Assembly (NCBI RefSeq): GCF_030816855.1
Contig: NZ_JAUSYK010000001.1
Span: 2,170,001-2,234,000 of the forward strand
Source: Arthrobacter sp. B3I4
GTDB lineage: Bacteria > Actinomycetota > Actinomycetes > Actinomycetales > Micrococcaceae
Direction of reading: 5' to 3'
Length of the DNA stretch: 64,000 nt
Shown: in pieces, positions 1 through 64,000 of the stretch
Position numbering within the stretch: the first letter of the stretch is position 1
Layout of the letters: every line of letters starts with the position of its first letter
The notes under the pieces: generated by a model
Told to the model about the DNA's origin: nothing
What the model saw: only the letters and a program-made list of their open reading frames with translations
The model's database searches: none
Position numbers and translations under genes: made by a program

Positions 1-84
1 CCGGCTACCGTGCCGCCCTGGCAGGGCTCTCGGGAAACTGACGGCGTAGGCGGGGCTATGAGGACGCGGCGGCCGGGAGTGGGG

Positions 85-978
85 ATGACTGGGTTCGCCA
101 GCATGCCGCCCATAGCGTCCGGCGAGCCGGCACGCAGCGAACTCGAAGTCCTGCAGGAGATTCACGGGCTGTTGGCGGGGGAGCCCTTCGCCCTGCTGAC
201 CGGCGCTGGATTGAGCACCGACTCGGGGATCCCGGACTACCGCGGCCCGGGCGCGGCGCCCCGGGCACCGATGACGTACCAGGAGTTCATTGGCGCGCCG
301 GAGAACCGCCGGCGTTACTGGGCCCGCAACCACATCGGCTGGTCGCACCTGCGCCGGGCCGACCCCAACGACGGCCACCTGGCCGCCGCGCGGCTGGAAC
401 AGCGCGGGCTCCTCACCGGCCTGATCACCCAGAACGTGGACCGGCTGCATGAAGATGCCGGCAGCGTCAACGTGGTGGACCTGCACGGACGTTTTGACCG
501 GGTCGCGTGCCTTTCCTGCCATCGACGTTACAGCCGGTCGCTGCTGGCCGGCGTGTTGGAGGAACTCAACCCGAACTTTTTGGCCGAGGCTCTCTCCGCG
601 GGCGTCGTGGAGGTGGCGCCCGACGCCGACGCGACCGTGGAGGACGCGGAACTGATTGAGACGTTCGTGGTGGCGAACTGCCCTGCCTGCGGCGGCACGC
701 TCAAGCCCGACTTCGTCTACTTCGGGGAGAACGTCCCCAAGGATCGGGTGGAACGCTCCTACGCGATGGTGGACGCTGCGGCTGCTCTGCTGGTGGCCGG
801 TTCGTCCCTGACGGTGATGAGCGGGCTGCGGTTTGTCCGGCACGCAAACAAGCAGGGCAAGCCCGTGGTGATCATCAACCGCGGCCAGACCCGCGGCGAC
901 GACCTCGCGACCATCAAACTTGAGGCAGGCGTCAGCGAATCCCTGACCTGGCTGGCGGCGGAACTCCCGAGCCTCTGA
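85..978 (+). CDS. Sir2-family NAD-dependent protein deacylase
   Basis: Removes acyl groups from lysine using NAD+ and acts in the cytoplasm. Visible motifs are GAGLSTDSGIPDYRG (residues 40-54), TQNVDRLH (115-122), the catalytic His in VDLHG (about 134), and two zinc Cys pairs, CLSC (142-145) and CPAC (199-202). The order matches the SIRT4-like class II bacterial sirtuins, and about 297 residues is normal. The ATG at 85 is preferred because gggag lies upstream and family similarity begins shortly after; in-frame starts at 10 and 58 are possible. The substrate is unknown. It stands alone upstream of tRNA-Val. Confidence 0.9.
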   Translation: MTGFASMPPIASGEPARSELEVLQEIHGLLAGEPFALLTGAGLSTDSGIPDYRGPGAAPRAPMTYQEFIGAPENRRRYWARNHIGWSHLRRADPNDGHLAAARLEQRGLLTGLITQNVDRLHEDAGSVNVVDLHGRFDRVACLSCHRRYSRSLLAGVLEELNPNFLAEALSAGVVEVAPDADATVEDAELIETFVVANCPACGGTLKPDFVYFGENVPKDRVERSYAMVDAAAALLVAGSSLTVMSGLRFVRHANKQGKPVVIINRGQTRGDDLATIKLEAGVSESLTWLAAELPSL

Positions 979-1125
979 GCCGGGGTTTGGACGGGCTTCT
1001 GAGCGGAGTCTCTGAGCCGGCCGCGCAGCGCCCGGACCGGCGTCCGGCGATTGGCGTTTCCCGGGTCGGTTCCGGTAGAGTCATTGTTCGTTGGTTGACG
1101 CATTGAAGTGCGGAAACAACGCTTT

Positions 1126-1201
1126 GGGTCTTTAGCTCAGCTGGTAGAGCGCCACGTTTACACCGTGGATGTCATCGGTTCGATCCCGGTAGGACCCACC
1201 A
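1126..1201 (+). tRNA. tRNA-Val (anticodon TAC)
   Basis: A complete cloverleaf. The acceptor strands gggtctt and aggaccc pair, the anticodon stem ccacg/cgtgg encloses the loop tttacac with anticodon TAC, and the T arm carries ggttcgatccc. The CCA end is encoded at 1199-1201. A strong terminator follows directly. Confidence 0.96.
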
Positions 1202-1206
1202 GGAAT

Positions 1207-1250
1207 AACCCCGTTGCAGCAGGCACCGCGCCCGTCGCAGCGGGGTTTTT
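1207..1250 (+). terminator. Intrinsic terminator after tRNA-Val
   Basis: The arms aaccccgttgc and gcagcgggg pair imperfectly and are followed by a five-T run. The position, 6 nt past the tRNA CCA, fits a dedicated tRNA terminator. Confidence 0.75.
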
Positions 1251-1381
1251 GCATGTCAGTATGGGTGAGGCCGCGGGATTGCGTGCTGGTGATTTAACGC
1301 CGGCGATTTACCTTCCGGTGATTGCGCCGTTGACTGACGTGATCGGTCCCGAGAGGTGGCCTGAGTTGACCAGCACGTTCC

Positions 1382-3604
1382 TTAGGCGGCGGGGGAGAGG
1401 TAGTGGTGCCAGTCGGGGAAGGGGTCTTCGGGCAGGGGTAGGTCTGCGCCGGGGCCAGAGTCAGGGGGCGGGTCGAATTCGATATCCGGTTCCCAGACCG
1501 GCCGCGGACCGGCGCCGGGACCAAGACCTGGGTCCGGCGGAAGGTGGGGTTCGAAGTCCGGTTCCCCACCCGGCGGCAGGCCGGCATCGAGGTCCGGTTC
1601 CCCACCCGGCGGCAGGCCGGCATCGAGGTCCGGTTCCCCACCCGGCGGCAGGCCGGCATCGAGATCCGGTTCCCCACCCGGCGGCAGGCCGGCATCGGGT
1701 TCCGGTTCCCAGCCCAGTGGCAGGCTGGACCCGAACGGCACGTCTATTGCCAGAATGTCGTCCGGCAGTCGGGGTGGTTCCCAGTCCTGGTGTTCGCTTG
1801 GGTAGGTGCGGCCTGTTGGGGACGTCCAGCCGGGCGGGTGGTCTCTACTGGCTCCGGTGGGTGTCCAGGCGGTGGTGTGTTTGAGGCGGTGGTGTTTACG
1901 GCAGGCCTGGCCCAGGTTGGCGATCCCTGTGGTGCCGCCGTCGGCCCAGGCCAGCAGGTGGTCGGTTTCGTTATCCAGCGACGCGTTGTTACAGCCCGGG
2001 AACGAGCACTTCGCGTCCCGCAGCCGCAGCCACTGCCGCAGGGCTTTGCTTGGCCGGTAGCTTTTCCGGCCGATCTCCAACGGCGCCCCGTCCCGCGGAT
2101 CGACCAGCACCCGGTACATCGCGTCGGTGCCGTCGGCGACGAGCCGGCGGGCCATCGACGGCGGGATCGGGCCGTACCCGTCCAGCATCGCTGGTTCCTC
2201 CGTGACCCCCAGCAGCGACAGCACCGGTACGGTGACCAGCACCTGCGCCCGCGGCAACCGCACATCCCCCGACAACCCAGCCCCTCTAACGCCGGAAGCG
2301 GCCGACCCGGAAGCGGAACCGGTGCTGCCGGACCATGAAGCGCCGGTGCCGATCTCGCTGCTGTCGCCGCTGCCGTCGCGGTGGCCGGCGGTAGCCACGG
2401 TGGGGAGTTCGCTGCCGCTGCCGTCGCGGTGGCCGGCGGTAGCCACGGTGGGGAGTTCGGTGCCGATACCGGAAGATGAGCCGGTGGTGCGGGGAGCGCT
2501 CGACCCGGAAGTGCAACTGGTGCTGCCGAGCTCTGAAGTGCCCCCGGTGATCTCGCCGGTGAGGAGCAGGCCCGCGGTGACGTCCGCGCGCAGCTGCGTC
2601 AGGTTCCGTCCCTCGGCCGGGCCTTGCAGGGCCCGGGCCGTGGCGGTGGTCCGTTCCCAGATCCCCGCCGCGGTGTCCGCGGGCAGATACGTGTTGTACC
2701 AGGCCATCCCGTCACTGTCGGGCAGGAATTCCACCCGCCGGTCCTGCACACCCCTGGCATGCCGGGCCTCAATGCTGACCGGGTGGTGCCGCTCCCGCCA
2801 CGTCCGGGCCTTCGCACGGAACCGGCCCGGCACCAGCTCCCCCGCCGGGCAGCCCCTCGCCGGGTCCGGGACCTCCAGGTCCGGGAAGTACGGGGCCAAA
2901 AAGTGCGCCTCCAGCGCCGCAGCGCCCGCCCGGTCCAGGTTCACGGTCTCATCGACCATGATCCGGGCATGCTGCCACGAAATCTGCCCGGCCTGCAACG
3001 CCCCCAGCGTCAACGGCAACGCCGTCGTCAACGCCACCGCCTGGCAAATCAGCGCGTCGGCGGAGCGTTCACTGACCGTCAACACACACGCAAGCTCCGC
3101 GACCATCGACATCCGATGCACCGTGCGCTGCTGCGGGGCCGACACCGGCGGCATCAACGCCTCCGACACCCCGAGGTACTCCGCAGTCAGCCGGGTCTTC
3201 ACCGCCGCGAACTGCCCCTCCAACCGCGCCAGCCCGGTCAAACCATCCAGACACCCATCCGCCGCCTCACGCAACGGATCCTCAACAAAAACAGCACCCT
3301 CGCTAGCCTCAGAACCGGCCTCAGGCACAGAACCAGCAGCAGCCAGGGGCCCGGCCCCAGGCGCGGCGCCGGCAGCAGCCAGGGGGCCGGCGTCGCGGGA
3401 AGAACCGGCATCGGGCACGAGCTCACCGACCACGACACCGCCGCCGGCCAGGGAGCCGGTTTCAGTCGAGGAATCAGCGTTGAGTGGTTCGCAGTCCTCC
3501 AGCCCCACGCCCACCGAAGCAGCAAACGCCGTAACCGACGCAAGAAGCGCCGCCACCGCCGACCTGCTCTCCGCACTCAAAGCCACTCCGCTTCTCATAC
3601 CCAA
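1382..3604 (-). CDS. DUF222 (13E12 repeat family) HNH endonuclease
   Basis: A 740-residue protein of the 13E12/DUF222 family, which is multicopy in many actinobacteria. The N-terminal part is Ala-rich with GAGPLAAAG-type repeats, the middle is DUF222, and an HNH nuclease follows: CSFPGCNN, then TDHLLAWADGG, then CRKHHRLKH. The C-terminus is an acidic Pro/Gly tail made of 12-residue repeats (EPDLDAGLPPGG). A 16-residue repeat lies between DUF222 and HNH. The HNH residues suggest DNA cleavage, but the family's biological role is not established. The start region has a degenerate copy about 140 bp upstream. No operon partner is visible. Confidence 0.88.
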   Translation of the reverse strand: MGMRSGVALSAESRSAVAALLASVTAFAASVGVGLEDCEPLNADSSTETGSLAGGGVVVGELVPDAGSSRDAGPLAAAGAAPGAGPLAAAGSVPEAGSEASEGAVFVEDPLREAADGCLDGLTGLARLEGQFAAVKTRLTAEYLGVSEALMPPVSAPQQRTVHRMSMVAELACVLTVSERSADALICQAVALTTALPLTLGALQAGQISWQHARIMVDETVNLDRAGAAALEAHFLAPYFPDLEVPDPARGCPAGELVPGRFRAKARTWRERHHPVSIEARHARGVQDRRVEFLPDSDGMAWYNTYLPADTAAGIWERTTATARALQGPAEGRNLTQLRADVTAGLLLTGEITGGTSELGSTSCTSGSSAPRTTGSSSGIGTELPTVATAGHRDGSGSELPTVATAGHRDGSGDSSEIGTGASWSGSTGSASGSAASGVRGAGLSGDVRLPRAQVLVTVPVLSLLGVTEEPAMLDGYGPIPPSMARRLVADGTDAMYRVLVDPRDGAPLEIGRKSYRPSKALRQWLRLRDAKCSFPGCNNASLDNETDHLLAWADGGTTGIANLGQACRKHHRLKHTTAWTPTGASRDHPPGWTSPTGRTYPSEHQDWEPPRLPDDILAIDVPFGSSLPLGWEPEPDAGLPPGGEPDLDAGLPPGGEPDLDAGLPPGGEPDLDAGLPPGGEPDFEPHLPPDPGLGPGAGPRPVWEPDIEFDPPPDSGPGADLPLPEDPFPDWHHYLSPAA
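1559..1702 (-). repeat. 36-bp in-frame tandem repeat, about four copies
   Basis: Near-identical 36-bp units encode the C-terminal EPDLDAGLPPGG repeats of the HNH gene. The unit length is a multiple of three, so copy changes keep the frame. Copies differ by only a few bases, which suggests recent expansion. Confidence 0.9.
2366..2459 (-). repeat. 48-bp in-frame direct repeat, two copies
   Basis: Two adjacent 48-bp units encode SELPTVATAGHRDGSG-like segments in the linker between the DUF222 and HNH parts. They keep the reading frame. Confidence 0.85.
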
Positions 3605-3703
3605 AGCCTAAAAGCAGGGTCTGACAATAAAGACGGAACGATGCCCACCGACCGAGCAGAAACCGCAGCAGAGGCGGCGGATGTAGCCAGTGACGCGACA
3701 AGC

Positions 3704-3775
3704 GTCGTCCCCGCCGCCGCACTCAAAGCCACACCGCTTCTCATACTCAAACCCTATGTACGGGCACTGACAATA
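3704..3775 (-). pseudogene. Relic copy of the DUF222/HNH gene start
   Basis: About 70 bp repeats the start region of the neighbouring HNH gene (around 3560-3625). Both share gcactcaaagccac followed by ccgcttctcata, and both end in a ctgacaat block. On the minus strand the relic reads GFEYEKRCGFECGG where the intact copy reads GFGYEKRSGFECGE. No open gene follows. It looks like the stump of a lost paralogue or a local duplication. Confidence 0.6.
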
Positions 3776-3910
3776 TTTGGGGGTACCGGGTCCGGGGCAC
3801 CGGGTCCAGGGGCACCGGCACAGCGCCGCAACCGATTGAGGGGCCGCAAGAGTGTCGCTCAGGTGCCCAGCGAGGGGAATCTCACGGTTGCTTAAAACGC
3901 GCATCGGGCA

Positions 3911-4231
3911 ATGTCGGTACCTCTCCGTACTGTCTCTCGCATGGAACATGTTGTGGTGAAAACGGCTCCGGACGGGCAGCCAGTAGCGGTCGTTCGCGGT
4001 GGCCGGGAATGGCTGATTGGGGCAGAACCGGTCCGCTGGTTCGAGCGCGTTAGGTGGTGGGAGGCTGAGCGCCGGATGCCGAAGGGGTTGAGTCGCGTGG
4101 ACGTCGAGGTGTGGCAGGTCCAGGCCAGGCTCGGCCGGAACGCCGGATCCGCGCTCACCACCATGGAAATCGTCCGGGACGGACTCGGCGGAGGATGGCG
4201 GCTCAGGGAGGCGGTGGCCGATGCGGCGTAG
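3911..4231 (+). CDS. DUF6504 family protein
   Basis: A small soluble protein of 106 residues. The pattern of a short beta-rich N-terminus (VAVVRGGREWLIG), then VRWWE, then VDVEVWQVQA resembles DUF6504 proteins of actinobacteria, whose function is unknown. ATG 3911 or ATG 3941 (MEHVVVK) could be the start; similarity begins near the second. It lies alone between the HNH gene relic and the GntR regulator. Confidence 0.65.
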   Translation: MSVPLRTVSRMEHVVVKTAPDGQPVAVVRGGREWLIGAEPVRWFERVRWWEAERRMPKGLSRVDVEVWQVQARLGRNAGSALTTMEIVRDGLGGGWRLREAVADAA

Positions 4232-4282
4232 CCCACCGCCCGGGCAAACAGTCCCGAACAACAAAAGGCTGGGCCAATGGAA

Positions 4283-4327
4283 AAGCCTTCCACCGCGACT
4301 ATTGGGGGATGCCGCGGTGGAAGGCTT
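4283..4327 (-). terminator. Perfect 15-bp stem-loop, probable terminator
   Basis: The arm aagccttccaccgcg pairs perfectly with 4313-4327 across a 15-nt loop. Read on the minus strand the stem is followed by tttt, so it most likely ends the GntR transcript; read on the plus strand no T-run follows. Confidence 0.6.
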
Positions 4328-4498
4328 GCAAAAAATATACCCGAATTGCGACGAAATGTGAAACTCATTGCGGTTGAATTAGCCCATCGTCGGGACTTAA
4401 TGCTTCCGCCATGCAACTTTCTACCGCCGGCATCCCGTCCGGGCTCCGCCGGCCGGACGCCTGCATCCCGCCGGCATCCCGCCTGGGCTAGGCCTTCG

Positions 4499-5242
4499 CT
4501 AGGAGGAACGGCGGACCGGAATGAAGACCCGCGGCTCGTCCTTCCAGGTCGGCTCCATCTCGGCGATGGTCTGGCGCATGATGTTGCTCGATGCCTCTCG
4601 GGCAGCCGTTCCGTCGCCGGCCGCTATCGCCTCCGCCACGTCGACGTGCCACTGCAGGGCCGAGGTCCCGGGGTGGTCCGGCATCAGGCCGTGGACGGTG
4701 CGCCCGGTCAGCGTCTCCGCCACCTGGCCCACCATGTTCGCGAACATCTCGTTTCCGGAGCCCGTCAGCAGCAGGGAGTGGAAGCAAATGTCCAGCTCCA
4801 GGAACCGGGGCATGTCCCCAGCCACGCCCGCTTCCCGCAAGGCATGCGAGACTTCCACCAGCTCGGTGCGGAGGTCATCGGGGGCATTGCGGGCAGCCAG
4901 TTCCGCGGCCACCGGCTCGACGGCGGTGCGCAGCTCGGCCAAGGAGCGCAGCTGGGCGCCGCGGCCCTCGCCAGCGAGCCGCCAGCGGATCACCAGCGGA
5001 TCAAACGGGTTCCACCGGCTGGCCGGCAGCACCCGAATGCCTACCCGCTTGGTGGTCTCAACCAGGCCAAGGGACTGCAGCACGCGCACCGCCTCACGGA
5101 CCACCGAACGGGAAACCTTCAGCTCGTCTTCGAGGTGCTCGGCCAGCATGACGTGCCCGGCGGGGAGCTCGCCGGTGATAATACGCGTTCCCAGATGCTC
5201 GATGGCCCTGGTATGAAGGCTGGTTGGCATAGTCGTAAGCAT
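4499..5242 (-). CDS. FadR/GntR-family transcriptional regulator (FCD domain)
   Basis: A DNA-binding regulator of 247 residues. Residues 1-75 form the winged helix of GntR proteins (LEDELKVSRSVVREAVRVLQ, then LGLVETTKRVG). The rest is an all-helical FCD ligand domain with ELDICFHSLLLTGSGN. It is transcribed divergently from gnd across a 210-bp gap, so gluconate or another acidic sugar may be its effector and gnd its target; this is inference from position. An alternative start is the ATG at 5230. A 15-bp hairpin sits 170 bp downstream. Confidence 0.88.
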   Translation of the reverse strand: MLTTMPTSLHTRAIEHLGTRIITGELPAGHVMLAEHLEDELKVSRSVVREAVRVLQSLGLVETTKRVGIRVLPASRWNPFDPLVIRWRLAGEGRGAQLRSLAELRTAVEPVAAELAARNAPDDLRTELVEVSHALREAGVAGDMPRFLELDICFHSLLLTGSGNEMFANMVGQVAETLTGRTVHGLMPDHPGTSALQWHVDVAEAIAAGDGTAAREASSNIMRQTIAEMEPTWKDEPRVFIPVRRSS

Positions 5243-5456
5243 AGTGGCGCGCGCCGCATCACGGCGGGCACCGGCGCATGGGCCGCGGAAATCATAGACT
5301 GTTGGGACGCCCGGTATTCCGTCACGTGGTCGCTGCTATCGTGCAGTGCCCGGACCTACATATGGTTTACCGACAGCCACTGTCCCGCACGATGCGTGTT
5401 CCGCTGTACGTGCGGGACGAACTGCACTCGTTGCACGGAAATGAATTGGAGTTTTG

Positions 5457-6893
5457 ATGTCAGCACACATCGGTGTCACCGGCCTTGCGGTGATGGGGGC
5501 CAACCTCGCCCGCAACCTGGCCAGGAACGGCTTCACCGTTGCCCTGCACAACCGGTCGGTGGAGAAAACCGACGCGCTGCTGGAAAAGCACGGCAACGAC
5601 GGCGACTTCATCCGCACGGAAACCCTGCAGGAGCTGGTGGACTCGCTGGAGAAGCCGCGCCGCGTGCTGATCATGGTCAAGGCCGGCAAGCCGGTGGACT
5701 CGGTGATTGAGCAGCTGGAGCCGCTCCTGGAGCCCGGCGACATCATCATCGACGCCGGCAACTCACACTACGAGGACACCCGGCGCCGGGAAGCAGCCTT
5801 GGCCAAGAAGGACCTCCATTTCGTCGGCATCGGCGTCTCCGGCGGCGAGGAAGGTGCCCTCAACGGGCCCTCAATCATGCCCGGCGGCTCGAAGGAGTCC
5901 TACCAGGCGCTCGGCCCGCTGCTGGAAAAAATCTCCGCACACGTCGACGGCCAGCCGTGCTGCGCCTGGATCGGCACCGACGGCGCCGGCCACTTCGTCA
6001 AAATGGTGCACAACGGCATCGAGTACGCCGACATGCAGGTCATCGGGGAAGCCTTCGATCTGCTGCGCTCCGGCGCCGGGATCGAGCCGGCGGAGCAGTC
6101 CAAGATCTTTGCCGAATGGAACAAGGGCGAGCTCGCCTCCTTCCTGATCGAGATCTCCGCGGAAGTCCTTGGCCATGTGGACGCGAAGACCGGCAAGCCG
6201 TTCGTCGACGTCGTGGTGGATGCAGCCGGCCAGAAGGGCACCGGCCGCTGGACCGTCATCTCCGCGCTCGAGCTGGGCTCGCCGACGTCGGGGATCGCCG
6301 AGTCTGTCTTCGCCCGGGCACTGTCATCGCAGACGGCGCAGCGCAAGCTGGCGCAGGAACTGCTCGCCGGCGGCGAAGCCGCCGTCGAGGTCCCCGAAAC
6401 CTTTGTCGAGGACGTCCGGCAGGCGCTGTATGCCTCCAAGCTCGTCTCCTACGCCCAGGGCCTGGACATGCTGACCTCCGCAGCCACGGAATACGGCTGG
6501 GACCTCAAACTCGATGAGATCGCCTCGCTGTGGCGCGGCGGCTGCATCATTCGCGCCGAGCTGCTCAAGGAGATCACTAAGGCCTACGCCGCGGCGGAGA
6601 AGCCGGCCAACCTGCTTTTCGCCCCGGCGTTCACCCAGGCGATCGCCGAAGTCCTGCCGGCCTGGCGCCGCGTGGTGGCCACTGCCGTGCAGCTTGGCAT
6701 CCCGGTGCCGGTGTTCTCCTCCTCGCTGGCCTACTACGACGGCCTGCGCCGCAAGCGCCTGCCCGCGGCCGTCATCCAGGGCCAGCGCGACCTGTTCGGC
6801 GCGCACACCTACGGCCGCGTCGACACCGAGGGCACTTTCCACACTCTCTGGGGCGAGGACAAGTCCGAGATCAGCGCTGTGGATACGCACTAG
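5457..6893 (+). CDS. gnd: 6-phosphogluconate dehydrogenase (decarboxylating)
   Basis: Oxidises 6-phosphogluconate to ribulose 5-phosphate and CO2 with NADP+ in the pentose phosphate pathway. The Rossmann motif GLAVMGANLARNLA is at the N-terminus; HFVKMVHNGIEY carries the catalytic Lys, and QKGTGRWTV is the family signature. At 478 residues it matches the long, decarboxylating form. The ATG at 5457 is preceded by ggag; a TTG codon directly before it is not needed. It is divergent from the GntR gene and followed by a strong terminator. Confidence 0.97.
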   Translation: MSAHIGVTGLAVMGANLARNLARNGFTVALHNRSVEKTDALLEKHGNDGDFIRTETLQELVDSLEKPRRVLIMVKAGKPVDSVIEQLEPLLEPGDIIIDAGNSHYEDTRRREAALAKKDLHFVGIGVSGGEEGALNGPSIMPGGSKESYQALGPLLEKISAHVDGQPCCAWIGTDGAGHFVKMVHNGIEYADMQVIGEAFDLLRSGAGIEPAEQSKIFAEWNKGELASFLIEISAEVLGHVDAKTGKPFVDVVVDAAGQKGTGRWTVISALELGSPTSGIAESVFARALSSQTAQRKLAQELLAGGEAAVEVPETFVEDVRQALYASKLVSYAQGLDMLTSAATEYGWDLKLDEIASLWRGGCIIRAELLKEITKAYAAAEKPANLLFAPAFTQAIAEVLPAWRRVVATAVQLGIPVPVFSSSLAYYDGLRRKRLPAAVIQGQRDLFGAHTYGRVDTEGTFHTLWGEDKSEISAVDTH

Positions 6894-6909
6894 TCCCCGG
6901 ACGAACGGC

Positions 6910-6952
6910 AACGGCCGGTGCTCCCGTTTCTCGGTGGCACCGGCCGTTCTTG
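6910..6952 (+). terminator. Intrinsic terminator after gnd
   Basis: The arms acggccggtgc and gcaccggccgt pair, followed by ttcttgttt. It lies 17 nt past the gnd stop codon. Confidence 0.85.
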
Positions 6953-7004
6953 TTTCCCGGCATACCCGGCAGGGTCTAGCCGCAGGGGACCTGTTCGGTG
7001 CGGC

Positions 7005-7589
7005 CTAGATGCGGTATTCGATCAGGTACTCGGCCGGATCGACGGCGGGCTTGGTTTCCCGCCGGGCATCACGGTGGCGGCAGGTGGCCGGCACTCCGGT
7101 CAGGATCGACTCGGCCGGGGCGTCCTTCACCACGACGGCGTTGGCACCGATGGCGCTGTCCCGCCCGATCGTGATGGGACCCAGGACCTTGGCGCCGGCG
7201 CCGATGACCACACGGTCTTCGATGGTGGGGTGGCGCTTGATCTTCGCCAGTGAGCGGCCGCCCAGGGTGACGCCGTGGTAGAGCATGACGTCCTCGCCGA
7301 TTTCGGCGGTCTCGCCGATGACCACGCCCATGCCGTGGTCGATGAAGAACCGGCGGCCGATAGTGGCGCCGGGGTGGATCTCGATGCCGGTCATGAAGCG
7401 GGCGAGCTGGGAGATTAAACGCGCCGGGAAGCGCAGCGAAGGGTTCTGCCACAGCCGGTGCGTCAGACGGTGCGCCCAGATTGCGTGTAGGCCGGAGTAG
7501 GCAAAGAAGTTTTCAAAAGAGCCCCGCGCCGCCGGGTCGTGCGACCGGGCGGCGTCGAGGTCTTCCTTCAGTCTTGCGAAGAAGCTCAC
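7005..7589 (-). CDS. cysE: Serine O-acetyltransferase
   Basis: Transfers acetyl from acetyl-CoA to serine, making O-acetylserine for cysteine synthesis. Left-handed beta-helix hexapeptides are clear ([16 protein letters not shown], then [13 protein letters not shown]), with the HGVTLGG loop. The chosen start is GTG 7589 with aaagg upstream, giving 194 residues ([15 protein letters not shown]), the usual length of the short Gram-positive form. It is the second gene of a cysK-cysE operon with a 34-nt gap, so substrate supply and use are co-expressed. Confidence 0.95.
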
Positions 7590-7623
7590 TAAGACCTTTC
7601 TAACGAATTGTGGAGAGCCGGAC

Positions 7624-8559
7624 TCAGCCGCGGATGTCGTCGTACAGCACGGTGGAGATGTAGCGCTCCCCGAAGTCGCAGACGACGGCAACAATCAGTT
7701 TACCGGCGTTCTCCGGGCGCTTGGCGAGCTCCAGGGCGCCCCAGACGATCGCGCCGGAGGAGATGCCGCCCAGGATGCCTTCCTTGGCGCCCAGGTCCCG
7801 TGCCACGCGGACCGAGTCCTCCAGGGTGGCGTCCAGGACCTCGTCGTAGATGTTGGTGTCCAGGATTTCGGGAACGAAGTTCGCGCCGAGCCCCTGGATC
7901 TTGTGCGGGCCCGGGGCGCCGCCGTTGAGGATGGCCGAATCCTTGGGCTCGACGGCGACGATCTGCACGTCAGGCTTGCGTTCCTTGAGTACCTGGCCCA
8001 CACCGGTGATGGTGCCTCCAGTGCCGATGCCGGAGACGAAGATGTCCACCTTGCCGTCGGTGTCGGACCAGATTTCCTCCGCCGTGGTCCGGCGGTGCAC
8101 CTCGGGGTTTGCCTCGTTGGCGAACTGCTGTGCCCAGATGGAGTTCTCCGTGTTGGCGACGATCTCCTGCGCCTTCTCCACCGCGCCGCGCATGCCCTCG
8201 GAACCGGGGGTCAGCACGATCTCGGCGCCGTAGGCACGCAGCATGACCCGGCGTTCCGTGGACATGGTCTCCGGCATGGTGAGGATGACCTTGTACCCGC
8301 GGGCCGCGCCAACCATGGCCAGGGCGATCCCGGTGTTGCCCGAGGTTCCCTCGACTATGGTCCCGCCGGGCTTTAGTGCGCCCGACTTCTCCGCGGCGTC
8401 GACAATGGCCACGCCGATACGGTCCTTGACGCTGTTGGCCGGGTTGTAGAACTCCAGCTTGACCGCCACGGTGGCGTCCAGGCCCTCGCTCAGCCGGTTG
8501 AGCCGGACCAGCGGGGTGCCGCCGACCAGCTGGGTAACATCGTCATAGATTCGTGCCAT
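7624..8559 (-). CDS. cysK: O-acetylserine sulfhydrylase (cysteine synthase A)
   Basis: PLP enzyme that makes cysteine from O-acetylserine and sulfide. The PLP lysine is K45 in [11 protein letters not shown]; the substrate and phosphate loop GTSGNTG is at 71-77, with [10 protein letters not shown] further on. At 311 residues it has the standard length. It is the first gene of the operon with cysE, which encodes the enzyme that makes its substrate and commonly forms a complex with it. Confidence 0.97.
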
Positions 8560-8626
8560 GGGTATAGGTGCCTATCTGTGAAGAGGAAATTCTAACGTCA
8601 GCTTAACGAGGGCGGTTTCTGCCCGG

Positions 8627-9169
8627 TTAAGCTTTGAGCCACTCGGAGTAATGTTTCCGGGCTTTCGCGAGCTTGGGGTTGATAATCACCTGACAGTAGC
8701 CCTGTTCCGGGTACTTGGCGTAGTAGTCCTGGTGGAAGTCCTCGGCCACATAGAACTCCGGCAACCGGCTGACCTCGGTGACGATCGGATCCGCCCACAG
8801 AGACTGGTTGCGCTCGATCGCCTCCTCGAACAGGATCTTTTCCTCGGTGGTCTCGTAGAACATCGAAGAGCGGTACTGCGTGCCGACGTCGTAGCCCTGC
8901 CGGTTCAGCGTGGTGGGGTCGTGCAGGGCAAAGAACATGTCCAGGATGACCTCGGCCGGGATCACGGCCTCGTCGAAGCTCACCGCCACCACTTCTGCGT
9001 GTCCGGTGGTCCCGGAGCAGACCGAGTAGTAGTCAGGGTTGCGGTCATGGCCTCCGGTGTAGCCGGACACAACCGAGCTGACGCCCCTGGTCTTCTGGTA
9101 AACGGCGTCGAGGCACCAAAAGCAGCCTCCGCCGAGCACGAAAGTTCGCTGAGTTTGTTCAATGCTCAT
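8627..9169 (-). CDS. msrA: Peptide-methionine (S)-S-oxide reductase
   Basis: Repairs oxidised methionine. The catalytic motif GCFWC is at residues 15-19 (C16 catalytic), followed by GYTGG, the GHAEVV block and HDPTTLNRQGYDVGTQYRS. It has 180 residues. The start ATG 9169 is flanked by a partial direct repeat: attgaacaaac occurs just before the ATG and again in codons 3-6. No clear Shine-Dalgarno sequence is present between them. Confidence 0.96.
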   Translation of the reverse strand: MSIEQTQRTFVLGGGCFWCLDAVYQKTRGVSSVVSGYTGGHDRNPDYYSVCSGTTGHAEVVAVSFDEAVIPAEVILDMFFALHDPTTLNRQGYDVGTQYRSSMFYETTEEKILFEEAIERNQSLWADPIVTEVSRLPEFYVAEDFHQDYYAKYPEQGYCQVIINPKLAKARKHYSEWLKA

Positions 9170-9290
9170 GGTTTGTTCAATGGATGAAGCGCCCGGATCA
9201 TTCCCGAAGCCGCCATTTGCCCCATGTCTTTCGGCTACAGGGGACTCCCGGCCGGGCCGCGGGGGCGGCCGATAGGGTAAAAATGAGGGT

Positions 9291-10214
9291 ATGGAACCTG
9301 AGAACCACGATGTTTCAGACCGGCCCGCCGACAACGGCGGCGCGGGCAACGACGGCGAGGGCAGCGCCGGAACGGCCGCCACGCTGGGCATGATCCAGCT
9401 GGCCCTCGAGGAGCTGTGGCCCGAGTCGCTGGCGGAGGCCTGGGACGAAGTAGGTCTCGTGGCCGGGCACCCTTCCGCCGAAGTGAGCAGGATCCTCTTC
9501 GCTGTCGACCCGACCCTCGAGGTGATCGAGGAAGCCGTCAGCTGGGGTGCGGAGCTGCTGATCACGCACCACCCCTTGCTGCTCAAGGGCGTCACGTCGG
9601 TCGCGGCAAACACCTCCAAGGGCAAGGCGGTGCACCGGCTCATCGAGTCCGGGACCGCCCTGCTGACGGTGCATACCAACGGCGACTCCGCCGTCGGCGG
9701 TGTCTCCGATGTACTGGCCGACGCGCTGGGGCTGCAGGACGTGGTGCCGCTGACGCCGGCGGCGAACGGCCTTCCGGAGGAAGGTATTGGGCGGGTCGGT
9801 GACCTCGCCGAGGTCCGGACACTGGGCGACTTCGCGGCACAGGTCTTCGGCATCCTGCCCTCCGTCGCCGGCGGTGTGCGGGTCTCCGGTGACCGGGACG
9901 GCCTGGTCCGCCGCGTGGCCCTGTGCGGGGGAGCGGGGGATTCGTTGTTCGATGAGGTCCGGGCGAGCAACGCCGACGTTTACCTGACGGCGGACCTGCG
10001 CCACCACCCGGCGTCGGAAGCGCGGGAAGCCGCCGTGAATGACCGGCCGTACCTGATTGACGTTTCGCACTTCGCCAGCGAGTGGCTCTGGCTGCCGGCT
10101 GCCGCCGCGGCCCTGGGGAACGTGCTCACCGACCAAGGGCACGACATCGAGATCCGGGTCAGCACCACCAACAGCGATCCGTGGGACTTCATTCTGACTC
10201 CGGGCGGCGACTAA
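9291..10214 (+). CDS. Nif3-like dinuclear metal centre protein
   Basis: A member of the Nif3/YbgI (DUF34) family of toroidal metal-binding proteins, some of which are described as GTP cyclohydrolase I type 2. Expected metal ligands are visible in ITHHPLLLKG, VHTNGDSAVGG and the C-terminal DVSHFASE. The first 30 residues are an acidic, low-complexity extension (DRPADNGGAGNDGEG). It has 307 residues. It is followed 116 nt later by the coiled-coil zinc-ribbon gene; this pair is commonly adjacent in actinobacteria. Confidence 0.9.
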   Translation: MEPENHDVSDRPADNGGAGNDGEGSAGTAATLGMIQLALEELWPESLAEAWDEVGLVAGHPSAEVSRILFAVDPTLEVIEEAVSWGAELLITHHPLLLKGVTSVAANTSKGKAVHRLIESGTALLTVHTNGDSAVGGVSDVLADALGLQDVVPLTPAANGLPEEGIGRVGDLAEVRTLGDFAAQVFGILPSVAGGVRVSGDRDGLVRRVALCGGAGDSLFDEVRASNADVYLTADLRHHPASEAREAAVNDRPYLIDVSHFASEWLWLPAAAAALGNVLTDQGHDIEIRVSTTNSDPWDFILTPGGD

Positions 10215-10330
10215 AGTGCGAGGTGCCCCGGGCGAGCGCAGGGAGCCGGGGAACGCGCCAGGCGCTAGAGTCTAGGGAGCGCCCGTACGGTGCCCGGCTC
10301 CGGCCGGTAAGTGAACAAGCGGAGGAAATA

Positions 10331-11068
10331 GTGGCCAAGGCAGCACCGGCGGAACAGTTGAAGTTGCTCGAATTGCAGGGACTCGATGCCAGGCTCAAGT
10401 CCCTCTCCAACCGCCGCCGCAGCCTTGAAAGCGACTCCCGGATCACGGACCTCGAAGCCGCCCTCAGCGTGGCCAACGGCGAGCTCGGGGCTGCGAAGGT
10501 CGCCGTGCACGACGCCGAACTCGAACTCAAGCGCGCCGAGGCCGACGTCGAACAGGTCGCCACCCGGATCGAGCGCGACGAAGCAAAACTCAACAGCGGG
10601 ACCGGCCTGTCCAAAGACCTCGTGGCCCTGCAGCGGGACATCGCCTCGCTGAACAAGCGGCGTTCGGACCTGGAAGACGTCGAACTTGAGATTCTGGAGC
10701 GGCTGGATTCGCTGCGGCTGCGCCAGGCGTCGCAGCAGCAGATCGTCGATGACATCCAGGGATCCTTCGGCAGTATCCGTGCTGAAATCGACGAGAAGCT
10801 CGCCGAAGTGGCGGCTGAGCTGACGGTTGTGCGCGGCCAGCGGGCCGAATTCGCCGCCGGCCTCGACGAAGGCATGCTCGCCGTGTACGAAAAGACACTG
10901 GCCAAGCGCGGCGTCGGCGCCGCCCGGCTGTTCCACGGCACCTCGGAGGGGTCCGGCATGCAGTTGAGCCCCGGCGACCTCGCCGAAATCAAGGCCGCCG
11001 CGGAAGACGACATTGTTTTTTGCCCTGACTCCGGCTGCATCCTGGTCCGCTCGACAGAGTGGGCCTAG
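10331..11068 (+). CDS. Coiled-coil protein with C4-type zinc ribbon
   Basis: A 245-residue protein dominated by long heptad-rich helices (residues 1-190), then a C-terminal segment FCPDSGCILVR carrying one visible Cys pair of the zinc-ribbon type. GTG 10331 is chosen because ggagg lies 5 nt upstream. The family usually follows the Nif3-like gene and its function is unknown. It may act as a scaffold or nucleic-acid binder. Confidence 0.85.
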   Translation: MAKAAPAEQLKLLELQGLDARLKSLSNRRRSLESDSRITDLEAALSVANGELGAAKVAVHDAELELKRAEADVEQVATRIERDEAKLNSGTGLSKDLVALQRDIASLNKRRSDLEDVELEILERLDSLRLRQASQQQIVDDIQGSFGSIRAEIDEKLAEVAAELTVVRGQRAEFAAGLDEGMLAVYEKTLAKRGVGAARLFHGTSEGSGMQLSPGDLAEIKAAAEDDIVFCPDSGCILVRSTEWA

Positions 11069-11099
11069 CCCCGCGGTCTGCCGTCCAGCGGCCTGCCGG

Positions 11100-11864
11100 C
11101 TAGCCGGGCAGGATCAGGTTCAGGGCGTGCGGCTTGCGGGCTGTGCCGGGGATGAGCTCGGCGGCCCACTTTTCCGCCGCCGCCTGGCGTAGCTGCGCCG
11201 GAGTCTGCGGCGCCTTGCCGCGGCGGCTGAGCAGGTGCCGGGCCAGTTCTCCGCGGGTGTGCTTGGCAAAGTGGCTGACCACCTTCCGTGCGCCGTTGAC
11301 CTCGGTGTAGACGTTGACCGCGACGGTCTGCTCGGGCGGGGGAGCCCATGCCGCGGCGTAGGTGCTGGAGCGGCAGTCGACCAGCAGCTGCCCGGCCGCC
11401 GCGGCAGCCAGGGCCTCGGTGAGCTGCGGCTTCCAGAATGAGGCCAGCCGACCGACGTCGGGCAGCGCCGTCGCCATCGACAGCCGGTACGCCGGTACCC
11501 GGTCGGCGAATCGGATCGCGCCCCAGAGCGCGGAAATGACCAGTACGGACTCATCCGCCTTCCGCCGCTGCCCGGGCGTCAGGGATTTGTAACCCAGCGC
11601 GTCGTAGAGCACCCCGGAGTACACCTGGTGTGCAGGTGCTGCCGGTTCGGCGTGCAGGCGCGTGTTGCGTTCGACGTCGTCCTTCAGCGAGGCGCCGACT
11701 CCCAGCAGCGCGAGTGCGTCCTGGTGGGCGCTGACCGTGCCGAGCGCTTCGAGGACCTTGGCGCGGTAGCTGTTGAGGACAGGGAAGCTCAGCGACTCAG
11801 GATCGACGGCGTCGCCGCCGGTCGCGGGGGTCTTGCCTTCGGACGGGGGCAGCAGAATCAGCAC
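11100..11864 (-). CDS. yaaA: YaaA family peroxide stress protein
   Basis: A 254-residue DUF328/YaaA protein. The N-terminal LLPPSEGKT, the middle SALWGAIRFADRVPAYR and the C-terminal VSHFAKHTRGELAR are typical. In E. coli YaaA lowers free iron during peroxide stress; the same role here is assumed. It is encoded 23 nt upstream of the esterase stop on the same strand, so the two could be co-transcribed in the order yaaA, then others downstream only by readthrough. Confidence 0.9.
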   Translation of the reverse strand: MLILLPPSEGKTPATGGDAVDPESLSFPVLNSYRAKVLEALGTVSAHQDALALLGVGASLKDDVERNTRLHAEPAAPAHQVYSGVLYDALGYKSLTPGQRRKADESVLVISALWGAIRFADRVPAYRLSMATALPDVGRLASFWKPQLTEALAAAAAGQLLVDCRSSTYAAAWAPPPEQTVAVNVYTEVNGARKVVSHFAKHTRGELARHLLSRRGKAPQTPAQLRQAAAEKWAAELIPGTARKPHALNLILPG

Positions 11865-11887
11865 CGTACGATCCTACCGGCGGCTGC

Positions 11888-12811
11888 TCAGGCGAGCTGC
11901 CGGCCTAAGAAGGAAAGAACCGCAGGCAGGATCAGCCGCCAGTAGGCTTCCTCGTGGCCGCCGGGCTGGAAGCCGCCTTCGACGTGGCCGGGCAGGCCGG
12001 CGACGTAATCCTTGACGTAGGGAAGAAGTGAATCCTCGGTCCCGCAGTCGATCCGCTTTGGCAGCGGCGCCAGTTTGGGCCGCAGCGCAAAGACGTCATT
12101 GGCGGCGAAATCCTCGGGGCTGTCGAAGGCGTCTTCGAGGCTGTCGTCGTAATCGCTGAAGACGGCGGGGCTCATTGCGGCCACGGCGCGCAGGCCGGGA
12201 ATCTTGCCTTGCGAGGCCAGCAAAAGCACGCCGAAACCGCCCATGGACAGGCCGAACAGCCCGAACCGGCCGAGGTCCAGGCCCTGCGAGGCCAGGAGCG
12301 GGACGAACTCGTCAATAAGCATCGAACCCGTATCCGTGCCGTCGGTGCGGCGGTGCCACCAGGTGTCGCCGCCGTCCACCGACGCGACGGCGAAGGGCGT
12401 CCCGCCGTCGGCCAGGTAACGCTGCAGCACGGCCTCGATACCCAGATTGTCGAAGAGGAACCGGTTGTCGCTGCCCGTGCCGTGGAGGAAGAGCGCCACC
12501 GGCATTTTGTCCCGTTCGTACCCGGCGACCACCGGTATGGCGAGGGACCATTCCGTATCGGTATTCGGCCGGAAACGCGAGACGAAGCTGTCGGTCCGGA
12601 CGACGACACGCGGTGCCGGCGTCCCCGGGGCGGCAGGCGTCGACGTGGACGGCTGGGCGACCGGGCCTGATCCGCCGGTGGCCCCTTCGGACGGGCCGCC
12701 GACGCCGTCCTGCCGCCCGGCCGGCGGGGAACAGGCGGCCAGCGTTGCGGCACCCAGAAGGCCGGCACCGAGTTCCAGCATCCGCCGGCGGTCAAGCTGC
12801 GGCTCATCCAT
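11888..12811 (-). CDS. Secreted alpha/beta-hydrolase esterase, lipoprotein or Tat type
   Basis: A 307-residue exported esterase of the putative esterase (EstD/antigen 85-like) fold. The N-terminus has RRRMLELGAGLLGAATLAAC, a hydrophobic leader with a twin-Arg-like start and an LAAC lipobox, followed by a Ser/Pro/Thr-rich linker. The nucleophile elbow is GLSMGG, with a likely acid in TEDSLLPY and His in GGHEEAYW. The natural substrate is unknown. It sits between the slipin and yaaA genes on the same strand. Confidence 0.87.
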   Translation of the reverse strand: MDEPQLDRRRMLELGAGLLGAATLAACSPPAGRQDGVGGPSEGATGGSGPVAQPSTSTPAAPGTPAPRVVVRTDSFVSRFRPNTDTEWSLAIPVVAGYERDKMPVALFLHGTGSDNRFLFDNLGIEAVLQRYLADGGTPFAVASVDGGDTWWHRRTDGTDTGSMLIDEFVPLLASQGLDLGRFGLFGLSMGGFGVLLLASQGKIPGLRAVAAMSPAVFSDYDDSLEDAFDSPEDFAANDVFALRPKLAPLPKRIDCGTEDSLLPYVKDYVAGLPGHVEGGFQPGGHEEAYWRLILPAVLSFLGRQLA

Positions 12812-12838
12812 CCCTTGATCTTAGGGGGAAGGGCGAAG

Positions 12839-13714
12839 CTACGCCGCTTTCGCAGGCGGCTGCTGTCGTTGTGGGGGTAGCGGGGGTTGCGCAGCCTGTG
12901 CCGCCTGTGCCGCTGCAGCGCTCTGCCCCGCAGCCTGCGCTGCCTGGGTCTCCCGGGCCAGGAACGCGGAGAGTTCGCCGATGGTGCTCATCAGCGGGGC
13001 GGGGAACACAACCGTCGAGTTCTTATCCACCGCGATCTCAACGAGGGACTGCAGGTTCCGCAATTGCAGGGCGAGCGGGTGCGACATCATTATGTCCGAG
13101 GCTTCGCCAAGCGCCGCCGCCGCAATCGATTCGCCCTCCGCGGCGATGATCTTGGCGCGCTTCTCCCGCTCGGCCTCGGCCTGCCGGGCCATGGCGCGCT
13201 TCATGCTCTCCGGCAACTGGATGTCCTTGAGCTCCACGAGGGTCACCTCGACGCCCCACTCCAGTGTGAGGGCGTCGAGGATTTCGCGGATGTCGCTGTT
13301 GATGCGCTCCGTTTCAGACAGGGTCTGGTCCAGGCTGTGCCGGCCCACAACCTTCCGGAGGGTGGTCTGGGCGATCTGGTTGATAGCGGCTGCCACGTTT
13401 TCGATCGCCACGACCGACTTCACGGCGTCAACCACCCGGTAGTAGGCGACGGCGGAAATGTCCACGCTTACGTTGTCCTGGGTGATGATGCCCTGCGACT
13501 GGATCGGCATGGTCACGATCCGCAGGCTGACCAGCTGGAGCCGGTCAAGGACTGGAATGACGAAGCGCAGGCCCGGCATCCGGACCCCGATGACCCGCCC
13601 TAGCCGGAACAGCACCCCCTGCTCGTACTGGCGCACGATCCGGATCGACATCCGGGCGGCAATGAGCAACAGGACGAGAACAAGCACCAAGAGAATGACT
13701 GCGACGGCGTCCAT
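12839..13714 (-). CDS. Slipin (stomatin/SPFH domain membrane protein)
   Basis: A 291-residue SPFH protein with an N-terminal membrane helix (residues 4-22), then the band-7 domain ([15 protein letters not shown], then [19 protein letters not shown]) and a helical segment rich in [12 protein letters not shown]. The C-terminus is an Ala/Gln/Pro tail. Slipins form membrane microdomain oligomers. Start ATG 13714 places the helix at the very N-terminus; longer in-frame extensions run into rnpB and are not credible. Confidence 0.9.
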
Positions 13715-13816
13715 CTGAATCGCTTCCTTAAGCGGGACTGCTGCTTCAATTCTCCCACCGCGGGCTGGAAAAAGCGTCGGCGCGGCGGCCCCAATGAAGA
13801 CCGTAGAATGAACAGC

Positions 13817-14213
13817 GGATGGGTTGACCAGGCGGCCGCGCGTCACGCAAGTGGCTCGAGGAACGTCCGGGCTCCGCAGGGCAGGGTGGTGGGTAACGCC
13901 CACTCGGGGTAACCCGCAGGCCAGTGCCACAGAGAATAGACCGCCTGCACCGGGACCGTGTCCGCACGGTGCTGGTGGCAGGTAAGGGTGAAACGGTGGT
14001 GTAAGAGACCACCAGCTTCCCGGGTGACCGGGAAGGCTAGGTAAACCCCACCCGGAGCAAGGCCAGACAGGACACATTTGAGGGCTGCCCGCCCGAGTGT
14101 CCGGGTAGGCCGCTGGAGGGCGTCGGCAACGGCGTCCGTAGATGGATGGCCGCTACTCCCGTGCCGGTAACAGCGCGGGAGCACAGAACCCGGCGTATCG
14201 GTCAACCCATCCC
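13817..14213 (+). ncRNA. rnpB: RNase P RNA (type A)
   Basis: The ribozyme that matures tRNA 5' ends. The P1 stem forms between ggatgggttgacc (13817-13829) and ggtcaacccatcc (14200-14212). The conserved 5' block gaggaacgtccgggctcc and the 3' block acagaacccggcgta are both present, with the intervening P-helices. A -10-like tagaat lies at 13804. The 3' 30 nt are inside the prophage attachment core, so the 3' strand of P1 seen here is in attL and is retained intact. Confidence 0.95.
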
Positions 14214-14218
14214 ACCAA
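14184..14218 (+). repeat. attL core, 35 bp
   Basis: It begins cagaacccggcg and ends cccatcccaccaa, identical over 35 bp to 60052-60086. The bases on each side differ between the copies (a and a here, t and c at attR), so the core length is exact. It covers the rnpB 3' end, including the 3' strand of P1. Confidence 0.96.
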
Positions 14219-14326
14219 AGGGCGAGTAATCGCCGTGATTCCGGGCAAGAACGGCCCCTTGGGTGCCTGGCGGGCGGCTCGTTAGGGTCTATTCGATGGT
14301 GCTCAATTGCCTTGTGGTGGCCCCTT

Positions 14327-14346
14327 TTGCCCACGATTTGCCCATG
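14327..14346 (+). promoter_or_regulatory. Candidate integrase arm-type site (left arm)
   Basis: Two TTGCCCA heptamers lie 11 bp apart, about one helical turn. The same 20-bp pattern occurs at 59996-60015 with one difference. The two lie on opposite sides of the core in the reconstructed attP, as arm-type sites of tyrosine integrases do. Assignment is by pattern only. Confidence 0.5.
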
Positions 14347-14441
14347 GGATTCAGCCCTGAAGAAGCCCCGGTCGCCGGTTTCACCAGCGGGCGGTCGGCA
14401 GCTAAGCAGAGGACTGGCGGGGGGCATGGGACACTGTCTGC

Positions 14442-14720
14442 GTGGACATTGTGGTTTTTCTTGAGGCGCGCATCGCTGAGGAAGAAGCACGCCTGCTCGG
14501 TGCCCAGGACAGCGACGCACGTCTTGCGGCCTGCATGATGGCTGAGTGCGCCCAGAAGCGGGCGATCCTGGAGGACTGGAAACGGGGCGCGGCAAACAGC
14601 TCGCATGATCCGCTTTCCATCGCCCGTCGATCGATGCTGGTTGTTCTTGCGGCTAGCTACAAGAGCCACCCCGACTACTCACGGAACTGGCATGACGCAG
14701 GCGGAGGTTCCTCACCTTGA
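14442..14720 (+). CDS. DUF6221 family phage protein
   Basis: A 92-residue protein starting at GTG 14442. The order MDIVVFLEARIAEEEARL, then KRAILEDW, then VVLAASYKSHPDY, then NWHD resembles DUF6221 proteins, which are common in actinobacterial phages and genomes and have no known role. It is the only + strand gene at the left end and faces the minus-strand late operon. rnpB transcription could read into it. Confidence 0.7.
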   Translation: MDIVVFLEARIAEEEARLLGAQDSDARLAACMMAECAQKRAILEDWKRGAANSSHDPLSIARRSMLVVLAASYKSHPDYSRNWHDAGGGSSP

Positions 14721-14730
14721 AGGGAAACCC

Positions 14731-14757
14731 CGCCAGGGTTACTCGCTGACGGGGTCT
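14731..14757 (+). terminator. Weak stem-loop after the DUF6221 gene
   Basis: accccg at 14731-14736 pairs with cggggt about 15 nt later, giving a six-bp stem. No T-run follows. It may help end the DUF6221 transcript. Confidence 0.35.
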
Positions 14758-14829
14758 CCAATGCCTAGATGCCCTTTGCTAAACAACCGGGTCACTTTCG
14801 AGTCTACGCCTGATGTTGATGCTTCAAGT

Positions 14830-15186
14830 TCACGCGGGCAGGAACCCAGGCAGCCGGTCTCCCCACCGGACGTGTCGGAGGTTAGCGGGGCAGCGGTGGT
14901 ATTCCCAGATGTCCCATTCGGAGGCGGTGACGCGCCTGACGCTGTCCGAGGGTAGCCATGCGTGGCGCGGACGGTAGTCGTCATCTTCCCAGCGGACGAG
15001 AATGTGGGACTGGGTCCAGCGCTCGGCCCTGGCGTAGACGTCGAGGGTTCCGCCGCCAACCAGGGCGAGCGTCGCGACGACCTTGGGCTGCTTCCCGTAT
15101 TCCCACGTGTGGGTGGTCCCCGGTTCCCCGGGGTCGGGCGTGAGGCAGCCATAGGTAACGCTATTGAGCGTGAAGGCGAGGGGCAT
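14830..15186 (-). CDS. Hypothetical phage protein
   Basis: A 118-residue protein starting MPLAFTLNSVTYGC. It is rich in Trp and Arg (WTQSHILVRWEDDDYRPRHA) and in beta-prone segments, with no domain recognised. The ORF stays open upstream to TTG 15249, but ATG 15186 is the more natural start. It lies beyond two hairpins that should end the lysis operon, so it probably has its own promoter. It could be a lysogenic conversion gene. Confidence 0.55.
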   Translation of the reverse strand: MPLAFTLNSVTYGCLTPDPGEPGTTHTWEYGKQPKVVATLALVGGGTLDVYARAERWTQSHILVRWEDDDYRPRHAWLPSDSVRRVTASEWDIWEYHRCPANLRHVRWGDRLPGFLPA

Positions 15187-15260
15187 TAGACCATAATTGC
15201 ACGCCGGTGGGCCGGTGTTACGGGTCTTACGGCCCGTGGGCACGGTCAAACTGAAACAGA

Positions 15261-15307
15261 GAAACGCCCCCGCACCAAATCGGGGGGACAGGGCGCGGGG
15301 GCGTTTC
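15261..15307 (-). terminator. 13-bp perfect GC-rich stem-loop
   Basis: gaaacgcccccgc (15261-15273) pairs perfectly with 15295-15307. The stem sequence closely matches the terminator at 15504-15547. A pyrimidine-rich tract (tctctgttt) follows on the minus strand, so it is a probable second terminator for the lysis operon. Confidence 0.6.
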
Positions 15308-15503
15308 AGCGGCCACGGTTTGGGGGCGTGGCCGCGTCAAACATAGAGCGCCGTAATACGCAAGTCAACCATCAAGGCTACTGGCCCGTACTGTCCTACG
15401 GTGTTCTCGGGAGGCGGTTCCGGCCGAAGGCATGTTTGGGGGCAGAACCGCGTCCCGCATAGCACTCATGGAAGAGCCAGCCTGCACATGGAGGGGAACA
15501 CAA
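15308..15503. other. Non-coding stretch with two further stem-loops
   Basis: No gene is visible. Two more hairpins are present: gcggccacg at 15309-15317 with 15327-15335 (perfect, 9-nt loop), and gcggttc at 15414-15420 with 15445-15451. With the flanking hairpins this makes four GC-rich stem-loops in 290 bp, each with a run of five or six G in the loop. Confidence 0.6.
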
Positions 15504-15547
15504 AACCGCCCCCGCGCATCCTTGGGGGAAGGTGCGCGGGGGCGGTT
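15504..15547 (-). terminator. Terminator of the lysis operon
   Basis: A perfect 15-bp stem (aaccgcccccgcgca at 15504-15518 with 15533-15547) has a 14-nt loop and is followed on the minus strand by tttt. It lies 74 nt after the holin gene. Confidence 0.8.
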
Positions 15548-15620
15548 ATGTGTGGTTCCGTCACGCTGGGGGAGGGGACGGAACCAAGCAACCTTACCAG
15601 TTGCGGGGATGGTGTCGTGT

Positions 15621-15920
15621 CTACTTCTGGTCGGGTGCGAGCCAAGGCAGGTAGGTCCGGGTCCACTCGATGACCCCGGGGATGGCCATGACGCGGGTGA
15701 TGGTCGCGGACGCCGCGGTGATGACGACAGCGGCGCCGGCCAACCAGAGCCGGAGCCCGTCGGGGAGGTGCTGGCCGAAGCCGTCTACGACGACTTGGAT
15801 GATCTGCGGCACGATGACCAGCAGGCCGAGGAACGCCGGGATACCCACGGCCACCGCTGTCCGGATGGTGGCGCGGCCTGGGTTCGCGGCCTGGGTGGTG
15901 GTTGCGAGGTGGTCGGCCAT
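15621..15920 (-). CDS. Putative holin (two-helix membrane protein)
   Basis: A 99-residue membrane protein. Hydrophobic segments at about 21-46 (VAVGIPAFLGLLVIVPQIIQ) and 58-80 (LRLWLAGAAVVITAASATIT) are separated by a short polar loop, and the tail is charged (WLAPDQK). Size, topology and its place directly after the endolysin gene fit a class II holin that permeabilises the inner membrane. The role is inferred from position. Its start overlaps the endolysin stop. Confidence 0.75.
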   Translation of the reverse strand: MADHLATTTQAANPGRATIRTAVAVGIPAFLGLLVIVPQIIQVVVDGFGQHLPDGLRLWLAGAAVVITAASATITRVMAIPGVIEWTRTYLPWLAPDQK

Positions 15921-16852
15921 TACTTGGCTCCTTCCGCTGCTGCACCGGGCGCGTTGCTGAGCGTGATGGTGATGTCCTTCAGCGCAGCGTCGGCCGCAGC
16001 GGAGACAGCTGCCTGCACCGCAGACGGGTCGAGAATCTGCTTGGCGTCCAGTTTGTCCAGATTGGCATCCAGATACGCCAGAGTGGACAGCAGGTCGGTC
16101 TGCCCGGTGGCGCCGCCTGCCCGGCTGATCTTGGTGGTGAGCAGCGCGGTGACGGTGGCGGCCACGGTGCCCTTGATCGCCTCCCGGGTATAGTGCACGT
16201 TCGCGTCGAAGTTGGCCACGACGGCGCGGAGGGTGGTCGGTTTGCCGTTGAGCGGTCCACCGCCTTCTCGGGTGATTGGTTCGTCAAGAATGCCCATGTC
16301 GTCCTCCTCGGACTGTGATGTGATGGTGCCCTGCGGACCGACGGCGGCCGCAGCGTAGTCGGGGTTGAGACTGCCGTACAGGTAGGGGGTCGGGTCGATG
16401 CGCCCGCGCCAGCGGTCGGCGAGGTTGTATCCGCGGATTTTGAGCATGCCCAGGTGCAGGTGCGCCGCTGTTGCCGCTCCGGTCTTCCCGGAACGGGCGA
16501 TGACCTGCCCGCGCCGGACGGTGTCGCCAGCCTGGACCAGCCACTCTGAGAGGTGGAGGTACTCGGTCTGGACCCCGTATTCGGGGTGTTCGATCAGGAT
16601 TGCGTTGCCTCCGCCGGACAGGATGGCGTGCCAGTTTCCGGCGTCCCCGGCGAAGGTCACGACGCCGTCGGCTACTGCTTCCACCGGGTCGCCGACGAAG
16701 CAGCCGTAATCGATGCCGTTGTGCCCGTCCCAGCCGATGGAGTGGTAGAAGCCGCCGGGGTAGTCAACGACACCGTCACCGTCCCAGTCGTCGAACTCAG
16801 CACCCCACGCCTGAGTGACGGGGCGGGATGTCGGGAGTGTGAATCCGGTCAT
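15920..16852 (-). CDS. Endolysin with M23 peptidase domain
   Basis: A 310-residue phage lysin. The N-terminal 160 residues form a LytM/M23 zinc endopeptidase: GHNGIDYG supplies the His and Asp ligands, and AAHLHLG supplies the HxH ligand. Such enzymes cut peptide bridges in peptidoglycan. The C-terminal 130 residues are helical ([20 protein letters not shown]) and may be a wall-binding or oligomerising domain. ATG 16852 overlaps the preceding stop (ATGA), giving translational coupling to the collagen-like gene. Confidence 0.9.
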
Positions 16853-17514
16853 GGCGCAACGCCTCCGCTCGAGCAGGTGTAGGTCGATGAGCCGGGCGGG
16901 TTTGGGCTGCACGTGTACGGGGTGCCAAGGTAGGTGAACGTGAACGACGACGGGCTGGTACCGGAGGCGCCATTCGGACCGGGCGGTCCCGGCGGACCGG
17001 GCTGGCCATCCGCTCCGGCGGGGCCCTGTGGACCGGGCTCACCTTGCGGCCCGGTGGGGCCTTGCGCGCCGGCCGGGCCTGTCGGTCCTGTCTGCCCGGG
17101 CGTTCCGCTGGGTCCCGCGGCGCCGGGTTGTCCGGTGCTGCCGGCCGCGCCGGCGTCGCCTGTCGGTCCGCCGGGGCCCGTGGCGCCCGTACTGCCGGGC
17201 GGGCCTTCGGCGCCGTCCTTGCCCGGCGCTCCTGGGTCACCTTTCGGGCCGGGAATCGCCTCCGTGGGGTTCTGTTGGACCTGCTCGGCCTTCACGCAGA
17301 GATCCCGCTCCTCGACCATGAGCTTCCCCTTCGTCGCGCAGACGGTCTGGATGTCCTGCGCGAGGGTCTGGGAGTTCGCCTGGGCGGTGTTCTTGTCAGC
17401 TGTGGTCGAGAGCTTGTCATAGACCATAAAGCTCAGTGCGCCCAGAATCAGGACGGCGAGGACGAGGAACGCCCACCGGGGCGGGAACGGTTCACGCGCT
17501 GTGTGTCGGGTCAT
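16849..17514 (-). CDS. Membrane-anchored collagen-like repeat protein
   Basis: A 221-residue protein with one N-terminal membrane helix ([19 protein letters not shown], about residues 14-32), a polar helical stretch, then about 32 uninterrupted Gly-X-Y triplets (starting [13 protein letters not shown]) and a short C-terminal beta-like domain with two Cys. The topology suggests a trimeric fibre anchored in the membrane with the repeats outside. It overlaps both neighbours by 4 nt and lies in the lysis cassette. Collagen-like repeats are common in phage tail fibres, but a membrane anchor is unusual. Confidence 0.8.
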
Positions 17515-17744
17515 GCCTGATCACCCCGGAGTTTCGCTCGTAGTTGATCGATGGTTTCCTCGGCCTTGTCCAGCCGCTCGGTGAGGTACTTGTTGTCCTC
17601 GCGGAGCGTTTTGTTGTCTTCCCGGAGGGAGGTTGCGCGTTCGGCGTCGAATTTGCGGTAGAGCAGGTACCAGCCGGTGATGCCGCCGGTAGCGACGAGG
17701 GGGGCGGTGAGAGCTTTGACGAGCTCAACAAACTGCGGATCCAC
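17511..17744 (-). CDS. Small membrane protein with coiled coil
   Basis: A 77-residue protein with one membrane helix ([16 protein letters not shown]) followed by a heptad-rich coiled coil ([19 protein letters not shown]). The design resembles small lysis-cassette or DUF2746-like phage proteins. Its stop overlaps the start of the collagen-like gene by 4 nt. Function unknown; a holin partner or spanin-like role is possible. Confidence 0.65.
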
Positions 17745-17800
17745 ACGTTTGGTCCTCCCTCAAAGCCACAAGGGCGGTGGTTACTGTGCACGGCACGCCA

Positions 17801-18436
17801 CTAACCGATCTTGCTGATGCGGGCGATGGTGGACCACGTCTGCTGGGTGCCGCTGGTCTGGTAATACTTCAGGAACACCCGGCCCCCCGCAGTGGGGAAG
17901 TAGATCACCGGGGCGGCGATGACAAACTCACTCGCGGAGCTGTGGGGGTACTCCTGCCCGTAGACGGAGTTGCCGTTGGCGTCTTGGATGGTGCCCTTGG
18001 CAAAAGCCGCCACCGTGCCGGTGGTCAGCCTGACGTGGGCGGACATGCTGTACAGCCCCGGGGCGGTGAACTGGATGCAGTCCGCGACGGGGAAGGTCAC
18101 AAACGCAGGGTCTGTGGAGTTGGTCTGGTTCAGGGTCAGCTGGCCGGAGCCCCACGCCTGGCTAGGCTGCACCAGGATGGACCCGGTGGCCTCCGCATAG
18201 ATGAACTGCACCCACTTGCTGCCGTTCCACTTCTGCTCCGGCATGGTGGTGTCGTCCGTGACGATCACCTTGGTCCCCGGGGTCAGCAAGGCCGGGGGCA
18301 GCGCGTCCCGCTCCGCCGTGGAACCGACTTTGACGGTGACGTTGGTGGAGTCCGCCATCCGGGCCTGATGGGTGGCGAGGTCGTAGACCTCGTCGTTCGT
18401 GATGGTGATGATCTTGTTCGGCCGTGTCTGGGACAT
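17801..18436 (-). CDS. Putative tail fibre or minor structural protein
   Basis: A 211-residue protein starting MSQTRPNKIITITNDEVYDL. The middle has VGSTAERDALPPALLTPG, a motif often seen in phage fibre proteins, and WNGSKWVQF. The C-terminal 120 residues are beta-rich (FTAPGLYSMSAHVRLTTG), in the style of a C1q/TNF-like receptor-binding knob. The start codon overlaps the preceding stop. The assignment rests on position at the end of the tail operon and on these features. Confidence 0.6.
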   Translation of the reverse strand: MSQTRPNKIITITNDEVYDLATHQARMADSTNVTVKVGSTAERDALPPALLTPGTKVIVTDDTTMPEQKWNGSKWVQFIYAEATGSILVQPSQAWGSGQLTLNQTNSTDPAFVTFPVADCIQFTAPGLYSMSAHVRLTTGTVAAFAKGTIQDANGNSVYGQEYPHSSASEFVIAAPVIYFPTAGGRVFLKYYQTSGTQQTWSTIARISKIG

Positions 18437-19389
18437 CAGGCGCTCCAATCCAGGATGAGTAGCCCGGACTCGGGCTGGGTTGATGGTCCGTTGAACCCGG
18501 CATAGGGGTCCCCCGCGATGGCGATACCGCCGCCGCCCTGCAACGCGGATGCGAAAGACAGGGGCAGTGCGTATTCCGTCAGTCCCTGCCCGGGTTGAAC
18601 GGTGATGTCGAAGGGGCCAGCGACGCGGTTGACGTCATCCCCGGGCTTATTGGCGCTGGTGTGGGCGTAGACGTGCACGGTGACGGGCTGGTTGTTGTTG
18701 CCCACGGGCAGCCGGGCGCCGAGCGTGAAGCGGATCCCGGTGATTGTCTTGCCTGCCTGCTGAGCGGTGGACCCTGCGTAGAACCATGCGCCGTAGACCT
18801 GCCCGGCGCCGTAGGAGCCTTGGTAGACGCGGCCGCCGCCGCCGGCCCATTTTCCCCACCCGCCGGCCGGGTAGTAGGTGTCCGCAGTGGCAGCCTGGTA
18901 CGGCGTTGAACCTGTCATCCCGGCGCCCGGCGGCGGGGCCACAGGTGGTGCCACCGGTGTTGGCGCGGCGGTCGTGGTGACCTTGCCGACGACGGACGGC
19001 ACCGCTGCGTTCCACGAGAGGATCACCGGGTCGCCCACGACCGGGCTGTAGGAAGCGACGAACGTCGCCGTGTAAACGAGTCCATCCGAGCCCGTCACAG
19101 TGATCGTCGGCGAGGAAGCCGGCACGGTCTTCACGGTGCCCTGCCCGGGCCGGGGTTTGTCGGTGAGCCGGCACCGCACGAACGCGGCAGCCTGGCCCGC
19201 CCTGCTGCCGCTCAGCTCGACCAGCACCGGGTCACCCTCCACGACAACGAGCGGGTCCGCCCAGCGGGCCGGGAGCACGTTGCCGTTCACGTTGACCTGC
19301 AGAACCCCGCCGACAAGCACCATGACACCTTGATAGGTGGTGACGGTGCGTTGCGGTGCGAGCCCTTCAGCGCTGCGCAGTTCAGCCAC
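18436..19389 (-). CDS. Putative minor tail protein
   Basis: A 317-residue protein. The N-terminal 140 residues are beta-rich (VTTYQGVMVLVGGVLQVNV), a Pro-rich linker APPVAPPPG follows, and the C-terminal part is Gly/Tyr-rich and beta-like (YYPAGGWGKWAGGGGRVYQG). GTG 19389 is chosen because aggag lies 8 nt upstream and it overlaps the preceding stop; an ATG at 19419 would overlap by 38 nt. It is probably part of the tail tip or a fibre. Confidence 0.6.
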   Translation of the reverse strand: MAELRSAEGLAPQRTVTTYQGVMVLVGGVLQVNVNGNVLPARWADPLVVVEGDPVLVELSGSRAGQAAAFVRCRLTDKPRPGQGTVKTVPASSPTITVTGSDGLVYTATFVASYSPVVGDPVILSWNAAVPSVVGKVTTTAAPTPVAPPVAPPPGAGMTGSTPYQAATADTYYPAGGWGKWAGGGGRVYQGSYGAGQVYGAWFYAGSTAQQAGKTITGIRFTLGARLPVGNNNQPVTVHVYAHTSANKPGDDVNRVAGPFDITVQPGQGLTEYALPLSFASALQGGGGIAIAGDPYAGFNGPSTQPESGLLILDWSA

Positions 19390-20590
19390 GGTCGACTCCT
19401 GCCAGTGCTGTCTGGACATCCGTGTAGGAGCACTCCACCACGACGGTGCAGGGCCCCGGGACGGTGCCGTTGGATGGTTGATTGATGGCCTTCACCATCC
19501 CGGCAAGGGTGAATGCCTGGCCGTTGACGACCGGGTTGCCGACGTTGACCCAGTCGCCCTGCTGGACGTGGGGGATCGGCAGGCAGGTGACTTTCAGGTC
19601 CACGGTCAGCCCGGCCAGGTGGGTGTCCTTCATGGTCCGGGCGTAGTCGTACGCCTGGTCCCGGGTGCTGATCATGTTGGATTCGTAGAACGTCGGTACC
19701 CGCCCGTGCGGTCCGTAGACGCTCAGCGGGCCTGCGGTGATCTCGGCGATGGCGCGCACCGGAGTGTCAGTGCCGGTGCCGGTGACAACGAAGCGGTTGT
19801 AGAGCCCGTCATACTGCTGCTCCCGATCTACTTTCACCAGGAGCCCTTCCTCGCCGCCCTTCAAGGTGGCGACCGGAGCCTGCTTGGTGACCGGGTAGAC
19901 CTCCAGCTGCCCCTCACCATTCATCCGGTAGTCGCACGCGATCGACTTGCACAGCGCCTGGATGGCGTCGAGCCGGTCCCGTTCGTAGATGAGGGTCTTG
20001 TTCACTGGCCGGTCGGTGACGCCGGCCGCCGCCACGACCGGGACGATGTCCCCGGCCAGGCGCCGGATTTCACCGACCACGGTCGGGTTAGCCCCCTGCG
20101 GTGACTCCGGGGCCAGAAGCTGGTCGGCCTTGATCATCACGGCAAGGTCGTTAGCCTGCACCCGGATCGTCGCGCCCCCGGAGACCAGTACGTCCTTCTT
20201 CCCGGCAGGGACCGGGGAATCAGGGTTGACCCGGCCCGCGTCGTCGATGCGGTAGGAGTGCCACCGCTCATCCGGTGAGGGGCGGGTGATCCGGTACCAG
20301 CCGAGGTTGATGGAGCCGGCGCCGCCAACGTTATAGCGGACCTGCAGGCGGCTGCCCCCCACTCCCAGTGGGTCCTCCAGCAACCATGGGGCGAGCTTGC
20401 CGTCTTTGTCCGCGACGGTAATGTCGAACGTCTGCACCTGCCTGGTGCGGTCCCAGCTGAACTGCCAGTCGGAAACAGGCAGCGCATCCGGGTAAGCCAG
20501 CCGGCCACCGTACCAGACATAGACGGTGATGCCTTCCCCGGAGCGGGAGCCCGTCAAGGCGTTTAGGCTATTGGCATCTATCTGGCGCAA
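19382..20590 (-). CDS. Minor tail protein, tail-hub type (DUF5047-like)
   Basis: A 402-residue protein with an N-terminal beta domain (VYVWYGGRLAYPDALPVSDW) that resembles DUF5047-like minor tail proteins of actinophages. The central VIVEY-like hub pattern (LIYERDRLDAIQALCKSIAC) and the C-terminal VQQGDWVNVGNPVVNG fit baseplate or hub proteins. It follows two tail genes in the usual actinophage order after the tape measure. Domain naming is from recall and moderately sure. Confidence 0.6.
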   Translation of the reverse strand: MRQIDANSLNALTGSRSGEGITVYVWYGGRLAYPDALPVSDWQFSWDRTRQVQTFDITVADKDGKLAPWLLEDPLGVGGSRLQVRYNVGGAGSINLGWYRITRPSPDERWHSYRIDDAGRVNPDSPVPAGKKDVLVSGGATIRVQANDLAVMIKADQLLAPESPQGANPTVVGEIRRLAGDIVPVVAAAGVTDRPVNKTLIYERDRLDAIQALCKSIACDYRMNGEGQLEVYPVTKQAPVATLKGGEEGLLVKVDREQQYDGLYNRFVVTGTGTDTPVRAIAEITAGPLSVYGPHGRVPTFYESNMISTRDQAYDYARTMKDTHLAGLTVDLKVTCLPIPHVQQGDWVNVGNPVVNGQAFTLAGMVKAINQPSNGTVPGPCTVVVECSYTDVQTALAGVDRG

Positions 20591-20600
20591 CGGGGCCCCC

Positions 20601-20933
20601 TCAAATCAGCGCGTTCGCGGTGCAGGTGAAGGACGGGCTCGTGCCACTAACGACGACTACGAGCCGCCAGTACGGTGCCTTGACCGGGAACCTTGCGATC
20701 ACTGAGACAGGCGCCGTGGCCGTGCCGATGACGTCCCGCGGGATGCCGTCCGCCCACGTGACATTGTCGAAGCTCCACTGCAGGCGGAACTCGGCGCTGG
20801 GGTTGGTGCCAGACACCGCGCTGATGTCGATGCCGATGGACATCCAATCCAGCTGGCTGTTGACCACCCTGCCGGCGTCAGCCGTGGTTTTGGTGATGTT
20901 GAAGTTGGAGAACAGTGCCACTGCGGTTGCCAT
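20601..20933 (-). CDS. Hypothetical phage tail-region protein
   Basis: A 110-residue beta-rich protein (MATAVALFSNFNITKT, then FRLQWSFDNVTWADG). It has no recognised domain; the F-S-x-D-N-V-T-W pattern suggests a jelly-roll or immunoglobulin-like fold. It lies between two minor tail genes with short gaps, so it is probably structural. Confidence 0.6.
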   Translation of the reverse strand: MATAVALFSNFNITKTTADAGRVVNSQLDWMSIGIDISAVSGTNPSAEFRLQWSFDNVTWADGIPRDVIGTATAPVSVIARFPVKAPYWRLVVVVSGTSPSFTCTANALI

Positions 20934-20946
20934 GTGAGGCCTTTCG

Positions 20947-22386
20947 TTAGACGCCCGAAGGGCTCTTCAATGTGTCGAGGTAGGTCTTCCCTGACAACGC
21001 GGTCTGCGCCTGCTGGTAGGTGCCCCAGAGCCCCTTGACGTCGCCGTAGGTCCACAACGGGACGAGGACGTTCATCGTGGGGGCCGCCACGAGGTCGCCC
21101 ACCAACTGCCAGCGGATCAGGCTCCCGCCCCACGCCTCATCGACGGGCAGTTCCGTGGGCTTGCCCGCGGCGAGGTAGCACAGGCCAGGCAACGCTGCGG
21201 ACCACCCTGGGAGTGGCCGCACGAGCACTAGCGGGGCCTGCTTGAGAAGGTTCCTCAGGTTGGCCGCGTGCTGCGCGGCGCGTGTGGACATCGACATATC
21301 GACGCCCGCTGCCGACATGCGCTGACCGAGCAACGCCACCGGGTCGGGGCTGCCCAGGACTTGCATGATGGACATGTCAGCTGCATACTCCAGCTGCTTG
21401 ACGGCAGTGTCCCGAAGGTACGCCTGCCCGTCGGGGCCGAACTCACCAAAGACGGGCACTGAACTGCCGGGGACGAGCGGATCTTGGATGCAGCCGGAGA
21501 CGCTGTCCACCCGGGTTGTCTGCTGGGGTGCCGCTACTTGGGCGTTGATCCCGGCAGTCACCTCGATCTCGTAGCTGACCAGCCGGCCTAGCGGCGCCTC
21601 GTAGTCGATGATTGCGTCAGCACTGACCATGGACCGCTTGCGGGCGCCTCGCACTGCTTGTCGCTTGCCGTCGGCCGTCCGCCAGATGGTTACGGTGTTG
21701 GCCGTCGGGGTGAGATCCGTTACGGTGATTTCCACCCGCGGGGTGGGGTCGAACGTGGGCTTAGCCACCAGCGCCAGGGCCGGGGTGTACAGCTTGGCGG
21801 TGCTGGTGCTGGCGTTGGTGGCGCCCGACCAGGCGTACATGGTCGATGCCGCGTTCACGAACGAGCCATCAAAGTACGGGCCAGCGGTTGCCGCCGTCTC
21901 AATGAGGACTGCTTCGCCGTCGAGCCAGTCGTTGACGGCCCAGTTCGTGCCGCCCGTGGTCGCAGAAACAGTCAGAACCACACGATCGCTCGCGGCCCCC
22001 GACGCCCCCGTCACAGACAGTCGTGTCCACGTATTCGCAGCAAGAACCACAGGAGCAGAGATAGCGTTGTTGACGTACACCATTCCCGAGGTGTAGTAGT
22101 CCGCAGTGAGCTTCAAGGTCTGCGCCTTGCTGCTGCGCGCCCATATTTGATGTGAATACAAGGTTGACGCGGCAAGCCCCGTCTGGGTGTACGTCAGACC
22201 TCCACTGACAGCCGTGGTGGCAACGGACCAGGTCACCCGCGGGTAGCCCGGGATGCCCTGGTAGCCCGCACCCCCGTTCCAGGCAAGGGCAGCCGTGCCG
22301 CCCGTGCCCGCCACCGCAGCGTAGTTAGCCGCTGTCGTCCCCGCGCTGGGGTTAGTGGCCAGGTTGGTTCTCGTTGTGATGCTCAT
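20947..22386 (-). CDS. Minor tail protein with N-terminal carbohydrate-binding-like domain
   Basis: A 479-residue protein. The first 190 residues begin TNLATNPSAG and carry TGLAASTLYSHQIWARSSK and WLDGEAVLIET, the layout of CBM4/9-like domains found on phage tail tips. The remaining part is beta-rich (PRVEITVTDLTPTANTVTIW) and helical, typical of distal tail proteins. It follows the tape measure gene, with ATG overlapping its stop. It may contact host wall sugars. Confidence 0.7.
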   Translation of the reverse strand: MSITTRTNLATNPSAGTTAANYAAVAGTGGTAALAWNGGAGYQGIPGYPRVTWSVATTAVSGGLTYTQTGLAASTLYSHQIWARSSKAQTLKLTADYYTSGMVYVNNAISAPVVLAANTWTRLSVTGASGAASDRVVLTVSATTGGTNWAVNDWLDGEAVLIETAATAGPYFDGSFVNAASTMYAWSGATNASTSTAKLYTPALALVAKPTFDPTPRVEITVTDLTPTANTVTIWRTADGKRQAVRGARKRSMVSADAIIDYEAPLGRLVSYEIEVTAGINAQVAAPQQTTRVDSVSGCIQDPLVPGSSVPVFGEFGPDGQAYLRDTAVKQLEYAADMSIMQVLGSPDPVALLGQRMSAAGVDMSMSTRAAQHAANLRNLLKQAPLVLVRPLPGWSAALPGLCYLAAGKPTELPVDEAWGGSLIRWQLVGDLVAAPTMNVLVPLWTYGDVKGLWGTYQQAQTALSGKTYLDTLKSPSGV

Positions 22387-25300
22387 ACCGAGCTCCCCCT
22401 TGCTATGTCACGGCCGGCGGCGCCTACGGCGGCTCCGGCCTCCTGTCGGGCAACGGACTGCACCACGCCTCGTACCTGTTCCCCGGTAAAGGGGTTGGTC
22501 ACCACGACCGTGAGGCCCTCGAGCGTCACCGTCGGGGAGATGCCGGTGTTGTTCACCAGTACCCGGGCTGCACTCATGCGGCCGATAGCACCGCCCTCAG
22601 CGAACCGTGGCACCTGCCCCGCCTGCAGCTGCGCCCGGAACCGGTAGACGGCCTGTTGGCCGCCCATCTTCTGCACGTCACCGGCATCGAACATGTGCTC
22701 ACCGCTCGAGGCTGCGATCAGTACTTCATCGCTGGTGCTGGTGCCGGGTCCCACGATGGCGCCGCCGGAAGCGTAGGCTTCCCGCCGGCCGTCGTGGCTG
22801 GTGCCCTGCCCGCTGTTGGCCCCCGAGTCGGAGCGCACGGTCTCGATGAACGTTGTCTCGTGGTGGTTGACGTAGGTGTTGACCGTCTTGCCGTCGATCT
22901 CACCCAGCGCGGCCTTAGTGTTCTCTGCCATGGTTTTGGCAGCAGATGACATCCAGGACTCAATGCTGACCCCTGGTGGAACTTTCAGGATGTCGCGGGC
23001 AAGGTCGATGGCGGCCTGCCCCGTGATCCCGAACTGCCCGGCACCGGCTATCAGGTCGTTGTAGGTGTCGTTCAGGTTGCCCTGCAGGGCCTCCTGAGAC
23101 TCGCCGTTCTTGGCGTTGGCCTGCACCACTGCCATTCCCGACCCGGCGATGGCGTCCAGGGCCGCCTGGTTGGCACGACCCTTTTCTGTGTGGATATCAA
23201 GGCTGGTGCCGTTCTTGGTGATGGACTCACTGACTGCGTCAATGGCTTCCTGGTAGTTACGGGCCGCGTCACGGGCCGACAAGTTCAGCAGGCCCGCGTT
23301 GAGCAGTGCGTCCGCGAACTTGACCAGGTCCCCGGCCGTGCCGTCCGCGTTGACCCCAATCTCGGCCAGCGCGTCGGAGAGTTCCTTGCTCATAGGTGCA
23401 GCCTTGCCGCTGGCGTCACCTGCGGCACCGATGCCCCCGGCCGCCTTGTCACCGCCTGCAGCGGCGGCCTCCATAGCAGCGGGGGTCTTACCCATCATCC
23501 AGTTCAGCAGCTCGGTGTCTGTGACGGTCTTCCCGGCCGCGTGGGCCACGGACAGCAGCGCATCCTTATACTGCGGGAAACGCTTGGCGGTGTCCTCGAT
23601 CTCGACGCCCTGCGCCTTGGCGCTGTCCGCGATGGCCTTGAAGCCCTTGGCGGCCATCTCAGTGTGGCCGCTGCTGGCCGCCCCGGCGATGGCCTGGTCG
23701 GACTTCTTGACCGCGTCGGCGATCTTGGACATGCCGTTGTCAATACCCAGCACCGTTGCGCCGAAGCTGGCTGTGGCGTCATTGAAGTCCTGGTGTAGCA
23801 GGTGCTTCATAGCGTCACCAGCGTTGTTGATCTGGCCTACGAGCTTGTCCCCGGTGCCGAACTCGATCTTCTTGAAGACCTCATCCATGGAGCCGGACTG
23901 CTTACCCAGGCCGATCAGGCTGTTGGTGAACGCCTCAACGCCCTGGGTGGCGGGCTGCGTGGCGTTGTAGATGCCCTTGACTGCCTCGAACGCGATGACC
24001 GCGCCCAGGGCCACGCCTGCGCCCTTGGCGATGCCGCCGAACATGGCGGGGATGCGGCTGCCTGCGCTGTTCAGTGTGGCGAACGCTGCCCGCGTGGCGA
24101 CGATCTTGGGGGTGAGCGTGAGCAGGGCCCCGCCCGCCAGAGCAGCCGCCCCGACCACCCCGGTGAGGATAACCACTGCGGACTGCACGGGGGCGGGCAG
24201 GCTGCCGAACGTCTGCGCCAGGCCGGACACCGACTCGGCCACACCCTGGACCACGGGCAGTATCGCGGCCCCAGCGTCGATAGCTGCGTCCTTGATGTTG
24301 TTCCAGGCGATCTTGACCTTGGACTCGGTGGTCTCGTACCGCTTGGTAGCTTCCGCCACCAGGGCGGTGTTCTCCTGCCAGGACGTGTTGCCAAGCTTCA
24401 GGCTGTCGCTGAGCAAGTCCCCGCTGGCGGCCAGGGACAGCATGACCTGGGTTTCCTCAGTGCCTTTGAGCCCCATATCTTTCATGGTCTGGACGACGTT
24501 GCCGCCCTCGTTCTTGACCCGGTTCAGGCCCTTGTCCACCATGTCCAGCGCCGCCACAGGGGAGTCCGCAAACTTCTTAGCAAACTCGTCGGCGCTGACG
24601 CCGGCCGTCTTGGCGAACGCGGCCAGCTTGGGGCCGCCCTCCTGGATGGCGGAGTACATCTTGAGCAGCACGCGGGTGGTGACGCCACCACCCAATTCCG
24701 CCTTGACGCCCATGGACGCCAGCGTGTTGGACAGCGCCAGGACCTCGACCTCGCTGGCGCCTACCGTGGCGCCTGCGCCAGCGATTCGCTGGGCCATGCT
24801 GAGAATCTCAGCTTCCGTGCTGGCGCCGGCGTTACCAAGGGCCACGAGGGTAGCGCCGAAGCGCTCGACGCCGACGCTGCCCTCACGCTTCATGGTGCCC
24901 ATCACGTTGCTGATCTGGGCGATGTTGGTGGCTGCTTCTTCCGCGGTGAGGTTGGTGCTTACGCCCAGGTCGATCATGGTCTTGGTGAAGCCCACCACGT
25001 CTTTTCGGGCGACACCCAGTTGCCCGGCCGCCTCGGCCACGCCAGCGATCTCGGTGTGGGTGCTGGGCAGGGTCTTGGCCAAGCCCCGCAGGCTCGACTC
25101 CAGGTCCCGCATCTCGTCCGGGGTGCCGTTTACCGTCTTGGTGACTCCAGCCCAGGCGGACTCCCAGTCCATAGCAGCCTTGGCACTGGCACCCAGTGCC
25201 GCCATGGATACCGTGCCGAACGCCATCATGGTCTTGCCGGCTTTGTCCATGGCGTCGGCGTTGTCGGAGATGGACCTGCGGCTGTTGACGGCCTGGCGGG

Positions 25301-25394
25301 CTACGTTGTCGGTAGCCTGTGCCGCACGGCCCATCCCAGCGATGTAGCTGGCAACTTCCGCCTCTAGGCGGACAATAACGGAACGTGCGGCCAA
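22383..25394 (-). CDS. Tail tape measure protein
   Basis: A 1003-residue protein that sets tail length and passes into the cell during injection. The N-terminus (VIVRLEAEVASYIAGMGRAA) and the TP901-like block with AAGQLGVARKDVVGFTKTM are typical. Hydrophobic segments lie near residue 400 (SAVVILTGVVGAAALAGGAL) and near residue 450. It is the longest gene of the prophage and directly follows the G/GT chaperones. By the usual rule of about 0.15 nm per residue the tail would be near 150 nm. Confidence 0.95.
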   Translation of the reverse strand: MAARSVIVRLEAEVASYIAGMGRAAQATDNVARQAVNSRRSISDNADAMDKAGKTMMAFGTVSMAALGASAKAAMDWESAWAGVTKTVNGTPDEMRDLESSLRGLAKTLPSTHTEIAGVAEAAGQLGVARKDVVGFTKTMIDLGVSTNLTAEEAATNIAQISNVMGTMKREGSVGVERFGATLVALGNAGASTEAEILSMAQRIAGAGATVGASEVEVLALSNTLASMGVKAELGGGVTTRVLLKMYSAIQEGGPKLAAFAKTAGVSADEFAKKFADSPVAALDMVDKGLNRVKNEGGNVVQTMKDMGLKGTEETQVMLSLAASGDLLSDSLKLGNTSWQENTALVAEATKRYETTESKVKIAWNNIKDAAIDAGAAILPVVQGVAESVSGLAQTFGSLPAPVQSAVVILTGVVGAAALAGGALLTLTPKIVATRAAFATLNSAGSRIPAMFGGIAKGAGVALGAVIAFEAVKGIYNATQPATQGVEAFTNSLIGLGKQSGSMDEVFKKIEFGTGDKLVGQINNAGDAMKHLLHQDFNDATASFGATVLGIDNGMSKIADAVKKSDQAIAGAASSGHTEMAAKGFKAIADSAKAQGVEIEDTAKRFPQYKDALLSVAHAAGKTVTDTELLNWMMGKTPAAMEAAAAGGDKAAGGIGAAGDASGKAAPMSKELSDALAEIGVNADGTAGDLVKFADALLNAGLLNLSARDAARNYQEAIDAVSESITKNGTSLDIHTEKGRANQAALDAIAGSGMAVVQANAKNGESQEALQGNLNDTYNDLIAGAGQFGITGQAAIDLARDILKVPPGVSIESWMSSAAKTMAENTKAALGEIDGKTVNTYVNHHETTFIETVRSDSGANSGQGTSHDGRREAYASGGAIVGPGTSTSDEVLIAASSGEHMFDAGDVQKMGGQQAVYRFRAQLQAGQVPRFAEGGAIGRMSAARVLVNNTGISPTVTLEGLTVVVTNPFTGEQVRGVVQSVARQEAGAAVGAAGRDIARGSSV

Positions 25395-25403
25395 GGGTGC
25401 CTC

Positions 25404-26320
25404 CTAGGGCTTGAGCGGCTTACTAGCGGGGCGGGTGTACTCGGTGTAGACCTTCTCGCCAGGCTTCGGCACGTAAGGGTCTTTCCCGTTGCCGGCGGTG
25501 GCGCGCTCGCGGGCGGCGCAGCTGTGGCACTGGCGCTTGTGCGCGTCGTACCAGCCGTCGTTTTGGTCGTGGTGGGCGAGGATCACCGGCTGCCCGCAGC
25601 CGCACAGGCCGTCCTCGTAGATGGTGAGCGCCAGCGCCAGCACGTAGTCGCGCTCCTGCCAGTCGCCCCGGTTGCGGCTGAACCAGTGCGACGGGGGCTT
25701 ACCCGCCGCCCTTGCCGTGCGCAGAACCCGTATTACTCCTGGCCAGGTTCCGAGCCAGAGCGCTTGTGCAAAAAATCGGCGTCCACAGATGGCAGCGCGT
25801 TCTGCGCTTGCTGCCGGGCCGCGAGCACTAAGCCCACCTGCGTCTGCCCGACGGAGTCAACCAAAGCCTTGACCTTGGCTGTGGTGAACGTGGCGGGGGT
25901 GCGGTGGCCGCCGGCGGGCTTCACGGCGACGATTGCGGCCGCCAGCAGGGCGTAGCCGAATTCGGCGTTCTGTTCGACCAGGGTCAGGTCCTTGGTGGCT
26001 GCGTCGACCTCGGCCCGCAGGCTGCGCAGCTTGTCGTCCGTGAGGGCCTGTACGTACACCGTCAGCGCGGACTTGCTGAAGGCGTCCAGAAGGGTTGCGT
26101 ACTCCGCTTCCAGCGGGGTGACCTCCTGTTCGGCGGCCGCCCGCTCACCGCCGGCCGCCCGCTCTTCCAGCTCGATGCGCCGCTTTAGGTCGGTCAGTTC
26201 CGCCACCACGTCCGGTCGCTTGTACACCGTGGCGGATTCCTCGGGCAGATGGGCGTCCTGCAACCACCCTTCGACGTCGAAGGCGGCCGGGTCGGCAGTG
26301 GGGTGAAGTTCTTCGGTCAT
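25404..26320 (-). CDS. Tail assembly chaperone GT, made by -1 frameshift
   Basis: A fusion of the upstream chaperone (184 codons from 26320) to a second reading frame (25769-25404, 121 residues) by a -1 slip on TTTTTTG at 25775-25769. The T part is open across the junction and reads SHWFSRNRGDWQERDY, then a Cys/His block (CGCGQPVILAHHD, CHSC) and a basic tail. GT proteins recruit tail tube subunits to the tape measure. The fusion would have about 305 residues. The frame and heptamer are seen directly; use of the slip is inferred from the conserved arrangement. Confidence 0.8.
25733..26320 (-). CDS. Tail assembly chaperone G
   Basis: The unshifted product, 195 residues, between the tail tube and tape measure genes. 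It is helical and acidic (EVTPLEAEYATLLDAFSKSA, then ALTDDKLRSLRAEVDAATKD), typical of siphovirus G-type chaperones that coat the tape measure during assembly. It ends 36 nt past the slippery site. The ratio of G to GT would be set by the frameshift. Confidence 0.85.
   Translation of the reverse strand: MTEELHPTADPAAFDVEGWLQDAHLPEESATVYKRPDVVAELTDLKRRIELEERAAGGERAAAEQEVTPLEAEYATLLDAFSKSALTVYVQALTDDKLRSLRAEVDAATKDLTLVEQNAEFGYALLAAAIVAVKPAGGHRTPATFTTAKVKALVDSVGQTQVGLVLAARQQAQNALPSVDADFLHKRSGSEPGQE
25769..25775 (-). promoter_or_regulatory. Slippery heptamer T TTT TTG for -1 frameshifting
   Basis: In the zero frame the codons read gaT TTT TTG, a perfect X XXY YYZ site. A -1 slip enters the T frame, which is open from here to 25404. 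The zero frame stops at 25733. Confidence 0.85.
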
Positions 26321-26329
26321 GACAGGCTC

Positions 26330-26596
26330 CTAGAGTCCGTGGTTTTCGGGGGCGGACAGCATAGGCACGGTCACGAGGTGCTTCTTCCAGCCGCAGAGTT
26401 CGCCGTTGCTGTCGTGGACGGGCAGTTTGAACCCATCCAGGCTCCGTACGTACTCCACGAGGGTGATCTGGTCGTCCTCAACAAGAACCTCCTGCGCGGC
26501 AGGAACGCCGCTCGGGTCAATGCCGTTCGCCTCCAGCCATGCCATGCATTGCGGGTCCGGGAGGTTGGGCTTATCTAGATTTATGCGTCGGGACAT
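26330..26596 (-). CDS. Hypothetical phage protein
   Basis: An 88-residue protein starting MSRRINLDKPNLPD, rich in acidic residues, with MAWLEANGIDPSGVP and WKKHLVTVPM. It has no recognised domain. Its place between the tail tube region and the G chaperone, in the same operon, suggests a small structural or assembly role. Similar small genes occur at this position in actinophages. Confidence 0.65.
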   Translation of the reverse strand: MSRRINLDKPNLPDPQCMAWLEANGIDPSGVPAAQEVLVEDDQITLVEYVRSLDGFKLPVHDSNGELCGWKKHLVTVPMLSAPENHGL

Positions 26597-26687
26597 AGGG
26601 TTTCAGGCTCCTAAGTTTGGGTGGGTGCAGGCTCGGGGGTATGAAGGTGGCGGGCCGGAGCCTGAGAACGGCCCGCCACCTGGTTCA

Positions 26688-27005
26688 CTACACGCGGTTG
26701 ATAGCCGCGACCGTCACCGACGCCGTAGCGGAGAACGCCACGTTGGCTAGCCCACCGGGCTGCCGATAGTCCGCCAGGATGGGAATCCAGCGTTCAGCCG
26801 CAGCGGGAACTGCGTACACCTTGTCGGGGTACGCGTCACCTGTCGGCAGGTTTCCGGGGGTGTCCAGGGTTACGTTGATGGAAGCTGCGCTGCCGTTCTT
26901 GACGATCAGCAACATACCCATTTCCACCGTCTCGGTAGCCGCCGGGGTTGCATAGCTGGGGCCCACGCCGTCAAGGCGGGGCACCTGCTGTGTTGCAATA
27001 GCCAT
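26688..27005 (-). CDS. Hypothetical structural protein
   Basis: A 105-residue beta-rich protein (VEMGMLLIVKNGSAASINVT, then VTVAAINRV at the end). It has a small globular composition, with few Lys. It lies just downstream of the tail tube gene and may decorate the virion. No family is recognised. Confidence 0.65.
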   Translation of the reverse strand: MAIATQQVPRLDGVGPSYATPAATETVEMGMLLIVKNGSAASINVTLDTPGNLPTGDAYPDKVYAVPAAAERWIPILADYRQPGGLANVAFSATASVTVAAINRV

Positions 27006-27017
27006 TCGAGCCTCCTC

Positions 27018-27521
27018 TTAGGCGGTGACCAGCACTTCGCTGATCATGTTCTGCGGAAGGAACTCGATGCGGCGCTTGAGGTTGCCGTCGTTGTTCACCC
27101 GCATCGGAGCGTCGGAAACAACCTCACCACCAAGGTGAATTTCGTCACCCACAGCCCAGGCTGCGGTGGAGAGCTTGTCCGTCTCGCGCAGGTAAATCCA
27201 GACCGTGGTGCCCTTTGTCTTGACCGCTTGGTATCCTGCGTCCAGCCCGGTGCCGTCGATGCCGCCCCCGACCAAGTACTCGCGCAGGAACGTGAGCGCC
27301 GTGTCGTAGTTGGATGCGCCGAGCGCCTGGCTGTTGCCCGTGGTGCAGGCGGGCTTCTCGCCGAAGCGGTCGCTGGCCGTGTTGGTCCAGTTGGCGTCCG
27401 AGTCCAGCACGGCGCAGGAGATGTCCTTGCCTGCGTTCAGCTCGGCGGCCGTCGGCTTGAGCGCCGCAGGCTTGGTGAGCAACAGAGTGAATTTCTTCTT
27501 GCCGTCAGCTGCTACTTTCAT
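27018..27521 (-). CDS. Major tail tube protein
   Basis: A 167-residue protein. KKKFTLLLTKPAALKPTAAE at the N-terminus, the central SDRFGEKPACTTGNSQ and the C-terminal LKRRIEFLPQNMISEVLV fit phage tail tube proteins of the actinophage siphovirus type. Position supports this: after the tail terminator and before the chaperones and tape measure. Its ATG overlaps the stop of the upstream gene by 1 nt. Confidence 0.78.
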   Translation of the reverse strand: MKVAADGKKKFTLLLTKPAALKPTAAELNAGKDISCAVLDSDANWTNTASDRFGEKPACTTGNSQALGASNYDTALTFLREYLVGGGIDGTGLDAGYQAVKTKGTTVWIYLRETDKLSTAAWAVGDEIHLGGEVVSDAPMRVNNDGNLKRRIEFLPQNMISEVLVTA

Positions 27522-27787
27522 TAGCTAGCCTCCTCGTTTTCTCCGGCTGCGCCGGTTCGCTTGCTTGTCTTGGGGGCGGCCGCAGCCGGTTCCTCCACCT
27601 GTTCGACGGTCGGGTTGACCGCTGCAGGCTCCCGCACCGTGCTGGTGCCGGAAGTGTCAGCGGGCTCTTTCACCCGGTCCGAAGGGGGAAGCTTGAACCC
27701 GAGAGCCGGGTTGTCCAGGTAGTGTGCCGGGACTAGGCGCTTGTTTCCGCCCGGGTCCACGGCCATGATGAAGTCGTTCTCAGCCAT
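27521..27787 (-). CDS. Hypothetical phage protein with acidic low-complexity tail
   Basis: An 88-residue protein starting MAENDFIMAVDPGGNKR. The first 45 residues are compact (VPAHYLDNPALGFKLPPSDR); the rest is Pro/Glu/Ala/Lys-rich and disordered. The ATG is at 27787; the frame is open further upstream but that part overlaps the tail terminator gene. It is in the head-tail junction operon and probably structural. Confidence 0.65.
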   Translation of the reverse strand: MAENDFIMAVDPGGNKRLVPAHYLDNPALGFKLPPSDRVKEPADTSGTSTVREPAAVNPTVEQVEEPAAAAPKTSKRTGAAGENEEAS

Positions 27788-27797
27788 GAGGTGTCTC

Positions 27798-28214
27798 CTA
27801 GTTGGTGATGAGCCGCCACTGCCGGGGCAGCATGAAGCGGGACGGGGTGGTTTGGGTGTCGAGGATGGGGGCTTGCTGGTTGAACCCGTCAGGGTTGCGG
27901 CGCACCCGGCCAGTCCCCATGGCGAGGTTGGTGAGGACGGCGGCCACTGCCTGGTCCACTGCCCGACAGATGCCCGGGGTGGCGCCGACGGCGGTGGTTT
28001 GGAAGTCCCAGATGATGGTGTCCCAGGTTTGACGGCCGTCGGCGGGAAGCTCGCCGGGTTCGTCACCGGTCCCGGCCCAGAGGACGACGTACGGGTCGAT
28101 GAACCCGCCGGTCTCCGGGACCTTCACCGGCACGAACCCGTCGTACCCGGTGATGCCCGGGACGGCAGCCAGGGCGGCCATGATGTCGGCGGCGCACTGT
28201 ACGGGGTCAGCCAT
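27798..28214 (-). CDS. Putative tail terminator protein
   Basis: A 138-residue protein starting MADPVQCAADIMAALAAV. It has the size and helix-then-sheet layout of tail terminator proteins (DUF3168/Gp17-like), with YVVLWAGTGDEPGE and WDTIIWDFQTTAVG. It follows the HK97 gp10-like gene, exactly where terminators are encoded in siphoviruses. It would cap the tail tube before joining to the head. Confidence 0.7.
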   Translation of the reverse strand: MADPVQCAADIMAALAAVPGITGYDGFVPVKVPETGGFIDPYVVLWAGTGDEPGELPADGRQTWDTIIWDFQTTAVGATPGICRAVDQAVAAVLTNLAMGTGRVRRNPDGFNQQAPILDTQTTPSRFMLPRQWRLITN

Positions 28215-28575
28215 TCAGGCCCTCCAATCCGAGCTGCTGCATGGCCTGTGTGAACGCCGGCTCATGCGTGTCCGCTGCCGGGCCCATGAACGGTTGCGGG
28301 GCCATGCGGGACGTCCCCTGCTCGACGAACACGCCATAGTTGGCGGTCGGGCCGATCTCAATAGCCAGAGTCCCGGAGCGGCCCACAGAGCGGGCGTCAC
28401 TGTGCCCAATCGAGCCCTTCAAGTTGCCCGTGTCCACCGGGACGAGGTTCTTCGCGGTCCGTTCGATGTCGTACGCGGTCTTCCGGACCACGACCTGCGC
28501 CCGCGCCTCCGTGGTGGCGGCCGCCTTCGCGATGTCGGCGGAAAGTTTGCGGAGCGCCTCCGCGCCGTCACCCAT
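28207..28575 (-). CDS. HK97 gp10-like tail completion protein
   Basis: A 122-residue protein. KTAYDIERTAKNLVPVDTGN and GSIGHS are the HK97 gp10 signature (helix, then PVDTG-L--SI), followed by FVEQGTSRMAPQPFM. ATG 28575 overlaps the preceding stop. Such proteins complete the neck or tail top. Its stop overlaps the tail terminator start by 8 nt. Confidence 0.82.
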   Translation of the reverse strand: MGDGAEALRKLSADIAKAAATTEARAQVVVRKTAYDIERTAKNLVPVDTGNLKGSIGHSDARSVGRSGTLAIEIGPTANYGVFVEQGTSRMAPQPFMGPAADTHEPAFTQAMQQLGLEGLNG

Positions 28576-28988
28576 CAGACCGGGTTCTGCTGGGTCAGGT
28601 TGTCCGTGCAGAGCAGGTCGATCTCCCACAGGAGGGAACCGAACAGGACCTGCTGGACCCGGAACTCGCGGCCCGCCACCCGGACCAGGTCGCCACGTTC
28701 CCCGGTCTGCAGTTTCGGGACGCCGATCTTCGTGGTGAGCAAGTACTGGCGCTCGCGGGTGGGCTGCTCGCCGGGGGTGCCGCCGCCTTCACGGTTCAGC
28801 TGCTGCACCCGGAAGAGGGCCTCATGGAGTAGCGTCTCCCCGGTCCAGCCCTCGGGCTTGGGGTATGGGGGCGGACCGGCCGTGATCCGGTAAATGCCGC
28901 CCTGCTCCGTCATCGTCGCCTCAGCGACCGGCCGGTGATGCCCGGCCCACCCATCGGGGATGACCTTCGCGTTGGGGAGTCCTACCAC
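28575..28988 (-). CDS. Head-tail stopper or closure protein (DUF6093-like)
   Basis: A 137-residue protein. WAGHHRPVAEATMTEQGGIY and the C-terminal RGDLVRVAGREFRVQQVLFG fit DUF6093-type head closure proteins of actinophages. It sits between the adaptor and gp10-like genes. Overlapping start and stop codons couple it to both neighbours. The closure role is inferred from gene order. Confidence 0.68.
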   Translation of the reverse strand: MVGLPNAKVIPDGWAGHHRPVAEATMTEQGGIYRITAGPPPYPKPEGWTGETLLHEALFRVQQLNREGGGTPGEQPTRERQYLLTTKIGVPKLQTGERGDLVRVAGREFRVQQVLFGSLLWEIDLLCTDNLTQQNPV

Positions 28989-29332
28989 CGGTACTCGGCC
29001 CCCTCCGGTTTCGGGTCGAACAAGGGCACGACTTCGAAGAACGAACCAGCCGCGGCGTCCTCGTCGTCAGCCTCCGCCTTGTACGTGGCCGCCAAGGCCC
29101 GGAGTTCCGCAGCGACCGCGGGACCGTCCGTGGACAGGTCCTGGGTGCGGATCTTCTTCCCAAGGAGGACCTCGGAGGTGGCGATCGTGATCAGCGCCCG
29201 GTACGTGGCACGGTTCACCGATCCGCCGTACTGGGCCAGCCAGGCACTGAGCTGGTCATCAGTGAACAGCTGCTCAGCAGCGATGTCCGTGATGTTGAGG
29301 CGGACAATTTCGACGTCGGTGAGTTCGGCCAT
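28982..29332 (-). CDS. Head-tail adaptor (gp6-like connector)
   Basis: A 116-residue mainly helical protein (FTDDQLSAWLAQYGGSVNRA, then IATSEVLLGKKIRTQDL). This is the pattern of gp6/gp15-like connector adaptors, which bind below the portal. It is the first gene after the capsid gene. The acidic C-terminus ends EGAEYRW. Confidence 0.75.
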   Translation of the reverse strand: MAELTDVEIVRLNITDIAAEQLFTDDQLSAWLAQYGGSVNRATYRALITIATSEVLLGKKIRTQDLSTDGPAVAAELRALAATYKAEADDEDAAAGSFFEVVPLFDPKPEGAEYRW

Positions 29333-29419
29333 GATCCGCCTCCTGTGTGAAGTTGTGGGTGGTGCCGGGGTGGGGTTGATTTGCCCTATTTGTCACCCCG
29401 GCGCCACGGGTGGCGGTGT

Positions 29420-30493
29420 TTAGCCGCCGTTGGACGCGTAAACGCCCGTGGTGAAGCCCTTGTCGATGCCGAAGAAGTTTCGGCCACGGAACCAGATGGT
29501 GTCGTCGTTGAACGAACCCTCTTCGATGGAGACGGGTCCGCCGTTGACGTTGTCGCCCTGGTCCCGCTTCACGCGGATGTCGACGTTGCCGTCGTGGCCT
29601 TCGAGGCCGGTGTCAATAATCGACGGCAGGGTGGTGTCCTTGCCCTGGATCAGCGCCCACGCCTTGCCCTGGTTCGCTCCCAGCTCTTTGCCGACACGGC
29701 GCGACACGAGCAGAGTGACGACCCCGCGGAACGGGTTGGCGATCTCCGTCTTGGTGACCTTCGAACCGTTGGTCACCTCCATGACGATCTTGTCCGCGTT
29801 CAGGATCCGGTTCGCCTCCGACTGCAGGCCGGGGCCGACCATGAGGACCAGGTTGGACGTGTCCACGAGGTCACCGCGGTGGTCTTCACGGGTTGCGAGG
29901 TCCTTCAGGGCAGCGTCCAGGGCCTCAGGGGAGAGGGCCACGTTCGCGACCGTGCCGAAGAACGCCGGGTCCCAGGCGCCGGCCTCGACGAGGAGCTGCG
30001 CTACGGCGCTGTTCTTCGCCTTGACCGCACCCGAACCGAGCAGGTTCGGGAAGTTCGCGAGGTCGGAGAACACGCGGCGCATGCGCAGTTCGAACGTCAG
30101 CCCGTAGGACTTGCCGTACTTAGCGGTGCCGTGGTCGAGGTCGGTCTCGTTGAGCGTGCCGCCCTTGTACTCCTCGCCCTGACGGACTCGCTCGAATTCG
30201 TCACCGGACCACAGGTCGATGAGCTTGTGCCGCTCAAAGTCGGGGGCCGTGGTGTGCGTGAGGACCGGGGCGAACTCGTCGACGGCCGCCTTCTGCGCGG
30301 CCACGGCCTTCTTGGTGAAGGCGGCGCCCAGCAGGATGGGGAAGTCGGAGGTGGAGAACGCTTCCGCGACCTCCGCCTGGGCGAGGGGGCCGCCGGAGCG
30401 GCCCTGACCGAAGAACTTGGCGGCCTCGAAGACCCGCTCGTCGCGGGTCGGGGCTTTCCGCCACCCCTTGTTTTCGAAAAGGTCCATTGTCAT
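29420..30493 (-). CDS. Major capsid protein
   Basis: A 357-residue capsid subunit, probably of the HK97 fold, gpT-like subgroup. It lacks a long N-terminal delta domain and reads FSTSDFPILLGAAFTKKAV, then YGKSYGLTFELRMRRVFSDL and WFRGRNFFGIDKGFTTGVYA at the end. Its place after the protease-scaffold and DUF2190 genes and before the connectors is canonical. The short start agrees with a separately encoded scaffold. Confidence 0.9.
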   Translation of the reverse strand: MTMDLFENKGWRKAPTRDERVFEAAKFFGQGRSGGPLAQAEVAEAFSTSDFPILLGAAFTKKAVAAQKAAVDEFAPVLTHTTAPDFERHKLIDLWSGDEFERVRQGEEYKGGTLNETDLDHGTAKYGKSYGLTFELRMRRVFSDLANFPNLLGSGAVKAKNSAVAQLLVEAGAWDPAFFGTVANVALSPEALDAALKDLATREDHRGDLVDTSNLVLMVGPGLQSEANRILNADKIVMEVTNGSKVTKTEIANPFRGVVTLLVSRRVGKELGANQGKAWALIQGKDTTLPSIIDTGLEGHDGNVDIRVKRDQGDNVNGGPVSIEEGSFNDDTIWFRGRNFFGIDKGFTTGVYASNGG

Positions 30494-30498
30494 TCTCC

Positions 30499-30846
30499 TT
30501 ACGCCAGGGCGGCGGTGTTGGTGATCTTGCCGAACGGTGCGACCTCGACGACGCCGGACCCGGCGGCCTTGGAGGCGTTGGCCACACCGAACGGGTAGTT
30601 CCCGGTGGCGGTGGCGGTGAGGGTGTTGTCGCCCTTGATGTAGACGATCCCGGCCTCGGACACTGCGCCGGCGACGGTGACGTCGTAGGAGCCGTCCAGC
30701 CAGACGGTGACCTTTTCACCGGCGGCGGCCTTGGTCTGGGCGACGCCGACGTACTGGCCGATCTTGACCGGGGAGCCGGATTCGATCGCCTTGTCAGCGG
30801 TGAGTGCGATGTGGCGGTTGTGGGTGTAGCGCTGGTTCTTTGCCAT
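30499..30846 (-). CDS. DUF2190 capsid decoration protein
   Basis: A 115-residue beta-rich protein. GSPVKIGQYVGVAQTKAAAG and GNYPFGVANASKAAGSGVVE are typical of DUF2190 (capsid cement) proteins, which bind the outside of the head. It lies between the protease-scaffold and the major capsid genes, 5 nt from the latter. Confidence 0.85.
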   Translation of the reverse strand: MAKNQRYTHNRHIALTADKAIESGSPVKIGQYVGVAQTKAAAGEKVTVWLDGSYDVTVAGAVSEAGIVYIKGDNTLTATATGNYPFGVANASKAAGSGVVEVAPFGKITNTAALA

Positions 30847-30860
30847 GCTTGTCTGCCCCC

Positions 30861-32078
30861 TTAGAGCGCGTTGACGACGTCGTCGTCAGAGATGGTTTTG
30901 GACTCGGTCACGGGTTCGCCGAGGCCGCGGACGGCGCCGGCGCCTGAGGCGACCTGCAGTTCGGCGATGGACTCAGCCACGTCGGTCTTGAGCTCTTCGG
31001 CGTTGAGGACGCCGTTCTCCTTGACCGGGTAGCCCTTGGACAGCCGTGCGGCGGTCTTGGGGGCGCTGATCCCGGCGGCGGTGAATGCTGCTTCCACGAC
31101 GGCGGCGGCTGCCTCGTCGTTGGCCTCTGTCAGCCCAGCTTCGGCCGCGGTGGCACGTCCGGTGGCGGTGGTGACTTCTGCTTCCAGCGCGGTGGTCCGG
31201 CTGGACTGTGCGATGAGGTCAGCGTGAATGCTTTCCTCGATCTGAATGGTGGCCACGGTCGGCTCCTTTTCATTTTCGGTAACCCCAGCCGGAGCGGATG
31301 GGGAATCTTTGGCGGCCTCAGCCGCGGGTGTTTCGATCGGCTCGTAGTTGGTGACGCGGCGGACCTCGATCAGGTCACCGGTCAGATCCGCAACTGCGCC
31401 GTTCATCGTGTAGCCCTGCTGCCAGGTCTTGGAGGCGTCGGCGGACTCCTGCTCGAACCAGACGTTCGTCTCGTCGTAGTCGAGGACCCATACCCACATG
31501 CCGTCGTCCTGGTAGGCGTCACGGACGGCGGTGCTGATCGCTGCGCGGGTTTCGTTCGCGGTGGCCTCTACGGCGCGCCCGGCAATGGATTCGAGGACTT
31601 TCTCGACCTTTCCTCCGCGGCCGGCGACGGTGACAAAATCGACCCGGTTCAGGGCGTCGGGGTAAAGCTTCTCGACGATGGTTCCCTTCCGGCCCTCGGC
31701 CTCGCCGATGGTGACTTCGGCGCCGGCCGCGATGGAAGTACCGATGTACTCGGCGAACTCCGTGATTACATCCCGGTACTGCGAGCCGAGCATCGCCTCA
31801 GCGACAAGGCGTTCCCCGTCCCACACGGCGTCCTCCGTGAGGACGGCGGCCAGCGTCTTCACTGATCCAGCGGGCTGTTCGTGGCGTTCCCGGCTCGACA
31901 TGTGGTCGATGTGCATCTGGGTGCCTTTGGCGAAGACCTTGTCCGCGGCGGCCTGCTCGAGCAGGGCGGGGGAGTAGTAGCCGGACGAGCCCCAGCCGGG
32001 GGTGATGAGCTGGATGAGCAGCTTGCCGGGGCCTGCAGCGGTGCTGAGTGTTCCGGCCTCGTGAATGAGCTTGGCCAT
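30861..32078 (-). CDS. Capsid maturation protease fused to a scaffold-like domain
   Basis: A 405-residue protein. Residues 1-180 look like a prohead protease, with His in GTQMHIDHMSSRE and a candidate Ser in YIGTSIAAGAE. Residues 190-300 form an extra insert (MWVWVLDYDETNVWFEQES, then VRRVTNYEPIE). The C-terminal 110 residues are a long Ala/Glu coiled coil (TALEAEVTTATGRATAAEA), as in scaffolds. ATG 32078 has aaggag upstream. Catalytic residues are proposed, not proven. Confidence 0.78.
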   Translation of the reverse strand: MAKLIHEAGTLSTAAGPGKLLIQLITPGWGSSGYYSPALLEQAAADKVFAKGTQMHIDHMSSRERHEQPAGSVKTLAAVLTEDAVWDGERLVAEAMLGSQYRDVITEFAEYIGTSIAAGAEVTIGEAEGRKGTIVEKLYPDALNRVDFVTVAGRGGKVEKVLESIAGRAVEATANETRAAISTAVRDAYQDDGMWVWVLDYDETNVWFEQESADASKTWQQGYTMNGAVADLTGDLIEVRRVTNYEPIETPAAEAAKDSPSAPAGVTENEKEPTVATIQIEESIHADLIAQSSRTTALEAEVTTATGRATAAEAGLTEANDEAAAAVVEAAFTAAGISAPKTAARLSKGYPVKENGVLNAEELKTDVAESIAELQVASGAGAVRGLGEPVTESKTISDDDVVNAL

Positions 32079-32089
32079 TGATGGTCTCC

Positions 32090-32332
32090 TTAGGTGCGTG
32101 GGGGCCAGGACCAGTGGCCGGGCTTCGGTGTCTCGCTGAAGGGGAGGAACGGGTACCCTGCCGCCGTACCGGAGGGAAGGAATACCGAAGCACTGATGCC
32201 GCCGTCCGGTACGTGGCTGCCGCGCCGGTGCACTGCCGTGATGATCGCCGCCCACGGGCCGTTCGCGCAGTCCGGCAGCGACTGGGCCGGGTAGAAATGC
32301 ACGATCCGTCCGATGCTGGGCGTCTGGGACAT
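32090..32332 (-). CDS. Small conserved phage protein
   Basis: An 80-residue protein starting MSQTPSIGRIVHFYPA and ending PKPGHWSWPPRT. The IVHFY start, AAIITAVH in the middle and H-W-x-W-P end recur in many small actinophage proteins of unknown function. It lies in the head operon just before the protease-scaffold gene. Confidence 0.65.
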   Translation of the reverse strand: MSQTPSIGRIVHFYPAQSLPDCANGPWAAIITAVHRRGSHVPDGGISASVFLPSGTAAGYPFLPFSETPKPGHWSWPPRT

Positions 32333-32352
32333 GTGGCTCCTAGAATGGCGGT

Positions 32353-32520
32353 GTGGGCCTAGACGACCGGAACGAGAGCGCTGGCGTGCCCGGGGAGTGT
32401 CCCGGGCACGAGTGGAAGGTCCATGGGGTTTACCTGCGCTCGACCGGTGGCTCCATGTCCGTGGCCTGCAAATGGTGCGGGGCTGTGCAGTACGAGTCGT
32501 CCCTGAGCGACGGGACCTAG
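32353..32520 (+). CDS. Zinc-knuckle microprotein
   Basis: A 55-residue ORF on the strand opposite to the head genes, GTG 32353 to TAG 32520. The sequence CPGHEWKVHG, then SMSVACKWCGAVQYES, gives a C-x2-H ... C-x2-C zinc site, a pattern shared by many small phage proteins. It sits between the 32090 gene and the MuF gene and overlaps the MuF stop by 4 nt tail to tail. No strong Shine-Dalgarno sequence is seen. The motif supports it as real despite the short length. Confidence 0.6.
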   Translation: MGLDDRNESAGVPGECPGHEWKVHGVYLRSTGGSMSVACKWCGAVQYESSLSDGT

Positions 32521-33569
32521 CCCGCTTTCGCGAGGAGGTCCTTCACCGGGACGACCACGTGGGAGTCGCGCCACCCGTCGGTTTGTTTGACCGCGGTCAG
32601 GTCTGACCAGGACACCTTCCCCGACTGGAGCAACTCCAGTCGTTGGGCGCCCATGATGTCCCGCTGCGTGGCCCGCGTCAGCTCGTTGAACACGGTCTCC
32701 GCATCCTTCGTCGCCGAAGGGGGCTCCTCGATGTCGATGCCGAGGTCCTTCCACGACTTGGTTACGGTGACGCGGGCGCAACGGCCGTTCTGGTGGTCGT
32801 TCGGCCCGTCTTCGTCTAGCGGGTGCCGGGTGCCGTGCTTCGCCCAGCATGACGGACATGTGCGGGGGCCAAGGTCGGCGTGCCATTCCCACTCTTGGAG
32901 GATGGTCTTGTTGGCCTGCTCTGATGCTTTGGTGGCTGCCCGGTGAGCGTCGAGGGTCTCGGTGCGGGAGATGGTGAGGGCCCGGGTGAGACCGCCGTTG
33001 AAGCGTGACTCGGTTTGTTGGAGCATCCTGGCCGCGGTCCGGCGGGGGTTGTCCCCGACGGCGATGCCGCGGATGAGCTCCCGCTTCATGACCCGCTCCA
33101 CGTCGGCCGGGAGGGGCCGGGTGGCGGAGTGGATCTGCTGGGCGGTGCGCTCCACGATGGCAGCAAGCGCGTCCGGGGACATCCGGGTGAACGAGGCACC
33201 CGCGCTGCCCGGGTTCGGCGGCAGTTGCGAGTTGATGAGAGCGGCGTGCCCGTCGAGTGCGTCGAGGACAGCCTGGCCGACGTCGTTCGTGATCGTCGCT
33301 TCGGTGGTTTTGGCCAGTTCGTCGAGCATGGTCCGGGACTGCTGCAAGGCGTCCCGCAACCGGATGTTCTTGGCGGCCGTCGCCCGGGACACCTTCCCGT
33401 CCACGGCGCCGGCGAGCAGCTCGACCAGGGCCAGTTCGAAGTCGGCCCGGAGGACATCCCACGCCTCAGTCCACGCCCGGACCAGCGCCACGGTTTGGGC
33501 GTCGGTCATGCGGGCCAGGTCGGCGCGGAGGCGGTCCACAATGCGCAGGGTGTCGGCCGTGACCGCCAT
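32517..33569 (-). CDS. Minor head protein, MuF-like
   Basis: A 350-residue head morphogenesis protein of the SPP1 gp7/Mu gpF class. The helical N-terminus is followed by the MuF core: TISRTETLDAHRAA, then EWHADLGPRTCPSCWAKHG and NDHQNGRCARV. These proteins bind DNA and enter the capsid with the portal. It is next to the portal gene as expected. Confidence 0.88.
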   Translation of the reverse strand: MAVTADTLRIVDRLRADLARMTDAQTVALVRAWTEAWDVLRADFELALVELLAGAVDGKVSRATAAKNIRLRDALQQSRTMLDELAKTTEATITNDVGQAVLDALDGHAALINSQLPPNPGSAGASFTRMSPDALAAIVERTAQQIHSATRPLPADVERVMKRELIRGIAVGDNPRRTAARMLQQTESRFNGGLTRALTISRTETLDAHRAATKASEQANKTILQEWEWHADLGPRTCPSCWAKHGTRHPLDEDGPNDHQNGRCARVTVTKSWKDLGIDIEEPPSATKDAETVFNELTRATQRDIMGAQRLELLQSGKVSWSDLTAVKQTDGWRDSHVVVPVKDLLAKAG

Positions 33570-33578
33570 GCTGCCTCC

Positions 33579-33680
33579 TTACCTGTAGAGCGGGGTTACT
33601 TCCTCGTGGCACCAGCGGCACCGCCAGGTCCGGGACCATGGCCACCACTTGCCCTTATGCCCAAGCAAACGGCAGATCAC
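33579..33680 (-). CDS. Zinc-knuckle microprotein between portal and MuF genes
   Basis: A 33-residue ORF, GTG 33680 to TAA, whose start overlaps the portal stop as GTGA. It reads CRLLGHKGKWWPWS, then WRCRWCHEE. Cys3, His8, Cys21 and Cys24 can hold one zinc. The 4-nt overlap with the portal gene and the motif argue for translation. The portal-MuF location suggests a head-assembly link, but function is unknown. Confidence 0.6.
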   Translation of the reverse strand: MICRLLGHKGKWWPWSRTWRCRWCHEEVTPLYR

Positions 33681-35206
33681 TTGAGTGCAGCTGCAGGGTC
33701 TTGACCGTTGCGGAACGCGGTGGCTGCGACGTCGCCCGCTGTCGTGTCCGTCGGGATGAGGTTCCCGTCGGCGTCGGTGATCTTGTCGATCAGCTCGTCC
33801 ACGTCCCGGATCCGCAACGCCTGCAGCGCAAGCTTGATCAGGGGCAGCTTCGGCATGTCCGGCAGGCCGTCTGCCGCGACGATCGCGTCGATGAGGACCT
33901 TCACGTCGACCTCGTCCAGCGAAGGCCAGACGACCTCGACGGTTGCTGTGGCCGGGTCGTTGAACGCGACGGTGAGCCGGTCCTCGTCCCTGACGACCTT
34001 GCCGAACCGCCGGAGCGGGCCCTGGGGTGCGATGACGGCCTGTTCGATGGCGTACCCAATGGAATCCCGGTACACCTCCGTGTGGAGTTCCTGCCGGGCC
34101 TGCATGATCAGCCTGGTCGGCAGGTCAAGCGTCTCAGCTGTCGCCCTCGCACCGGTCTGGCCCGGGTCGGCGAGGATGATGGTGACCGGGACGCCCATGG
34201 CGGACGCCGCCATCGTCGCCAGCGGCCGGGACGACTCAGAGTCGATGGTGGCGCCTGACTTCGGGACGGCCTCCAGCTTCTGATCATCCGACATGGACAC
34301 CGTGGAACCGGCCGGCATCCCGCCGAGTGACTGGATCTGCGCCCGCTTCGCCTGCGCGGCGCCGGTCGACTTCGACGACGTCGTGAATGCGATCTTCGCG
34401 AGGGCCTTCATCAGGAGCGCCCAGTCTTCGAGGAAGCCCTTGTGCGACAGAGCCCACGGGATCGCCGCGTAGGAGTCACCTATGCCGAACTTCCACCCGT
34501 TGCCGGCGTTGACCTTCACATGCCGAACCGGGGCATCCCAGATGACGGGTGTCCCGTCGATGCGGATCGTCTTCATGCGCGGCTGGTACTTCAGCGCCGG
34601 GTAGTAGGCCTTCATCTGAACGTCTTTACCGTCCGCACCCACCTCCGCCCACTGGCGCAGGTAGAACCACGGGGTGGCCTTGTCACCGGGTGCAGTGATG
34701 ACGTCCTTGACCTCATCGAACGGGATGGAGCGGACCTTCACCCGTCCTGTGAGCGGGTTTGTGAAGTGGGCGAGGAAGAAGTTGCCCTCATCGAACAGGC
34801 ACCCCTCGTACTGCTGCCGGGCCTGCGCCCCGTAGAACGCTTCCCGGTTGCCCTCGTCATCGACAAACGCTTGGAGGACGTCGTTCACGTCCTGGTCGCG
34901 GGCGCCGATCGTGACGCCTTGGCCCCACACGTAGGCGTGCCGGATTTCCCGGCCCCGCTTGATGATGGGGTTCGCGATACCGAAGATCCGGCCCATCTCG
35001 GCGGCCTTGTTCAAGCCCTCACGGGTGAACTCCTGCGCGTACTGCTCCGACATGCGCATCCACCCCGCGTTTTCGCGGGAAAGTTCCAGCTGGGCGAGGG
35101 ATTCCTCCAGCCGGTACTGCAGGGTGGCGACCTGGCCCTCAACGACCTTGCCTTCGGACGCGTTTGCGGCTTCTTGAAGGCCGAGCAGCTGACGGAGCAT
35201 GCCCAC
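33677..35206 (-). CDS. Portal protein
   Basis: A 509-residue portal, the dodecameric ring at the DNA entry vertex. It follows the large terminase gene. Features are the N-terminal helical region, VWGQGVTIGARDQDVND, the helical stem (LLMKALAKIAFTTSSKSTG) and the crown-side LPTRLIMQARQELHTEVYRD. Length and order fit siphovirus portals. Confidence 0.9.
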   Translation of the reverse strand: MGMLRQLLGLQEAANASEGKVVEGQVATLQYRLEESLAQLELSRENAGWMRMSEQYAQEFTREGLNKAAEMGRIFGIANPIIKRGREIRHAYVWGQGVTIGARDQDVNDVLQAFVDDEGNREAFYGAQARQQYEGCLFDEGNFFLAHFTNPLTGRVKVRSIPFDEVKDVITAPGDKATPWFYLRQWAEVGADGKDVQMKAYYPALKYQPRMKTIRIDGTPVIWDAPVRHVKVNAGNGWKFGIGDSYAAIPWALSHKGFLEDWALLMKALAKIAFTTSSKSTGAAQAKRAQIQSLGGMPAGSTVSMSDDQKLEAVPKSGATIDSESSRPLATMAASAMGVPVTIILADPGQTGARATAETLDLPTRLIMQARQELHTEVYRDSIGYAIEQAVIAPQGPLRRFGKVVRDEDRLTVAFNDPATATVEVVWPSLDEVDVKVLIDAIVAADGLPDMPKLPLIKLALQALRIRDVDELIDKITDADGNLIPTDTTAGDVAATAFRNGQDPAAALK

Positions 35207-35215
35207 AGTGGCCCC

Positions 35216-36712
35216 CTAGACCGGGCTGATTGACCAGCCCTGTTCGTTGTAGACGTCGTACACGTCGGGTTCGATGATGTTGCCCTGGTTCAGGATGGGC
35301 ATGAGCAGCAGACGGTTGATCGCCTGAGAGAAGGCGTCCAACTGGTCGTCGTTCGCCCCGGAGGGGAAGGACAAGGCCTCTTGAAGGAACGTCTCCACCC
35401 ATGGTGCGAGCCTCGTGGACGGCAGTTGCACGTTCCCGGACCACGCCAGGGGCGAAACGGCGCTGACGCGGGCGTATTTGCTGCCCTCCGGCTCAATCGG
35501 AATCAATCCGGCCACGGTAGAGCTGAGCGCGTTCATCACCGCGGGCCCGTTGGCTTTGTCCTCCACAAATTTGGCCACGGCTTGCGGCCACTTCGCGGAC
35601 ATCGCCTTGATCGCCTCGCACGTCTCGTTGAAGTTCATGCGCCGGCGGACCTGGTCCAGCAGGTAAGCGGTGTTGCCGACCCGCAACCACACCTGCCCAA
35701 CCACGTAGTCGGACGTGTCACCGCCCTTGAACGTGAGGTCCCAGGACTGGACGAGCTCGTGGTCGTCGCGGCCGATACCGGGGACGGTGTGCGCCCCGGC
35801 GTGGTCGACAAGCCAAAGCGGCTGGTCGTAGTGCGTCCAGGTTGTGGGGAGGACCCCGCCTTCGTCGAGGCTGGGGTTGCCTTGGTAGAGGGACTGCCAC
35901 ACTTTGGGACCGACAGCGACCTTGATCTGCTCCCACTGCTTAGCGGTGCGTTTCCGGGACGATTCGAGCCATTCCCCTGGTTTCCGGCCGAGTGGGTCGT
36001 TCTCCTCAGCGGCGGCGGGGATGTTGAGGACCGTCCAACGGTGCGCGTCCTCGGCGGCGAGGAGACGCCCGGCGAGGTCATCAGCATGCCAGCGGGTGAG
36101 GACGAGAATCACGGGGGCGCCGGGTGCGAGACGGGTGTTGCCGACGGACTGCCAGAAACCCCACGCCTGATCCCGGTACGTCTTGGAGTTCGCTTGCTCG
36201 AGGTTGCTGATCGGGTCGTCGATGAACAGCGCGTCAACGGGCCGGCCGGTCAGGCCACCGCGGATACCCACCGCACGGACACCGCCGCGTGCGCCTTCGA
36301 GCTGCCAGCGCCGCGCTGCCCCGTTGTCCTTCGCGACGCGGAGGCCGAGGTCGAGGGTTTCATCGTCGCCGGTGTTGGAGGAGATGTGGTTGCGGATATT
36401 CCGGCCGAACTCGTCGGCCAGATCTTGTGCGTAGGAGACGATGGCTATGCGCCGGTTCTTGTTCCGGGTGAGGAACCACAGCGGACCGATCGTCGTGACC
36501 CGGGTCGACTTACCCTCCTGCGGGGGCAAGTTGATTATGAGCCGGTCAATCTCCCCGGACTCAACCTTCACTAAGTACTCGTCGATGAGATCCAGTGCCG
36601 GTGTCTGCACCGTTGAGGGCTCAATCGCCTTCGCCAGGTCGCCGGGTGTCGCCCAGTCGTGCCGCATCGGTTCGAACATGCGGGCAGCTGCTTCCCACAT
36701 GTCGACGGTCAC
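35216..36712 (-). CDS. Terminase large subunit
   Basis: The 498-residue DNA-packaging motor. The ATPase P-loop is NLPPQEGKST (residues 61-70) and Walker B is ALFIDDP (about 160). TRWHADDLAGRLL is coupling-motif-like. The nuclease domain has SWDLTFKGGDTSDYVVGQVW and FVEDKANGPAVM. It lies upstream of the portal gene. About 1.7 kb, including another gene and a non-coding stretch, separate it from the proposed small subunit. Confidence 0.94.
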   Translation of the reverse strand: MTVDMWEAAARMFEPMRHDWATPGDLAKAIEPSTVQTPALDLIDEYLVKVESGEIDRLIINLPPQEGKSTRVTTIGPLWFLTRNKNRRIAIVSYAQDLADEFGRNIRNHISSNTGDDETLDLGLRVAKDNGAARRWQLEGARGGVRAVGIRGGLTGRPVDALFIDDPISNLEQANSKTYRDQAWGFWQSVGNTRLAPGAPVILVLTRWHADDLAGRLLAAEDAHRWTVLNIPAAAEENDPLGRKPGEWLESSRKRTAKQWEQIKVAVGPKVWQSLYQGNPSLDEGGVLPTTWTHYDQPLWLVDHAGAHTVPGIGRDDHELVQSWDLTFKGGDTSDYVVGQVWLRVGNTAYLLDQVRRRMNFNETCEAIKAMSAKWPQAVAKFVEDKANGPAVMNALSSTVAGLIPIEPEGSKYARVSAVSPLAWSGNVQLPSTRLAPWVETFLQEALSFPSGANDDQLDAFSQAINRLLLMPILNQGNIIEPDVYDVYNEQGWSISPV

Positions 36713-36807
36713 GGCAGGCCTCCCGAAGCAAAAGTGTCGGTGCTCACGTCTAGGCTGTGGTCCAGTACGTCGGCGCTGGGCCGCACGTCTAGAGAAAGGG
36801 AATCATC

Positions 36808-36996
36808 ATGGCTGTATCTTCCGAGATCCGTGAGGCTGACAAGGTCGCCCGTATCGCGCTCCTGAACCAGATCGCCGAGTTCACACCGCAGGCTAACCTT
36901 GCGGGCGTGGTCGAGTTGGCGAAGGCCTACAACTTTGTCACCGCGAACGATGCCCCGCAGGAAGCCTCGAAGGTGCGGACGGCTCAGGTCTTCTGA
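36808..36996 (+). CDS. Small phage protein on the opposite strand
   Basis: A 62-residue helical protein (MAVSSEIREADKVARIALLN, then VVELAKAYNFVTANDAP). ATG 36808 has agaaaggga upstream and a good terminator 15 nt downstream, so it is a complete single-gene unit on the + strand within a minus-strand operon. Expression independent of the late operon, perhaps in the lysogen, is likely. Function unknown. Confidence 0.72.
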   Translation: MAVSSEIREADKVARIALLNQIAEFTPQANLAGVVELAKAYNFVTANDAPQEASKVRTAQVF

Positions 36997-37010
36997 TCCT
37001 TGGTGCCAGG

Positions 37011-37037
37011 CCCCGCCACGTGTGCACTGTGGCGGGG
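37011..37037 (+). terminator. Terminator of the 36808 gene
   Basis: ccccgccac pairs perfectly with gtggcgggg across a 9-nt loop, 14 nt past the stop codon. The downstream T-run is weak. Confidence 0.65.
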
Positions 37038-37570
37038 TCCGGCGTTTCGGCGGTCTCACCCAGCCGCCGCGCTGGGGTGGGTGGACGGCTCCCGCATCTG
37101 CCCGCTCATCGCAATGGTTGGCCGGGGTGGGGAGCTGTCAGTGGACTGGCGACGGGTCGAACATCGCACCGGGCCTGCCGCGGACGGCCGTCCTCAGTCC
37201 TGCCGGGTGGAAGGGTCCGGCGGTCTTACTCATGGGAGCGGCACTGGGGCCGCCGTGGGCTGGCAGGAATCGAACCTGCGGACGGGAAACGCCCTGACCG
37301 TTCAGCCCTCCCGTCGCCCCTGAGGTCTCATGGCAGGGGAGCGGGCTATTCAGTTGTGGTCTGCGGGTTTGGGCAGGACCGTCCATTGCAGGCGCCAGAA
37401 AGGTTACGCCCGGCCGGCCTTCACCTTGTGTACGCGTCCAGTGTTGACCCGCACCGCATGACAAAGCCCGCCACAGCTGGGGGAGTGACGGCTTTTGACT
37501 GGTCGCATCTCAAGGACACGTATCGCAGTATGGGTTCAACCTACGTGACAAGTCTACGAATTGCAAGCGC
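37038..37570. other. Non-coding stretch between terminase genes
   Basis: No convincing gene is seen in about 530 bp. It holds one tRNA-like T arm (37263-37279) and short GC-rich repeats. Its position between the large terminase and the HTH gene could suit a packaging site, but no cohesive-end feature can be recognised by eye. Confidence 0.5.
37257..37308 (-). other. tRNA-like fragment
   Basis: On the minus strand a perfect T arm is present (gcagg, loop ttcgatt, cctgc) and gggctg could pair with cagccc as a short acceptor. No standard D arm or anticodon arm can be built between them. It is most likely a decayed tRNA or chance similarity. Confidence 0.35.
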
Positions 37571-38395
37571 CTATGCGGCGAGTTCAAGTTGTTTCTTGTT
37601 CGACGGATTCCCGTACGCCGAGGCCTGCATCCGGGCCCACAGATTCCGGACCTTCCGGACCTGGTAGGTGGGGCGCCCGTTCGCGTTGGCCCCAATGGGG
37701 GTGAGCTTCCCGCGCCGCACCCACTGCCGGATCCGGTCCTGGGGGAGCGCTTCACCGGTAACGGGGTCGGAGATCATGCGGGACAGTTCGGCGGGTGTGC
37801 CGTGGTGGATGCCGGCGGCGCTGATCGCCCGGCCCCGCCACTCGGTCACATCCCATTCGGACCGGCACTTCTGGCAGCGGGCTACGGGCCGGCCGGGGGC
37901 GGTGAAGACGGCGGCCCCGCATTCGGCCCCGCCGGTCTCGGTGGGGCACATGCCTGCGAACACCCGTTCGGCGCCCCGGTCGGTGACCCGGCGGGCGGCG
38001 TTGAGGGCGTCCCGCAGCTCGTGGAGCAAGTCGCCGGCCCAGTCCCGCCGCCGGATCTGCTTGACCTGGTTCAGTAGGCGCTCCGCGACCTGGGGCGGGG
38101 TGAAGTGTGGGCTGACGACGGCGAGCTGTTCCGCCCAGCCGCGGAGGACGGCTGCGAGCTGGTCCCCGTCTTCGATTGCGTCGAAGTTACACGGGGCTGC
38201 CGGGGCTGAGTGCCCGCTAGAACCGATGGATGCTGCGCCTTTGTCGAGGCGGGCCGCGGTGACCATGAGGTTCGCCCACACGTCGCGGACATCGCGGAGG
38301 AGTGCTTCGAGCCGGGTGGTGCAGTTGTGGCAGAGGGTCACCCCTTGCGCGTTGGTTGGGTGTTCCGCGCCCGTGCATTGCACCTGTTCGACCAC
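37571..38395 (-). CDS. Putative DNA-binding protein with zinc ribbon and HTH
   Basis: A 274-residue protein starting at GTG 38395. The N-terminus has a zinc site (CTGAEH, then TLCHNCTTRLEALL), and a second Cys set lies mid-protein (CPTET, ECGAAVF, RCQKCRSEW). The C-terminus has an HTH-like block (RISAAGIHHGTPAE-type helix, then RIRQWVRRGKLTPIG) as in MerR-like phage proteins. Located between the terminase genes and behind operator copy E1. A role in late regulation or packaging is possible. Confidence 0.65.
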   Translation of the reverse strand: MVEQVQCTGAEHPTNAQGVTLCHNCTTRLEALLRDVRDVWANLMVTAARLDKGAASIGSSGHSAPAAPCNFDAIEDGDQLAAVLRGWAEQLAVVSPHFTPPQVAERLLNQVKQIRRRDWAGDLLHELRDALNAARRVTDRGAERVFAGMCPTETGGAECGAAVFTAPGRPVARCQKCRSEWDVTEWRGRAISAAGIHHGTPAELSRMISDPVTGEALPQDRIRQWVRRGKLTPIGANANGRPTYQVRKVRNLWARMQASAYGNPSNKKQLELAA

Positions 38396-38425
38396 TTAGC
38401 TCCCCCTCCGAGACCCCTGCTTATC

Positions 38426-38455
38426 ACTCGTTATTGTACCAAGTTCTACGCGTTT
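38426..38455 (-). promoter_or_regulatory. 30-bp repeated element E1 (operator/promoter candidate)
   Basis: A member of a 30-bp family (see 43886, 44311 and 55549). Read on the + strand it shares ACTnGT at 1-6, A8, A13, C15, G18, AC at 23-24 and GTTT at 27-30. On the minus strand it contains a perfect-looking -10 tacaat. It lies 30 nt upstream of the HTH gene start at 38395 and overlaps the terminase small subunit 3' end. Confidence 0.6.
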
Positions 38456-39072
38456 CCACTGGCAAGAGCACGCAGTTCCCGGGGGACGATGACGGGTACC
38501 AGCTCCTGCTGTTCGGGGGTGAGGCCAAGGGCGCCCAGGATCCGCCGGATCGCGTCCGCAACGAGGAGGCCCTGGGACTCGGCCAGCTTGACCTTCCGCT
38601 CCTCAATGCCGGCACGGAGGGCGAGGGAGCACACCTTGGCGAGGTGCTCACGCTCCTTCAGGTACAGCTGGTACCAGACGGAGGCGTCTGCCTTCTCAGT
38701 GGTCTTGTCGATCGGGCCCTCCGGCCCGATGCCCACCTCCGTGGAGGCACGGCCCCACACCAGGTCGTCATCCTGGAGCTCCTGCACTTTGTCCCGCAAC
38801 CAGGCAACATGCCCGGCCGTCCAGTGGATCTCATCCAGCAGCGCTTTGCCGGGATCGACGTCGATGGGCAGGCCCAACGTGCGCACCGCCTTGGTCATGG
38901 TTTCGCGGGCCGCAGCCTCAGCCACCCGCCGCTCGGCAGCGGCCTTCACCTGCGGCGCCTTCCCACCGTGCCGCCAGCAACGCTTCGCACCCTCCGCCGG
39001 GGCGTTCGCACACGTCTTGCCAGCCTGCTTGCCCCGGAGCTTAGCCCCACACTTATCGGTCACTGCTACCAA
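38446..39072 (-). CDS. Putative terminase small subunit
   Basis: A 208-residue protein. The N-terminal CGAKLRGKQAGKTCANAP and RCWRHGGKAPQ are the zinc/HGG motif often found in actinophage small terminases. The rest is helical (WYQLYLKEREHLAKVCSLAL), and LTPEQQELVPVIVPRELRAL ends the protein. It would recognise phage DNA for packaging. The identification rests on motif and gene order. Confidence 0.62.
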   Translation of the reverse strand: MVAVTDKCGAKLRGKQAGKTCANAPAEGAKRCWRHGGKAPQVKAAAERRVAEAAARETMTKAVRTLGLPIDVDPGKALLDEIHWTAGHVAWLRDKVQELQDDDLVWGRASTEVGIGPEGPIDKTTEKADASVWYQLYLKEREHLAKVCSLALRAGIEERKVKLAESQGLLVADAIRRILGALGLTPEQQELVPVIVPRELRALASGNA

Positions 39073-39592
39073 CTTTCTCGGAGCTACGACGGGCTATGCC
39101 TGTAGCTTTGATGCCTTGCCAGCAGTGAAAACGCCGGGTCAGTGGAAGGCGGGCCGGGTCCAGTGCCTTGGCCGTGTGGTCGAGGATTCTCATCAATCGG
39201 TCATACTCCTCGTGGCGTGGCGGGGTGAGGCGCATGGTGAACAGATCCGCTTCTATTTGCGCTGATAATGCCAGATTGACGTACCTCGACTTGAGGCCGG
39301 AGTGTTTCAGGCTGTCTGCTGCATCAAATTTCTCCGAAAGCTCAAAGAAGGGTGCGCTATGTTCTGCGTGGTGGTAGACGTCGTTGAGCTTGAAGAGCTT
39401 AGTTGTGGTCAGGACGAGCTGAAAATGCATTGCACGTATGTCATCGGCGATTCCAGATGCGACCTTCGAACGATCCAGCAGTGTCTGCTTCCTGGCTTCA
39501 AGGGTCGGCGCGAAGACGTACTGCGCAATGACAGTCGTGAAGAAGGCAACGACGACGGCCGTGCCGGATGTCCACAGGGTCTGGTCATTCAT
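39053..39592 (-). CDS. Membrane-anchored protein of unknown function
   Basis: A 179-residue protein, ATG 39592. One membrane helix (TAVVVAFFTTVIAQYVFAPT) is followed by a helical cytoplasmic part with EADLFTMRLTPPRHEEYDRL. GC is visibly lower than in neighbouring phage genes. It overlaps the terminase small subunit gene by 20 nt. It opens the mixed-strand accessory island at 39.0-42.4 kb; superinfection exclusion or defence is a guess from position and topology only. Confidence 0.6.
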   Translation of the reverse strand: MNDQTLWTSGTAVVVAFFTTVIAQYVFAPTLEARKQTLLDRSKVASGIADDIRAMHFQLVLTTTKLFKLNDVYHHAEHSAPFFELSEKFDAADSLKHSGLKSRYVNLALSAQIEADLFTMRLTPPRHEEYDRLMRILDHTAKALDPARLPLTRRFHCWQGIKATGIARRSSEKVGSSDR

Positions 39593-39664
39593 TCGCTCGG
39601 CCCTGTCCCTGAGCCCGCACCGCTCGGTAGCAGGAGTCATCGAGATATTGATCAGGTCGCACGT

Positions 39665-40334
39665 CTATTGGCCTCTTCGTAGTTCGTTCAGTGCCTTGAC
39701 GATCTCGCGCATCTTCTTCAGCTCTTCGGTTGGCTCATTGAGGTTCACGCCGGCTGCTGCTTCGGGTGTCAGGCCGAGAGTCGCAGGATCATGGTGGAAC
39801 GTTTCGGTGTAAGTGCGAGAATCGGGGCCCGAGTAGGTAACCGTCATGTCGACGGGGATGTCGAATCCGGTTGCTCCCGATGAGCCTTGCGCGTCCCTTT
39901 TGCCGAGTGACCAGTATGTGCGGATGCTCGTGTCTGGTGGGAGGATCTGGGGGTGCTCGAACATTTTGCGGAGCGCTGTGGTCACTGCGTCCCTCCTCCG
40001 GCCAACCGGACACCTGAACGGTGAGGTTCTTGGCGGAGGAGCGGCCCGAGTTGCGAACGATGAGGTCCCATGCGGCGTCCCCCCCAATGCTGGGAACGAT
40101 TCTGGCGTACACGTAGGGACGCGTTTGCTCGATGCTGTCTAGCTCCATCTGGCGGTTGGCCGCTTTGCTCTGCTCGAGCGTGGCTTTGGCGACTCGCCAG
40201 GCAAGATAAGCGCCCACCACGAGCAGAAGGGATAAGACAGCCGTCGCGAGGGCGGAGTATGCGGAGACCCAGGCGGCGTCAGCTGCAGATTGGGCGGCCT
40301 CGGCGGCGCGGCGGGCAATCTCATCGTCGTTCAT
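39665..40334 (-). pseudogene. Frameshifted membrane protein
   Basis: Codons from ATG 40334 encode a protein with one membrane helix (ALATAVLSLLLVVGAYLAWR), then YVYARIVPSIGGDAAWDLIV and NSGRSSAKNLTVQVSGWP. The natural continuation (TTALRKMFEHPQILPPDTSI, then WSLGKRD) is in the +1 frame and runs to 39665. The switch lies in the GGAGGAGGG run near 39991-39999 and needs removal of one base; the total length is 3n+1. Rejoined length would be about 222 residues. A GTG at 39985 behind that run could instead start a separate coupled gene. Confidence 0.65.
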
Positions 40335-40412
40335 GTGCTCATCCTGTCAGAGGTGATGATAGTTGATTATCGCTTCTCAGCCGTTTTCGGATCGTAAGGG
40401 CTACCATTTCGC

Positions 40413-40766
40413 ATGCACATCACTCCTGATTTAGCGGCCCTAGTCGCCCAGGTTTATCCAGCACTCATGCTCGCCATCCTCATCGAGGGGCGGCTGCCGA
40501 TCGTGTCACCCTCGACGCGAAGGTTCTTCTCTTTCGTGCATCACGTACGGTTTGCGGCCGTCAGTGGTGGCACCACGTCGACGTTCCTATGCCTTTACGT
40601 ATTTGGGGTGCAGGCGCCGAACCCAGGCACGGACGTCATCGTCTCTATCACTGCCGTGGCATTGTTCTTCACCCTCGTGTTCATGACCGGGACAATCTTG
40701 GAACGGCAGCGATCAGAGGCCTTCGTGAGGTTCCCGGGCGAAGAAGAAGCCGCCAAGGGACGCTGA
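40413..40766 (+). CDS. Small multi-span membrane protein
   Basis: A 117-residue membrane protein. Three hydrophobic segments are visible (LAALVAQVYPALMLAILIEG, then FAAVSGGTTSTFLCLYVFGV, then IVSITAVALFFTLVFMTGTI), with a charged C-terminus (GEEEAAKGR). It is divergent from the frameshifted membrane gene across an AT-richer 78-bp gap. Function unknown; likely expressed from the prophage. Confidence 0.62.
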   Translation: MHITPDLAALVAQVYPALMLAILIEGRLPIVSPSTRRFFSFVHHVRFAAVSGGTTSTFLCLYVFGVQAPNPGTDVIVSITAVALFFTLVFMTGTILERQRSEAFVRFPGEEEAAKGR

Positions 40767-40770
40767 GTCC

Positions 40771-40944
40771 TCAGCGGAGCTCACCATCGCAGTCTCCGTT
40801 GTCACGGCCCGTGAGGATGCCCTTGATCTTGCCGTAGTCGAAGATACCAGCGCCCCAGTCGACTTCCATTGCGTGTAGGGCTTGGACGTTCCGGCGCTCC
40901 GCCTCACACTCCGGCACGTCAGGGATTGGGGTCACGGAGGTCAC
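40771..40944 (-). CDS. Small hypothetical protein
   Basis: A 57-residue ORF from GTG 40944 reading TSVTPIPDVPECEAERRNVQ, then VDWGAGIFDYGKIKGIL. The GTG overlaps the stop of an 18-codon ORF as GTGA, and ggagg lies upstream. No family is recognised. It faces the 40413 gene tail to tail with a 4-nt gap. Confidence 0.45.
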   Translation of the reverse strand: MTSVTPIPDVPECEAERRNVQALHAMEVDWGAGIFDYGKIKGILTGRDNGDCDGELR

Positions 40945-40997
40945 GGCCCCGCCGTGACCTCCGGCGTAAGCTGCATCATTGAGTCGCGGGACATCAT
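40941..40997 (-). CDS. Possible 18-residue leader peptide
   Basis: MMSRDSMMQLTPEVTAGP, with aaggag 5 nt before the ATG, and a stop that overlaps the next GTG. A real leader for translational coupling is possible. The two ORFs could also be one gene separated by a 1-nt change. Confidence 0.35.
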   Translation of the reverse strand: MMSRDSMMQLTPEVTAGP

Positions 40998-41041
40998 GTA
41001 GTCTCCTTGATCTGGCTCGATAGAACTTTTCTGGGGGGGCA

Positions 41042-41746
41042 ATGAATTCCGCACGACGGCTGCTGGTGCTGATCGACGGCTGGAGGACGAGCACGGCGAG
41101 CACTTCGGTTGCGCGACGAGGCGACGGCAACCCGGCATCCATGCAGTTCTGGGCCGAGCACCGACTCGCCATGCAATTGATGGATGACGTTGAATCGGCA
41201 CTGAACGCGTTGGCGACGACCGGGACTGACATGTCCGCCTATCGTTCCGCGGTTCCAGCCTGGTATTCGGCCATCTTCTCGATGCCGTTGCCCTGGCACA
41301 CACAGGGCACGAACCCGCGAGAGCTCATATCCGAAGACAAACTGAACATGCTTGGTGCACTCGCCAGCCTCCTCGATGTCGTCAACTGGGAGCCTGCCTG
41401 GCCAGGTGAAGAGGCCGACATCTTCGAGACGCTTACTCATGCGGAGCAGCTTCTTCGTGACGACCTTTCCATAGCTGATGCTACGAAGCGGTATCTTCTC
41501 GGCCTGATTGAGGAACTCAGGTATGCCGTGCAAAACATGGACGAGAACGGAAACGCACCGGCCCGAAAAGTTTCCATGGAGCTCGTCGGTGCCATGACCA
41601 CGTTGGCGGTTACAACGCCCAATCCGAACGACCGAAAGAAGTGGTTTACCGTGGCGATGAAGATAGCGAAGCTTGTGGGGGTCTCCGCCGTAACGAAAGT
41701 CGTTGAGGGCGGTATAGATGAAATTATCAGAATGCTCGAGGCCTAA
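41042..41746 (+). CDS. Hypothetical protein in accessory island
   Basis: A 234-residue soluble, mainly helical protein. Visible segments are WRTSTASTSVARRGDG, then LASLLDVVNWEPAWPGEEAD and FTVAMKIAKLVGVSAVTKVV near the end. No catalytic motif is recognised. The base composition is lower in GC than adjacent phage genes. Its + strand orientation, against the lytic operon, suggests lysogenic expression; a host-fitness or anti-phage role is only inferred. Confidence 0.6.
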   Translation: MNSARRLLVLIDGWRTSTASTSVARRGDGNPASMQFWAEHRLAMQLMDDVESALNALATTGTDMSAYRSAVPAWYSAIFSMPLPWHTQGTNPRELISEDKLNMLGALASLLDVVNWEPAWPGEEADIFETLTHAEQLLRDDLSIADATKRYLLGLIEELRYAVQNMDENGNAPARKVSMELVGAMTTLAVTTPNPNDRKKWFTVAMKIAKLVGVSAVTKVVEGGIDEIIRMLEA

Positions 41747-41758
41747 AGTGGTCTGATA

Positions 41759-42436
41759 ATGACTGCGGGGGGATCGTTCCGGGGGCGCGAGTCGCTTCAT
41801 CCTGAGTGGGATCTGATGTACCGGAAGGGCCTCACCGTGGCCCGGATCGCGGACCTGTGTTCCGTGGTCCGGCAAACGGTGGGCTGGCACATCCGGGCGC
41901 AGCGGGCGCTCCACCCGGACATGGAGGCGGAGCACCTGGCGAACCGGCCGGCGCAGAGGCCGCGGCCGCCGAGCGGCGCCTGGCTGGCGAACCTCCGTGC
42001 GGTGGCCGAGTACTGGCAGGCGCATGAAAGGTACCCTACGACGGCCGACCACGATGGTGTCGCCCGAGGGCTTGGCCAGTGGCTTATGGTGCAAAGGGCT
42101 CGTCTCCGGGCCGGCACCCTTCCGGAGGATCGGCAACAGCTTATGTCTGTCCTGCCCGGCTGGGCCGATAACCAGCGGGCTCGACTCGCCGGTGAACGCT
42201 GGAAGGCCCGACTTGGGCAGCTGATCGCCTTCCGAGCCGCTGAGGGGCGGTGGCCCACCTTCCGCGCTGCCAAAGATGAGCAAGAGCGTGTGCTGGGGGT
42301 GTGGCTTCATGCTCAGCGGCAGGCCTACGGCACAGGGCGGCTGACGGCTGAGCAGCTTGGCCTTCTGGACGAAGTGGTCCCCGGCTGGAACGCGTGGCGG
42401 GTGAAGCACCTCGCCAAGCGCACTTCCGGAAGGTAG
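41759..42436 (+). CDS. Protein with HTH and helicase-associated (HA) repeats
   Basis: A 225-residue protein. Residues 20-50 look like an HTH (GLTVARIADLCSVVRQTVGW). Two HA-type repeats follow, each with W-x4-L, GRWP- or ERYP-like turns, LGQWLMVQRARLRAGTL or LGVWLHAQRQAYGTGRL, and a VxPGW end (VLPGW, VVPGW). HA domains are DNA-binding modules usually attached to helicases; here no helicase is present. It follows the 41042 gene by 12 nt on the + strand. Confidence 0.72.
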   Translation: MTAGGSFRGRESLHPEWDLMYRKGLTVARIADLCSVVRQTVGWHIRAQRALHPDMEAEHLANRPAQRPRPPSGAWLANLRAVAEYWQAHERYPTTADHDGVARGLGQWLMVQRARLRAGTLPEDRQQLMSVLPGWADNQRARLAGERWKARLGQLIAFRAAEGRWPTFRAAKDEQERVLGVWLHAQRQAYGTGRLTAEQLGLLDEVVPGWNAWRVKHLAKRTSGR

Positions 42437-42450
42437 CCGGTCAGCCTCGC

Positions 42451-42621
42451 TCATTGTGTTCCTTCCTGGTGGGCGGTCAGCCCTTCGATCTGGTGGCAGG
42501 TCTGGCCCGCGGCAGCCATGCAGCAGTGCCCGGCATGCACCCGGGCCGGTTCCGTCCAACACCGGCAGGGCTCCCCGTCGCCGCCGGCCAGCGAGTTCAG
42601 GTGCTCCGTGTAGTCGCTCAC
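42451..42621 (-). CDS. Cys/His-rich microprotein
   Basis: A 56-residue ORF, GTG 42621 to TGA. The start overlaps the stop of the 42618 gene as GTGA. It reads DGEPCRCWTEPARVHAGHCC, then MAAAGQTCHQIEG. Five Cys and three His in 40 residues suggest metal binding. It is the last gene of a chain of 4-nt overlaps running from 43828. Confidence 0.6.
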   Translation of the reverse strand: MSDYTEHLNSLAGGDGEPCRCWTEPARVHAGHCCMAAAGQTCHQIEGLTAHQEGTQ

Positions 42622-42848
42622 AGGCCGGGCTCCTTTCTGACCAGTCCGGACCGCTCGGGCACTAATGCGCTGGCGTTCGGAAACAGGTCGGATGCGGCGG
42701 CGAGTTGTGCGACATCCTCGGCGTTGAGAGCGAACGAGTGCAGCCGGTCAGCTACCGCCTGAGCCTCATTGATGGAGGCTTGCAGCTTGTCCGCTTCTTT
42801 GCCGGCCATGTCACGCAGGCGATACAGGACGTCGATCAAGTCGCTCAT
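42618..42848 (-). CDS. Small coiled-coil phage protein
   Basis: A 76-residue protein starting MSDLIDVLYRLRDMAGKEAD. Heptads are regular (ADKLQASINEAQAVADRLHS), and the tail is LVRKEPGL. ATG overlaps the preceding stop. No family is recognised. It belongs to the coupled cluster of small early genes. Confidence 0.65.
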   Translation of the reverse strand: MSDLIDVLYRLRDMAGKEADKLQASINEAQAVADRLHSFALNAEDVAQLAAASDLFPNASALVPERSGLVRKEPGL

Positions 42849-42943
42849 GCCTTCACCCGCGGTTGCAGGTGCCGGCCGGGGACGAGTTGCTCCCCGAAGA
42901 GGCATGCGAGGCGGCGGCGGAGCGTCCAACGCGCCGCCCTCAC
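42845..42943 (-). CDS. Small basic microprotein
   Basis: A 32-residue ORF, GTG 42943 to TGA, overlapping both neighbours by 4 nt (GTGA and ATGA). It is very Arg-rich (ARWTLRRRLACLFG, then GRHLQPRVKA). Similar Arg-rich mini-proteins ending in HLQPR-like motifs occur in actinophages. The overlaps at both ends support it. Confidence 0.5.
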   Translation of the reverse strand: MRAARWTLRRRLACLFGEQLVPGRHLQPRVKA

Positions 42944-43470
42944 GTCGTAGCCCCCTTCTTCAGGTCGTTGTATGCCCGGCCCCGCCAGTAGTCCCGGATA
43001 TGGGCGCAGGAGTGGTCCCAGTCATTGCCGCCGTTCGCAGTGAACAGCTCAAGGGCCTTTGCGTTGACCCGATCCCGCTCTTCCTGCGGTATGACCCGGC
43101 GCGCTGACCAGTACCCGTCGCCTTCGTAGTCCAGTTCGATCTGGTGGACGCCCAGGCCGGCGTTCTCGGCTTCCTCCTGCATGGCGTCACTCGCGGAGTC
43201 AGCAGCTGTGGCGGCACAGTCGTTGGATTCGGTCATCCAGTCGCCTTCGATGTTCTGGTGAAGGACGCCATGGCGGGTGAACTCGCCGTCGTCTTCCTCG
43301 GCTTCAGTCGGACTGTAGTCGGCGCACTGCTTGCATTCCCACCAGACGCGGCAGCTGCCATCGTCCGGGCATTCGACGGTGAATTGCACCGAATCGATGT
43401 AGTCCTCCTCCGGAATGCCCTCCACGTCGGTGTTGGGCACTGCGGTGACGGTGACGGTGTGGGCGCTCAT
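42940..43470 (-). CDS. Hypothetical phage protein
   Basis: A 176-residue acidic protein starting MSAHTVTVTAVPNTDVEGIP. A Cys pair lies in WWECKQCADYSPTEAEEDDG with a further Cys in CPDDGSCRV. The C-terminus contains WDHSCAHIRDYWRGRAYNDL. No domain is recognised. It is in the early coupled operon. Confidence 0.65.
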   Translation of the reverse strand: MSAHTVTVTAVPNTDVEGIPEEDYIDSVQFTVECPDDGSCRVWWECKQCADYSPTEAEEDDGEFTRHGVLHQNIEGDWMTESNDCAATAADSASDAMQEEAENAGLGVHQIELDYEGDGYWSARRVIPQEERDRVNAKALELFTANGGNDWDHSCAHIRDYWRGRAYNDLKKGATT

Positions 43471-43625
43471 GCGGCTGCCAGCTTGTCGCGGAGGGGCTGC
43501 ATCGTCCCGGCCTGGTAGGCGTCGAACGCCTGAGCGTAGGCGGCATGCGTCGGGTAGTCCCGCGGCTGCGGTGCTTCAAGGGCCGCCGAGAACAACGCGT
43601 TCCGGGCCTGCTGACGGGAGCTCAT
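43467..43625 (-). CDS. Small phage protein
   Basis: A 52-residue ORF, ATG 43625 to TGA, which overlaps both neighbours by 4 nt. It reads MSSRQQARNALFSAALEAPQ, then HAAYAQAFDAYQAG and LRDKLAAA. A helical composition. Function unknown; the overlaps argue that it is translated. Confidence 0.6.
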   Translation of the reverse strand: MSSRQQARNALFSAALEAPQPRDYPTHAAYAQAFDAYQAGTMQPLRDKLAAA

Positions 43626-43828
43626 GCGACACACCCAAGCTTCGCGGCCCGGTACTCGGCCTCCACAGAGGCGAGGCGGGTCCGTGCCTCCTGCGCCTCG
43701 GACGCGGCGCGGGAAGCGTCAGCGTCCGCCCGCTCACTTGCGACCTTCGCAATACGGACCTGGCGGTACAGCTTCGCCGCCTCAAGTTCCGGCACAGGCT
43801 GCCGGGTGGTTGCTGGTGTGGTGGTCAT
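43622..43828 (-). CDS. Small coiled-coil phage protein
   Basis: A 68-residue protein starting at ATG 43828 with a Lys-rich Shine-Dalgarno-like gaaaagg upstream. A single long helix is predicted (VASERADADASRAASEAQEA). It is the first gene of the 42.4-43.8 kb coupled cluster and lies 58 nt downstream of element E2, so E2 is its likely promoter/operator. Confidence 0.65.
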   Translation of the reverse strand: MTTTPATTRQPVPELEAAKLYRQVRIAKVASERADADASRAASEAQEARTRLASVEAEYRAAKLGCVA

Positions 43829-43885
43829 GGGTTTCCTTTTCGTGGACCGGGGGAGTTGCAGCTCCGAATTGCCGGGATGATGTGT

Positions 43886-43915
43886 ACTCGTAAGTGTAAC
43901 AAGTTGAACTTGTTT
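43886..43915 (-). promoter_or_regulatory. 30-bp repeated element E2
   Basis: Shares the 15 invariant positions of the family. Positions 13-29 form a near-perfect 17-bp dyad (AACAAG, N5, CTTGTT). A -10-like ttacact is on the minus strand. Upstream of the 43828 operon. Confidence 0.65.
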
Positions 43916-43924
43916 GAGCAACGA

Positions 43925-44287
43925 CTATGAGTCGATGTGGTCGCGGTTTCCGTTCAGGATCGCCACGAACTCGCCGAGCGTCATCGTCACCCACTGATCC
44001 TCCGGCCGGCCCTTCCCGTGCCGCTTGTGCACCACCACGCCGGCCAGGGCGTCATCGTTGCCCCGCTCCACCTCGGCCTCAGCCGCCCATGGGCCGAGCA
44101 GCGTCTTCGCCGTGTTCTTGCATTCGATGACGAGGCGCTGGCCGAGGTGCCGGAGCCCGGCGATGTCTCCGCGGTCCTTCGAGCCGTTCTTTGTCCTCCG
44201 TTCGATCCGGTCGTCAACATGCTTGTTCAGGTAGCCGGCCGTCAGCGTCTCGAACGTTGCGCCCTTCTGGCGGTGGTACTTGGTCAT
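43925..44287 (-). CDS. Holliday-junction-resolvase-like nuclease (PD-(D/E)XK)
   Basis: A 120-residue small nuclease. The expected core is visible: Glu in GATFETLTAGYL, Asp41 in GDIAG, and Glu55-x-Lys57 in LVIECKN. The Hjc/RusA-like size and the late-early position fit a phage resolvase that clears branched DNA before packaging. Other restriction-like nucleases share this core. Element E3 lies 24 nt upstream. Confidence 0.75.
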   Translation of the reverse strand: MTKYHRQKGATFETLTAGYLNKHVDDRIERRTKNGSKDRGDIAGLRHLGQRLVIECKNTAKTLLGPWAAEAEVERGNDDALAGVVVHKRHGKGRPEDQWVTMTLGEFVAILNGNRDHIDS

Positions 44288-44310
44288 CGTTCCTGCTTTC
44301 GTAGATCAGT

Positions 44311-44340
44311 ACTTGTGAGCGTAACGCGCTGTACGCGTTT
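44311..44340 (-). promoter_or_regulatory. 30-bp repeated element E3
   Basis: Shares all 15 invariant positions. Its dyad at 13-29 is AACGCG, N5, CGCGTT, so the palindrome is kept although three bases per arm differ from E2. Upstream of the resolvase-like gene; minus-strand -10-like ttacgct. Confidence 0.65.
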
Positions 44341-44348
44341 CTGAGGGC

Positions 44349-44645
44349 CTAGCAACGGTTCGGACGGCCAACCACCCCGGACCGCCCGTGCGGACGCGTC
44401 CAGCCCGGCGCCGCGGCCCGCTCGCGATGCGCCGCACGGAACGCCTCCAGTTCCACCCGCGTGGTCTCCACCCACGACCACGCATCATCCCGCTGCAACT
44501 CCGCCGCCACCCTGTCCTGACCACCCGACGAACGGACCCGATCCGACCACGCCTCATACACGTCGAGGGCTTCCTGGTAGCGCGCTCGGAGGGTCTGCTC
44601 TGTGTGGTGTGTGGTTGCCCCTACGGGGTGGGTCTGGATGGTCAT
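44349..44645 (-). CDS. Hypothetical phage protein
   Basis: A 98-residue protein starting MTIQTHPVGATTHHTEQTLR. The middle is helical (YQEALDVYEAWSDRVRSSGG), and the tail is basic (RPHGRSGVVGRPNRC). ATG 44645 overlaps the stop of the 44642 gene. Function unknown. Confidence 0.65.
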   Translation of the reverse strand: MTIQTHPVGATTHHTEQTLRARYQEALDVYEAWSDRVRSSGGQDRVAAELQRDDAWSWVETTRVELEAFRAAHRERAAAPGWTRPHGRSGVVGRPNRC

Positions 44646-44962
44646 GCCTTCGCTCCTGTGCATTCGCAGTTGCCGTCTTCGTCGTGGTGGTCTTCGTCGG
44701 CGTCGTTGTGGATGAGTTCGGTCTGGCTGAAGACGAGGGGTCCGTTGCCGTAGGGGTCGAGGTACTGGGTGGCTATCGCTTCGCCGTCTGCCGCCCACGC
44801 GGTGATGTCGTGGCCGCGTCCTGGGCGCACTTCTTCGGCGTACACAATTCCCCAGAAGCCGAGGTGCGAGCCATGCATGTTCTCGACCCTGCGTGCGGCT
44901 AGTTCGAGCGCGGCCCTCTGCTTTTCGGTCAGTCTGGGGAGGTCGTGGTTCCAGATGCTCAT
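44642..44962 (-). CDS. Hypothetical phage protein with acidic C-terminus
   Basis: A 106-residue protein starting MSIWNHDLPRLTEKQRAALE. After LGFWGIVYAEEVRPGRGHD, the C-terminus is Asp/His-rich (HNDADEDHHDEDGNCECTG), which could bind divalent metal. ATG 44962 overlaps the stop of the 44959 gene. Function unknown. Confidence 0.65.
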   Translation of the reverse strand: MSIWNHDLPRLTEKQRAALELAARRVENMHGSHLGFWGIVYAEEVRPGRGHDITAWAADGEAIATQYLDPYGNGPLVFSQTELIHNDADEDHHDEDGNCECTGAKA

Positions 44963-45393
44963 GATGCTTGCTCCTTTTCGGTGTGGTGTTTGCCGAGTGC
45001 CTCTGTGGGCCTGAGTCCGGCTTTGATGTCTGCCCAGCAGCAGCGGCAGTTGTGGGCCTGGAAGGTTGGGTGGTCTTCGCAGGGCGGCCCTGGTGGTTGG
45101 GGGTTGGGGGTTTCGCCGATGGGGTGGTCCCAGTGGCGGCCTGGCTGGTAGATGACTGCGGGGGTGCGGGCGGTGTGTGTGCCGTCTGGGTTGCGGCGGT
45201 TCGCTGCGGTGACTGCTGCGAGGACGAGTAGCGGGTACGGGGCGGGGTGGTCCCGGTTCCGGCCGATGAGGGTCATGAGTGCTGGGGTGCCCCATTCGGG
45301 CCGGAGCTGGTGGAGGATCCCGGCCAGCGCCTCGGCCTGGGGTTTGGTGATGGGCTGGTGGTCAGTCAAGTGTTCACGTCCTTCCCGCGTCAC
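44959..45393 (-). CDS. Hypothetical phage protein with C-terminal Cys/His site
   Basis: A 144-residue protein. It starts at GTG 45393, or at TTG 45369, which has ggaagg 10 nt upstream. TKPQAEALAGILHQLRPEWG is similar to small actinophage proteins. The C-terminus has CEDHPTFQAHNCRCCW, a likely zinc site. The upstream 145-bp gap contains an inverted repeat (cgtcacc/gtgacg at about 45388-45403). Confidence 0.6.
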   Translation of the reverse strand: MTREGREHLTDHQPITKPQAEALAGILHQLRPEWGTPALMTLIGRNRDHPAPYPLLVLAAVTAANRRNPDGTHTARTPAVIYQPGRHWDHPIGETPNPQPPGPPCEDHPTFQAHNCRCCWADIKAGLRPTEALGKHHTEKEQAS

Positions 45394-45538
45394 TTAGGTG
45401 ACGATTGACTGATTTCTTCTTACAACTGGTGAGTAAAAACAGTGATGAGCGTTATCTCTTAGGTGAGTAAGAGTGGTTAGTGGTTAATGGTGCTAATCCG
45501 CTGCTAAGGGTTTGCTATGGCAGGTGCTTTAGCAGGTG

Positions 45539-45946
45539 CTAACCGGTTCGGGAGGCTCGGCAGTACTCGCAGCTGATGTCGACGATGCCCTTTTTTTCGT
45601 GGTGCCTGGTGTGCGCCCCTATTGCCCCGGCGGTGGATTTCTTCGCCTTGTGCAGTTCGATCTCGACCTTTGATTTCTGGTGCACGAGGTAGTCGTGCAT
45701 GTAGTAGACACCGGTGGTTTTGGTGGTTTCCACCCAGCCGTTGAGGAGCTCGTCGGCGACTTTCTTCCCTTGGGCGTGGAGGACGGCGTGCTCGATGAGG
45801 CCGTCCGTCTGGAACTCGTTGCAGGTGCCCCACAGCTCCAGCAGGTAGAGCTTGGCCTTGTCCGAGAGGCGTCGGAACTTTGGGTGCCGGAACAGCTCAT
45901 TCGTGACCGTGATGTATGGCCGTTTGTCCTTGTCAGCCTTCTCCAC
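45539..45946 (-). CDS. Putative replication-initiator-like winged-helix protein
   Basis: A 135-residue protein. ITVTNELFRHPKFRRLSDKA, then KLYLLELWGTCNEFQTDGLI, is the winged-helix pattern of phage replication O/DnaD-like N-termini. The C-terminus carries HTRHHEKKGIVD and SCEYC. GTG 45946 is chosen for its aaagga Shine-Dalgarno sequence; an ATG further upstream (46018) is possible. No separate replicative helicase loader is seen, so replication may use host enzymes. Confidence 0.58.
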   Translation of the reverse strand: MEKADKDKRPYITVTNELFRHPKFRRLSDKAKLYLLELWGTCNEFQTDGLIEHAVLHAQGKKVADELLNGWVETTKTTGVYYMHDYLVHQKSKVEIELHKAKKSTAGAIGAHTRHHEKKGIVDISCEYCRASRTG

Positions 45947-46020
45947 GATGGTCCTTTCTGGTGGTGCTGAACCAGCCGCGCCCGTTTTGCAACAAGCGCG
46001 ACTGGTTACTGCGGGCATGG

Positions 46021-48555
46021 CTAAACGGCGGCCTTGAAGGTGTTGTCTTCCACTGTGGCCAGGTCGAACAGGGTGGGCATGTCCTGCTTCCGTTCTTCGG
46101 CTTCGAGGTATTTGACGGAGTCGAGGAAGTATCCGGGGTTCAGTTCGCTCGACCGGCCCTGCCGGCCGAGCTTCAGGGCCCGGAGCGGGACGGTTCCGAG
46201 GCCGCCGAAGGGGTCGAACACGAGGTCTCCGGGGTTGGTGTACCGCTCGATGAGCCGGTCGACGATGTCGAACTGGAGCGGGCAGACGTGCATCTGGACG
46301 TTGCGGCGTTTCTGCTCGCCGTTGAGGGTGAGCATCCGGTTCACGTCGTGCCAGACATCCGGCGCCCAGGACCCGGGCATGAGGGACATGAACGTGGCCG
46401 GGAGCGCGCCCTTGCCCTGCAGCGCCTCGCCAATCCGGACGTGGGTTTCGTAGTCGTAGACCTCGGTCAGGGTCTGCTCCGTGAACAGCCTAGAGCGCTG
46501 CTCGACGGGCAGGCCTGCGAGCTCGTCAGGGGTGAGGTGCCGGTTGCCGCTGGAGCGCCAGTTCGCGTGTGCGTCGACCTGCCACCGTGCCAGCGAGTAG
46601 TCGTCAACGGACTTCACCACCCGGTCGTCCGCGTACCCCTTCGACCGGTCTGTCTGGGGCTTGTGGAAGAGCAGGATGTACTCGGGGGAGCCGACGCCCA
46701 TCTTCGTGCCGTCCTTCCGCATCTCCGTGTAGCCGAGGCGGTAGGTCTGGTTGTTTTCGCGGACGACGTCGGTGACGACGGTGATCATCCCCATGTAGTC
46801 GAAGCCGTGCTTTACCCCGTGGAAGAGCGCCTCGGCATGGAACGGGGAGACCGTGGGGATGCCAGCGCCGGTGACGTTGCCGAAGTTGATCCGGTCCTTG
46901 ACGTGGCAGGCGTAGATCCGGCCAGGCTTGAGGACCTTCAGCAGCTGCGGGGTGAGGAAGTCCATCTGCGCCCAGAAGTGGTCGTTGTCGTCGGTGTGCC
47001 CGAAGTCGCTGTAGTCGGGCGTGTACTCGTAGTGGTTGGAGAACGGGATGGATGTGACGATCATGTCGACACTGTTCTCGGCCATGTGGTGGGTGGTTTC
47101 GTCCACGCAGTCGTTGTTGGCCAGGGTCCAGCCTTCGCCGAAAGTTTCGATGCGTTCGACGCCCATGGTGCGGGTCAGTGCTTCGGTGATCGAGTTCCGG
47201 GAGAGGCCGTACTGCTTGATGATGTCGGTCATGGTGGAGGTCAGCTCTCTGTGTTGCGCCCATTTGTCTTTCAGGGCGGTGACGACTTCGCCTTCGGATT
47301 CGGCGTGGATGAGGTGCGCGGTGCAGGGGCGGGTCTGGCCGAAGCGTTGGATGCGGTGGCAGGCCTGGATGGTGTCGTTGAACTTGTAGGTGACGCCGGC
47401 GAAGACGGCGACGTTGGCCTGCTGCAGGTTCAGGCCCTGGCCGAGCATCACAGGCTTCCCGATGAGGGCGTAGGTCTCCTTGTCCCGCCACTGGTCGAGG
47501 CGCCGCTCGGCCTCATCGGTGTCGAGCGAGCCGTGGACACTGGAGTAGCTGATGCCGGCGGCTTTGAGGGCCGCCTCGATCGCGTCCTGTTCGGCGTTGA
47601 GGTCGCACCAGAGGATGATCTGGCCGTCGTCGCTCGCATGGTGCGCGGCGACCATTTCCATGAGCTTCGCGATCCGGGCGGGGAGGCTGTCACGTTTCTC
47701 CTTGGCCACCCCCTGCAGGTCTTTGGCGCCGCCGCGGAAGAGCCGCGCCTGCCCGTCGCGATCGACTCCGGCCGTCGTGTGGTCCACGGGGACCTCTACC
47801 CAGTCGATGGCCAGCGGCGGCAGATCGTAGCCTTCGTCGGAGTAGCCGAGGTCGGAGGGCTTTTGCAGGAAGATCGACCACGAGTTCAGCCACATGAAGA
47901 ACTCTTCCCGTTTGTGCGGGTAAAGCGTGAGGTTGTTCGCCTGCGTGGAGTCGCGCTGGAACCACCGGGTGAGCGCCTGGCCGGTGTCCATGACGCCGAG
48001 GAACCCGGCGTAGTGGATGAGCTCCTTGTACCGGTTGGGTGACGGGGTCGCAGTGGCCACGAACCGGTAGGCGACGTCGGCGAAGAGGCTGAGGAAGGTC
48101 TGGTAGGTCTTGGAGCCGAAGCTGCGCAACACCCCGGCCTCGTCGAGGCTGACCGCGGTGAACTCGTTGACGTCGAGTTTCCCGTCGCGGACGGTCTCGT
48201 AGTTGGTGATGTAGATGCCGTCGCCGTCGATGTCCTCAGCCCGGCGGATGAAGCGCACGTCGATGTCGAGTTTGCGGCCGTCGCGGATGAACTCGCCGCG
48301 GACCCCGAGGGGCGCGACGATCAGGGCCCGGCCGCCGGCGTGCGCGAGGGTGAGCCGCAGCGTCTCCAGCTGCATTATGGACTTGCCCATGCCGAACGCG
48401 GCGAAGATCGCCCGCCGCCCGCCTTCGACCGCCCAGCGGACAATGTCCCGCTGGTGGTCTTTCAGGATGGGGTTAACGGCCGTCGCCGGGACAGGCTGGC
48501 CATAGTCACGTTCGAAGTCGGCCTTCGCCTTCAAGAACTCGGTGTACTCGCTCAT
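46021..48555 (-). CDS. Fused SNF2-type helicase and DNA methyltransferase
   Basis: An 844-residue two-enzyme protein. Residues 1-460 are a SNF2/superfamily 2 helicase: P-loop FGMGKS (54-59), Walker B DEAG (138-141), motif III region ATATPSPNRY and motif VI CHRIQRFGQTR. Residues 480-844 are an N4-cytosine or N6-adenine methylase: motif IV TSIPFSNHYEY and motif I FDPFGGLGT, in the beta-class order (IV before I). It may methylate DNA while translocating, for anti-restriction. ATG 48555 overlaps the C5 methylase stop. Target site unknown. Confidence 0.88.
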   Translation of the reverse strand: MSEYTEFLKAKADFERDYGQPVPATAVNPILKDHQRDIVRWAVEGGRRAIFAAFGMGKSIMQLETLRLTLAHAGGRALIVAPLGVRGEFIRDGRKLDIDVRFIRRAEDIDGDGIYITNYETVRDGKLDVNEFTAVSLDEAGVLRSFGSKTYQTFLSLFADVAYRFVATATPSPNRYKELIHYAGFLGVMDTGQALTRWFQRDSTQANNLTLYPHKREEFFMWLNSWSIFLQKPSDLGYSDEGYDLPPLAIDWVEVPVDHTTAGVDRDGQARLFRGGAKDLQGVAKEKRDSLPARIAKLMEMVAAHHASDDGQIILWCDLNAEQDAIEAALKAAGISYSSVHGSLDTDEAERRLDQWRDKETYALIGKPVMLGQGLNLQQANVAVFAGVTYKFNDTIQACHRIQRFGQTRPCTAHLIHAESEGEVVTALKDKWAQHRELTSTMTDIIKQYGLSRNSITEALTRTMGVERIETFGEGWTLANNDCVDETTHHMAENSVDMIVTSIPFSNHYEYTPDYSDFGHTDDNDHFWAQMDFLTPQLLKVLKPGRIYACHVKDRINFGNVTGAGIPTVSPFHAEALFHGVKHGFDYMGMITVVTDVVRENNQTYRLGYTEMRKDGTKMGVGSPEYILLFHKPQTDRSKGYADDRVVKSVDDYSLARWQVDAHANWRSSGNRHLTPDELAGLPVEQRSRLFTEQTLTEVYDYETHVRIGEALQGKGALPATFMSLMPGSWAPDVWHDVNRMLTLNGEQKRRNVQMHVCPLQFDIVDRLIERYTNPGDLVFDPFGGLGTVPLRALKLGRQGRSSELNPGYFLDSVKYLEAEERKQDMPTLFDLATVEDNTFKAAV

Positions 48556-50102
48556 GAGGCCACCAGCGTTTCCGCCATGCAGGCTACGAGGTCACGGGCG
48601 GCCGGGGGTGTGACGGCGTTGCCGGCCATCTTGACCTGTTCGCGTTTGTTGCCGAGCATGATGTATTCCTTCGGGAAGGCCATGCCTGCCTTGATTTCGT
48701 GGGGTTCGAGCATCCGGAACTCGCAGTTGTCGATGTCGGGGACTTTCCATTCGGCCAGGCCGTGGTGGAGCCCGTTGGCGGCGAACGTGTCGAGCGGCTG
48801 CCCGACGTCCTTGGGTGCGTTGGTGCCGCGGAGGGTGGTGATCATCGCGAACCGGTCATGCGTGGTGATGGTCGGGATTGCCTTGGAGGTGGGGTGCATT
48901 TGACCGTTGCCGTAGTACTCCATGAGCATGTGGTCCCGTGGCGCCGTGAGGACCCCGGTCTCGTTGCGGGTGGTCTGGGTCCGCATCGCCTCGTGAACGG
49001 CCTGAGCCTGTTTCCCTTCGCGGCCCTCCACGGGAATGAGCAGCGACTCGTGCAGGCCGCCGGCCACGAGGGTCCGGAGGGGATCGCCGACGGTGGCCGT
49101 GCGGGTGTTGTCCGATCCGCTCAGGTTGTTCACGATGAGTGGGGTCAGGAGCCCCCGCGTGTAGCTCGTCGTCTGCGTGGCGAACGCTTCACGATCGACC
49201 GGTGTCAGGATCTGCGAGCCTCGCACGGAGTCGATGGCCAGGCGCTGGTTGCCGTACTTAGCGAGCCCGGCCCGGATCCGCGCCAGAGTCTTGTCGGCGA
49301 GGGGGCGCTTTCGGTCCCCGATGCGCTCGCCGCGCAGTGACCAGTCGATCGCGTGGGAGGCCGGCAGCCAGCCCGGCTCGACAACCTGGTTACGGCAGGC
49401 GGCCTTCGGGCAGCGGTAGACGTACTGGGCCCGGTAGCGTCCCCACTGCTCCGTCTTCTTGAACACCTGCAGCGCGTCCACGATCTCGTCGCAGCTCGAG
49501 CAGTAGGCCTTGGGCCGGAAGTACTTTTCCACGTCCGGCGCCTTGTTGCCTTTGAGCCAGAAGAGCACGTACATGCGGTCCCTGGACTGGGGTGCGGGGA
49601 GGCCGCCGTGCTGGGCGTGCATGGAGTTGAGGTACTGGATGCGGTGTTCGTAGCCGAGTGACTTCATGGCCATCAGCCAGGCGTCGAACATGACCCATTT
49701 GGCGGCGTCTACAACGTTCTCGGTGATGATGGCCCGGTACTTGTGGACTTCGGCGAACCGGGGGACATCCCACATGGTGGCGCGGGATCGGTCGGCGGCC
49801 TCGTCGGGCAGGGCGTCGCCGAACAGGTCGGGCTGGTTGGTGATGCGCTTCCGGCCCTTGGCCACGGAGTGGTTGGTGCATTCGGGGGAGGCCCAGAGGA
49901 TGTCTGAGTGGCCGATGTAGCGGGGGTCGGTTTCTTTGATGTCGGCCTGGACGTGGATGGTGTCCGGGTGGTTCGCGTTGTGGGACTCCAGTGCCTTGTC
50001 CCAGTGGTTGAGGGCGGTCTTGACGGTGATCCCTGGGAGCGACGTCGCTCCGGTGGAACTGCCGCCGGCGCCGCAGAACATGTCAGTCATGGTGAGGCTC
50101 AT
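48552..50102 (-). CDS. C5-cytosine DNA methyltransferase with zinc insert
   Basis: A 516-residue enzyme. Motif I is FCGAGGSSTG (9-18); the catalytic Cys75 lies in ASPECTNHS, so motif IV reads PEC rather than PPC. Motif VI is ENV (128-130), motif VIII QSRDR (172-176), and motif X GNAVTPPAARDL at the end. A zinc-like insert (C201, C204, C231, C236) lies where target recognition begins. Likely protects phage DNA. Coupled to both neighbours by 4-nt overlaps. Confidence 0.92.
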   Translation of the reverse strand: MSLTMTDMFCGAGGSSTGATSLPGITVKTALNHWDKALESHNANHPDTIHVQADIKETDPRYIGHSDILWASPECTNHSVAKGRKRITNQPDLFGDALPDEAADRSRATMWDVPRFAEVHKYRAIITENVVDAAKWVMFDAWLMAMKSLGYEHRIQYLNSMHAQHGGLPAPQSRDRMYVLFWLKGNKAPDVEKYFRPKAYCSSCDEIVDALQVFKKTEQWGRYRAQYVYRCPKAACRNQVVEPGWLPASHAIDWSLRGERIGDRKRPLADKTLARIRAGLAKYGNQRLAIDSVRGSQILTPVDREAFATQTTSYTRGLLTPLIVNNLSGSDNTRTATVGDPLRTLVAGGLHESLLIPVEGREGKQAQAVHEAMRTQTTRNETGVLTAPRDHMLMEYYGNGQMHPTSKAIPTITTHDRFAMITTLRGTNAPKDVGQPLDTFAANGLHHGLAEWKVPDIDNCEFRMLEPHEIKAGMAFPKEYIMLGNKREQVKMAGNAVTPPAARDLVACMAETLVAS

Positions 50103-50488
50103 GGTGTCTTCCTGAATTCGTCGGTGAGGTGGTTGCAGGGTTCGTAAACGCAGCTGGCCCAGAGGGTCAGACCGTGCGCGTGCTCGTGCCAGTCGGAGAG
50201 TCGTCGGCGGTTCGTCTCGTGGTCGGGAACGTCCGTGTCGTCGTAGCTGCCGCCGCAGTCGTCTTCGTGGTGGTAGCCGAGGGCTTCGAGGTCTTCTTTT
50301 TCGATCTCGAAATCAACGTCGACGTCCACCGTTTTCGAGCCGCTGAGGGTGCGGCCTTTCCGCCACTGGTAGTCCCGGTTCCATTCCTCTCGGGGAAGTT
50401 CCAGCACGGCCTTCTGCTCGGCGCGCTTGGCCTGGGTAAGGGTCTTCCGGATCTCGGCCAGCTTCTGGGCTGGCGTCTGCTCGGCCAT
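50099..50488 (-). CDS. Hypothetical phage protein
   Basis: A 129-residue acidic protein starting MAEQTPAQKLAEIRKTLTQA. It has WRKGRTLSGSKTVDVDVDFE and CGGSYDDTDVPDHETNRRRL, and ends VYEPCNHLTDEFRKTP. ATG 50488 overlaps the stop of the sliding clamp gene. No domain is recognised. Confidence 0.65.
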   Translation of the reverse strand: MAEQTPAQKLAEIRKTLTQAKRAEQKAVLELPREEWNRDYQWRKGRTLSGSKTVDVDVDFEIEKEDLEALGYHHEDDCGGSYDDTDVPDHETNRRRLSDWHEHAHGLTLWASCVYEPCNHLTDEFRKTP

Positions 50489-51565
50489 TAGAGCCTCACC
50501 GGCATGAGGAGGTGGCGGAGCCCTTCTTGGCCGGATACGAGGGCGGGCTTCTTGGTGTTGTCCTGGAAGCCGAGGACGACGGCGGACGCCGGGGTGACGG
50601 CCAGCGACCATGCGAGGTACATCGGGTTGAACGCGACCTCGACGTCGTCTCCGGAGACGAGGCACTGGATGGTTTCGGTACCCGTAGCGTCTTCGCCGGT
50701 GCCCGCGTCCACGGTCATGGAGCCGTCTTTGGTGGTGAGCCGGACCGGGGTGTTGCGCTCGGCAACGAGGGAGACGCGGCCGAGGACGTCGGCGAACTCT
50801 GCGCGGTCCACGGTGACGTCAGTCGCGGTCGTGTCCGGGAAGAGGGTCTTGATCTTGGGGAAGTCGCCGTCGAGCATGATCGCCGTGGTGGCGCGGTTAC
50901 CCGTGCGGATGCCGACGAGGTTCCCGTCCGCAAGGAAGGACGCTTCCCCGGCCAGAGTCTTGACGACGTCGGTGAGCCAAGATGCACGCACCAGGAGGTC
51001 GACGTCGCCTCCGGCGGGCTGCCAAGGGATGGTGACCTCGGCTAGTCGGTACCGGTCAGTCGTGCGCATGGTCAGCTCGTCGCCATCGGAGACGATCTGC
51101 ACGCCCATGAGGACGGGCACCGAGTCGTCGGTGGAGGCGGCGCCGATGACCTGGCCGACGGCCGCGGCGAACACGTCGCCGTCGATCTTGCCCGCAACGG
51201 GCGGGAGGTCGGGCATGGGCGGGAACTCGGAGACGGGCATCGCGGCCATGGTGAACACCGCCGATCCGGCCGTGAGCGTGGCCCGGCGGTCGTCGACTGT
51301 CACGGTGACGGTCTTCTTGCCGAACTTTCGGATGATGTCGGTGAACATGCGGCCCTGCAGCAGGACCGTGCCCGGCTCGGCCACCTCAGCAGCGACCTGG
51401 GTGCGGGCGGACTTCTCGTAGTCGAAGCCGCTGATGCGGAGACCGCCCTGCTGGGCTTCGATCAGGAGGCCGGAGAGGACGGGGACTGGAGGGGCGGGCG
51501 CTGATGCCCTTGGAAGCGAATGCGGCGGCGTCGGCGAGGGCGTCCGCGGTGAGGGTGAATTTCAA
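50488..51565 (-). pseudogene. Sliding clamp (DnaN-like), frameshifted near the N-terminus
   Basis: Beta clamps hold DNA polymerase on template. From TTG 51565 the start is KFTLTADALADAAAFASKGI; it is then expected to continue as PVPVLSGLLIEAQQGG and RISGFDYEKSARTQVAAEVA, but that lies in the next frame. The break is at the G4 run 51491-51494 (C4 on the coding strand): removing one base restores a single frame (total length 3n+1). From there to 50488 the frame is open and well conserved (GDFPKIKTLFP near the middle, ending HLLMPVRL). Rejoined length about 358 residues. Confidence 0.82.
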
Positions 51566-51598
51566 GGTGAGGTCACTTTCGTAGTGGGAGCAGCGTTC

Positions 51599-51676
51599 TT
51601 AGTCGGAGCAGCGGCACTCGGCCGTTTGCGGGTTGATGACCCCGTTGCAGGACGGGCAACGTTCCTGCCCGCTCAT
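51599..51676 (-). CDS. 25-residue zinc-ribbon microprotein
   Basis: ORF from ATG 51676 to TAA, reading SGQERCPSCNGVINPQ, then AECRCSD. The CPSC and CRC pairs form a minimal C4 zinc site. Its ATG overlaps the redoxin stop by 4 nt (ATGA). It lies between the redoxin and clamp genes. Confidence 0.55.
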   Translation of the reverse strand: MSGQERCPSCNGVINPQTAECRCSD

Positions 51677-51975
51677 GCGGCGTCTGCCCGGTGGGTGATG
51701 TGCTCTTCGATGAGGTCTTTGCGGAGCCCGTACCAGTGGTGGTCGCCGTCGAGGGTCGAGACGTAGACGACGGGGGCGCCGGTGTAGCCGAGGGTCTCCT
51801 TGACGTAAGCAAGAGCGCTGGCGTCCACGGTGACGTCGACTTCGGTGTAATAGATGCCTGCGTCGTCGAGTTTCTTCTTAGTGATCCGGCAGGGCTGGCA
51901 CTGCGGCTTGCTGTAGAGGACGACGGCGACGCCGTCGCGTGCCTGGATGCGCTGGGTGAGGTCGGTGACAGTCAA
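51673..51975 (-). CDS. NrdH-like glutaredoxin
   Basis: A 100-residue redoxin. The N-terminal beta strand VAVVLYSKPQ is followed by the redox motif CQPC (26-29), and TGAPVVYVS is the cis-Pro region. NrdH-type proteins reduce class Ib ribonucleotide reductase; the phage copy may support dNTP supply. No phage reductase gene is present in this window. Confidence 0.8.
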   Translation of the reverse strand: MTVTDLTQRIQARDGVAVVLYSKPQCQPCRITKKKLDDAGIYYTEVDVTVDASALAYVKETLGYTGAPVVYVSTLDGDHHWYGLRKDLIEEHITHRADAA

Positions 51976-52053
51976 GGGTTCTCCTAGTTGGACTGGTAGC
52001 GGACGCCTGCGACTGGTTTCCCAGGGCAGGCGTCCGCGAGGGGTCGGGGGTGT

Positions 52054-52578
52054 TTAGTAGGGTGGTTCGTCGTCGGCGCCGTTGGCCCATCCGCCGGCGG
52101 TGCTCGCTCCGGGTGTGGCCCAGGCGTCCGGCGAGTTATTGCCGGTCGAGCCCTGATTGCCGCCCCAGCCGCCACCGGAGCTCTGGTTACCGCCGCCCCC
52201 GGCAGCATTCTGCCGCTGCGTCCGGTTCACCTTGGCGTTCGCGTACCGCAGGGACGGGCCGATCTCGTCGACCTCCAGTTCGATCACGGTCCGCTTCTCG
52301 CCCTCCTTAGTTTCGTAGGAGCGGGACTTCAACCGGCCAGACACGATCACGCGCATGCCCTTCGTGAGGGACTCGGCCACGTTCTCAGCCGCCTCCCGCC
52401 ATACCGAGTAACGAAGGAACAGGGTCTCCCCGTCGACAAACTCGTTCTTCTGCCGGTCGAACGTCCGCGGCGTCGAAGCGATAGTGCCGTTTGCGACCGC
52501 CGACCCTGAAGGGGTGAAGCGAAGCTCGGGATCGTTCGTGAGATTGCCGATCACAGTGATCGTGGTTTCGCCCGCCAT
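52054..52578 (-). CDS. ssb: Single-stranded DNA-binding protein
   Basis: A 174-residue SSB. The OB fold begins [20 protein letters not shown], with [20 protein letters not shown] further on. A Gly/Asn-rich linker follows, and the acidic tip DDEPPY closely matches the DDEPPF end of bacterial SSBs, so it may engage host partners. ATG 52578 overlaps the RecT stop. It covers ssDNA during recombination and replication. Confidence 0.94.
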
Positions 52579-53534
52579 CAGTTCGACGCCCCTGCAAGCC
52601 ACTGCGCGTCGGCGTCCAGCTCGCCCTGCTCATCGACCGGCGGGTTCTCGGCCTCTTCGATGAACCGTGAGGCTTCAGCCTTCGTCAGGTCCTTGGACGT
52701 TACGATGGCTCGGCCCGTGAAGTTGGAGAGCTCCGCCAGACCGGATTCGCGGTCGCTGGCGCCGAGCTTGCCGAGGATGACGTGGATCTTGGTGAGTTGG
52801 GCAGTGGTGGCCAGCGGCTCGGCGGGCTGCTCCGACTCAGGCTCATCCTGCGGGGCCTCGTGGACTACGTTGGGGAGGTCCGGTGTTGGCGCAGCTGCTC
52901 GCTTGATGGTGCGCTTCGCCTTGGGCGCCTCAGTCTCGGCCGGCGCCTGTTCGCCGAGGTCGTCGAGCTCGACCTCTTCGACCGACGTCGCCGCGATACC
53001 GGTGAGCACGTCGGGGGCGATGACACGGCAGATCTCGGCCTGGCACTTCGCGGTGAGCATGCCGATGGGGTCAGTCTGGTACTTCTTGTTCGAGGTGTAC
53101 CCGGCCTTCTGTGCGCGGGCGATGGTCCACTCCACGCGGGTGAAGGTGGTCTCGCCCTTGCGGCGGCCTTCGTAAATGACGCGCTGCTCGGTCGCTTCGA
53201 TCCGGCGGATCGTGTGCCCTGCCTGCATGACGAGGGCGGCCATGGTGCGGGCGTACATCGAGGGGCGTCCGGAGACGACAAAGATGTTCGCCAGCGCGTT
53301 CATCGGGTCGAGGCCCAGAGACTTGCCAGCGAGGATCGCCGCGGCCGCGGCTTCCGGCTTCCCACGGAACGATGCGGGCACGAACTCGGTGCTGCACAGC
53401 GCGGTGCCGAGCTGATGGGCGGCGCCGAGCTCCTGCGCCCACTCCATGAGTGACACGGTCGCGGGGGTCGGCGCGAGGCCGGCGGCGTTGAATGCGGCGA
53501 CGGGGGCCGCCTGGGGGATTGCTACTTCGCTCAT
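52578..53534 (-). CDS. RecT-family single-strand annealing protein
   Basis: A 318-residue recombinase. The RecT core (residues 40-190) is clear: [20 protein letters not shown], then [20 protein letters not shown] and [19 protein letters not shown]. The C-terminus is an acidic linker and a small helical domain ([20 protein letters not shown]). It works with the RecB-like exonuclease (two genes upstream) and SSB in phage recombination. Start and stop overlaps couple it to its neighbours. Confidence 0.92.
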
Positions 53535-53752
53535 GCTTCGATCGCTTTCTGGTAGCGGCTGCGGATGCCAGCCTGCATGGTTGTGAGTGTTTCGATGAGG
53601 AGTTCAACGGTGGCGGGGTTGAGGAGGATCTCGTGGTCGCCGCTGGGGTGGCGCTTGCGGTCCCAGGTATCGAGGGCGATGCTTTCGTCCTCGTAGTAGA
53701 GGGAGAGGCCGCGCTCGTGTTCGTGGTCGACGTACTCGAAGGTGGCCATCAC
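53531..53752 (-). CDS. Hypothetical phage protein
   Basis: A 73-residue protein starting at GTG 53752 or ATG 53749 (MATFEYVDHEHERGLSLYYE). It has LNPATVELLIETLTTMQAGI and is acidic. It sits between the exonuclease and RecT genes with 4-nt overlaps on both sides. It may be part of the recombination module. Confidence 0.65.
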   Translation of the reverse strand: MMATFEYVDHEHERGLSLYYEDESIALDTWDRKRHPSGDHEILLNPATVELLIETLTTMQAGIRSRYQKAIEA

Positions 53753-54597
53753 GCTGCAACCTGGGCGGCTGGCGTGACCGGGGCGCCGACGATGGCTTCC
53801 CGGAGCTTGGTGGTCTTGTGGGTGTAGGCCGCGGCCAGGAACATCGCGTAGTGCCCCTTCATCTCGTCCCGGTTCTTCGCGAGCGGGTACAGGGTGGTGC
53901 CGAGCGGGGCGTCCCCGTACCGGGCGTTCTCGCCGGCCCGGTCCATGGGCGTCACGTGGGCGACGTAGGTCGCCACGATCTCCGGCATGGGGTGCTCATT
54001 GCCGTCCTCGTCCATGTAGAACTCGGCGAGCGAGTAAGCCCCGCATTGCAGCCCGGTTTCGCCGTAGACGAACTTGGAGGTCTTGAGGTCGATCATGACC
54101 GGCATACCGTCGTTCAGCAGGGGGGAGGTGGCGATCATGTCGAACTTCCCCGCGTACCAGTCCTTGCGGGACGCGACCGGCCGCTCCATGAGGAGCGGGG
54201 TGATCTGGAAGCGGTCAAGGAAGTCCGCGTAGCCCTCGACGTACCCGGCCAGCTCATCCGGGACGCCTTCGACGGTGCCGGTGGTGGCCAGGGCTTCGGC
54301 GAAGTCGTGCACCGCGGTGCCGCGAACGCCTGCGTCGTCGCGGACCTTCGCCGGGATGGCTGCCAGTTCCCGGACCATGTCGACGTCGTCCCGGCTGCGG
54401 AGCGAGTCGATCTCCGCCGGGTTCGCTTCGACGTACTCGGCAACGGTTTTCCCGGCCCAGTAGACGAGTGCCGGCTTCGGGATGCCGCCATTCAGGATGG
54501 TGGTAACTCCGGTGACGGGGAGCCCGTCGAGCTTGTACCGGTGCCCGTTGTGGGTGAAGGTCAACCCCTTCGGCGGAATTTTGGTCTTGGTGGTCAT
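53749..54597 (-). CDS. RecB/Cas4-like PD-(D/E)XK exonuclease
   Basis: A 282-residue nuclease. PVTGVTTILNGGIPKPALVY and GVRGTAVHDFAEAL start the fold. The catalytic set is Asp in AGKFDMIA, then IDLKTSK (Asp-x-Lys) and GLQCGAYSLAEF. This is the usual 5'-3' exonuclease partner of RecT in actinophages. ATG 54597 is coupled to the upstream small gene. Together with RecT and SSB it forms a phage recombination set. Confidence 0.88.
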   Translation of the reverse strand: MTTKTKIPPKGLTFTHNGHRYKLDGLPVTGVTTILNGGIPKPALVYWAGKTVAEYVEANPAEIDSLRSRDDVDMVRELAAIPAKVRDDAGVRGTAVHDFAEALATTGTVEGVPDELAGYVEGYADFLDRFQITPLLMERPVASRKDWYAGKFDMIATSPLLNDGMPVMIDLKTSKFVYGETGLQCGAYSLAEFYMDEDGNEHPMPEIVATYVAHVTPMDRAGENARYGDAPLGTTLYPLAKNRDEMKGHYAMFLAAAYTHKTTKLREAIVGAPVTPAAQVAA

Positions 54598-54764
54598 CGT
54601 GTCAGCTCCAATTTCTGGGCCCGGGCGTCGATCCCGGGGCGGGCGGGGTGCGTGTAGTCGGGGGTGGCGTGCTGCGGGGTTGGGTCTTCGTGGCCGGGGC
54701 AGAAGCAGACGTCCAGGCGGCAGGTCTCGCAGCGGTAGTGGCCGCCGCAATAGCAGACCGTCAT
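54594..54764 (-). CDS. Cys/His-rich zinc-binding microprotein
   Basis: A 56-residue ORF from ATG 54764. It reads MTVCYCGGHYRCETC, then LDVCFCPGHEDPTP. Six Cys and two His in 25 residues suggest two zinc sites. ATG overlaps the upstream stop, and its own stop overlaps the exonuclease start. Function unknown. Confidence 0.65.
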   Translation of the reverse strand: MTVCYCGGHYRCETCRLDVCFCPGHEDPTPQHATPDYTHPARPGIDARAQKLELTR

Positions 54765-54841
54765 GACAGGTCCGTTCCGCAGGCCGAGCACGTCATCGCG
54801 CCCTTGTCGTACGTGGTGGCCGGGTGCTCGCAGGCGTTCAC
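54761..54841 (-). CDS. 26-residue zinc-ribbon microprotein
   Basis: An ORF from GTG 54841 to TGA, overlapping both neighbours. It reads NACEHPATTYDKG, then MTCSACGTDLS. C-x-H and C-x2-C supply four ligands. The pattern C-x-H...C-x2-CG is common in small phage proteins. Confidence 0.58.
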   Translation of the reverse strand: MNACEHPATTYDKGAMTCSACGTDLS

Positions 54842-54963
54842 AGTCCGGCCAGCTTCCCGGCGATCAGGACGGTGCCCGGGAGGACGAGGAAGGCGGCCAG
54901 GGCACCGAGCCCGTCGCGGACCCATTCGCCGCGTGCGGTGAGGTGGATGCGCTTGCAGATCAT
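54838..54963 (-). CDS. Small single-span membrane protein
   Basis: A 41-residue ORF from ATG 54963 reading MICKRIHLTARGEWVRDGLG, then a membrane helix (LAAFLVLPGTVLIAGKLAGL). Proteins with this layout (basic start, ARGE-V-RD, one helix) are frequent in actinophage early operons. Overlaps on both ends support it. Confidence 0.62.
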   Translation of the reverse strand: MICKRIHLTARGEWVRDGLGALAAFLVLPGTVLIAGKLAGL

Positions 54964-55112
54964 GGCTGCTCCTTCTTTGCTTCCGCGTGCTGGATGCTGT
55001 TCTGACCGGTGATGGTGCAGATCTGGGCGAGAGTCTGGGCCTGGGTGAGTTCGCCGCGGAAGTGCCGGTCAAGGACGGCGTTGATCTGGTCGATCGCGTC
55101 GTGGTCGTTCAC
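54960..55112 (-). CDS. Small phage protein
   Basis: A 50-residue ORF from GTG 55112, overlapping the preceding stop as GTGA. It reads NDHDAIDQINAVLDRHF, then ELTQAQTLAQICTITGQNSI. Helical and soluble. Function unknown. Confidence 0.6.
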   Translation of the reverse strand: MNDHDAIDQINAVLDRHFRGELTQAQTLAQICTITGQNSIQHAEAKKEQP

Positions 55113-55456
55113 GCCGCGAGCTCGTATCGGGTTTTGAAGCTGGAGACGACGTCGTTGATCGCTGTCGTCAGCTCGGATTCGAAGTAGTCGGCGAGCTCGG
55201 CGGAGTTGTCGAGGGTGCCGGCGGCGTTGACCACGAGCATGTCGTGCGTGTTGTCTGCCAGCCGGGCTAGGTCGTCGAGCCAGTTGAAAGCGTTTTCGAC
55301 ATCAGACGGAAGCACGAAGATTTCGAGTGCGCCGGTCAGGCGGCAGGCGAGACGCTCGGCGTCCTGGTCGGCGTTGTTGTGGGATTCCCAGTACCCTACG
55401 ATCAGATGCCGTGCCACAGCTACGGCCTGTTCTTTGGTAAACTCGTACTCGTTCAT
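55109..55456 (-). CDS. Hypothetical phage protein
   Basis: A 115-residue acidic helical protein starting MNEYEFTKEQAVAVARHLIV. ATG 55456 has aaagga upstream. It contains VENAFNWLDDLARLADNTHD and ends SSFKTRYELAA. It is the first gene of the recombination operon and is preceded by element E4. Confidence 0.65.
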   Translation of the reverse strand: MNEYEFTKEQAVAVARHLIVGYWESHNNADQDAERLACRLTGALEIFVLPSDVENAFNWLDDLARLADNTHDMLVVNAAGTLDNSAELADYFESELTTAINDVVSSFKTRYELAA

Positions 55457-55548
55457 CGAAGTGATCCTTTTCGTGGTTTCGGTGGGCGTGAGGTCCATGG
55501 GTTGCAGCCCGTGGACCTCTTTTTGTTGATGACCCGACTCTATCTACT

Positions 55549-55578
55549 ACTTGTGACAAAAACAAGCGCAACTTGTTT
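55549..55578 (-). promoter_or_regulatory. 30-bp repeated element E4
   Basis: Has all 15 invariant positions, with the dyad AACAAG, N5, CTTGTT at 13-29. It abuts the stop codon of the 55579 gene. On the minus strand the dyad is followed by T residues, so this copy may also act as a terminator. Confidence 0.65.
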
Positions 55579-55794
55579 TTACGCCGCGTTGAGCGGCGGC
55601 TTATCCCTCAGCTGGTACGCCCACTGCGCCGACGAGCCCAGCACGGCGGCCACCTCTGGGGCAGTGCAGCCAGCGTCGAATGCCTGCCGCACGGCGGCCC
55701 GCTTCCGATCCTGGGCCGCGGACGCAGCTGACTCCGCCTCCACCGCAGCCTCGTGCGCTGACGCCAAGGTGCTAAGCGCTTCATCCTTGCTCAC
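55579..55794 (-). CDS. Small HTH-like phage protein
   Basis: A 71-residue protein starting MSKDEALSTLASAHEAAVEA. The C-terminal part AFDAGCTAPEVAAVLGSSAQ, then WAYQLRDK, resembles an HTH. It may regulate early genes. ATG overlaps the upstream stop by 4 nt. Confidence 0.62.
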   Translation of the reverse strand: MSKDEALSTLASAHEAAVEAESAASAAQDRKRAAVRQAFDAGCTAPEVAAVLGSSAQWAYQLRDKPPLNAA

Positions 55795-55997
55795 TGGTTA
55801 CTCCTCGTCGCCTGGTAGTGGTCGATCGCTTTGGGTGGGATCCGCCACGGGCTCGTCTTTCCGCCCGTCTTGTACGCCCCGCGGAGGGCCTGCGTCTGGC
55901 AGTGCCGTTTGATGGTTTGGACCGGTTCGGCCAGCATCTCTGCGACTTCCTGCAGCGTGTACGCCCGGCGGGGGAGTGTTGGGCTAGGCGCCGGCAT
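55791..55997 (-). CDS. Excisionase-type winged-helix protein
   Basis: A 68-residue DNA-binding protein. YTLQEVAEMLAEPVQTIKRH, then GAYKTGGKTSPWRIPPKAID, is the MerR-like HTH_17 pattern of Xis and related phage proteins. It could direct excision with the integrase or act as an early regulator. It overlaps the 55984 gene by 14 nt. Confidence 0.68.
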   Translation of the reverse strand: MPAPSPTLPRRAYTLQEVAEMLAEPVQTIKRHCQTQALRGAYKTGGKTSPWRIPPKAIDHYQATRSNQ

Positions 55998-56256
55998 CGG
56001 GCACCCCTCTCCATGCGTGGAGGAACCCTCCGTGCCGTGACTTCCTGGTGCTGGAGGAGTAGTCCGCCTTGGTGATGATCCCGCGGCGGCTCGCCGTCCC
56101 GAAGACGCTGCCCCACTGGTTGGGATGCGGGGGCTCCCCAACACCTCGTGCCCGGAGTGTGTCGGCGGTGAAAGTGGCCCCTGATTTGGCCAGGGCTTCA
56201 AGGTGGTCGAAGGCGTTCGCCTTCCAGTCCTCTTCGAGGACGGCTGCTTGCGTCAC
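55984..56256 (-). CDS. Hypothetical phage protein
   Basis: A 90-residue protein starting at GTG 56256, which overlaps the preceding stop. It reads AVLEEDWKANAFDHLEALAK, then FTADTLRARGVGEPPHPNQW, and FGTASRRGIITKADYSSST. The pattern resembles a winged helix found in phage and mobile-element proteins. Function unknown. Confidence 0.62.
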   Translation of the reverse strand: MTQAAVLEEDWKANAFDHLEALAKSGATFTADTLRARGVGEPPHPNQWGSVFGTASRRGIITKADYSSSTRKSRHGGFLHAWRGVPDAGA

Positions 56257-56429
56257 GAGAGCTCCGCTTCTGTTGGTTTGGTGAGTGTCCAGCCCATGAG
56301 CGTTTCCAGATCGAGTAGGGCGTTGTGGAGTTCGTCGGCCGTGACCATTGCACAGGCGTTGCCTTCGATGAGGTCTCTCAGTGCCTGGGTCGGTGCGGCG
56401 ACAGTGGTGATCGTGGATGTGTCTGCCAT
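56253..56429 (-). CDS. Small phage protein
   Basis: A 58-residue ORF, ATG 56429 to TGA. It reads ADTSTITTVAAPTQALRD, then AMVTADELHNALLDLETLMG. Helical and acidic. It follows the Cro-like gene by 16 nt and overlaps the next start. Function unknown. Confidence 0.6.
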   Translation of the reverse strand: MADTSTITTVAAPTQALRDLIEGNACAMVTADELHNALLDLETLMGWTLTKPTEAELS

Positions 56430-56445
56430 GGGTGTCCTGTCTGGG

Positions 56446-56715
56446 TTAGGCGTTGGCGAGCTGGCGTTTGGTGCCTGCCGCGTTTGTCATTCTCGGCACG
56501 CGTGAGTCGACGTTCTTGATGAAGAGCTCGTCGACGTCACGGCGCAGCCATTTGGCGATTTGGTTTGCAAGGTCCTCGGAGCACTGCGTCATGGTCCCGC
56601 ATTCGAGTGCGGAGATCGCAGCCTGGGTGCATTTGCAGAGCAGCGCTAGCTGGCGCTGCGAGTAGCCTTCACGTTCCCGACGCTTCTTGAGCGTGGCCGT
56701 GCTGATGGGCTTCAT
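56446..56715 (-). CDS. Cro-like HTH regulator (XRE family)
   Basis: An 89-residue protein. The HTH is RREREGYSQRQLALLCKCTQ, then AAISALECGTMTQCSEDLAN, the XRE/Cro layout. ATG 56715 is chosen; an upstream ATG at 56796 would add a basic stretch without homology. It is the first gene of the lytic operon and diverges from the + strand repressor candidate, the usual genetic switch arrangement. Confidence 0.78.
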   Translation of the reverse strand: MKPISTATLKKRREREGYSQRQLALLCKCTQAAISALECGTMTQCSEDLANQIAKWLRRDVDELFIKNVDSRVPRMTNAAGTKRQLANA

Positions 56716-56952
56716 AAAGACCTCCCCCCGGAGTCGTGTTCTTGGCCGGCGTACTGAGCAGCGCCGGTCCTTGAGTTTTCCTTGGTACATGTACATCTTT
56801 CATCCTTTCGCATTTGCTGACAAGTGAAGCGTGCCGCACTTGTCGCTTACTTGTCAACAACACGCGCTTGTTTGCCCCGCAAATACAGGGATGCAGGGGA
56901 TTTACTTGTATTTGGAAAACTTTCGATTGTTGGCACAAGTAGTACAACCGGT
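56716..56952. promoter_or_regulatory. Immunity switch region with inverted repeats
   Basis: A 237-bp divergent region. It contains GACAAGT/ACTTGTC (56819-56844), the palindrome GTACATGTAC (56785-56794), a fifth copy of the dyad core with one mismatch (56856-56872), and CAAATACA/TGTATTTG (56880-56914). A minus-strand -35-like ttgaca overlaps the dyad copy. These are probable operators for the repressor and Cro. Confidence 0.65.
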
Positions 56953-57441
56953 ATGAGGATGAAGCCCATGGACAGCACACCAAAGACGTTGAAGGAAATC
57001 GCCCAGGCGGCTTCCGACAACAACGGGGGCGCTAGGGGGCGTCAGCTGGGCCGAATAGCAGAACGAAAAGGTCTCACACTGTCCTACACGACAGTCGACA
57101 AGATCATTGCCGGCACGTACACGTCACGTCCGAGCCGCAAGACCTTGGAGGCGCTTTCGCGACTATCAGGAGTACCAGTGGCACAGGTTTATGAAGCAGC
57201 CAACGAAGTACCGCCGCAAGCCCGGCTTGCCGACCAGCTTCCCCCGGACGTGGACACGCTATCGCCCGAACAGCGGAAAGTGATCATCGACATAGCCCGC
57301 GTGTTCCTCAAAGAGAACCGCACCATCCGGCGCCTCGAACTCGAGGTCGCCAGCACCGAGACCAACCAGGACGACTACCGGCTCGCAGCCCGCGAAGCCG
57401 ACGAACACATCGGGCACGACCAACTGCCAGAAGATACGTAG
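56953..57441 (+). CDS. Putative immunity repressor (HTH protein)
   Basis: A 162-residue protein. The HTH region is GRQLGRIAERKGLTLSYTTV, then DKIIAGTYTSRPSRKTLEAL, similar to phage repressors. The C-terminal half is acidic (VDTLSPEQRKVIIDIARVFL). Possible starts are ATG 56953, 56959 and 56968. It is the first gene of the + strand lysogeny operon and probably maintains lysogeny by binding the dyads upstream and elsewhere. Confidence 0.75.
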   Translation: MRMKPMDSTPKTLKEIAQAASDNNGGARGRQLGRIAERKGLTLSYTTVDKIIAGTYTSRPSRKTLEALSRLSGVPVAQVYEAANEVPPQARLADQLPPDVDTLSPEQRKVIIDIARVFLKENRTIRRLELEVASTETNQDDYRLAAREADEHIGHDQLPEDT

Positions 57442-57449
57442 GGGGACCA

Positions 57450-57821
57450 TTGAAACGACACCTCGTCGTCGTGACAGTTGTGGCCGGCATGGCACTGGCC
57501 GGCTGCGGCGTCACCAAAGACGCCGAATACAAGGACATCAGCGAGCTGGGCAAGGCGTACGAGCAGGCCGTCGGCGACGGAGTGAAGTGCTCGGGCACGG
57601 CACCGAACATCGAGAAGAACGGCTGGACCCAGGACCAGTGCGGACCCACGGGCATCGTCATGATGTTCACCTCGGATGCCAAGCGCGAGGAAATCAAGCA
57701 AAAGAACCCCCTGAAGGCTGGCCGGCGCTGGGTGCAAGGAAAGAACTGGCTGATCGCCGCTGACCAGTACCAGGCAGAGAAAGCCCAGAGCGCCCTCGGC
57801 GGCCAGCTGCTTACCAGCTAG
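57450..57821 (+). CDS. Phage lipoprotein
   Basis: A 123-residue exported protein. TTG 57450 has ggggga 4 nt upstream. KRHLVVVTVVAGMALAGC is a lipoprotein signal with an LAGC lipobox. The mature part is small and soluble (LGKAYEQAVGDGVKCSG, then WTQDQCGPTG). Surface lipoproteins next to repressors often block superinfection; here this is inferred from position. Confidence 0.78.
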   Translation: MKRHLVVVTVVAGMALAGCGVTKDAEYKDISELGKAYEQAVGDGVKCSGTAPNIEKNGWTQDQCGPTGIVMMFTSDAKREEIKQKNPLKAGRRWVQGKNWLIAADQYQAEKAQSALGGQLLTS

Positions 57822-57871
57822 CCCATCCGTCGCCAGCTCCACAAGCATCACCCACGAAAAGGACCACACCC

Positions 57872-58234
57872 ATGTCAGAAGGTAAGGCGCTGCAAAGCCT
57901 CATCAAAAACCTCCGCGGTGAGCGGAACAACGTAGAGTTGTCCCGTGACTGCGGGGGCATCCCCACCCAGTCCCGGCTCCAGCAGATCTCCACCGCTCCC
58001 ATCAAGCTCTTCCCGGACCCGGAAACCATCCTGGGCCTGGCCCGCGGCCTCAACGTCACCGTCGGCGAAGTGGTCGGCGCCTGCGCCAAGGACCTGGGTC
58101 TCAACATGGGTGGCCCGGACGAATCGGCCCTCGTGCTGGCCGGCGCCCGCGACCTCCCGGATTCCGCGCAAAACCTGCTGGTCGGCATGTCCCGGGAACT
58201 GCAGTCGGCCTACCGTTCCAAAGCCTCACGCTAA
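57872..58234 (+). CDS. HTH-like regulator
   Basis: A 120-residue protein. ALQSLIKNLRGERNNVELSR, then GIPTQSRLQQIST and DPETILGLARGLNVTVGEVV, looks like an XRE-type HTH. It lies directly upstream of the ImmA/IrrE-like gene; such pairs typically encode a repressor and its protease. So it, rather than the 56953 product, may be the protease substrate. Confidence 0.62.
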   Translation: MSEGKALQSLIKNLRGERNNVELSRDCGGIPTQSRLQQISTAPIKLFPDPETILGLARGLNVTVGEVVGACAKDLGLNMGGPDESALVLAGARDLPDSAQNLLVGMSRELQSAYRSKASR

Positions 58235-58267
58235 AACTGTCAGACACCCGCTGTAAGTTCTTGCCCC

Positions 58268-58679
58268 ATGGGGTTCGAACGGAAAGCGGAGGAGATGGGC
58301 GTCCGCATCGTATCCGGATACCCGCCGCATGGCTGGTGGGGAAGCTACGACCCGGACCACCACCGCATCACCCTCAGGCCCGACCTCGGCTACGTGCAGC
58401 TGCGCTCGACGGCCTGGCACGAACTCGGGCACGCGCACTACCGCCACATCGGTTGCACCCCTAAGCAGGAGCAGCAGGCCCGCGCATGGGCCGCCCCGCC
58501 ACATCATCCGCCCGGCCGCCTTCATCGACGCTGCCCGCATCACGGACGACCTCGTGTCCATCGCGCACCGGCTCCACGTCATGCCCGACGATGTGCGCGC
58601 CTTCGAACAATCCCTCACTCTGGAGGAACTCATCTACTTCCGAAAGGAGATCAATGGACACGCTGACTGGCCGCGATAA
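58268..58679 (+). pseudogene. ImmA/IrrE-like metallopeptidase, frameshifted
   Basis: The first 75 codons encode the zinc site: WHELGHAHYRH (HEXXH at 51-55). The expected continuation (HIIRPAAFIDAARITDDLVS, then HRLHVMPDDVRAFEQSL) is in another frame. The change is at the C4 run 58494-58497; one base fewer restores one frame of about 136 residues (length 3n+1). ImmA-type proteases cleave phage or mobile-element repressors. If the frameshift is real, induction through this route may be lost. Confidence 0.8.
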
Positions 58680-58899
58680 AGGTCTGATCCGGCTCGCGGC
58701 CGCACCATTCAAATACCCGGCCGCCCGGGAACGGCAGGCCCGCGAAGAATACGCCCTGTCCGGCACGCGGTTCTGGCAGGAAGTGAACCGGATCCTTGAC
58801 CTGCCGGATGCGTACGCCTGGAACCCGCAGGCCGTCGGCAGGCTCAAGGACCAGCGCACGCAGACCCGGCAGCGACCTCCTGTGCGGAGGCTGGTCTGA
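58654..58899 (+). CDS. DUF3263 family protein
   Basis: An 81-residue protein starting at ATG 58654 with gaaaggag upstream. The pattern LTGRDKGLIRLAAAPFKYPA, then EYALSGTRFWQEVNRILDLP and YAWNPQAVGRLKDQRTQTRQ, matches DUF3263, a small DNA-binding-like family of actinobacteria and phages. Its stop codon is directly followed by the integrase TTG. It may be an integration accessory factor. Confidence 0.78.
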   Translation: MDTLTGRDKGLIRLAAAPFKYPAARERQAREEYALSGTRFWQEVNRILDLPDAYAWNPQAVGRLKDQRTQTRQRPPVRRLV

Positions 58900-60039
58900 T
58901 TGGCCAGGGTAGAAGACCTCTGGGTCCGGAAAGACAGAACCCGCACACCCGTCTACGGCAAGGGCATGCGCTACCGGGCCGAGTGGACCCCTCCGGGGGA
59001 GAACAAGCACCGCAAGAGCTTCGCCACGAAGGCGGCGGCCATGGACTTCCTCGCCGAGCAGGTCACCGGGATCAACCGTGGCACCTACGTGGCGAAGCGC
59101 CGCAAGGTCCTGCTCGCCGATTACGCCGACACGTGGCAGAAGAACCAGCTGCATCAGCGCCAATCCTCGCGTGGGCAGATCGCCCCAAAGTTCAAGCACT
59201 ACATTCTGCCCAGCTTCGGGCACCGGGCGCTGGACGCTATCCAACGCGCCGATGTGCAGGAAGCTGTGGGGGAGTGGTCCGCAACGCTGGCCCCGTCCAC
59301 GGTGAAAGTCACGTACGGGTACTTGGCGTCCATGTACAAGGCCGCGGTCCTTGACGGCGTTGTGGCCGTGAGTCCGTGCGTGGGGATCCGGCTGCCAACG
59401 GTGGAGGACGTCGCAGTCGTGCCGTTGCGCACGGAGACGGTGCAGGAGCTGGCTGACAGGATCTGGCGGCCGTACCGGCCCATGGTGGTGTTCTGCGCCG
59501 CTACCGGCCTGCGATCCTCCGAGCTGCGCGGTCTGACCTGGGACCGGGTCGATTTTGACGCATCGATGATCAGTGTGGACAGGCAGCTCGTGGGGAACAA
59601 TTCGTCCGCCCCGGAGTGGGGTCCGTTGAAAACGAAGTCCAGTCGGCGCCGAATCCATGTTGGCGCCCAGACCATGCAGCTGCTCAAAGATCTCCGGGAA
59701 GGGCCGCAGGGTGCTGGGGACGTCGTGTTTCACTCGTCCGGCAGGGCGATCATGAGGGGCACCGCAGGGGAGGCATGGCGCGACGTACGGAAGAAGGTGG
59801 CGGGTCTGGGTGACGGGTGGCATGAGCTCCGCCACTATCACGCGAGCCAGCTGATCTCCGGGGGCATGTCCGTCGTGGCCGTTGCCCACCGCCTCGGACA
59901 CAAGGATGCGACGGAGACGTTGAAGACCTACGCGCATTTGTGGCCGTCGGATGACACCCGGGCGGCTGCCCTAACGGATGGGCTGATTAGCCTGGTTGCC
60001 CATGATTTGCCCATGACCGGGCCGGAATCCCCACAGTAG
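58900..60039 (+). CDS. int: Tyrosine site-specific integrase
   Basis: A 379-residue phage integrase. The catalytic domain shows the first Arg in ATGLRSSELRGLTW, the His and second Arg in HELRHYHASQLIS, then AHRLGH and the nucleophile Tyr in ETLKTYAHLW. The N-terminal part has arm-binding and core-binding regions (YGKGMRYRAEW, then SATLAPSTVKVTYGYLASMY). Start TTG 58900 abuts the preceding stop. It lies 12 bp from attR and acts on the rnpB core. Confidence 0.95.
   Translation: MARVEDLWVRKDRTRTPVYGKGMRYRAEWTPPGENKHRKSFATKAAAMDFLAEQVTGINRGTYVAKRRKVLLADYADTWQKNQLHQRQSSRGQIAPKFKHYILPSFGHRALDAIQRADVQEAVGEWSATLAPSTVKVTYGYLASMYKAAVLDGVVAVSPCVGIRLPTVEDVAVVPLRTETVQELADRIWRPYRPMVVFCAATGLRSSELRGLTWDRVDFDASMISVDRQLVGNNSSAPEWGPLKTKSSRRRIHVGAQTMQLLKDLREGPQGAGDVVFHSSGRAIMRGTAGEAWRDVRKKVAGLGDGWHELRHYHASQLISGGMSVVAVAHRLGHKDATETLKTYAHLWPSDDTRAAALTDGLISLVAHDLPMTGPESPQ
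59996..60015 (+). promoter_or_regulatory. Candidate integrase arm-type site (right arm)
   Basis: Two TTGCCCA heptamers 11 bp apart, matching 14327-14346 with one change. This copy lies within the last codons of the integrase gene, 37 bp before the attR core. Confidence 0.5.
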
Positions 60040-60051
60040 CGGCGAATTAGT

Positions 60052-60086
60052 CAGAACCCGGCGTATCGGTCAACCCATCCCACCAA
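60052..60086 (+). repeat. attR core, 35 bp
   Basis: Identical to 14184-14218. It marks the right end of the prophage and is the original chromosomal 3' end of rnpB. Confidence 0.96.
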
Positions 60087-60089
60087 CCG

Positions 60090-60122
60090 CAAGAGGCCGG
60101 CACCGACGGTGCCAGCCTCTTG
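60090..60122 (+). terminator. Displaced rnpB downstream hairpin
   Basis: A 15-bp stem with one mismatch (caagaggccggcacc at 60090-60104 with 60108-60122) and a 3-nt loop lies 3 bp after the attR core. Before integration it directly followed rnpB. No T-run follows it, so the strength is uncertain. Confidence 0.6.
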
Positions 60123-60150
60123 GGGGTTAAAGCCGAATATCGGAGCAGGC

Positions 60151-60297
60151 CTAGACCCGCCGCTTCACCCAGCCCCATACCGCTGTGGCGACAAACAGGA
60201 CCAGGCCGATGATGGCCAGCCAAAGCAGGCCCTTCACGACGAAGCCCAGGATCGAAAGGATGAGCCAGATGACAAGTAGTGCAACGATGAGTCCCAT
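60151..60297 (-). CDS. Small hydrophobic membrane protein
   Basis: A 48-residue protein starting at ATG 60297. It reads GLIVALLVIWLILSILGF, then VVKGLLWLAIIGLVLFVAT and AVWGWVKRR. Two membrane segments with a basic C-terminus. Small proteins of this type are common in actinobacteria and have no known role. It belongs to the host side of attR. Confidence 0.7.
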   Translation of the reverse strand: MGLIVALLVIWLILSILGFVVKGLLWLAIIGLVLFVATAVWGWVKRRV

Positions 60298-60577
60298 TCG
60301 GCCATCCTACGTCGGGGGACTCGGGAGGGCGTGCAAGGGCGTGTGAGTGATTTCACGCCGTCCCCGCCCGTCGGTACCACAGGGCCGCCCTAGAATGGAG
60401 AGTGAACGTAGAAGTTCTGCCATCGGTTCTGCGTTCGCAGCCGGTGGCTTTCTCTTTGCGCTCGACGCAGGCGGGCGGGGTGGACCGAATCCCCGTGCCG
60501 CCCAGGTTCCGGAGACCCGCCGGCAGCCGACTTCCACGTACGAGGACGTATGTGGTGGATTCTAGGAAGGTAGTTCT

Positions 60578-62071
60578 GTGAGCCAGACGTCAGATTCTTG
60601 TCTTGATACGTGGATGGGCCGGGAGGCGCTCGCCGAGGCCATGATTCCGGTGATCGGCCGGCTGTACCGCGAAAACAACGTGGTGACGTCCATCCATGGC
60701 CGGAGCCTGATCAACAAGTCCACCATGAACATTCTCAAGGCGCACCGCTTCGCCCGCCGGATGAGCAAGGAAGAGCTGCGCCTCGAAGAGACCGCGCCCC
60801 TGCTCGATGCCCTCACCAAGCTGGACCTCGGCGCTGCCGCCATCGATATCGCCCGGCTGACCGAGAAGTACCGCGCCGAAGGCAACGGCGCCAGCCTGGA
60901 CGAGTTCCTGCGCGAGGAACTCGCCGACGTCGTCGGCAAGCGCGGCGGCGACGACCGCACCAGCACCGACGTCGTTCTCTACGGCTTTGGCCGCATCGGC
61001 CGGCTCCTGGCCCGCCTCCTGATCGAAAAGGCCGGTGGCGGCCACGGGCTGCGGCTGCGCGCGATCGTCGTCCGCCGCGGCTCGGACAATGACCTCAGCA
61101 AGCGCGCCAGCCTGCTGCGCCGTGACTCGGTGCACGGCTCCTTCGAGGGCACCATCAAGGTCGACCTGGAAAACGACACGATCACCGCCAACGGCGTCCA
61201 GATCCAGGTCATCTACTCGGACAACCCCGCCACCGTGGACTACACCGCCTATGGCATCCAGGACGCGCTGGTGGTCGACAACACCGGCCGCTGGCGCGAC
61301 GCTGAGGGCCTGTCCCAGCACCTGCAGAGCAAGGGCGTTGCCCGCGTGCTCTTGACCGCTCCGGGCAAGGGCGAGCTCAAGAACATCGTGCACGGCATCA
61401 ACCACGCGACGATCACCGACGAGGACAAGATCGTTTCGGCGGCGTCCTGCACCACCAACGCCATCACGCCGGTGCTGAAGGCCATCAATGACCGCTACGG
61501 CGTCGTGCACGGCCACGTTGAGACGGTCCACTCCTTCACCAACGACCAGAACCTGATCGACAACTTCCACAAGGGCGACCGCCGCGGCCGGTCCGCCGCG
61601 CTGAACATGGTCATCACCGAGACCGGTGCTGCCAAGGCAGTGGCCAAGGCGTTGCCGGAGCTGCTCGGAAAACTGACCGGCAGCTCCATCCGCGTGCCCA
61701 CCCCGGACGTATCGCTGGCCATCCTGAACCTGAGCCTGGAAAACGGCACCACCAAGGATGAGGTCAACGACTACCTGCGGGAAATGTCGCTGCACTCCGA
61801 GCTGCGCAAGCAGGTGGACTACATCGATTCGCCCGAGGTGGTCTCCACCGACTTCGTCGGCTCCCGCCGCGCCGGCATCGTTGACGGCCTCGCGACCATC
61901 TCGAACGAGAAAAACCTTGTGCTGTACGTCTGGTACGACAACGAGTTCGGCTACAGCTGCCAGGTGGTCCGCGTTATGGAGGAAATGGCCGGCGTGAACC
62001 CCCCGTCGTTCCCCGCCAAGGACGCCGCCGCCGTTCTTGAGGCCGCAGGCCTGCCGGTCCAGGTCGGCTAG
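60578..62071 (+). CDS. gap: Glyceraldehyde-3-phosphate dehydrogenase, long form
   Basis: A 497-residue GAPDH with an N-terminal extension of about 125 residues (MGREALAEAMIPVIGRLYRE) before the NAD domain (VVLYGFGRIGRLLARLL). The active-site Cys is in SAASCTTNAITPVL, and GTTKDEVNDYLREM and WYDNEFGYSCQVVRVM follow. Long GAPDHs of this type occur in some bacteria, often beside a standard GAPDH. GTG 60578 has ggaagg upstream. A glycolytic or gluconeogenic role cannot be chosen from sequence. Confidence 0.92.
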   Translation: MSQTSDSCLDTWMGREALAEAMIPVIGRLYRENNVVTSIHGRSLINKSTMNILKAHRFARRMSKEELRLEETAPLLDALTKLDLGAAAIDIARLTEKYRAEGNGASLDEFLREELADVVGKRGGDDRTSTDVVLYGFGRIGRLLARLLIEKAGGGHGLRLRAIVVRRGSDNDLSKRASLLRRDSVHGSFEGTIKVDLENDTITANGVQIQVIYSDNPATVDYTAYGIQDALVVDNTGRWRDAEGLSQHLQSKGVARVLLTAPGKGELKNIVHGINHATITDEDKIVSAASCTTNAITPVLKAINDRYGVVHGHVETVHSFTNDQNLIDNFHKGDRRGRSAALNMVITETGAAKAVAKALPELLGKLTGSSIRVPTPDVSLAILNLSLENGTTKDEVNDYLREMSLHSELRKQVDYIDSPEVVSTDFVGSRRAGIVDGLATISNEKNLVLYVWYDNEFGYSCQVVRVMEEMAGVNPPSFPAKDAAAVLEAAGLPVQVG

Positions 62072-62139
62072 CCACCCAGGGTTGATCTTTCCCGGCCGTT
62101 TCTCTGGAATCGGCCGGGAAAGCGAACCACAATGGAGCC

Positions 62140-62349
62140 ATGGAACAGAACCCGGCTCTGGAACACGAAACAACCCTCGAGCATGCGCTCGACGTCGCGC
62201 GGAAAAACGCCAAAGAAGCCAAGCGCCTCGTCGACGACGCACGCGCCAAACGCGCCGCCGGCGAGATCGACGACGCGCGGGTCAGCCAGCTGGAAGCGCT
62301 GCTGAACCTTGCCGACGAGGACCTCCGCCGGGTCACCAGGGAGCAGTAA
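62140..62349 (+). CDS. Hypothetical small helical protein
   Basis: A 69-residue protein (MEQNPALEHETTLEHALDVA, then KEAKRLVDDARAKRAAGEID). A single charged coiled-coil-like helix region. No family is recognised. It follows gap by 68 nt and may be co-transcribed. Confidence 0.65.
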   Translation: MEQNPALEHETTLEHALDVARKNAKEAKRLVDDARAKRAAGEIDDARVSQLEALLNLADEDLRRVTREQ

Positions 62350-62512
62350 GCCCCGGGCCCGCACGGCTGTGCAGCCGTGCAGCCTGGTCAACGGCGGCGG
62401 ACGGCAACCCGCGACGGCACTTGTCCTGCACATTGTGGATAAGCGGCAACCGCACCGTGATCCCGCCTACGCTGTTGGGGGTGCAGCAGGCCCACGCCGT
62501 GCGGGACTCCCC

Positions 62513-63310
62513 GTGACCGCCACTTGGAACGACTTCCGGCGCGCACGGCGCCGGTCCCGCCAGGCGTGGGTCCTGTTGGCTGCCGGGGCGCTGGCAACGC
62601 TCGCAGCGCTCAGCTGGTTCTTCACCGTTGGCCAGTTTCTCCTGGCCGAACCGCCGCCCGCCGGGCCCACGGAAGCCCCGGTTCTGGCGGCAGGCTGGAT
62701 GAAAGCCGTCGACGCTGTCCAGTCCGTACCTGCCGGCCGTGCCGCCGACGTGCTGGAAACCCTGCCGGTCAAAGGCCGGGCAGCGGGAAACACCTACGAC
62801 CGCAGCGTCTTCGGCCAAGCCTGGCTCGACGTCGACCGCAACGGCTGCGACACCCGCAACGACATCCTCCGCCGTGACCTCACCGGCGCCCGCTTCACCG
62901 ACGGGTCCCGCTGCCGGATCGGTGCAGGAACCTTCCAGGAGCCCTACACCGGCCGGACCACCCAGTTCCAGCGGGGGACGGACTCCAGTAAAGCGGTGCA
63001 AATCGACCACGTCGTCGCCCTCGGGGACGCCTGGCAAAAGGGTGCCCAGCAGCTCTCAGCCGTGCAGCGTCAGCACCTGGCCAATGATCCGCTGAACCTC
63101 GTGGCGGCGGACGGCCAGGCGAACCAGGACAAGAGCGCCGCCGACGCCGCCACCTGGCTGCCGCCGAACAAGTCCTTCCGCTGCCACTACGTCGCCCGGC
63201 AGATTTCGGTCAAGGCTGCCTATCGGCTATGGGTGACGCCGGCTGAAAAGGACGCGATGAAGCGTGTTCTCGGTGCTTGCCCTGGTCAGCAAACCATCGT
63301 GCCGCACTGA
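62513..63310 (+). CDS. Secreted HNH-type nuclease, DUF1524 family
   Basis: A 265-residue protein starting at GTG 62513 (earlier starts are possible). A membrane helix near the start (WVLLAAGALATLAALSWFF) anchors or exports it. The DUF1524 core is clear: DVDRNGCDTRNDILRRDLTG, then the His motif QIDHVVALGDAWQKGA and NDPLNLVAADGQANQDKSAA. These are extracellular nucleases of unknown role in actinobacteria. Confidence 0.85.
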   Translation: MTATWNDFRRARRRSRQAWVLLAAGALATLAALSWFFTVGQFLLAEPPPAGPTEAPVLAAGWMKAVDAVQSVPAGRAADVLETLPVKGRAAGNTYDRSVFGQAWLDVDRNGCDTRNDILRRDLTGARFTDGSRCRIGAGTFQEPYTGRTTQFQRGTDSSKAVQIDHVVALGDAWQKGAQQLSAVQRQHLANDPLNLVAADGQANQDKSAADAATWLPPNKSFRCHYVARQISVKAAYRLWVTPAEKDAMKRVLGACPGQQTIVPH

Positions 63311-63458
63311 GGCCCCGCGCTGAGGCCCCGTGCTGAGGACCCGGTGAAATTTAGTCCCGTTGACCGGCGTCCCCGCTTCACCTTGCCACCGGTAGAAACT
63401 GTCATCGACCTCTACAAGGTGATGCCTTAGGTGCGCCAGCCTGGAGATTTTCAGCCTT

Positions 63459-63977
63459 CTAGGTGAGACGTGCGGCCAGTTCCTGGTAAGCGGGGTGAAG
63501 TTCTTGCCACCTGGCCCGCGCGTCGCAGCGGTCGCGGCCCGCTAGGAAGGCGGCAAGATCTTCGAGGTGAATCTGGTCTCCTGCTCCGTAGGCGGCGATC
63601 TGCGCCAGGGGCAGGCCCTGGTCTTCCAAGACCAGGATGGTCTGGCCGCCGTCAGTGGCTAGGGTGACCTCGATGATGCCTTCCGGTTCGTCCGGAGAGC
63701 TGGTCAGGATCATCAGCCGCTGCCGGGGCTAGCACGCCTGAACGCGACAGGTGCCTTCCCATCCGCTGGCAAAGTAGCGCGCACGGAAAACACCGCCCTC
63801 GCGGAGATCGCCCTCTACCTCGCCGAGCCAGCGGGCGAGAAGAACGGGGTCTGTAAGGGCCGACCAGAGGTCCTCGATAGCGGTGTCGAATCGGTCTTCA
63901 AGCCGTACGATGCCCTTGCCGTCCGCTGCTCGCAGGTCGCCGAGAGTGCCCACGCTTCGAGGTGTGTTGGTGGTCAT
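63459..63977 (-). pseudogene. SRPBCC (AHSA1-like) protein with in-frame amber codon
   Basis: The first part (LEDRFDTAIEDLWSALTDPV, then GVFRARYFASGWEGTCRVQA) ends at TAG 63729. The same frame continues with the rest of the fold (LMILTSSPDEPEGIIEVTLA, then EDLAAFLAGRDRCDARARWQ) to 63459. The stop replaces a codon where the family usually has Glu (GAG to TAG is one base change). Rejoined length is 172 residues. The family binds hydrophobic ligands or acts as an Aha1-like factor. Confidence 0.82.
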
Positions 63978-64000
63978 CGTGTGCTCCTTTTGGTCACCCT

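Follow-up and report, generated by a model that had tools for sequence, protein, structure and literature searches.

The 3′ end of the RNase P RNA gene rnpB as an attachment site for TripleJ-like temperate phages in Arthrobacter

Tyrosine integrases commonly integrate at the 3′ ends of tRNA and tmRNA genes. In the TIGER/Islander resource, tRNA and tmRNA genes hold 33.8% of genomic islands, and the site classes named are tRNA/tmRNA, protein-coding and intergenic (PMC12424338). We analyzed a 64,000-nucleotide stretch of the Arthrobacter sp. B3I4 genome, hereafter the window, in which a prophage adjoins the RNase P RNA gene, rnpB. Its arrangement resembles that of tRNA/tmRNA integration in that a structured RNA gene contributes its 3′ end, with one strand of the terminal helix, as the core, the gene is restored at the left junction, and the integrase gene lies beside the core and is accompanied by arm-type repeats. 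What sets it apart is the target: the ~390-nt RNase P RNA, an essential ribozyme whose gene is present in a single copy. Elements that enter structured RNA genes and restore them are already known, while rnpB as a habitual target seems to be new; a search of the open-licence literature returned no report of rnpB as an attachment site, and an earlier mention may exist. The elements of the rnpB junctions in the window are as follows.

13820..14213, + strand: complete rnpB at attL, encoding class A RNase P RNA (RF00010 full length, 303.3 bits)
14184..14218, + strand: attL core, 35 bp, comprising the last 30 rnpB bases with the 3′ strand of the P1 helix and 5 bp past the Rfam end
14204..14212, + strand: AACCCATCC, the smallest stretch common to the in-genus att pairs compared, a possible crossover segment
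14219..60051: prophage between the att cores, 45,833 bp, with a TripleJ-like siphovirus gene set
60052..60086, + strand: attR core, an exact 35-bp copy lacking the remainder of rnpB

The rnpB gene covers positions 1-367 of the 367-position Rfam model (E 2.7e-98) and is the sole RF00010 match in the genome. A sequence-only reading of this DNA had placed a 35-bp att core in the 3′ end of rnpB, including the 3′ strand of P1, and had stated that attL restores a complete ribozyme. Both statements were borne out: the direct repeat bounding the prophage is exact, 10 of the 11 P1 positions pair and the core contains the 3′ strand of this helix, and the full-length Rfam match is found at attL. None of the other exact direct repeats of at least 18 bp in the window belongs to the prophage; they occupy 1556-1700 and 2366-2460, outside it. 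We rejected a tRNA gene as the target, as the target matches RF00010 and the window contains a single tRNA, at 1126-1201; the element is therefore not a tRNA- or tmRNA-integrating one but has the features of 3′-end integration with restoration into another structured RNA gene, namely a repeat at the 3′ end of the gene and at the far end of the element, with the gene complete at one junction. The same asymmetry was seen elsewhere in the genus, where Rfam recovered full-length rnpB in all eight other attL loci given to it and in none of eight attR loci, and nine attL loci of the genus have 10 of the 11 P1 positions paired despite differences in P1 among host groups. The 9-bp common stretch comes from a comparison of 11 elements, two of which (those of P. 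polychromogenes and ISL-72) were paired by eye, and it was narrowed to this minimum solely by attR mismatches in ISL-72 and G398; because the integrases of both are damaged, drift is as likely as crossover to account for it.

The prophage is that of a tailed phage, and its integrase gene ends 12 bp before the attR core. The genes and repeats that we recognized within it are as follows.

14327..14346, + strand: P′ arm-type tandem repeat, TTGCCCACGATTTGCCCATG
22383-25394: tape measure gene
29420-30493 and 30861-32255: head genes
33677-35206: portal gene
35216-36712: terminase gene
52578-53534: RecT gene
53749-54750: exonuclease gene
56824-57441 and 57872-58234: repressor-like genes
58900..60039, + strand: tyrosine integrase gene, 379 aa (PF00589, phrog_1)
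59996..60015, + strand: P arm-type tandem repeat, TTGCCCATGATTTGCCCATG, within the 3′ end of the integrase gene

The integrase scored 75.6 bits against the Phage_integrase domain PF00589, for which the cut-off is 27.1, and matched phrog_1 with an E value of 1.1e-60. Residues R205, H308, R311, H334 and Y344, which we take to be the R, H-x-x-R, H and Y catalytic residues of tyrosine recombinases, were invariant across a six-row integrase alignment, so that the protein has both the catalytic domain and the catalytic residues of this family. Immediately inside each core is a tandem arm-type repeat of 11-bp units. These repeats occur at two places in the window against an expectation of 0.01, and the same two places, both beside the cores, were the only ones in the whole genome. 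At least one unit of the motif occurred at the same offsets in 8 of the 14 rows evaluated and was absent from the other six.

In the isolated phages TripleJ (Triplejayvirus) and Kukla, the integrase gene has 29 bp of the rnpB core on its 3′ side. This attP is unannotated in both records. Among 50,697 phage records, three matched at least 80% of the core, all of them from TripleJ or Kukla, and the one other match was to a Salmonella record, at its annotated RNase P RNA. The integrases of these phages are 77% identical to that of the window prophage and their arm-type units are at the same offsets, whereas the sequences flanking the core differ (CATCCACTCAAA vs. CATCCCACCAAA). TripleJ and the window prophage are colinear once a permutation that breaks at attP is allowed for. 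Of 57 TripleJ genes tested (82 are annotated), 35 matched the window prophage (tblastn E ≤ 1e-5) and one of these, at 14442-14690, was out of order; by shared proteins and gene order, the prophage would fall within the genus Triplejayvirus.

The sequence-only reading had described rnpB as a much less common target than tRNA and tmRNA genes. In this lineage the target is not rare: ten of 206 genus genomes, the window genome included, carry such an integrase, in some cases damaged, beside a second rnpB 3′ end. Both cores were on one contig in seven of the ten, and cores flank elements of 45-57 kb in G353/G483, G342, G366 and G451. Two core copies were present in 12 of 204 genomes, among them all ten integrase genomes; G464 and G330 have two cores and no integrase at 1e-60. 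A separate order-wide pattern survey required ACAG and so missed attR copies, including that of the window, and it was kept out of these counts. With a profile of the integrase group to which the window belongs (group I), nine of 347 genomes matched at 1e-80 and seven of the nine had the core beside the integrase, counting G048, in which the core has diverged at its left end, and G727, which was read by eye; G669 and G494 had no core beside the integrase. The integrase of G384 belongs to the same clade (clade I) and is not beside rnpB, and in the integrase tree three background rows fall within the group I branch and two within group II, so not every relative need target rnpB.

A second group of integrases, group II, convergent with rnpB, uses this gene elsewhere in Actinomycetia, which makes rnpB a recurrent target. 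As in the window, the members of this group (L166, L168, L173, L187, L191 and L192) and five genomes of the same geometry (G880, G850, G996, G514 and G760) have a tyrosine integrase beside the rnpB 3′ end; unlike in the window, the integrase gene is on the opposite strand and to the right of the core, on the attL side. In the tree, the six proteins, which come from IMG/VR, make up a supported group of their own, in which the two background rows are included, while the five genomes (three from the group II profile and two from the group I profile) were assigned by geometry alone and are not in the tree. Rfam showed an intact rnpB in G880, G850, G996 and G760, the four that were submitted to it. 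The group II profile matched 102 of 394 genomes at 1e-70, and by a strict pattern an rnpB 3′ end was within 1.5 kb in three of the best 30 loci, suggesting that most of this wider family targets something else.

On the far side of attR lie the following chromosomal features.

60087..60125: hairpin that followed rnpB before integration, between convergent rnpB and small gene
60151..60297, − strand: gene for a 48-aa protein, a membrane protein by its look, convergent with rnpB
60578..62071, + strand: glyceraldehyde-3-phosphate dehydrogenase gene, the right neighbor of rnpB in many genus loci

The hairpin folds at −31.8 kcal/mol (z −5.8) and is now 45.9 kb from the end of rnpB, as the sequence-only reading had it. 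That it follows rnpB in prophage-free relatives was upheld in part. In the prophage-free loci L265, L028, L024 and L030, which are from species other than the window strain, rnpB is followed by a similar hairpin and then by the same convergent 48-aa gene, with spacers of differing length; the locus is contiguous in these relatives, and we conclude from this order that the two flanks in the window join into one locus. In L027 and L003, this stretch aligned well on the rnpB side only. Of the prophage-free loci of the genus, 20 matched the right flank, only three of them (L024, L028 and L030) in the small-gene region, so conservation at the rnpB locus does not extend to the hairpin and the small gene. 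We found no support for the hairpin as a conserved rnpB terminator, since it is missing from most of the relatives compared.

The duplicated core, the intact ribozyme at attL, the adjacent tyrosine integrase, the arm-type repeats inside both ends, the attP of two isolated relatives, the independent lysogens and the prophage-free relatives all agree with the proposal that this prophage uses rnpB as its attB. On this comparative evidence, a TripleJ-like temperate siphovirus in all probability integrates by its tyrosine recombinase at the rnpB 3′ end. In the related isolated phages, the attP is a 29-bp duplicate of the rnpB 3′ end that adjoins the integrase gene and has short repeats on either side, spaced at constant offsets; the N-terminal domain of the integrase may bind these repeats. 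The lysogen has a complete, P1-paired rnpB at its left junction and only the core with the old downstream flank at its right. Strand exchange would take place inside the 3′ strand of P1, probably at its last bases. The host would thus provide the bulk of the ribozyme and the phage its final bases, so the phage core would have to match the P1 of the host for rnpB to survive. The new sequence after rnpB is presumably tolerated, given that rnpB genes in the genus have no conserved strong hairpin directly behind them.

We give almost no credence to an incidental repeat, in which the prophage entered by another route or boundary and the 35 bp are a chance match or a duplicated RNA fragment. The core is short and its right end (CACCAA) runs past rnpB, as might be expected in that case, but only ~3e-11 matches of 35 bp are expected in the window with independent bases, the same core adjoins the integrase in the isolated phages and the ten genus genomes, and the 45-57 kb elements described above are flanked by cores; we therefore rejected it. 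A second question is whether integration at rnpB changes the output of the gene. With its 3′ end left to phage sequence, the level or maturation of RNase P RNA could differ between lysogen and cured strain, possibly as a switch controlled by excision. A strong hairpin is indeed replaced by phage sequence without a significant fold (z −1.1) and with only a weak terminator candidate, and a simple terminator scan detected no consensus terminator in 13700-15000, on the attL side. However, the same scan detected none in 59900-60600 either, the native hairpin included; the first 65 bases after rnpB do not reach a z of −2 in 19 of 23 loci taken as prophage-free; a loosely defined terminator (a hairpin of ≤ −9 kcal/mol and then a T-run within 130 bases) follows it in only two of 39 such loci; and P1 and the whole Rfam model are intact. 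Native rnpB maturation thus seems not to need a terminator, and we consider an altered output unlikely.

By 65-base folding alone, phage sides are not much apart from the others: a z of −2 or lower was reached on five of 14 phage sides (the window not among them), three of ten host sides of occupied loci (the window hairpin among them) and four of the 23 loci taken as prophage-free. The 39 loci taken as prophage-free in the terminator comparison comprise 24 from the genus and 15 from other genera of the family; L038 was left out because G048 is occupied, and L009 is likewise not among them. Loose terminators were found on 11 of 14 phage sides vs. the two of 39, the former count being inflated by the T-run of the arm site. 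With a strict cut (≤ −15 kcal/mol, within 60 bases), the counts were six of 14 and one of 39 (Fisher p 0.0008), for a cut chosen after the list had been viewed and for rows that are related. A hairpin and then a T-run starting 44-57 bases past the core occurs in G342, G366, G451, G398, TripleJ and L159; in TripleJ it was found by our own scan, and the window phage has only a weak candidate. Several related phages appear to supply their own terminator after the core, which would in addition stop transcripts of rnpB from running into the prophage. It is conceivable, and we would not dismiss it, that selection maintains only the P1-complementing core and that these terminators serve phage genes, by blocking read-through into the lysogeny region, and not rnpB. 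The six hairpins fit this possibility, while their position directly at the rnpB 3′ end and the lack of a strong one in the window phage speak against it; from that position, they may serve both rnpB and the phage.

Returning to integration at rnpB, we lean toward the view that its 3′ end represents a type of attachment site that recurs in Actinomycetia, has been overlooked and is used by at least two integrase groups of opposite geometry, that the structure of the ribozyme helps set host range through the need of the core to complement the host P1, and that some phages exchange the rnpB 3′ flank for a terminator of their own. From the TIGER/Islander site classes named above, we infer that islands in rnpB would be counted there as intergenic and their number missed. 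As a conserved landing place, the rnpB 3′ end could be put to use for integration in actinobacterial genetics. Since RNase P RNA is essential and here comes from a single gene, every lysogen tests how large a change of 3′ flank the ribozyme can bear, and a pair of lysogen and cured strain makes rnpB 3′-end formation in high-GC Gram-positive bacteria directly testable.

The sequence-only reading had placed the att core of a prophage in the 3′ end of rnpB and proposed that a complete ribozyme is kept at attL, and both claims were borne out. An RNA model search found a single rnpB in the 3.61-Mb genome, and an exact 35-bp repeat, the left copy of which ends this gene, flanks the prophage (~3e-11 such pairs expected by chance).

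13820-14213, + strand: rnpB, matching the whole class A RNase P RNA model (303.3 bits)
14184-14218: attL core, 35 bp, CAGAACCCGGCGTATCGGTCAACCCATCCCACCAA, comprising the last 30 bases of rnpB and 5 bp beyond
14327-14346: tandem repeat TTGCCCAYNATTTGCCCATG, two 11-bp units, just inside the attL core
59996-60015: the same tandem repeat, just inside the attR core
60052-60086: attR core, exact repeat of 14184-14218

The 45,833 bp separating the two cores encode terminase, portal, head maturation, tape measure, RecT, exonuclease, and repressor-like proteins. A tyrosine integrase (379 aa; 75.6 bits to PF00589) occupies the right end, stopping 12 bp short of the core. The prophage also carries, at 46021-50102, a C5 cytosine methyltransferase adjoining a helicase-like protein that contains an N6/N4 DNA methyltransferase domain. 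Tandem repeats occur near the left end of the window (1551-1725, 36 bp, 4.9 copies; 2366-2465, 48 bp, 2.1 copies).

Allowing up to two mismatches, TTGCCCAYNATTTGCCCATG had no match beyond its two listed places, whether the window was searched (0.01 matches being expected in shuffled sequence) or the whole genome. At least one TTGCCC unit was present at the same core distance in 8 of 14 rows compared (the window, the isolated Arthrobacter phages TripleJ and Kukla, Bi83, AQ5-06, G123, G398, and L054; G denotes a compared genome and L an extracted locus or sequence). It was not seen in G342, G366, G451, G048, L159, or L160; the integrases of G342, G366, G451, L159, and L160 share 46-58% identity with that of the window. 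We read the repeats as arm-type sites at which the integrase would bind.

The use of rnpB as an attachment site was likewise upheld in other genomes of the genus. A related integrase was present in 11 of 206 genomes, including the window's own, and in 10 of these 11 a second rnpB 3′ end was located 3′ of the integrase, in most cases no more than 60 bp away (G366, 655 bp; G123, ~830 bp). The exception, G384 (locus L146), has a same-clade integrase without a neighboring rnpB. Two core copies were found in 12 of 204 genus genomes. By Rfam, rnpB was full at each of eight genus attL loci searched and at none of eight attR loci. Two further genomes, G464 and G330, each have two rnpB 3′ ends and no integrase at the genus search threshold; those of G330 are inverted and 123 kb apart. 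Both cores lay on one contig in seven of the ten genomes and on different contigs in Bi83, ISL-72, and G123; the ISL-72 integrase match begins only at residue 89.

Core spacings, start to start, in genomes with both cores on one contig
Window: 45.9 kb
P. polychromogenes: 46.7 kb
G342: 45.3 kb
G366: 45.2 kb
G451: 56.5 kb
AQ5-06 (Arthrobacter sp.): 5.9-kb islet between two rnpB cores (L101:5281-11184), integrase with in-frame stop
G398: 3.6 kb, integrase in two pieces

In TripleJ and Kukla, an integrase with 77% identity to that of the window is followed immediately on its 3′ side by bases 1-29 of the core. Among 50,697 phage records, only three matched ≥80% of the core, all from these two phages and with no annotation at the match; a fourth, weaker match fell in a Salmonella record, on a feature annotated as RNase P RNA. 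TripleJ (82 annotated genes) has 35 of 57 tested genes in common with the prophage, colinear bar one gene after permutation, the break being attP.

Host P1, the terminal helix of RNase P RNA, differs among nine in-genus attL loci (GGTCAACC or GGTCGACC; AQ5-06 left out), yet 10 of 11 positions pair in each. The attL and attR cores were identical in 8 of 10 in-genus elements, with one mismatch in ISL-72 and two in G398, both of which have damaged integrases. Since pairing holds despite these host differences and the cores are mostly identical, a phage core matched to host P1 is the rule, which may reflect a requirement of recombination for identical overlap sequences, selective pressure on the ribozyme, or a combination of the two.

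When the window flanks were joined, rnpB was followed by a hairpin and a convergent 48-aa membrane gene. The proposal that this hairpin follows rnpB in prophage-free relatives held in four (L265, L028, L024, and L030), with the same gene order and longer spacers ahead of the hairpin, but the small-gene region was matched in only 3 of 20 prophage-free genus loci having a right-flank match; in the other 17, the match starts only at the gap promoter region.

The host hairpin, now beyond attR, folds at -31.8 kcal/mol (z -5.8), and the phage sequence now 3′ of rnpB is unremarkable (z -1.1). A consensus terminator scan found none on the window's phage side and none at the native host hairpin either. 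A hairpin with a T-run begins 44-57 bases past the core in G342, G366, G451, G398, TripleJ, and L159. The cut behind this list, chosen once the results had been seen, was passed by 6 of 14 phage sides and by 1 of 39 loci treated as prophage-free; the contrast was weaker when judged on fold energy alone. Several related phages therefore seem to supply a terminator that would serve rnpB or shield the phage itself, and the window phage has at best a weak one (its best candidate, at -11.9 kcal/mol, stops at the arm site).

A scan of 2.9 million viral contigs yielded 47 stretches with a conserved rnpB 3′ end, 10 of them adjoining an integrase-like ORF by motif, including the TripleJ record and the L054 contig. 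In a tree of 34 rows, 16 of them background rows picked by us, rnpB-adjoining integrases formed two supported groups. Group I, which includes the window, has int on the rnpB strand, left of the core; in group II (six proteins), int lies to the right of the core and is encoded on the other strand. All six proteins scanned from each group matched PF00589. The branches are impure (three background rows, among them that of G384, inside group I and two inside group II), and the label requires five changes on the tree. Because the groups are neighbors, they may share one origin, with losses. In whole-genome searches of the order and class, group I geometry appeared in G048, G685, and G727 (G727 from visual reading), and that of group II in G996, G880, G850, G760, and G514; rnpB was full by Rfam at all four loci of group II geometry searched.

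Duplicated rnpB 3′ ends also occur in other families of the order (L206/L214 in G675, L207/L215/L221 in G615, and L213/L220 in G018), at loci that are partly contig ends and showed no convincing integrase ORF (one loose-motif ORF at L206). Separately, seven of eight IMG/VR loci (L164, L167, L170, L184, L190, L199, and L201; contigs of 20-463 kb) carry full-length class A RNase P RNA amid many tRNA genes by Rfam, and the eighth, L205, tRNAs only; these putatively viral contigs may possess an RNase P RNA gene of their own.

TIGER/Islander island sites are 33.8% tRNA/tmRNA, 43.4% coding, and 22.8% intergenic, and the main text of that report mentions neither rnpB nor RNase P (PMC12424338). Our searches of a library of open-licence papers found no report of rnpB as an attachment site. 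Integration into RNA genes with restoration of the gene is textbook knowledge, and we therefore take rnpB as a seemingly new site within a known type, and as a recurrent one.
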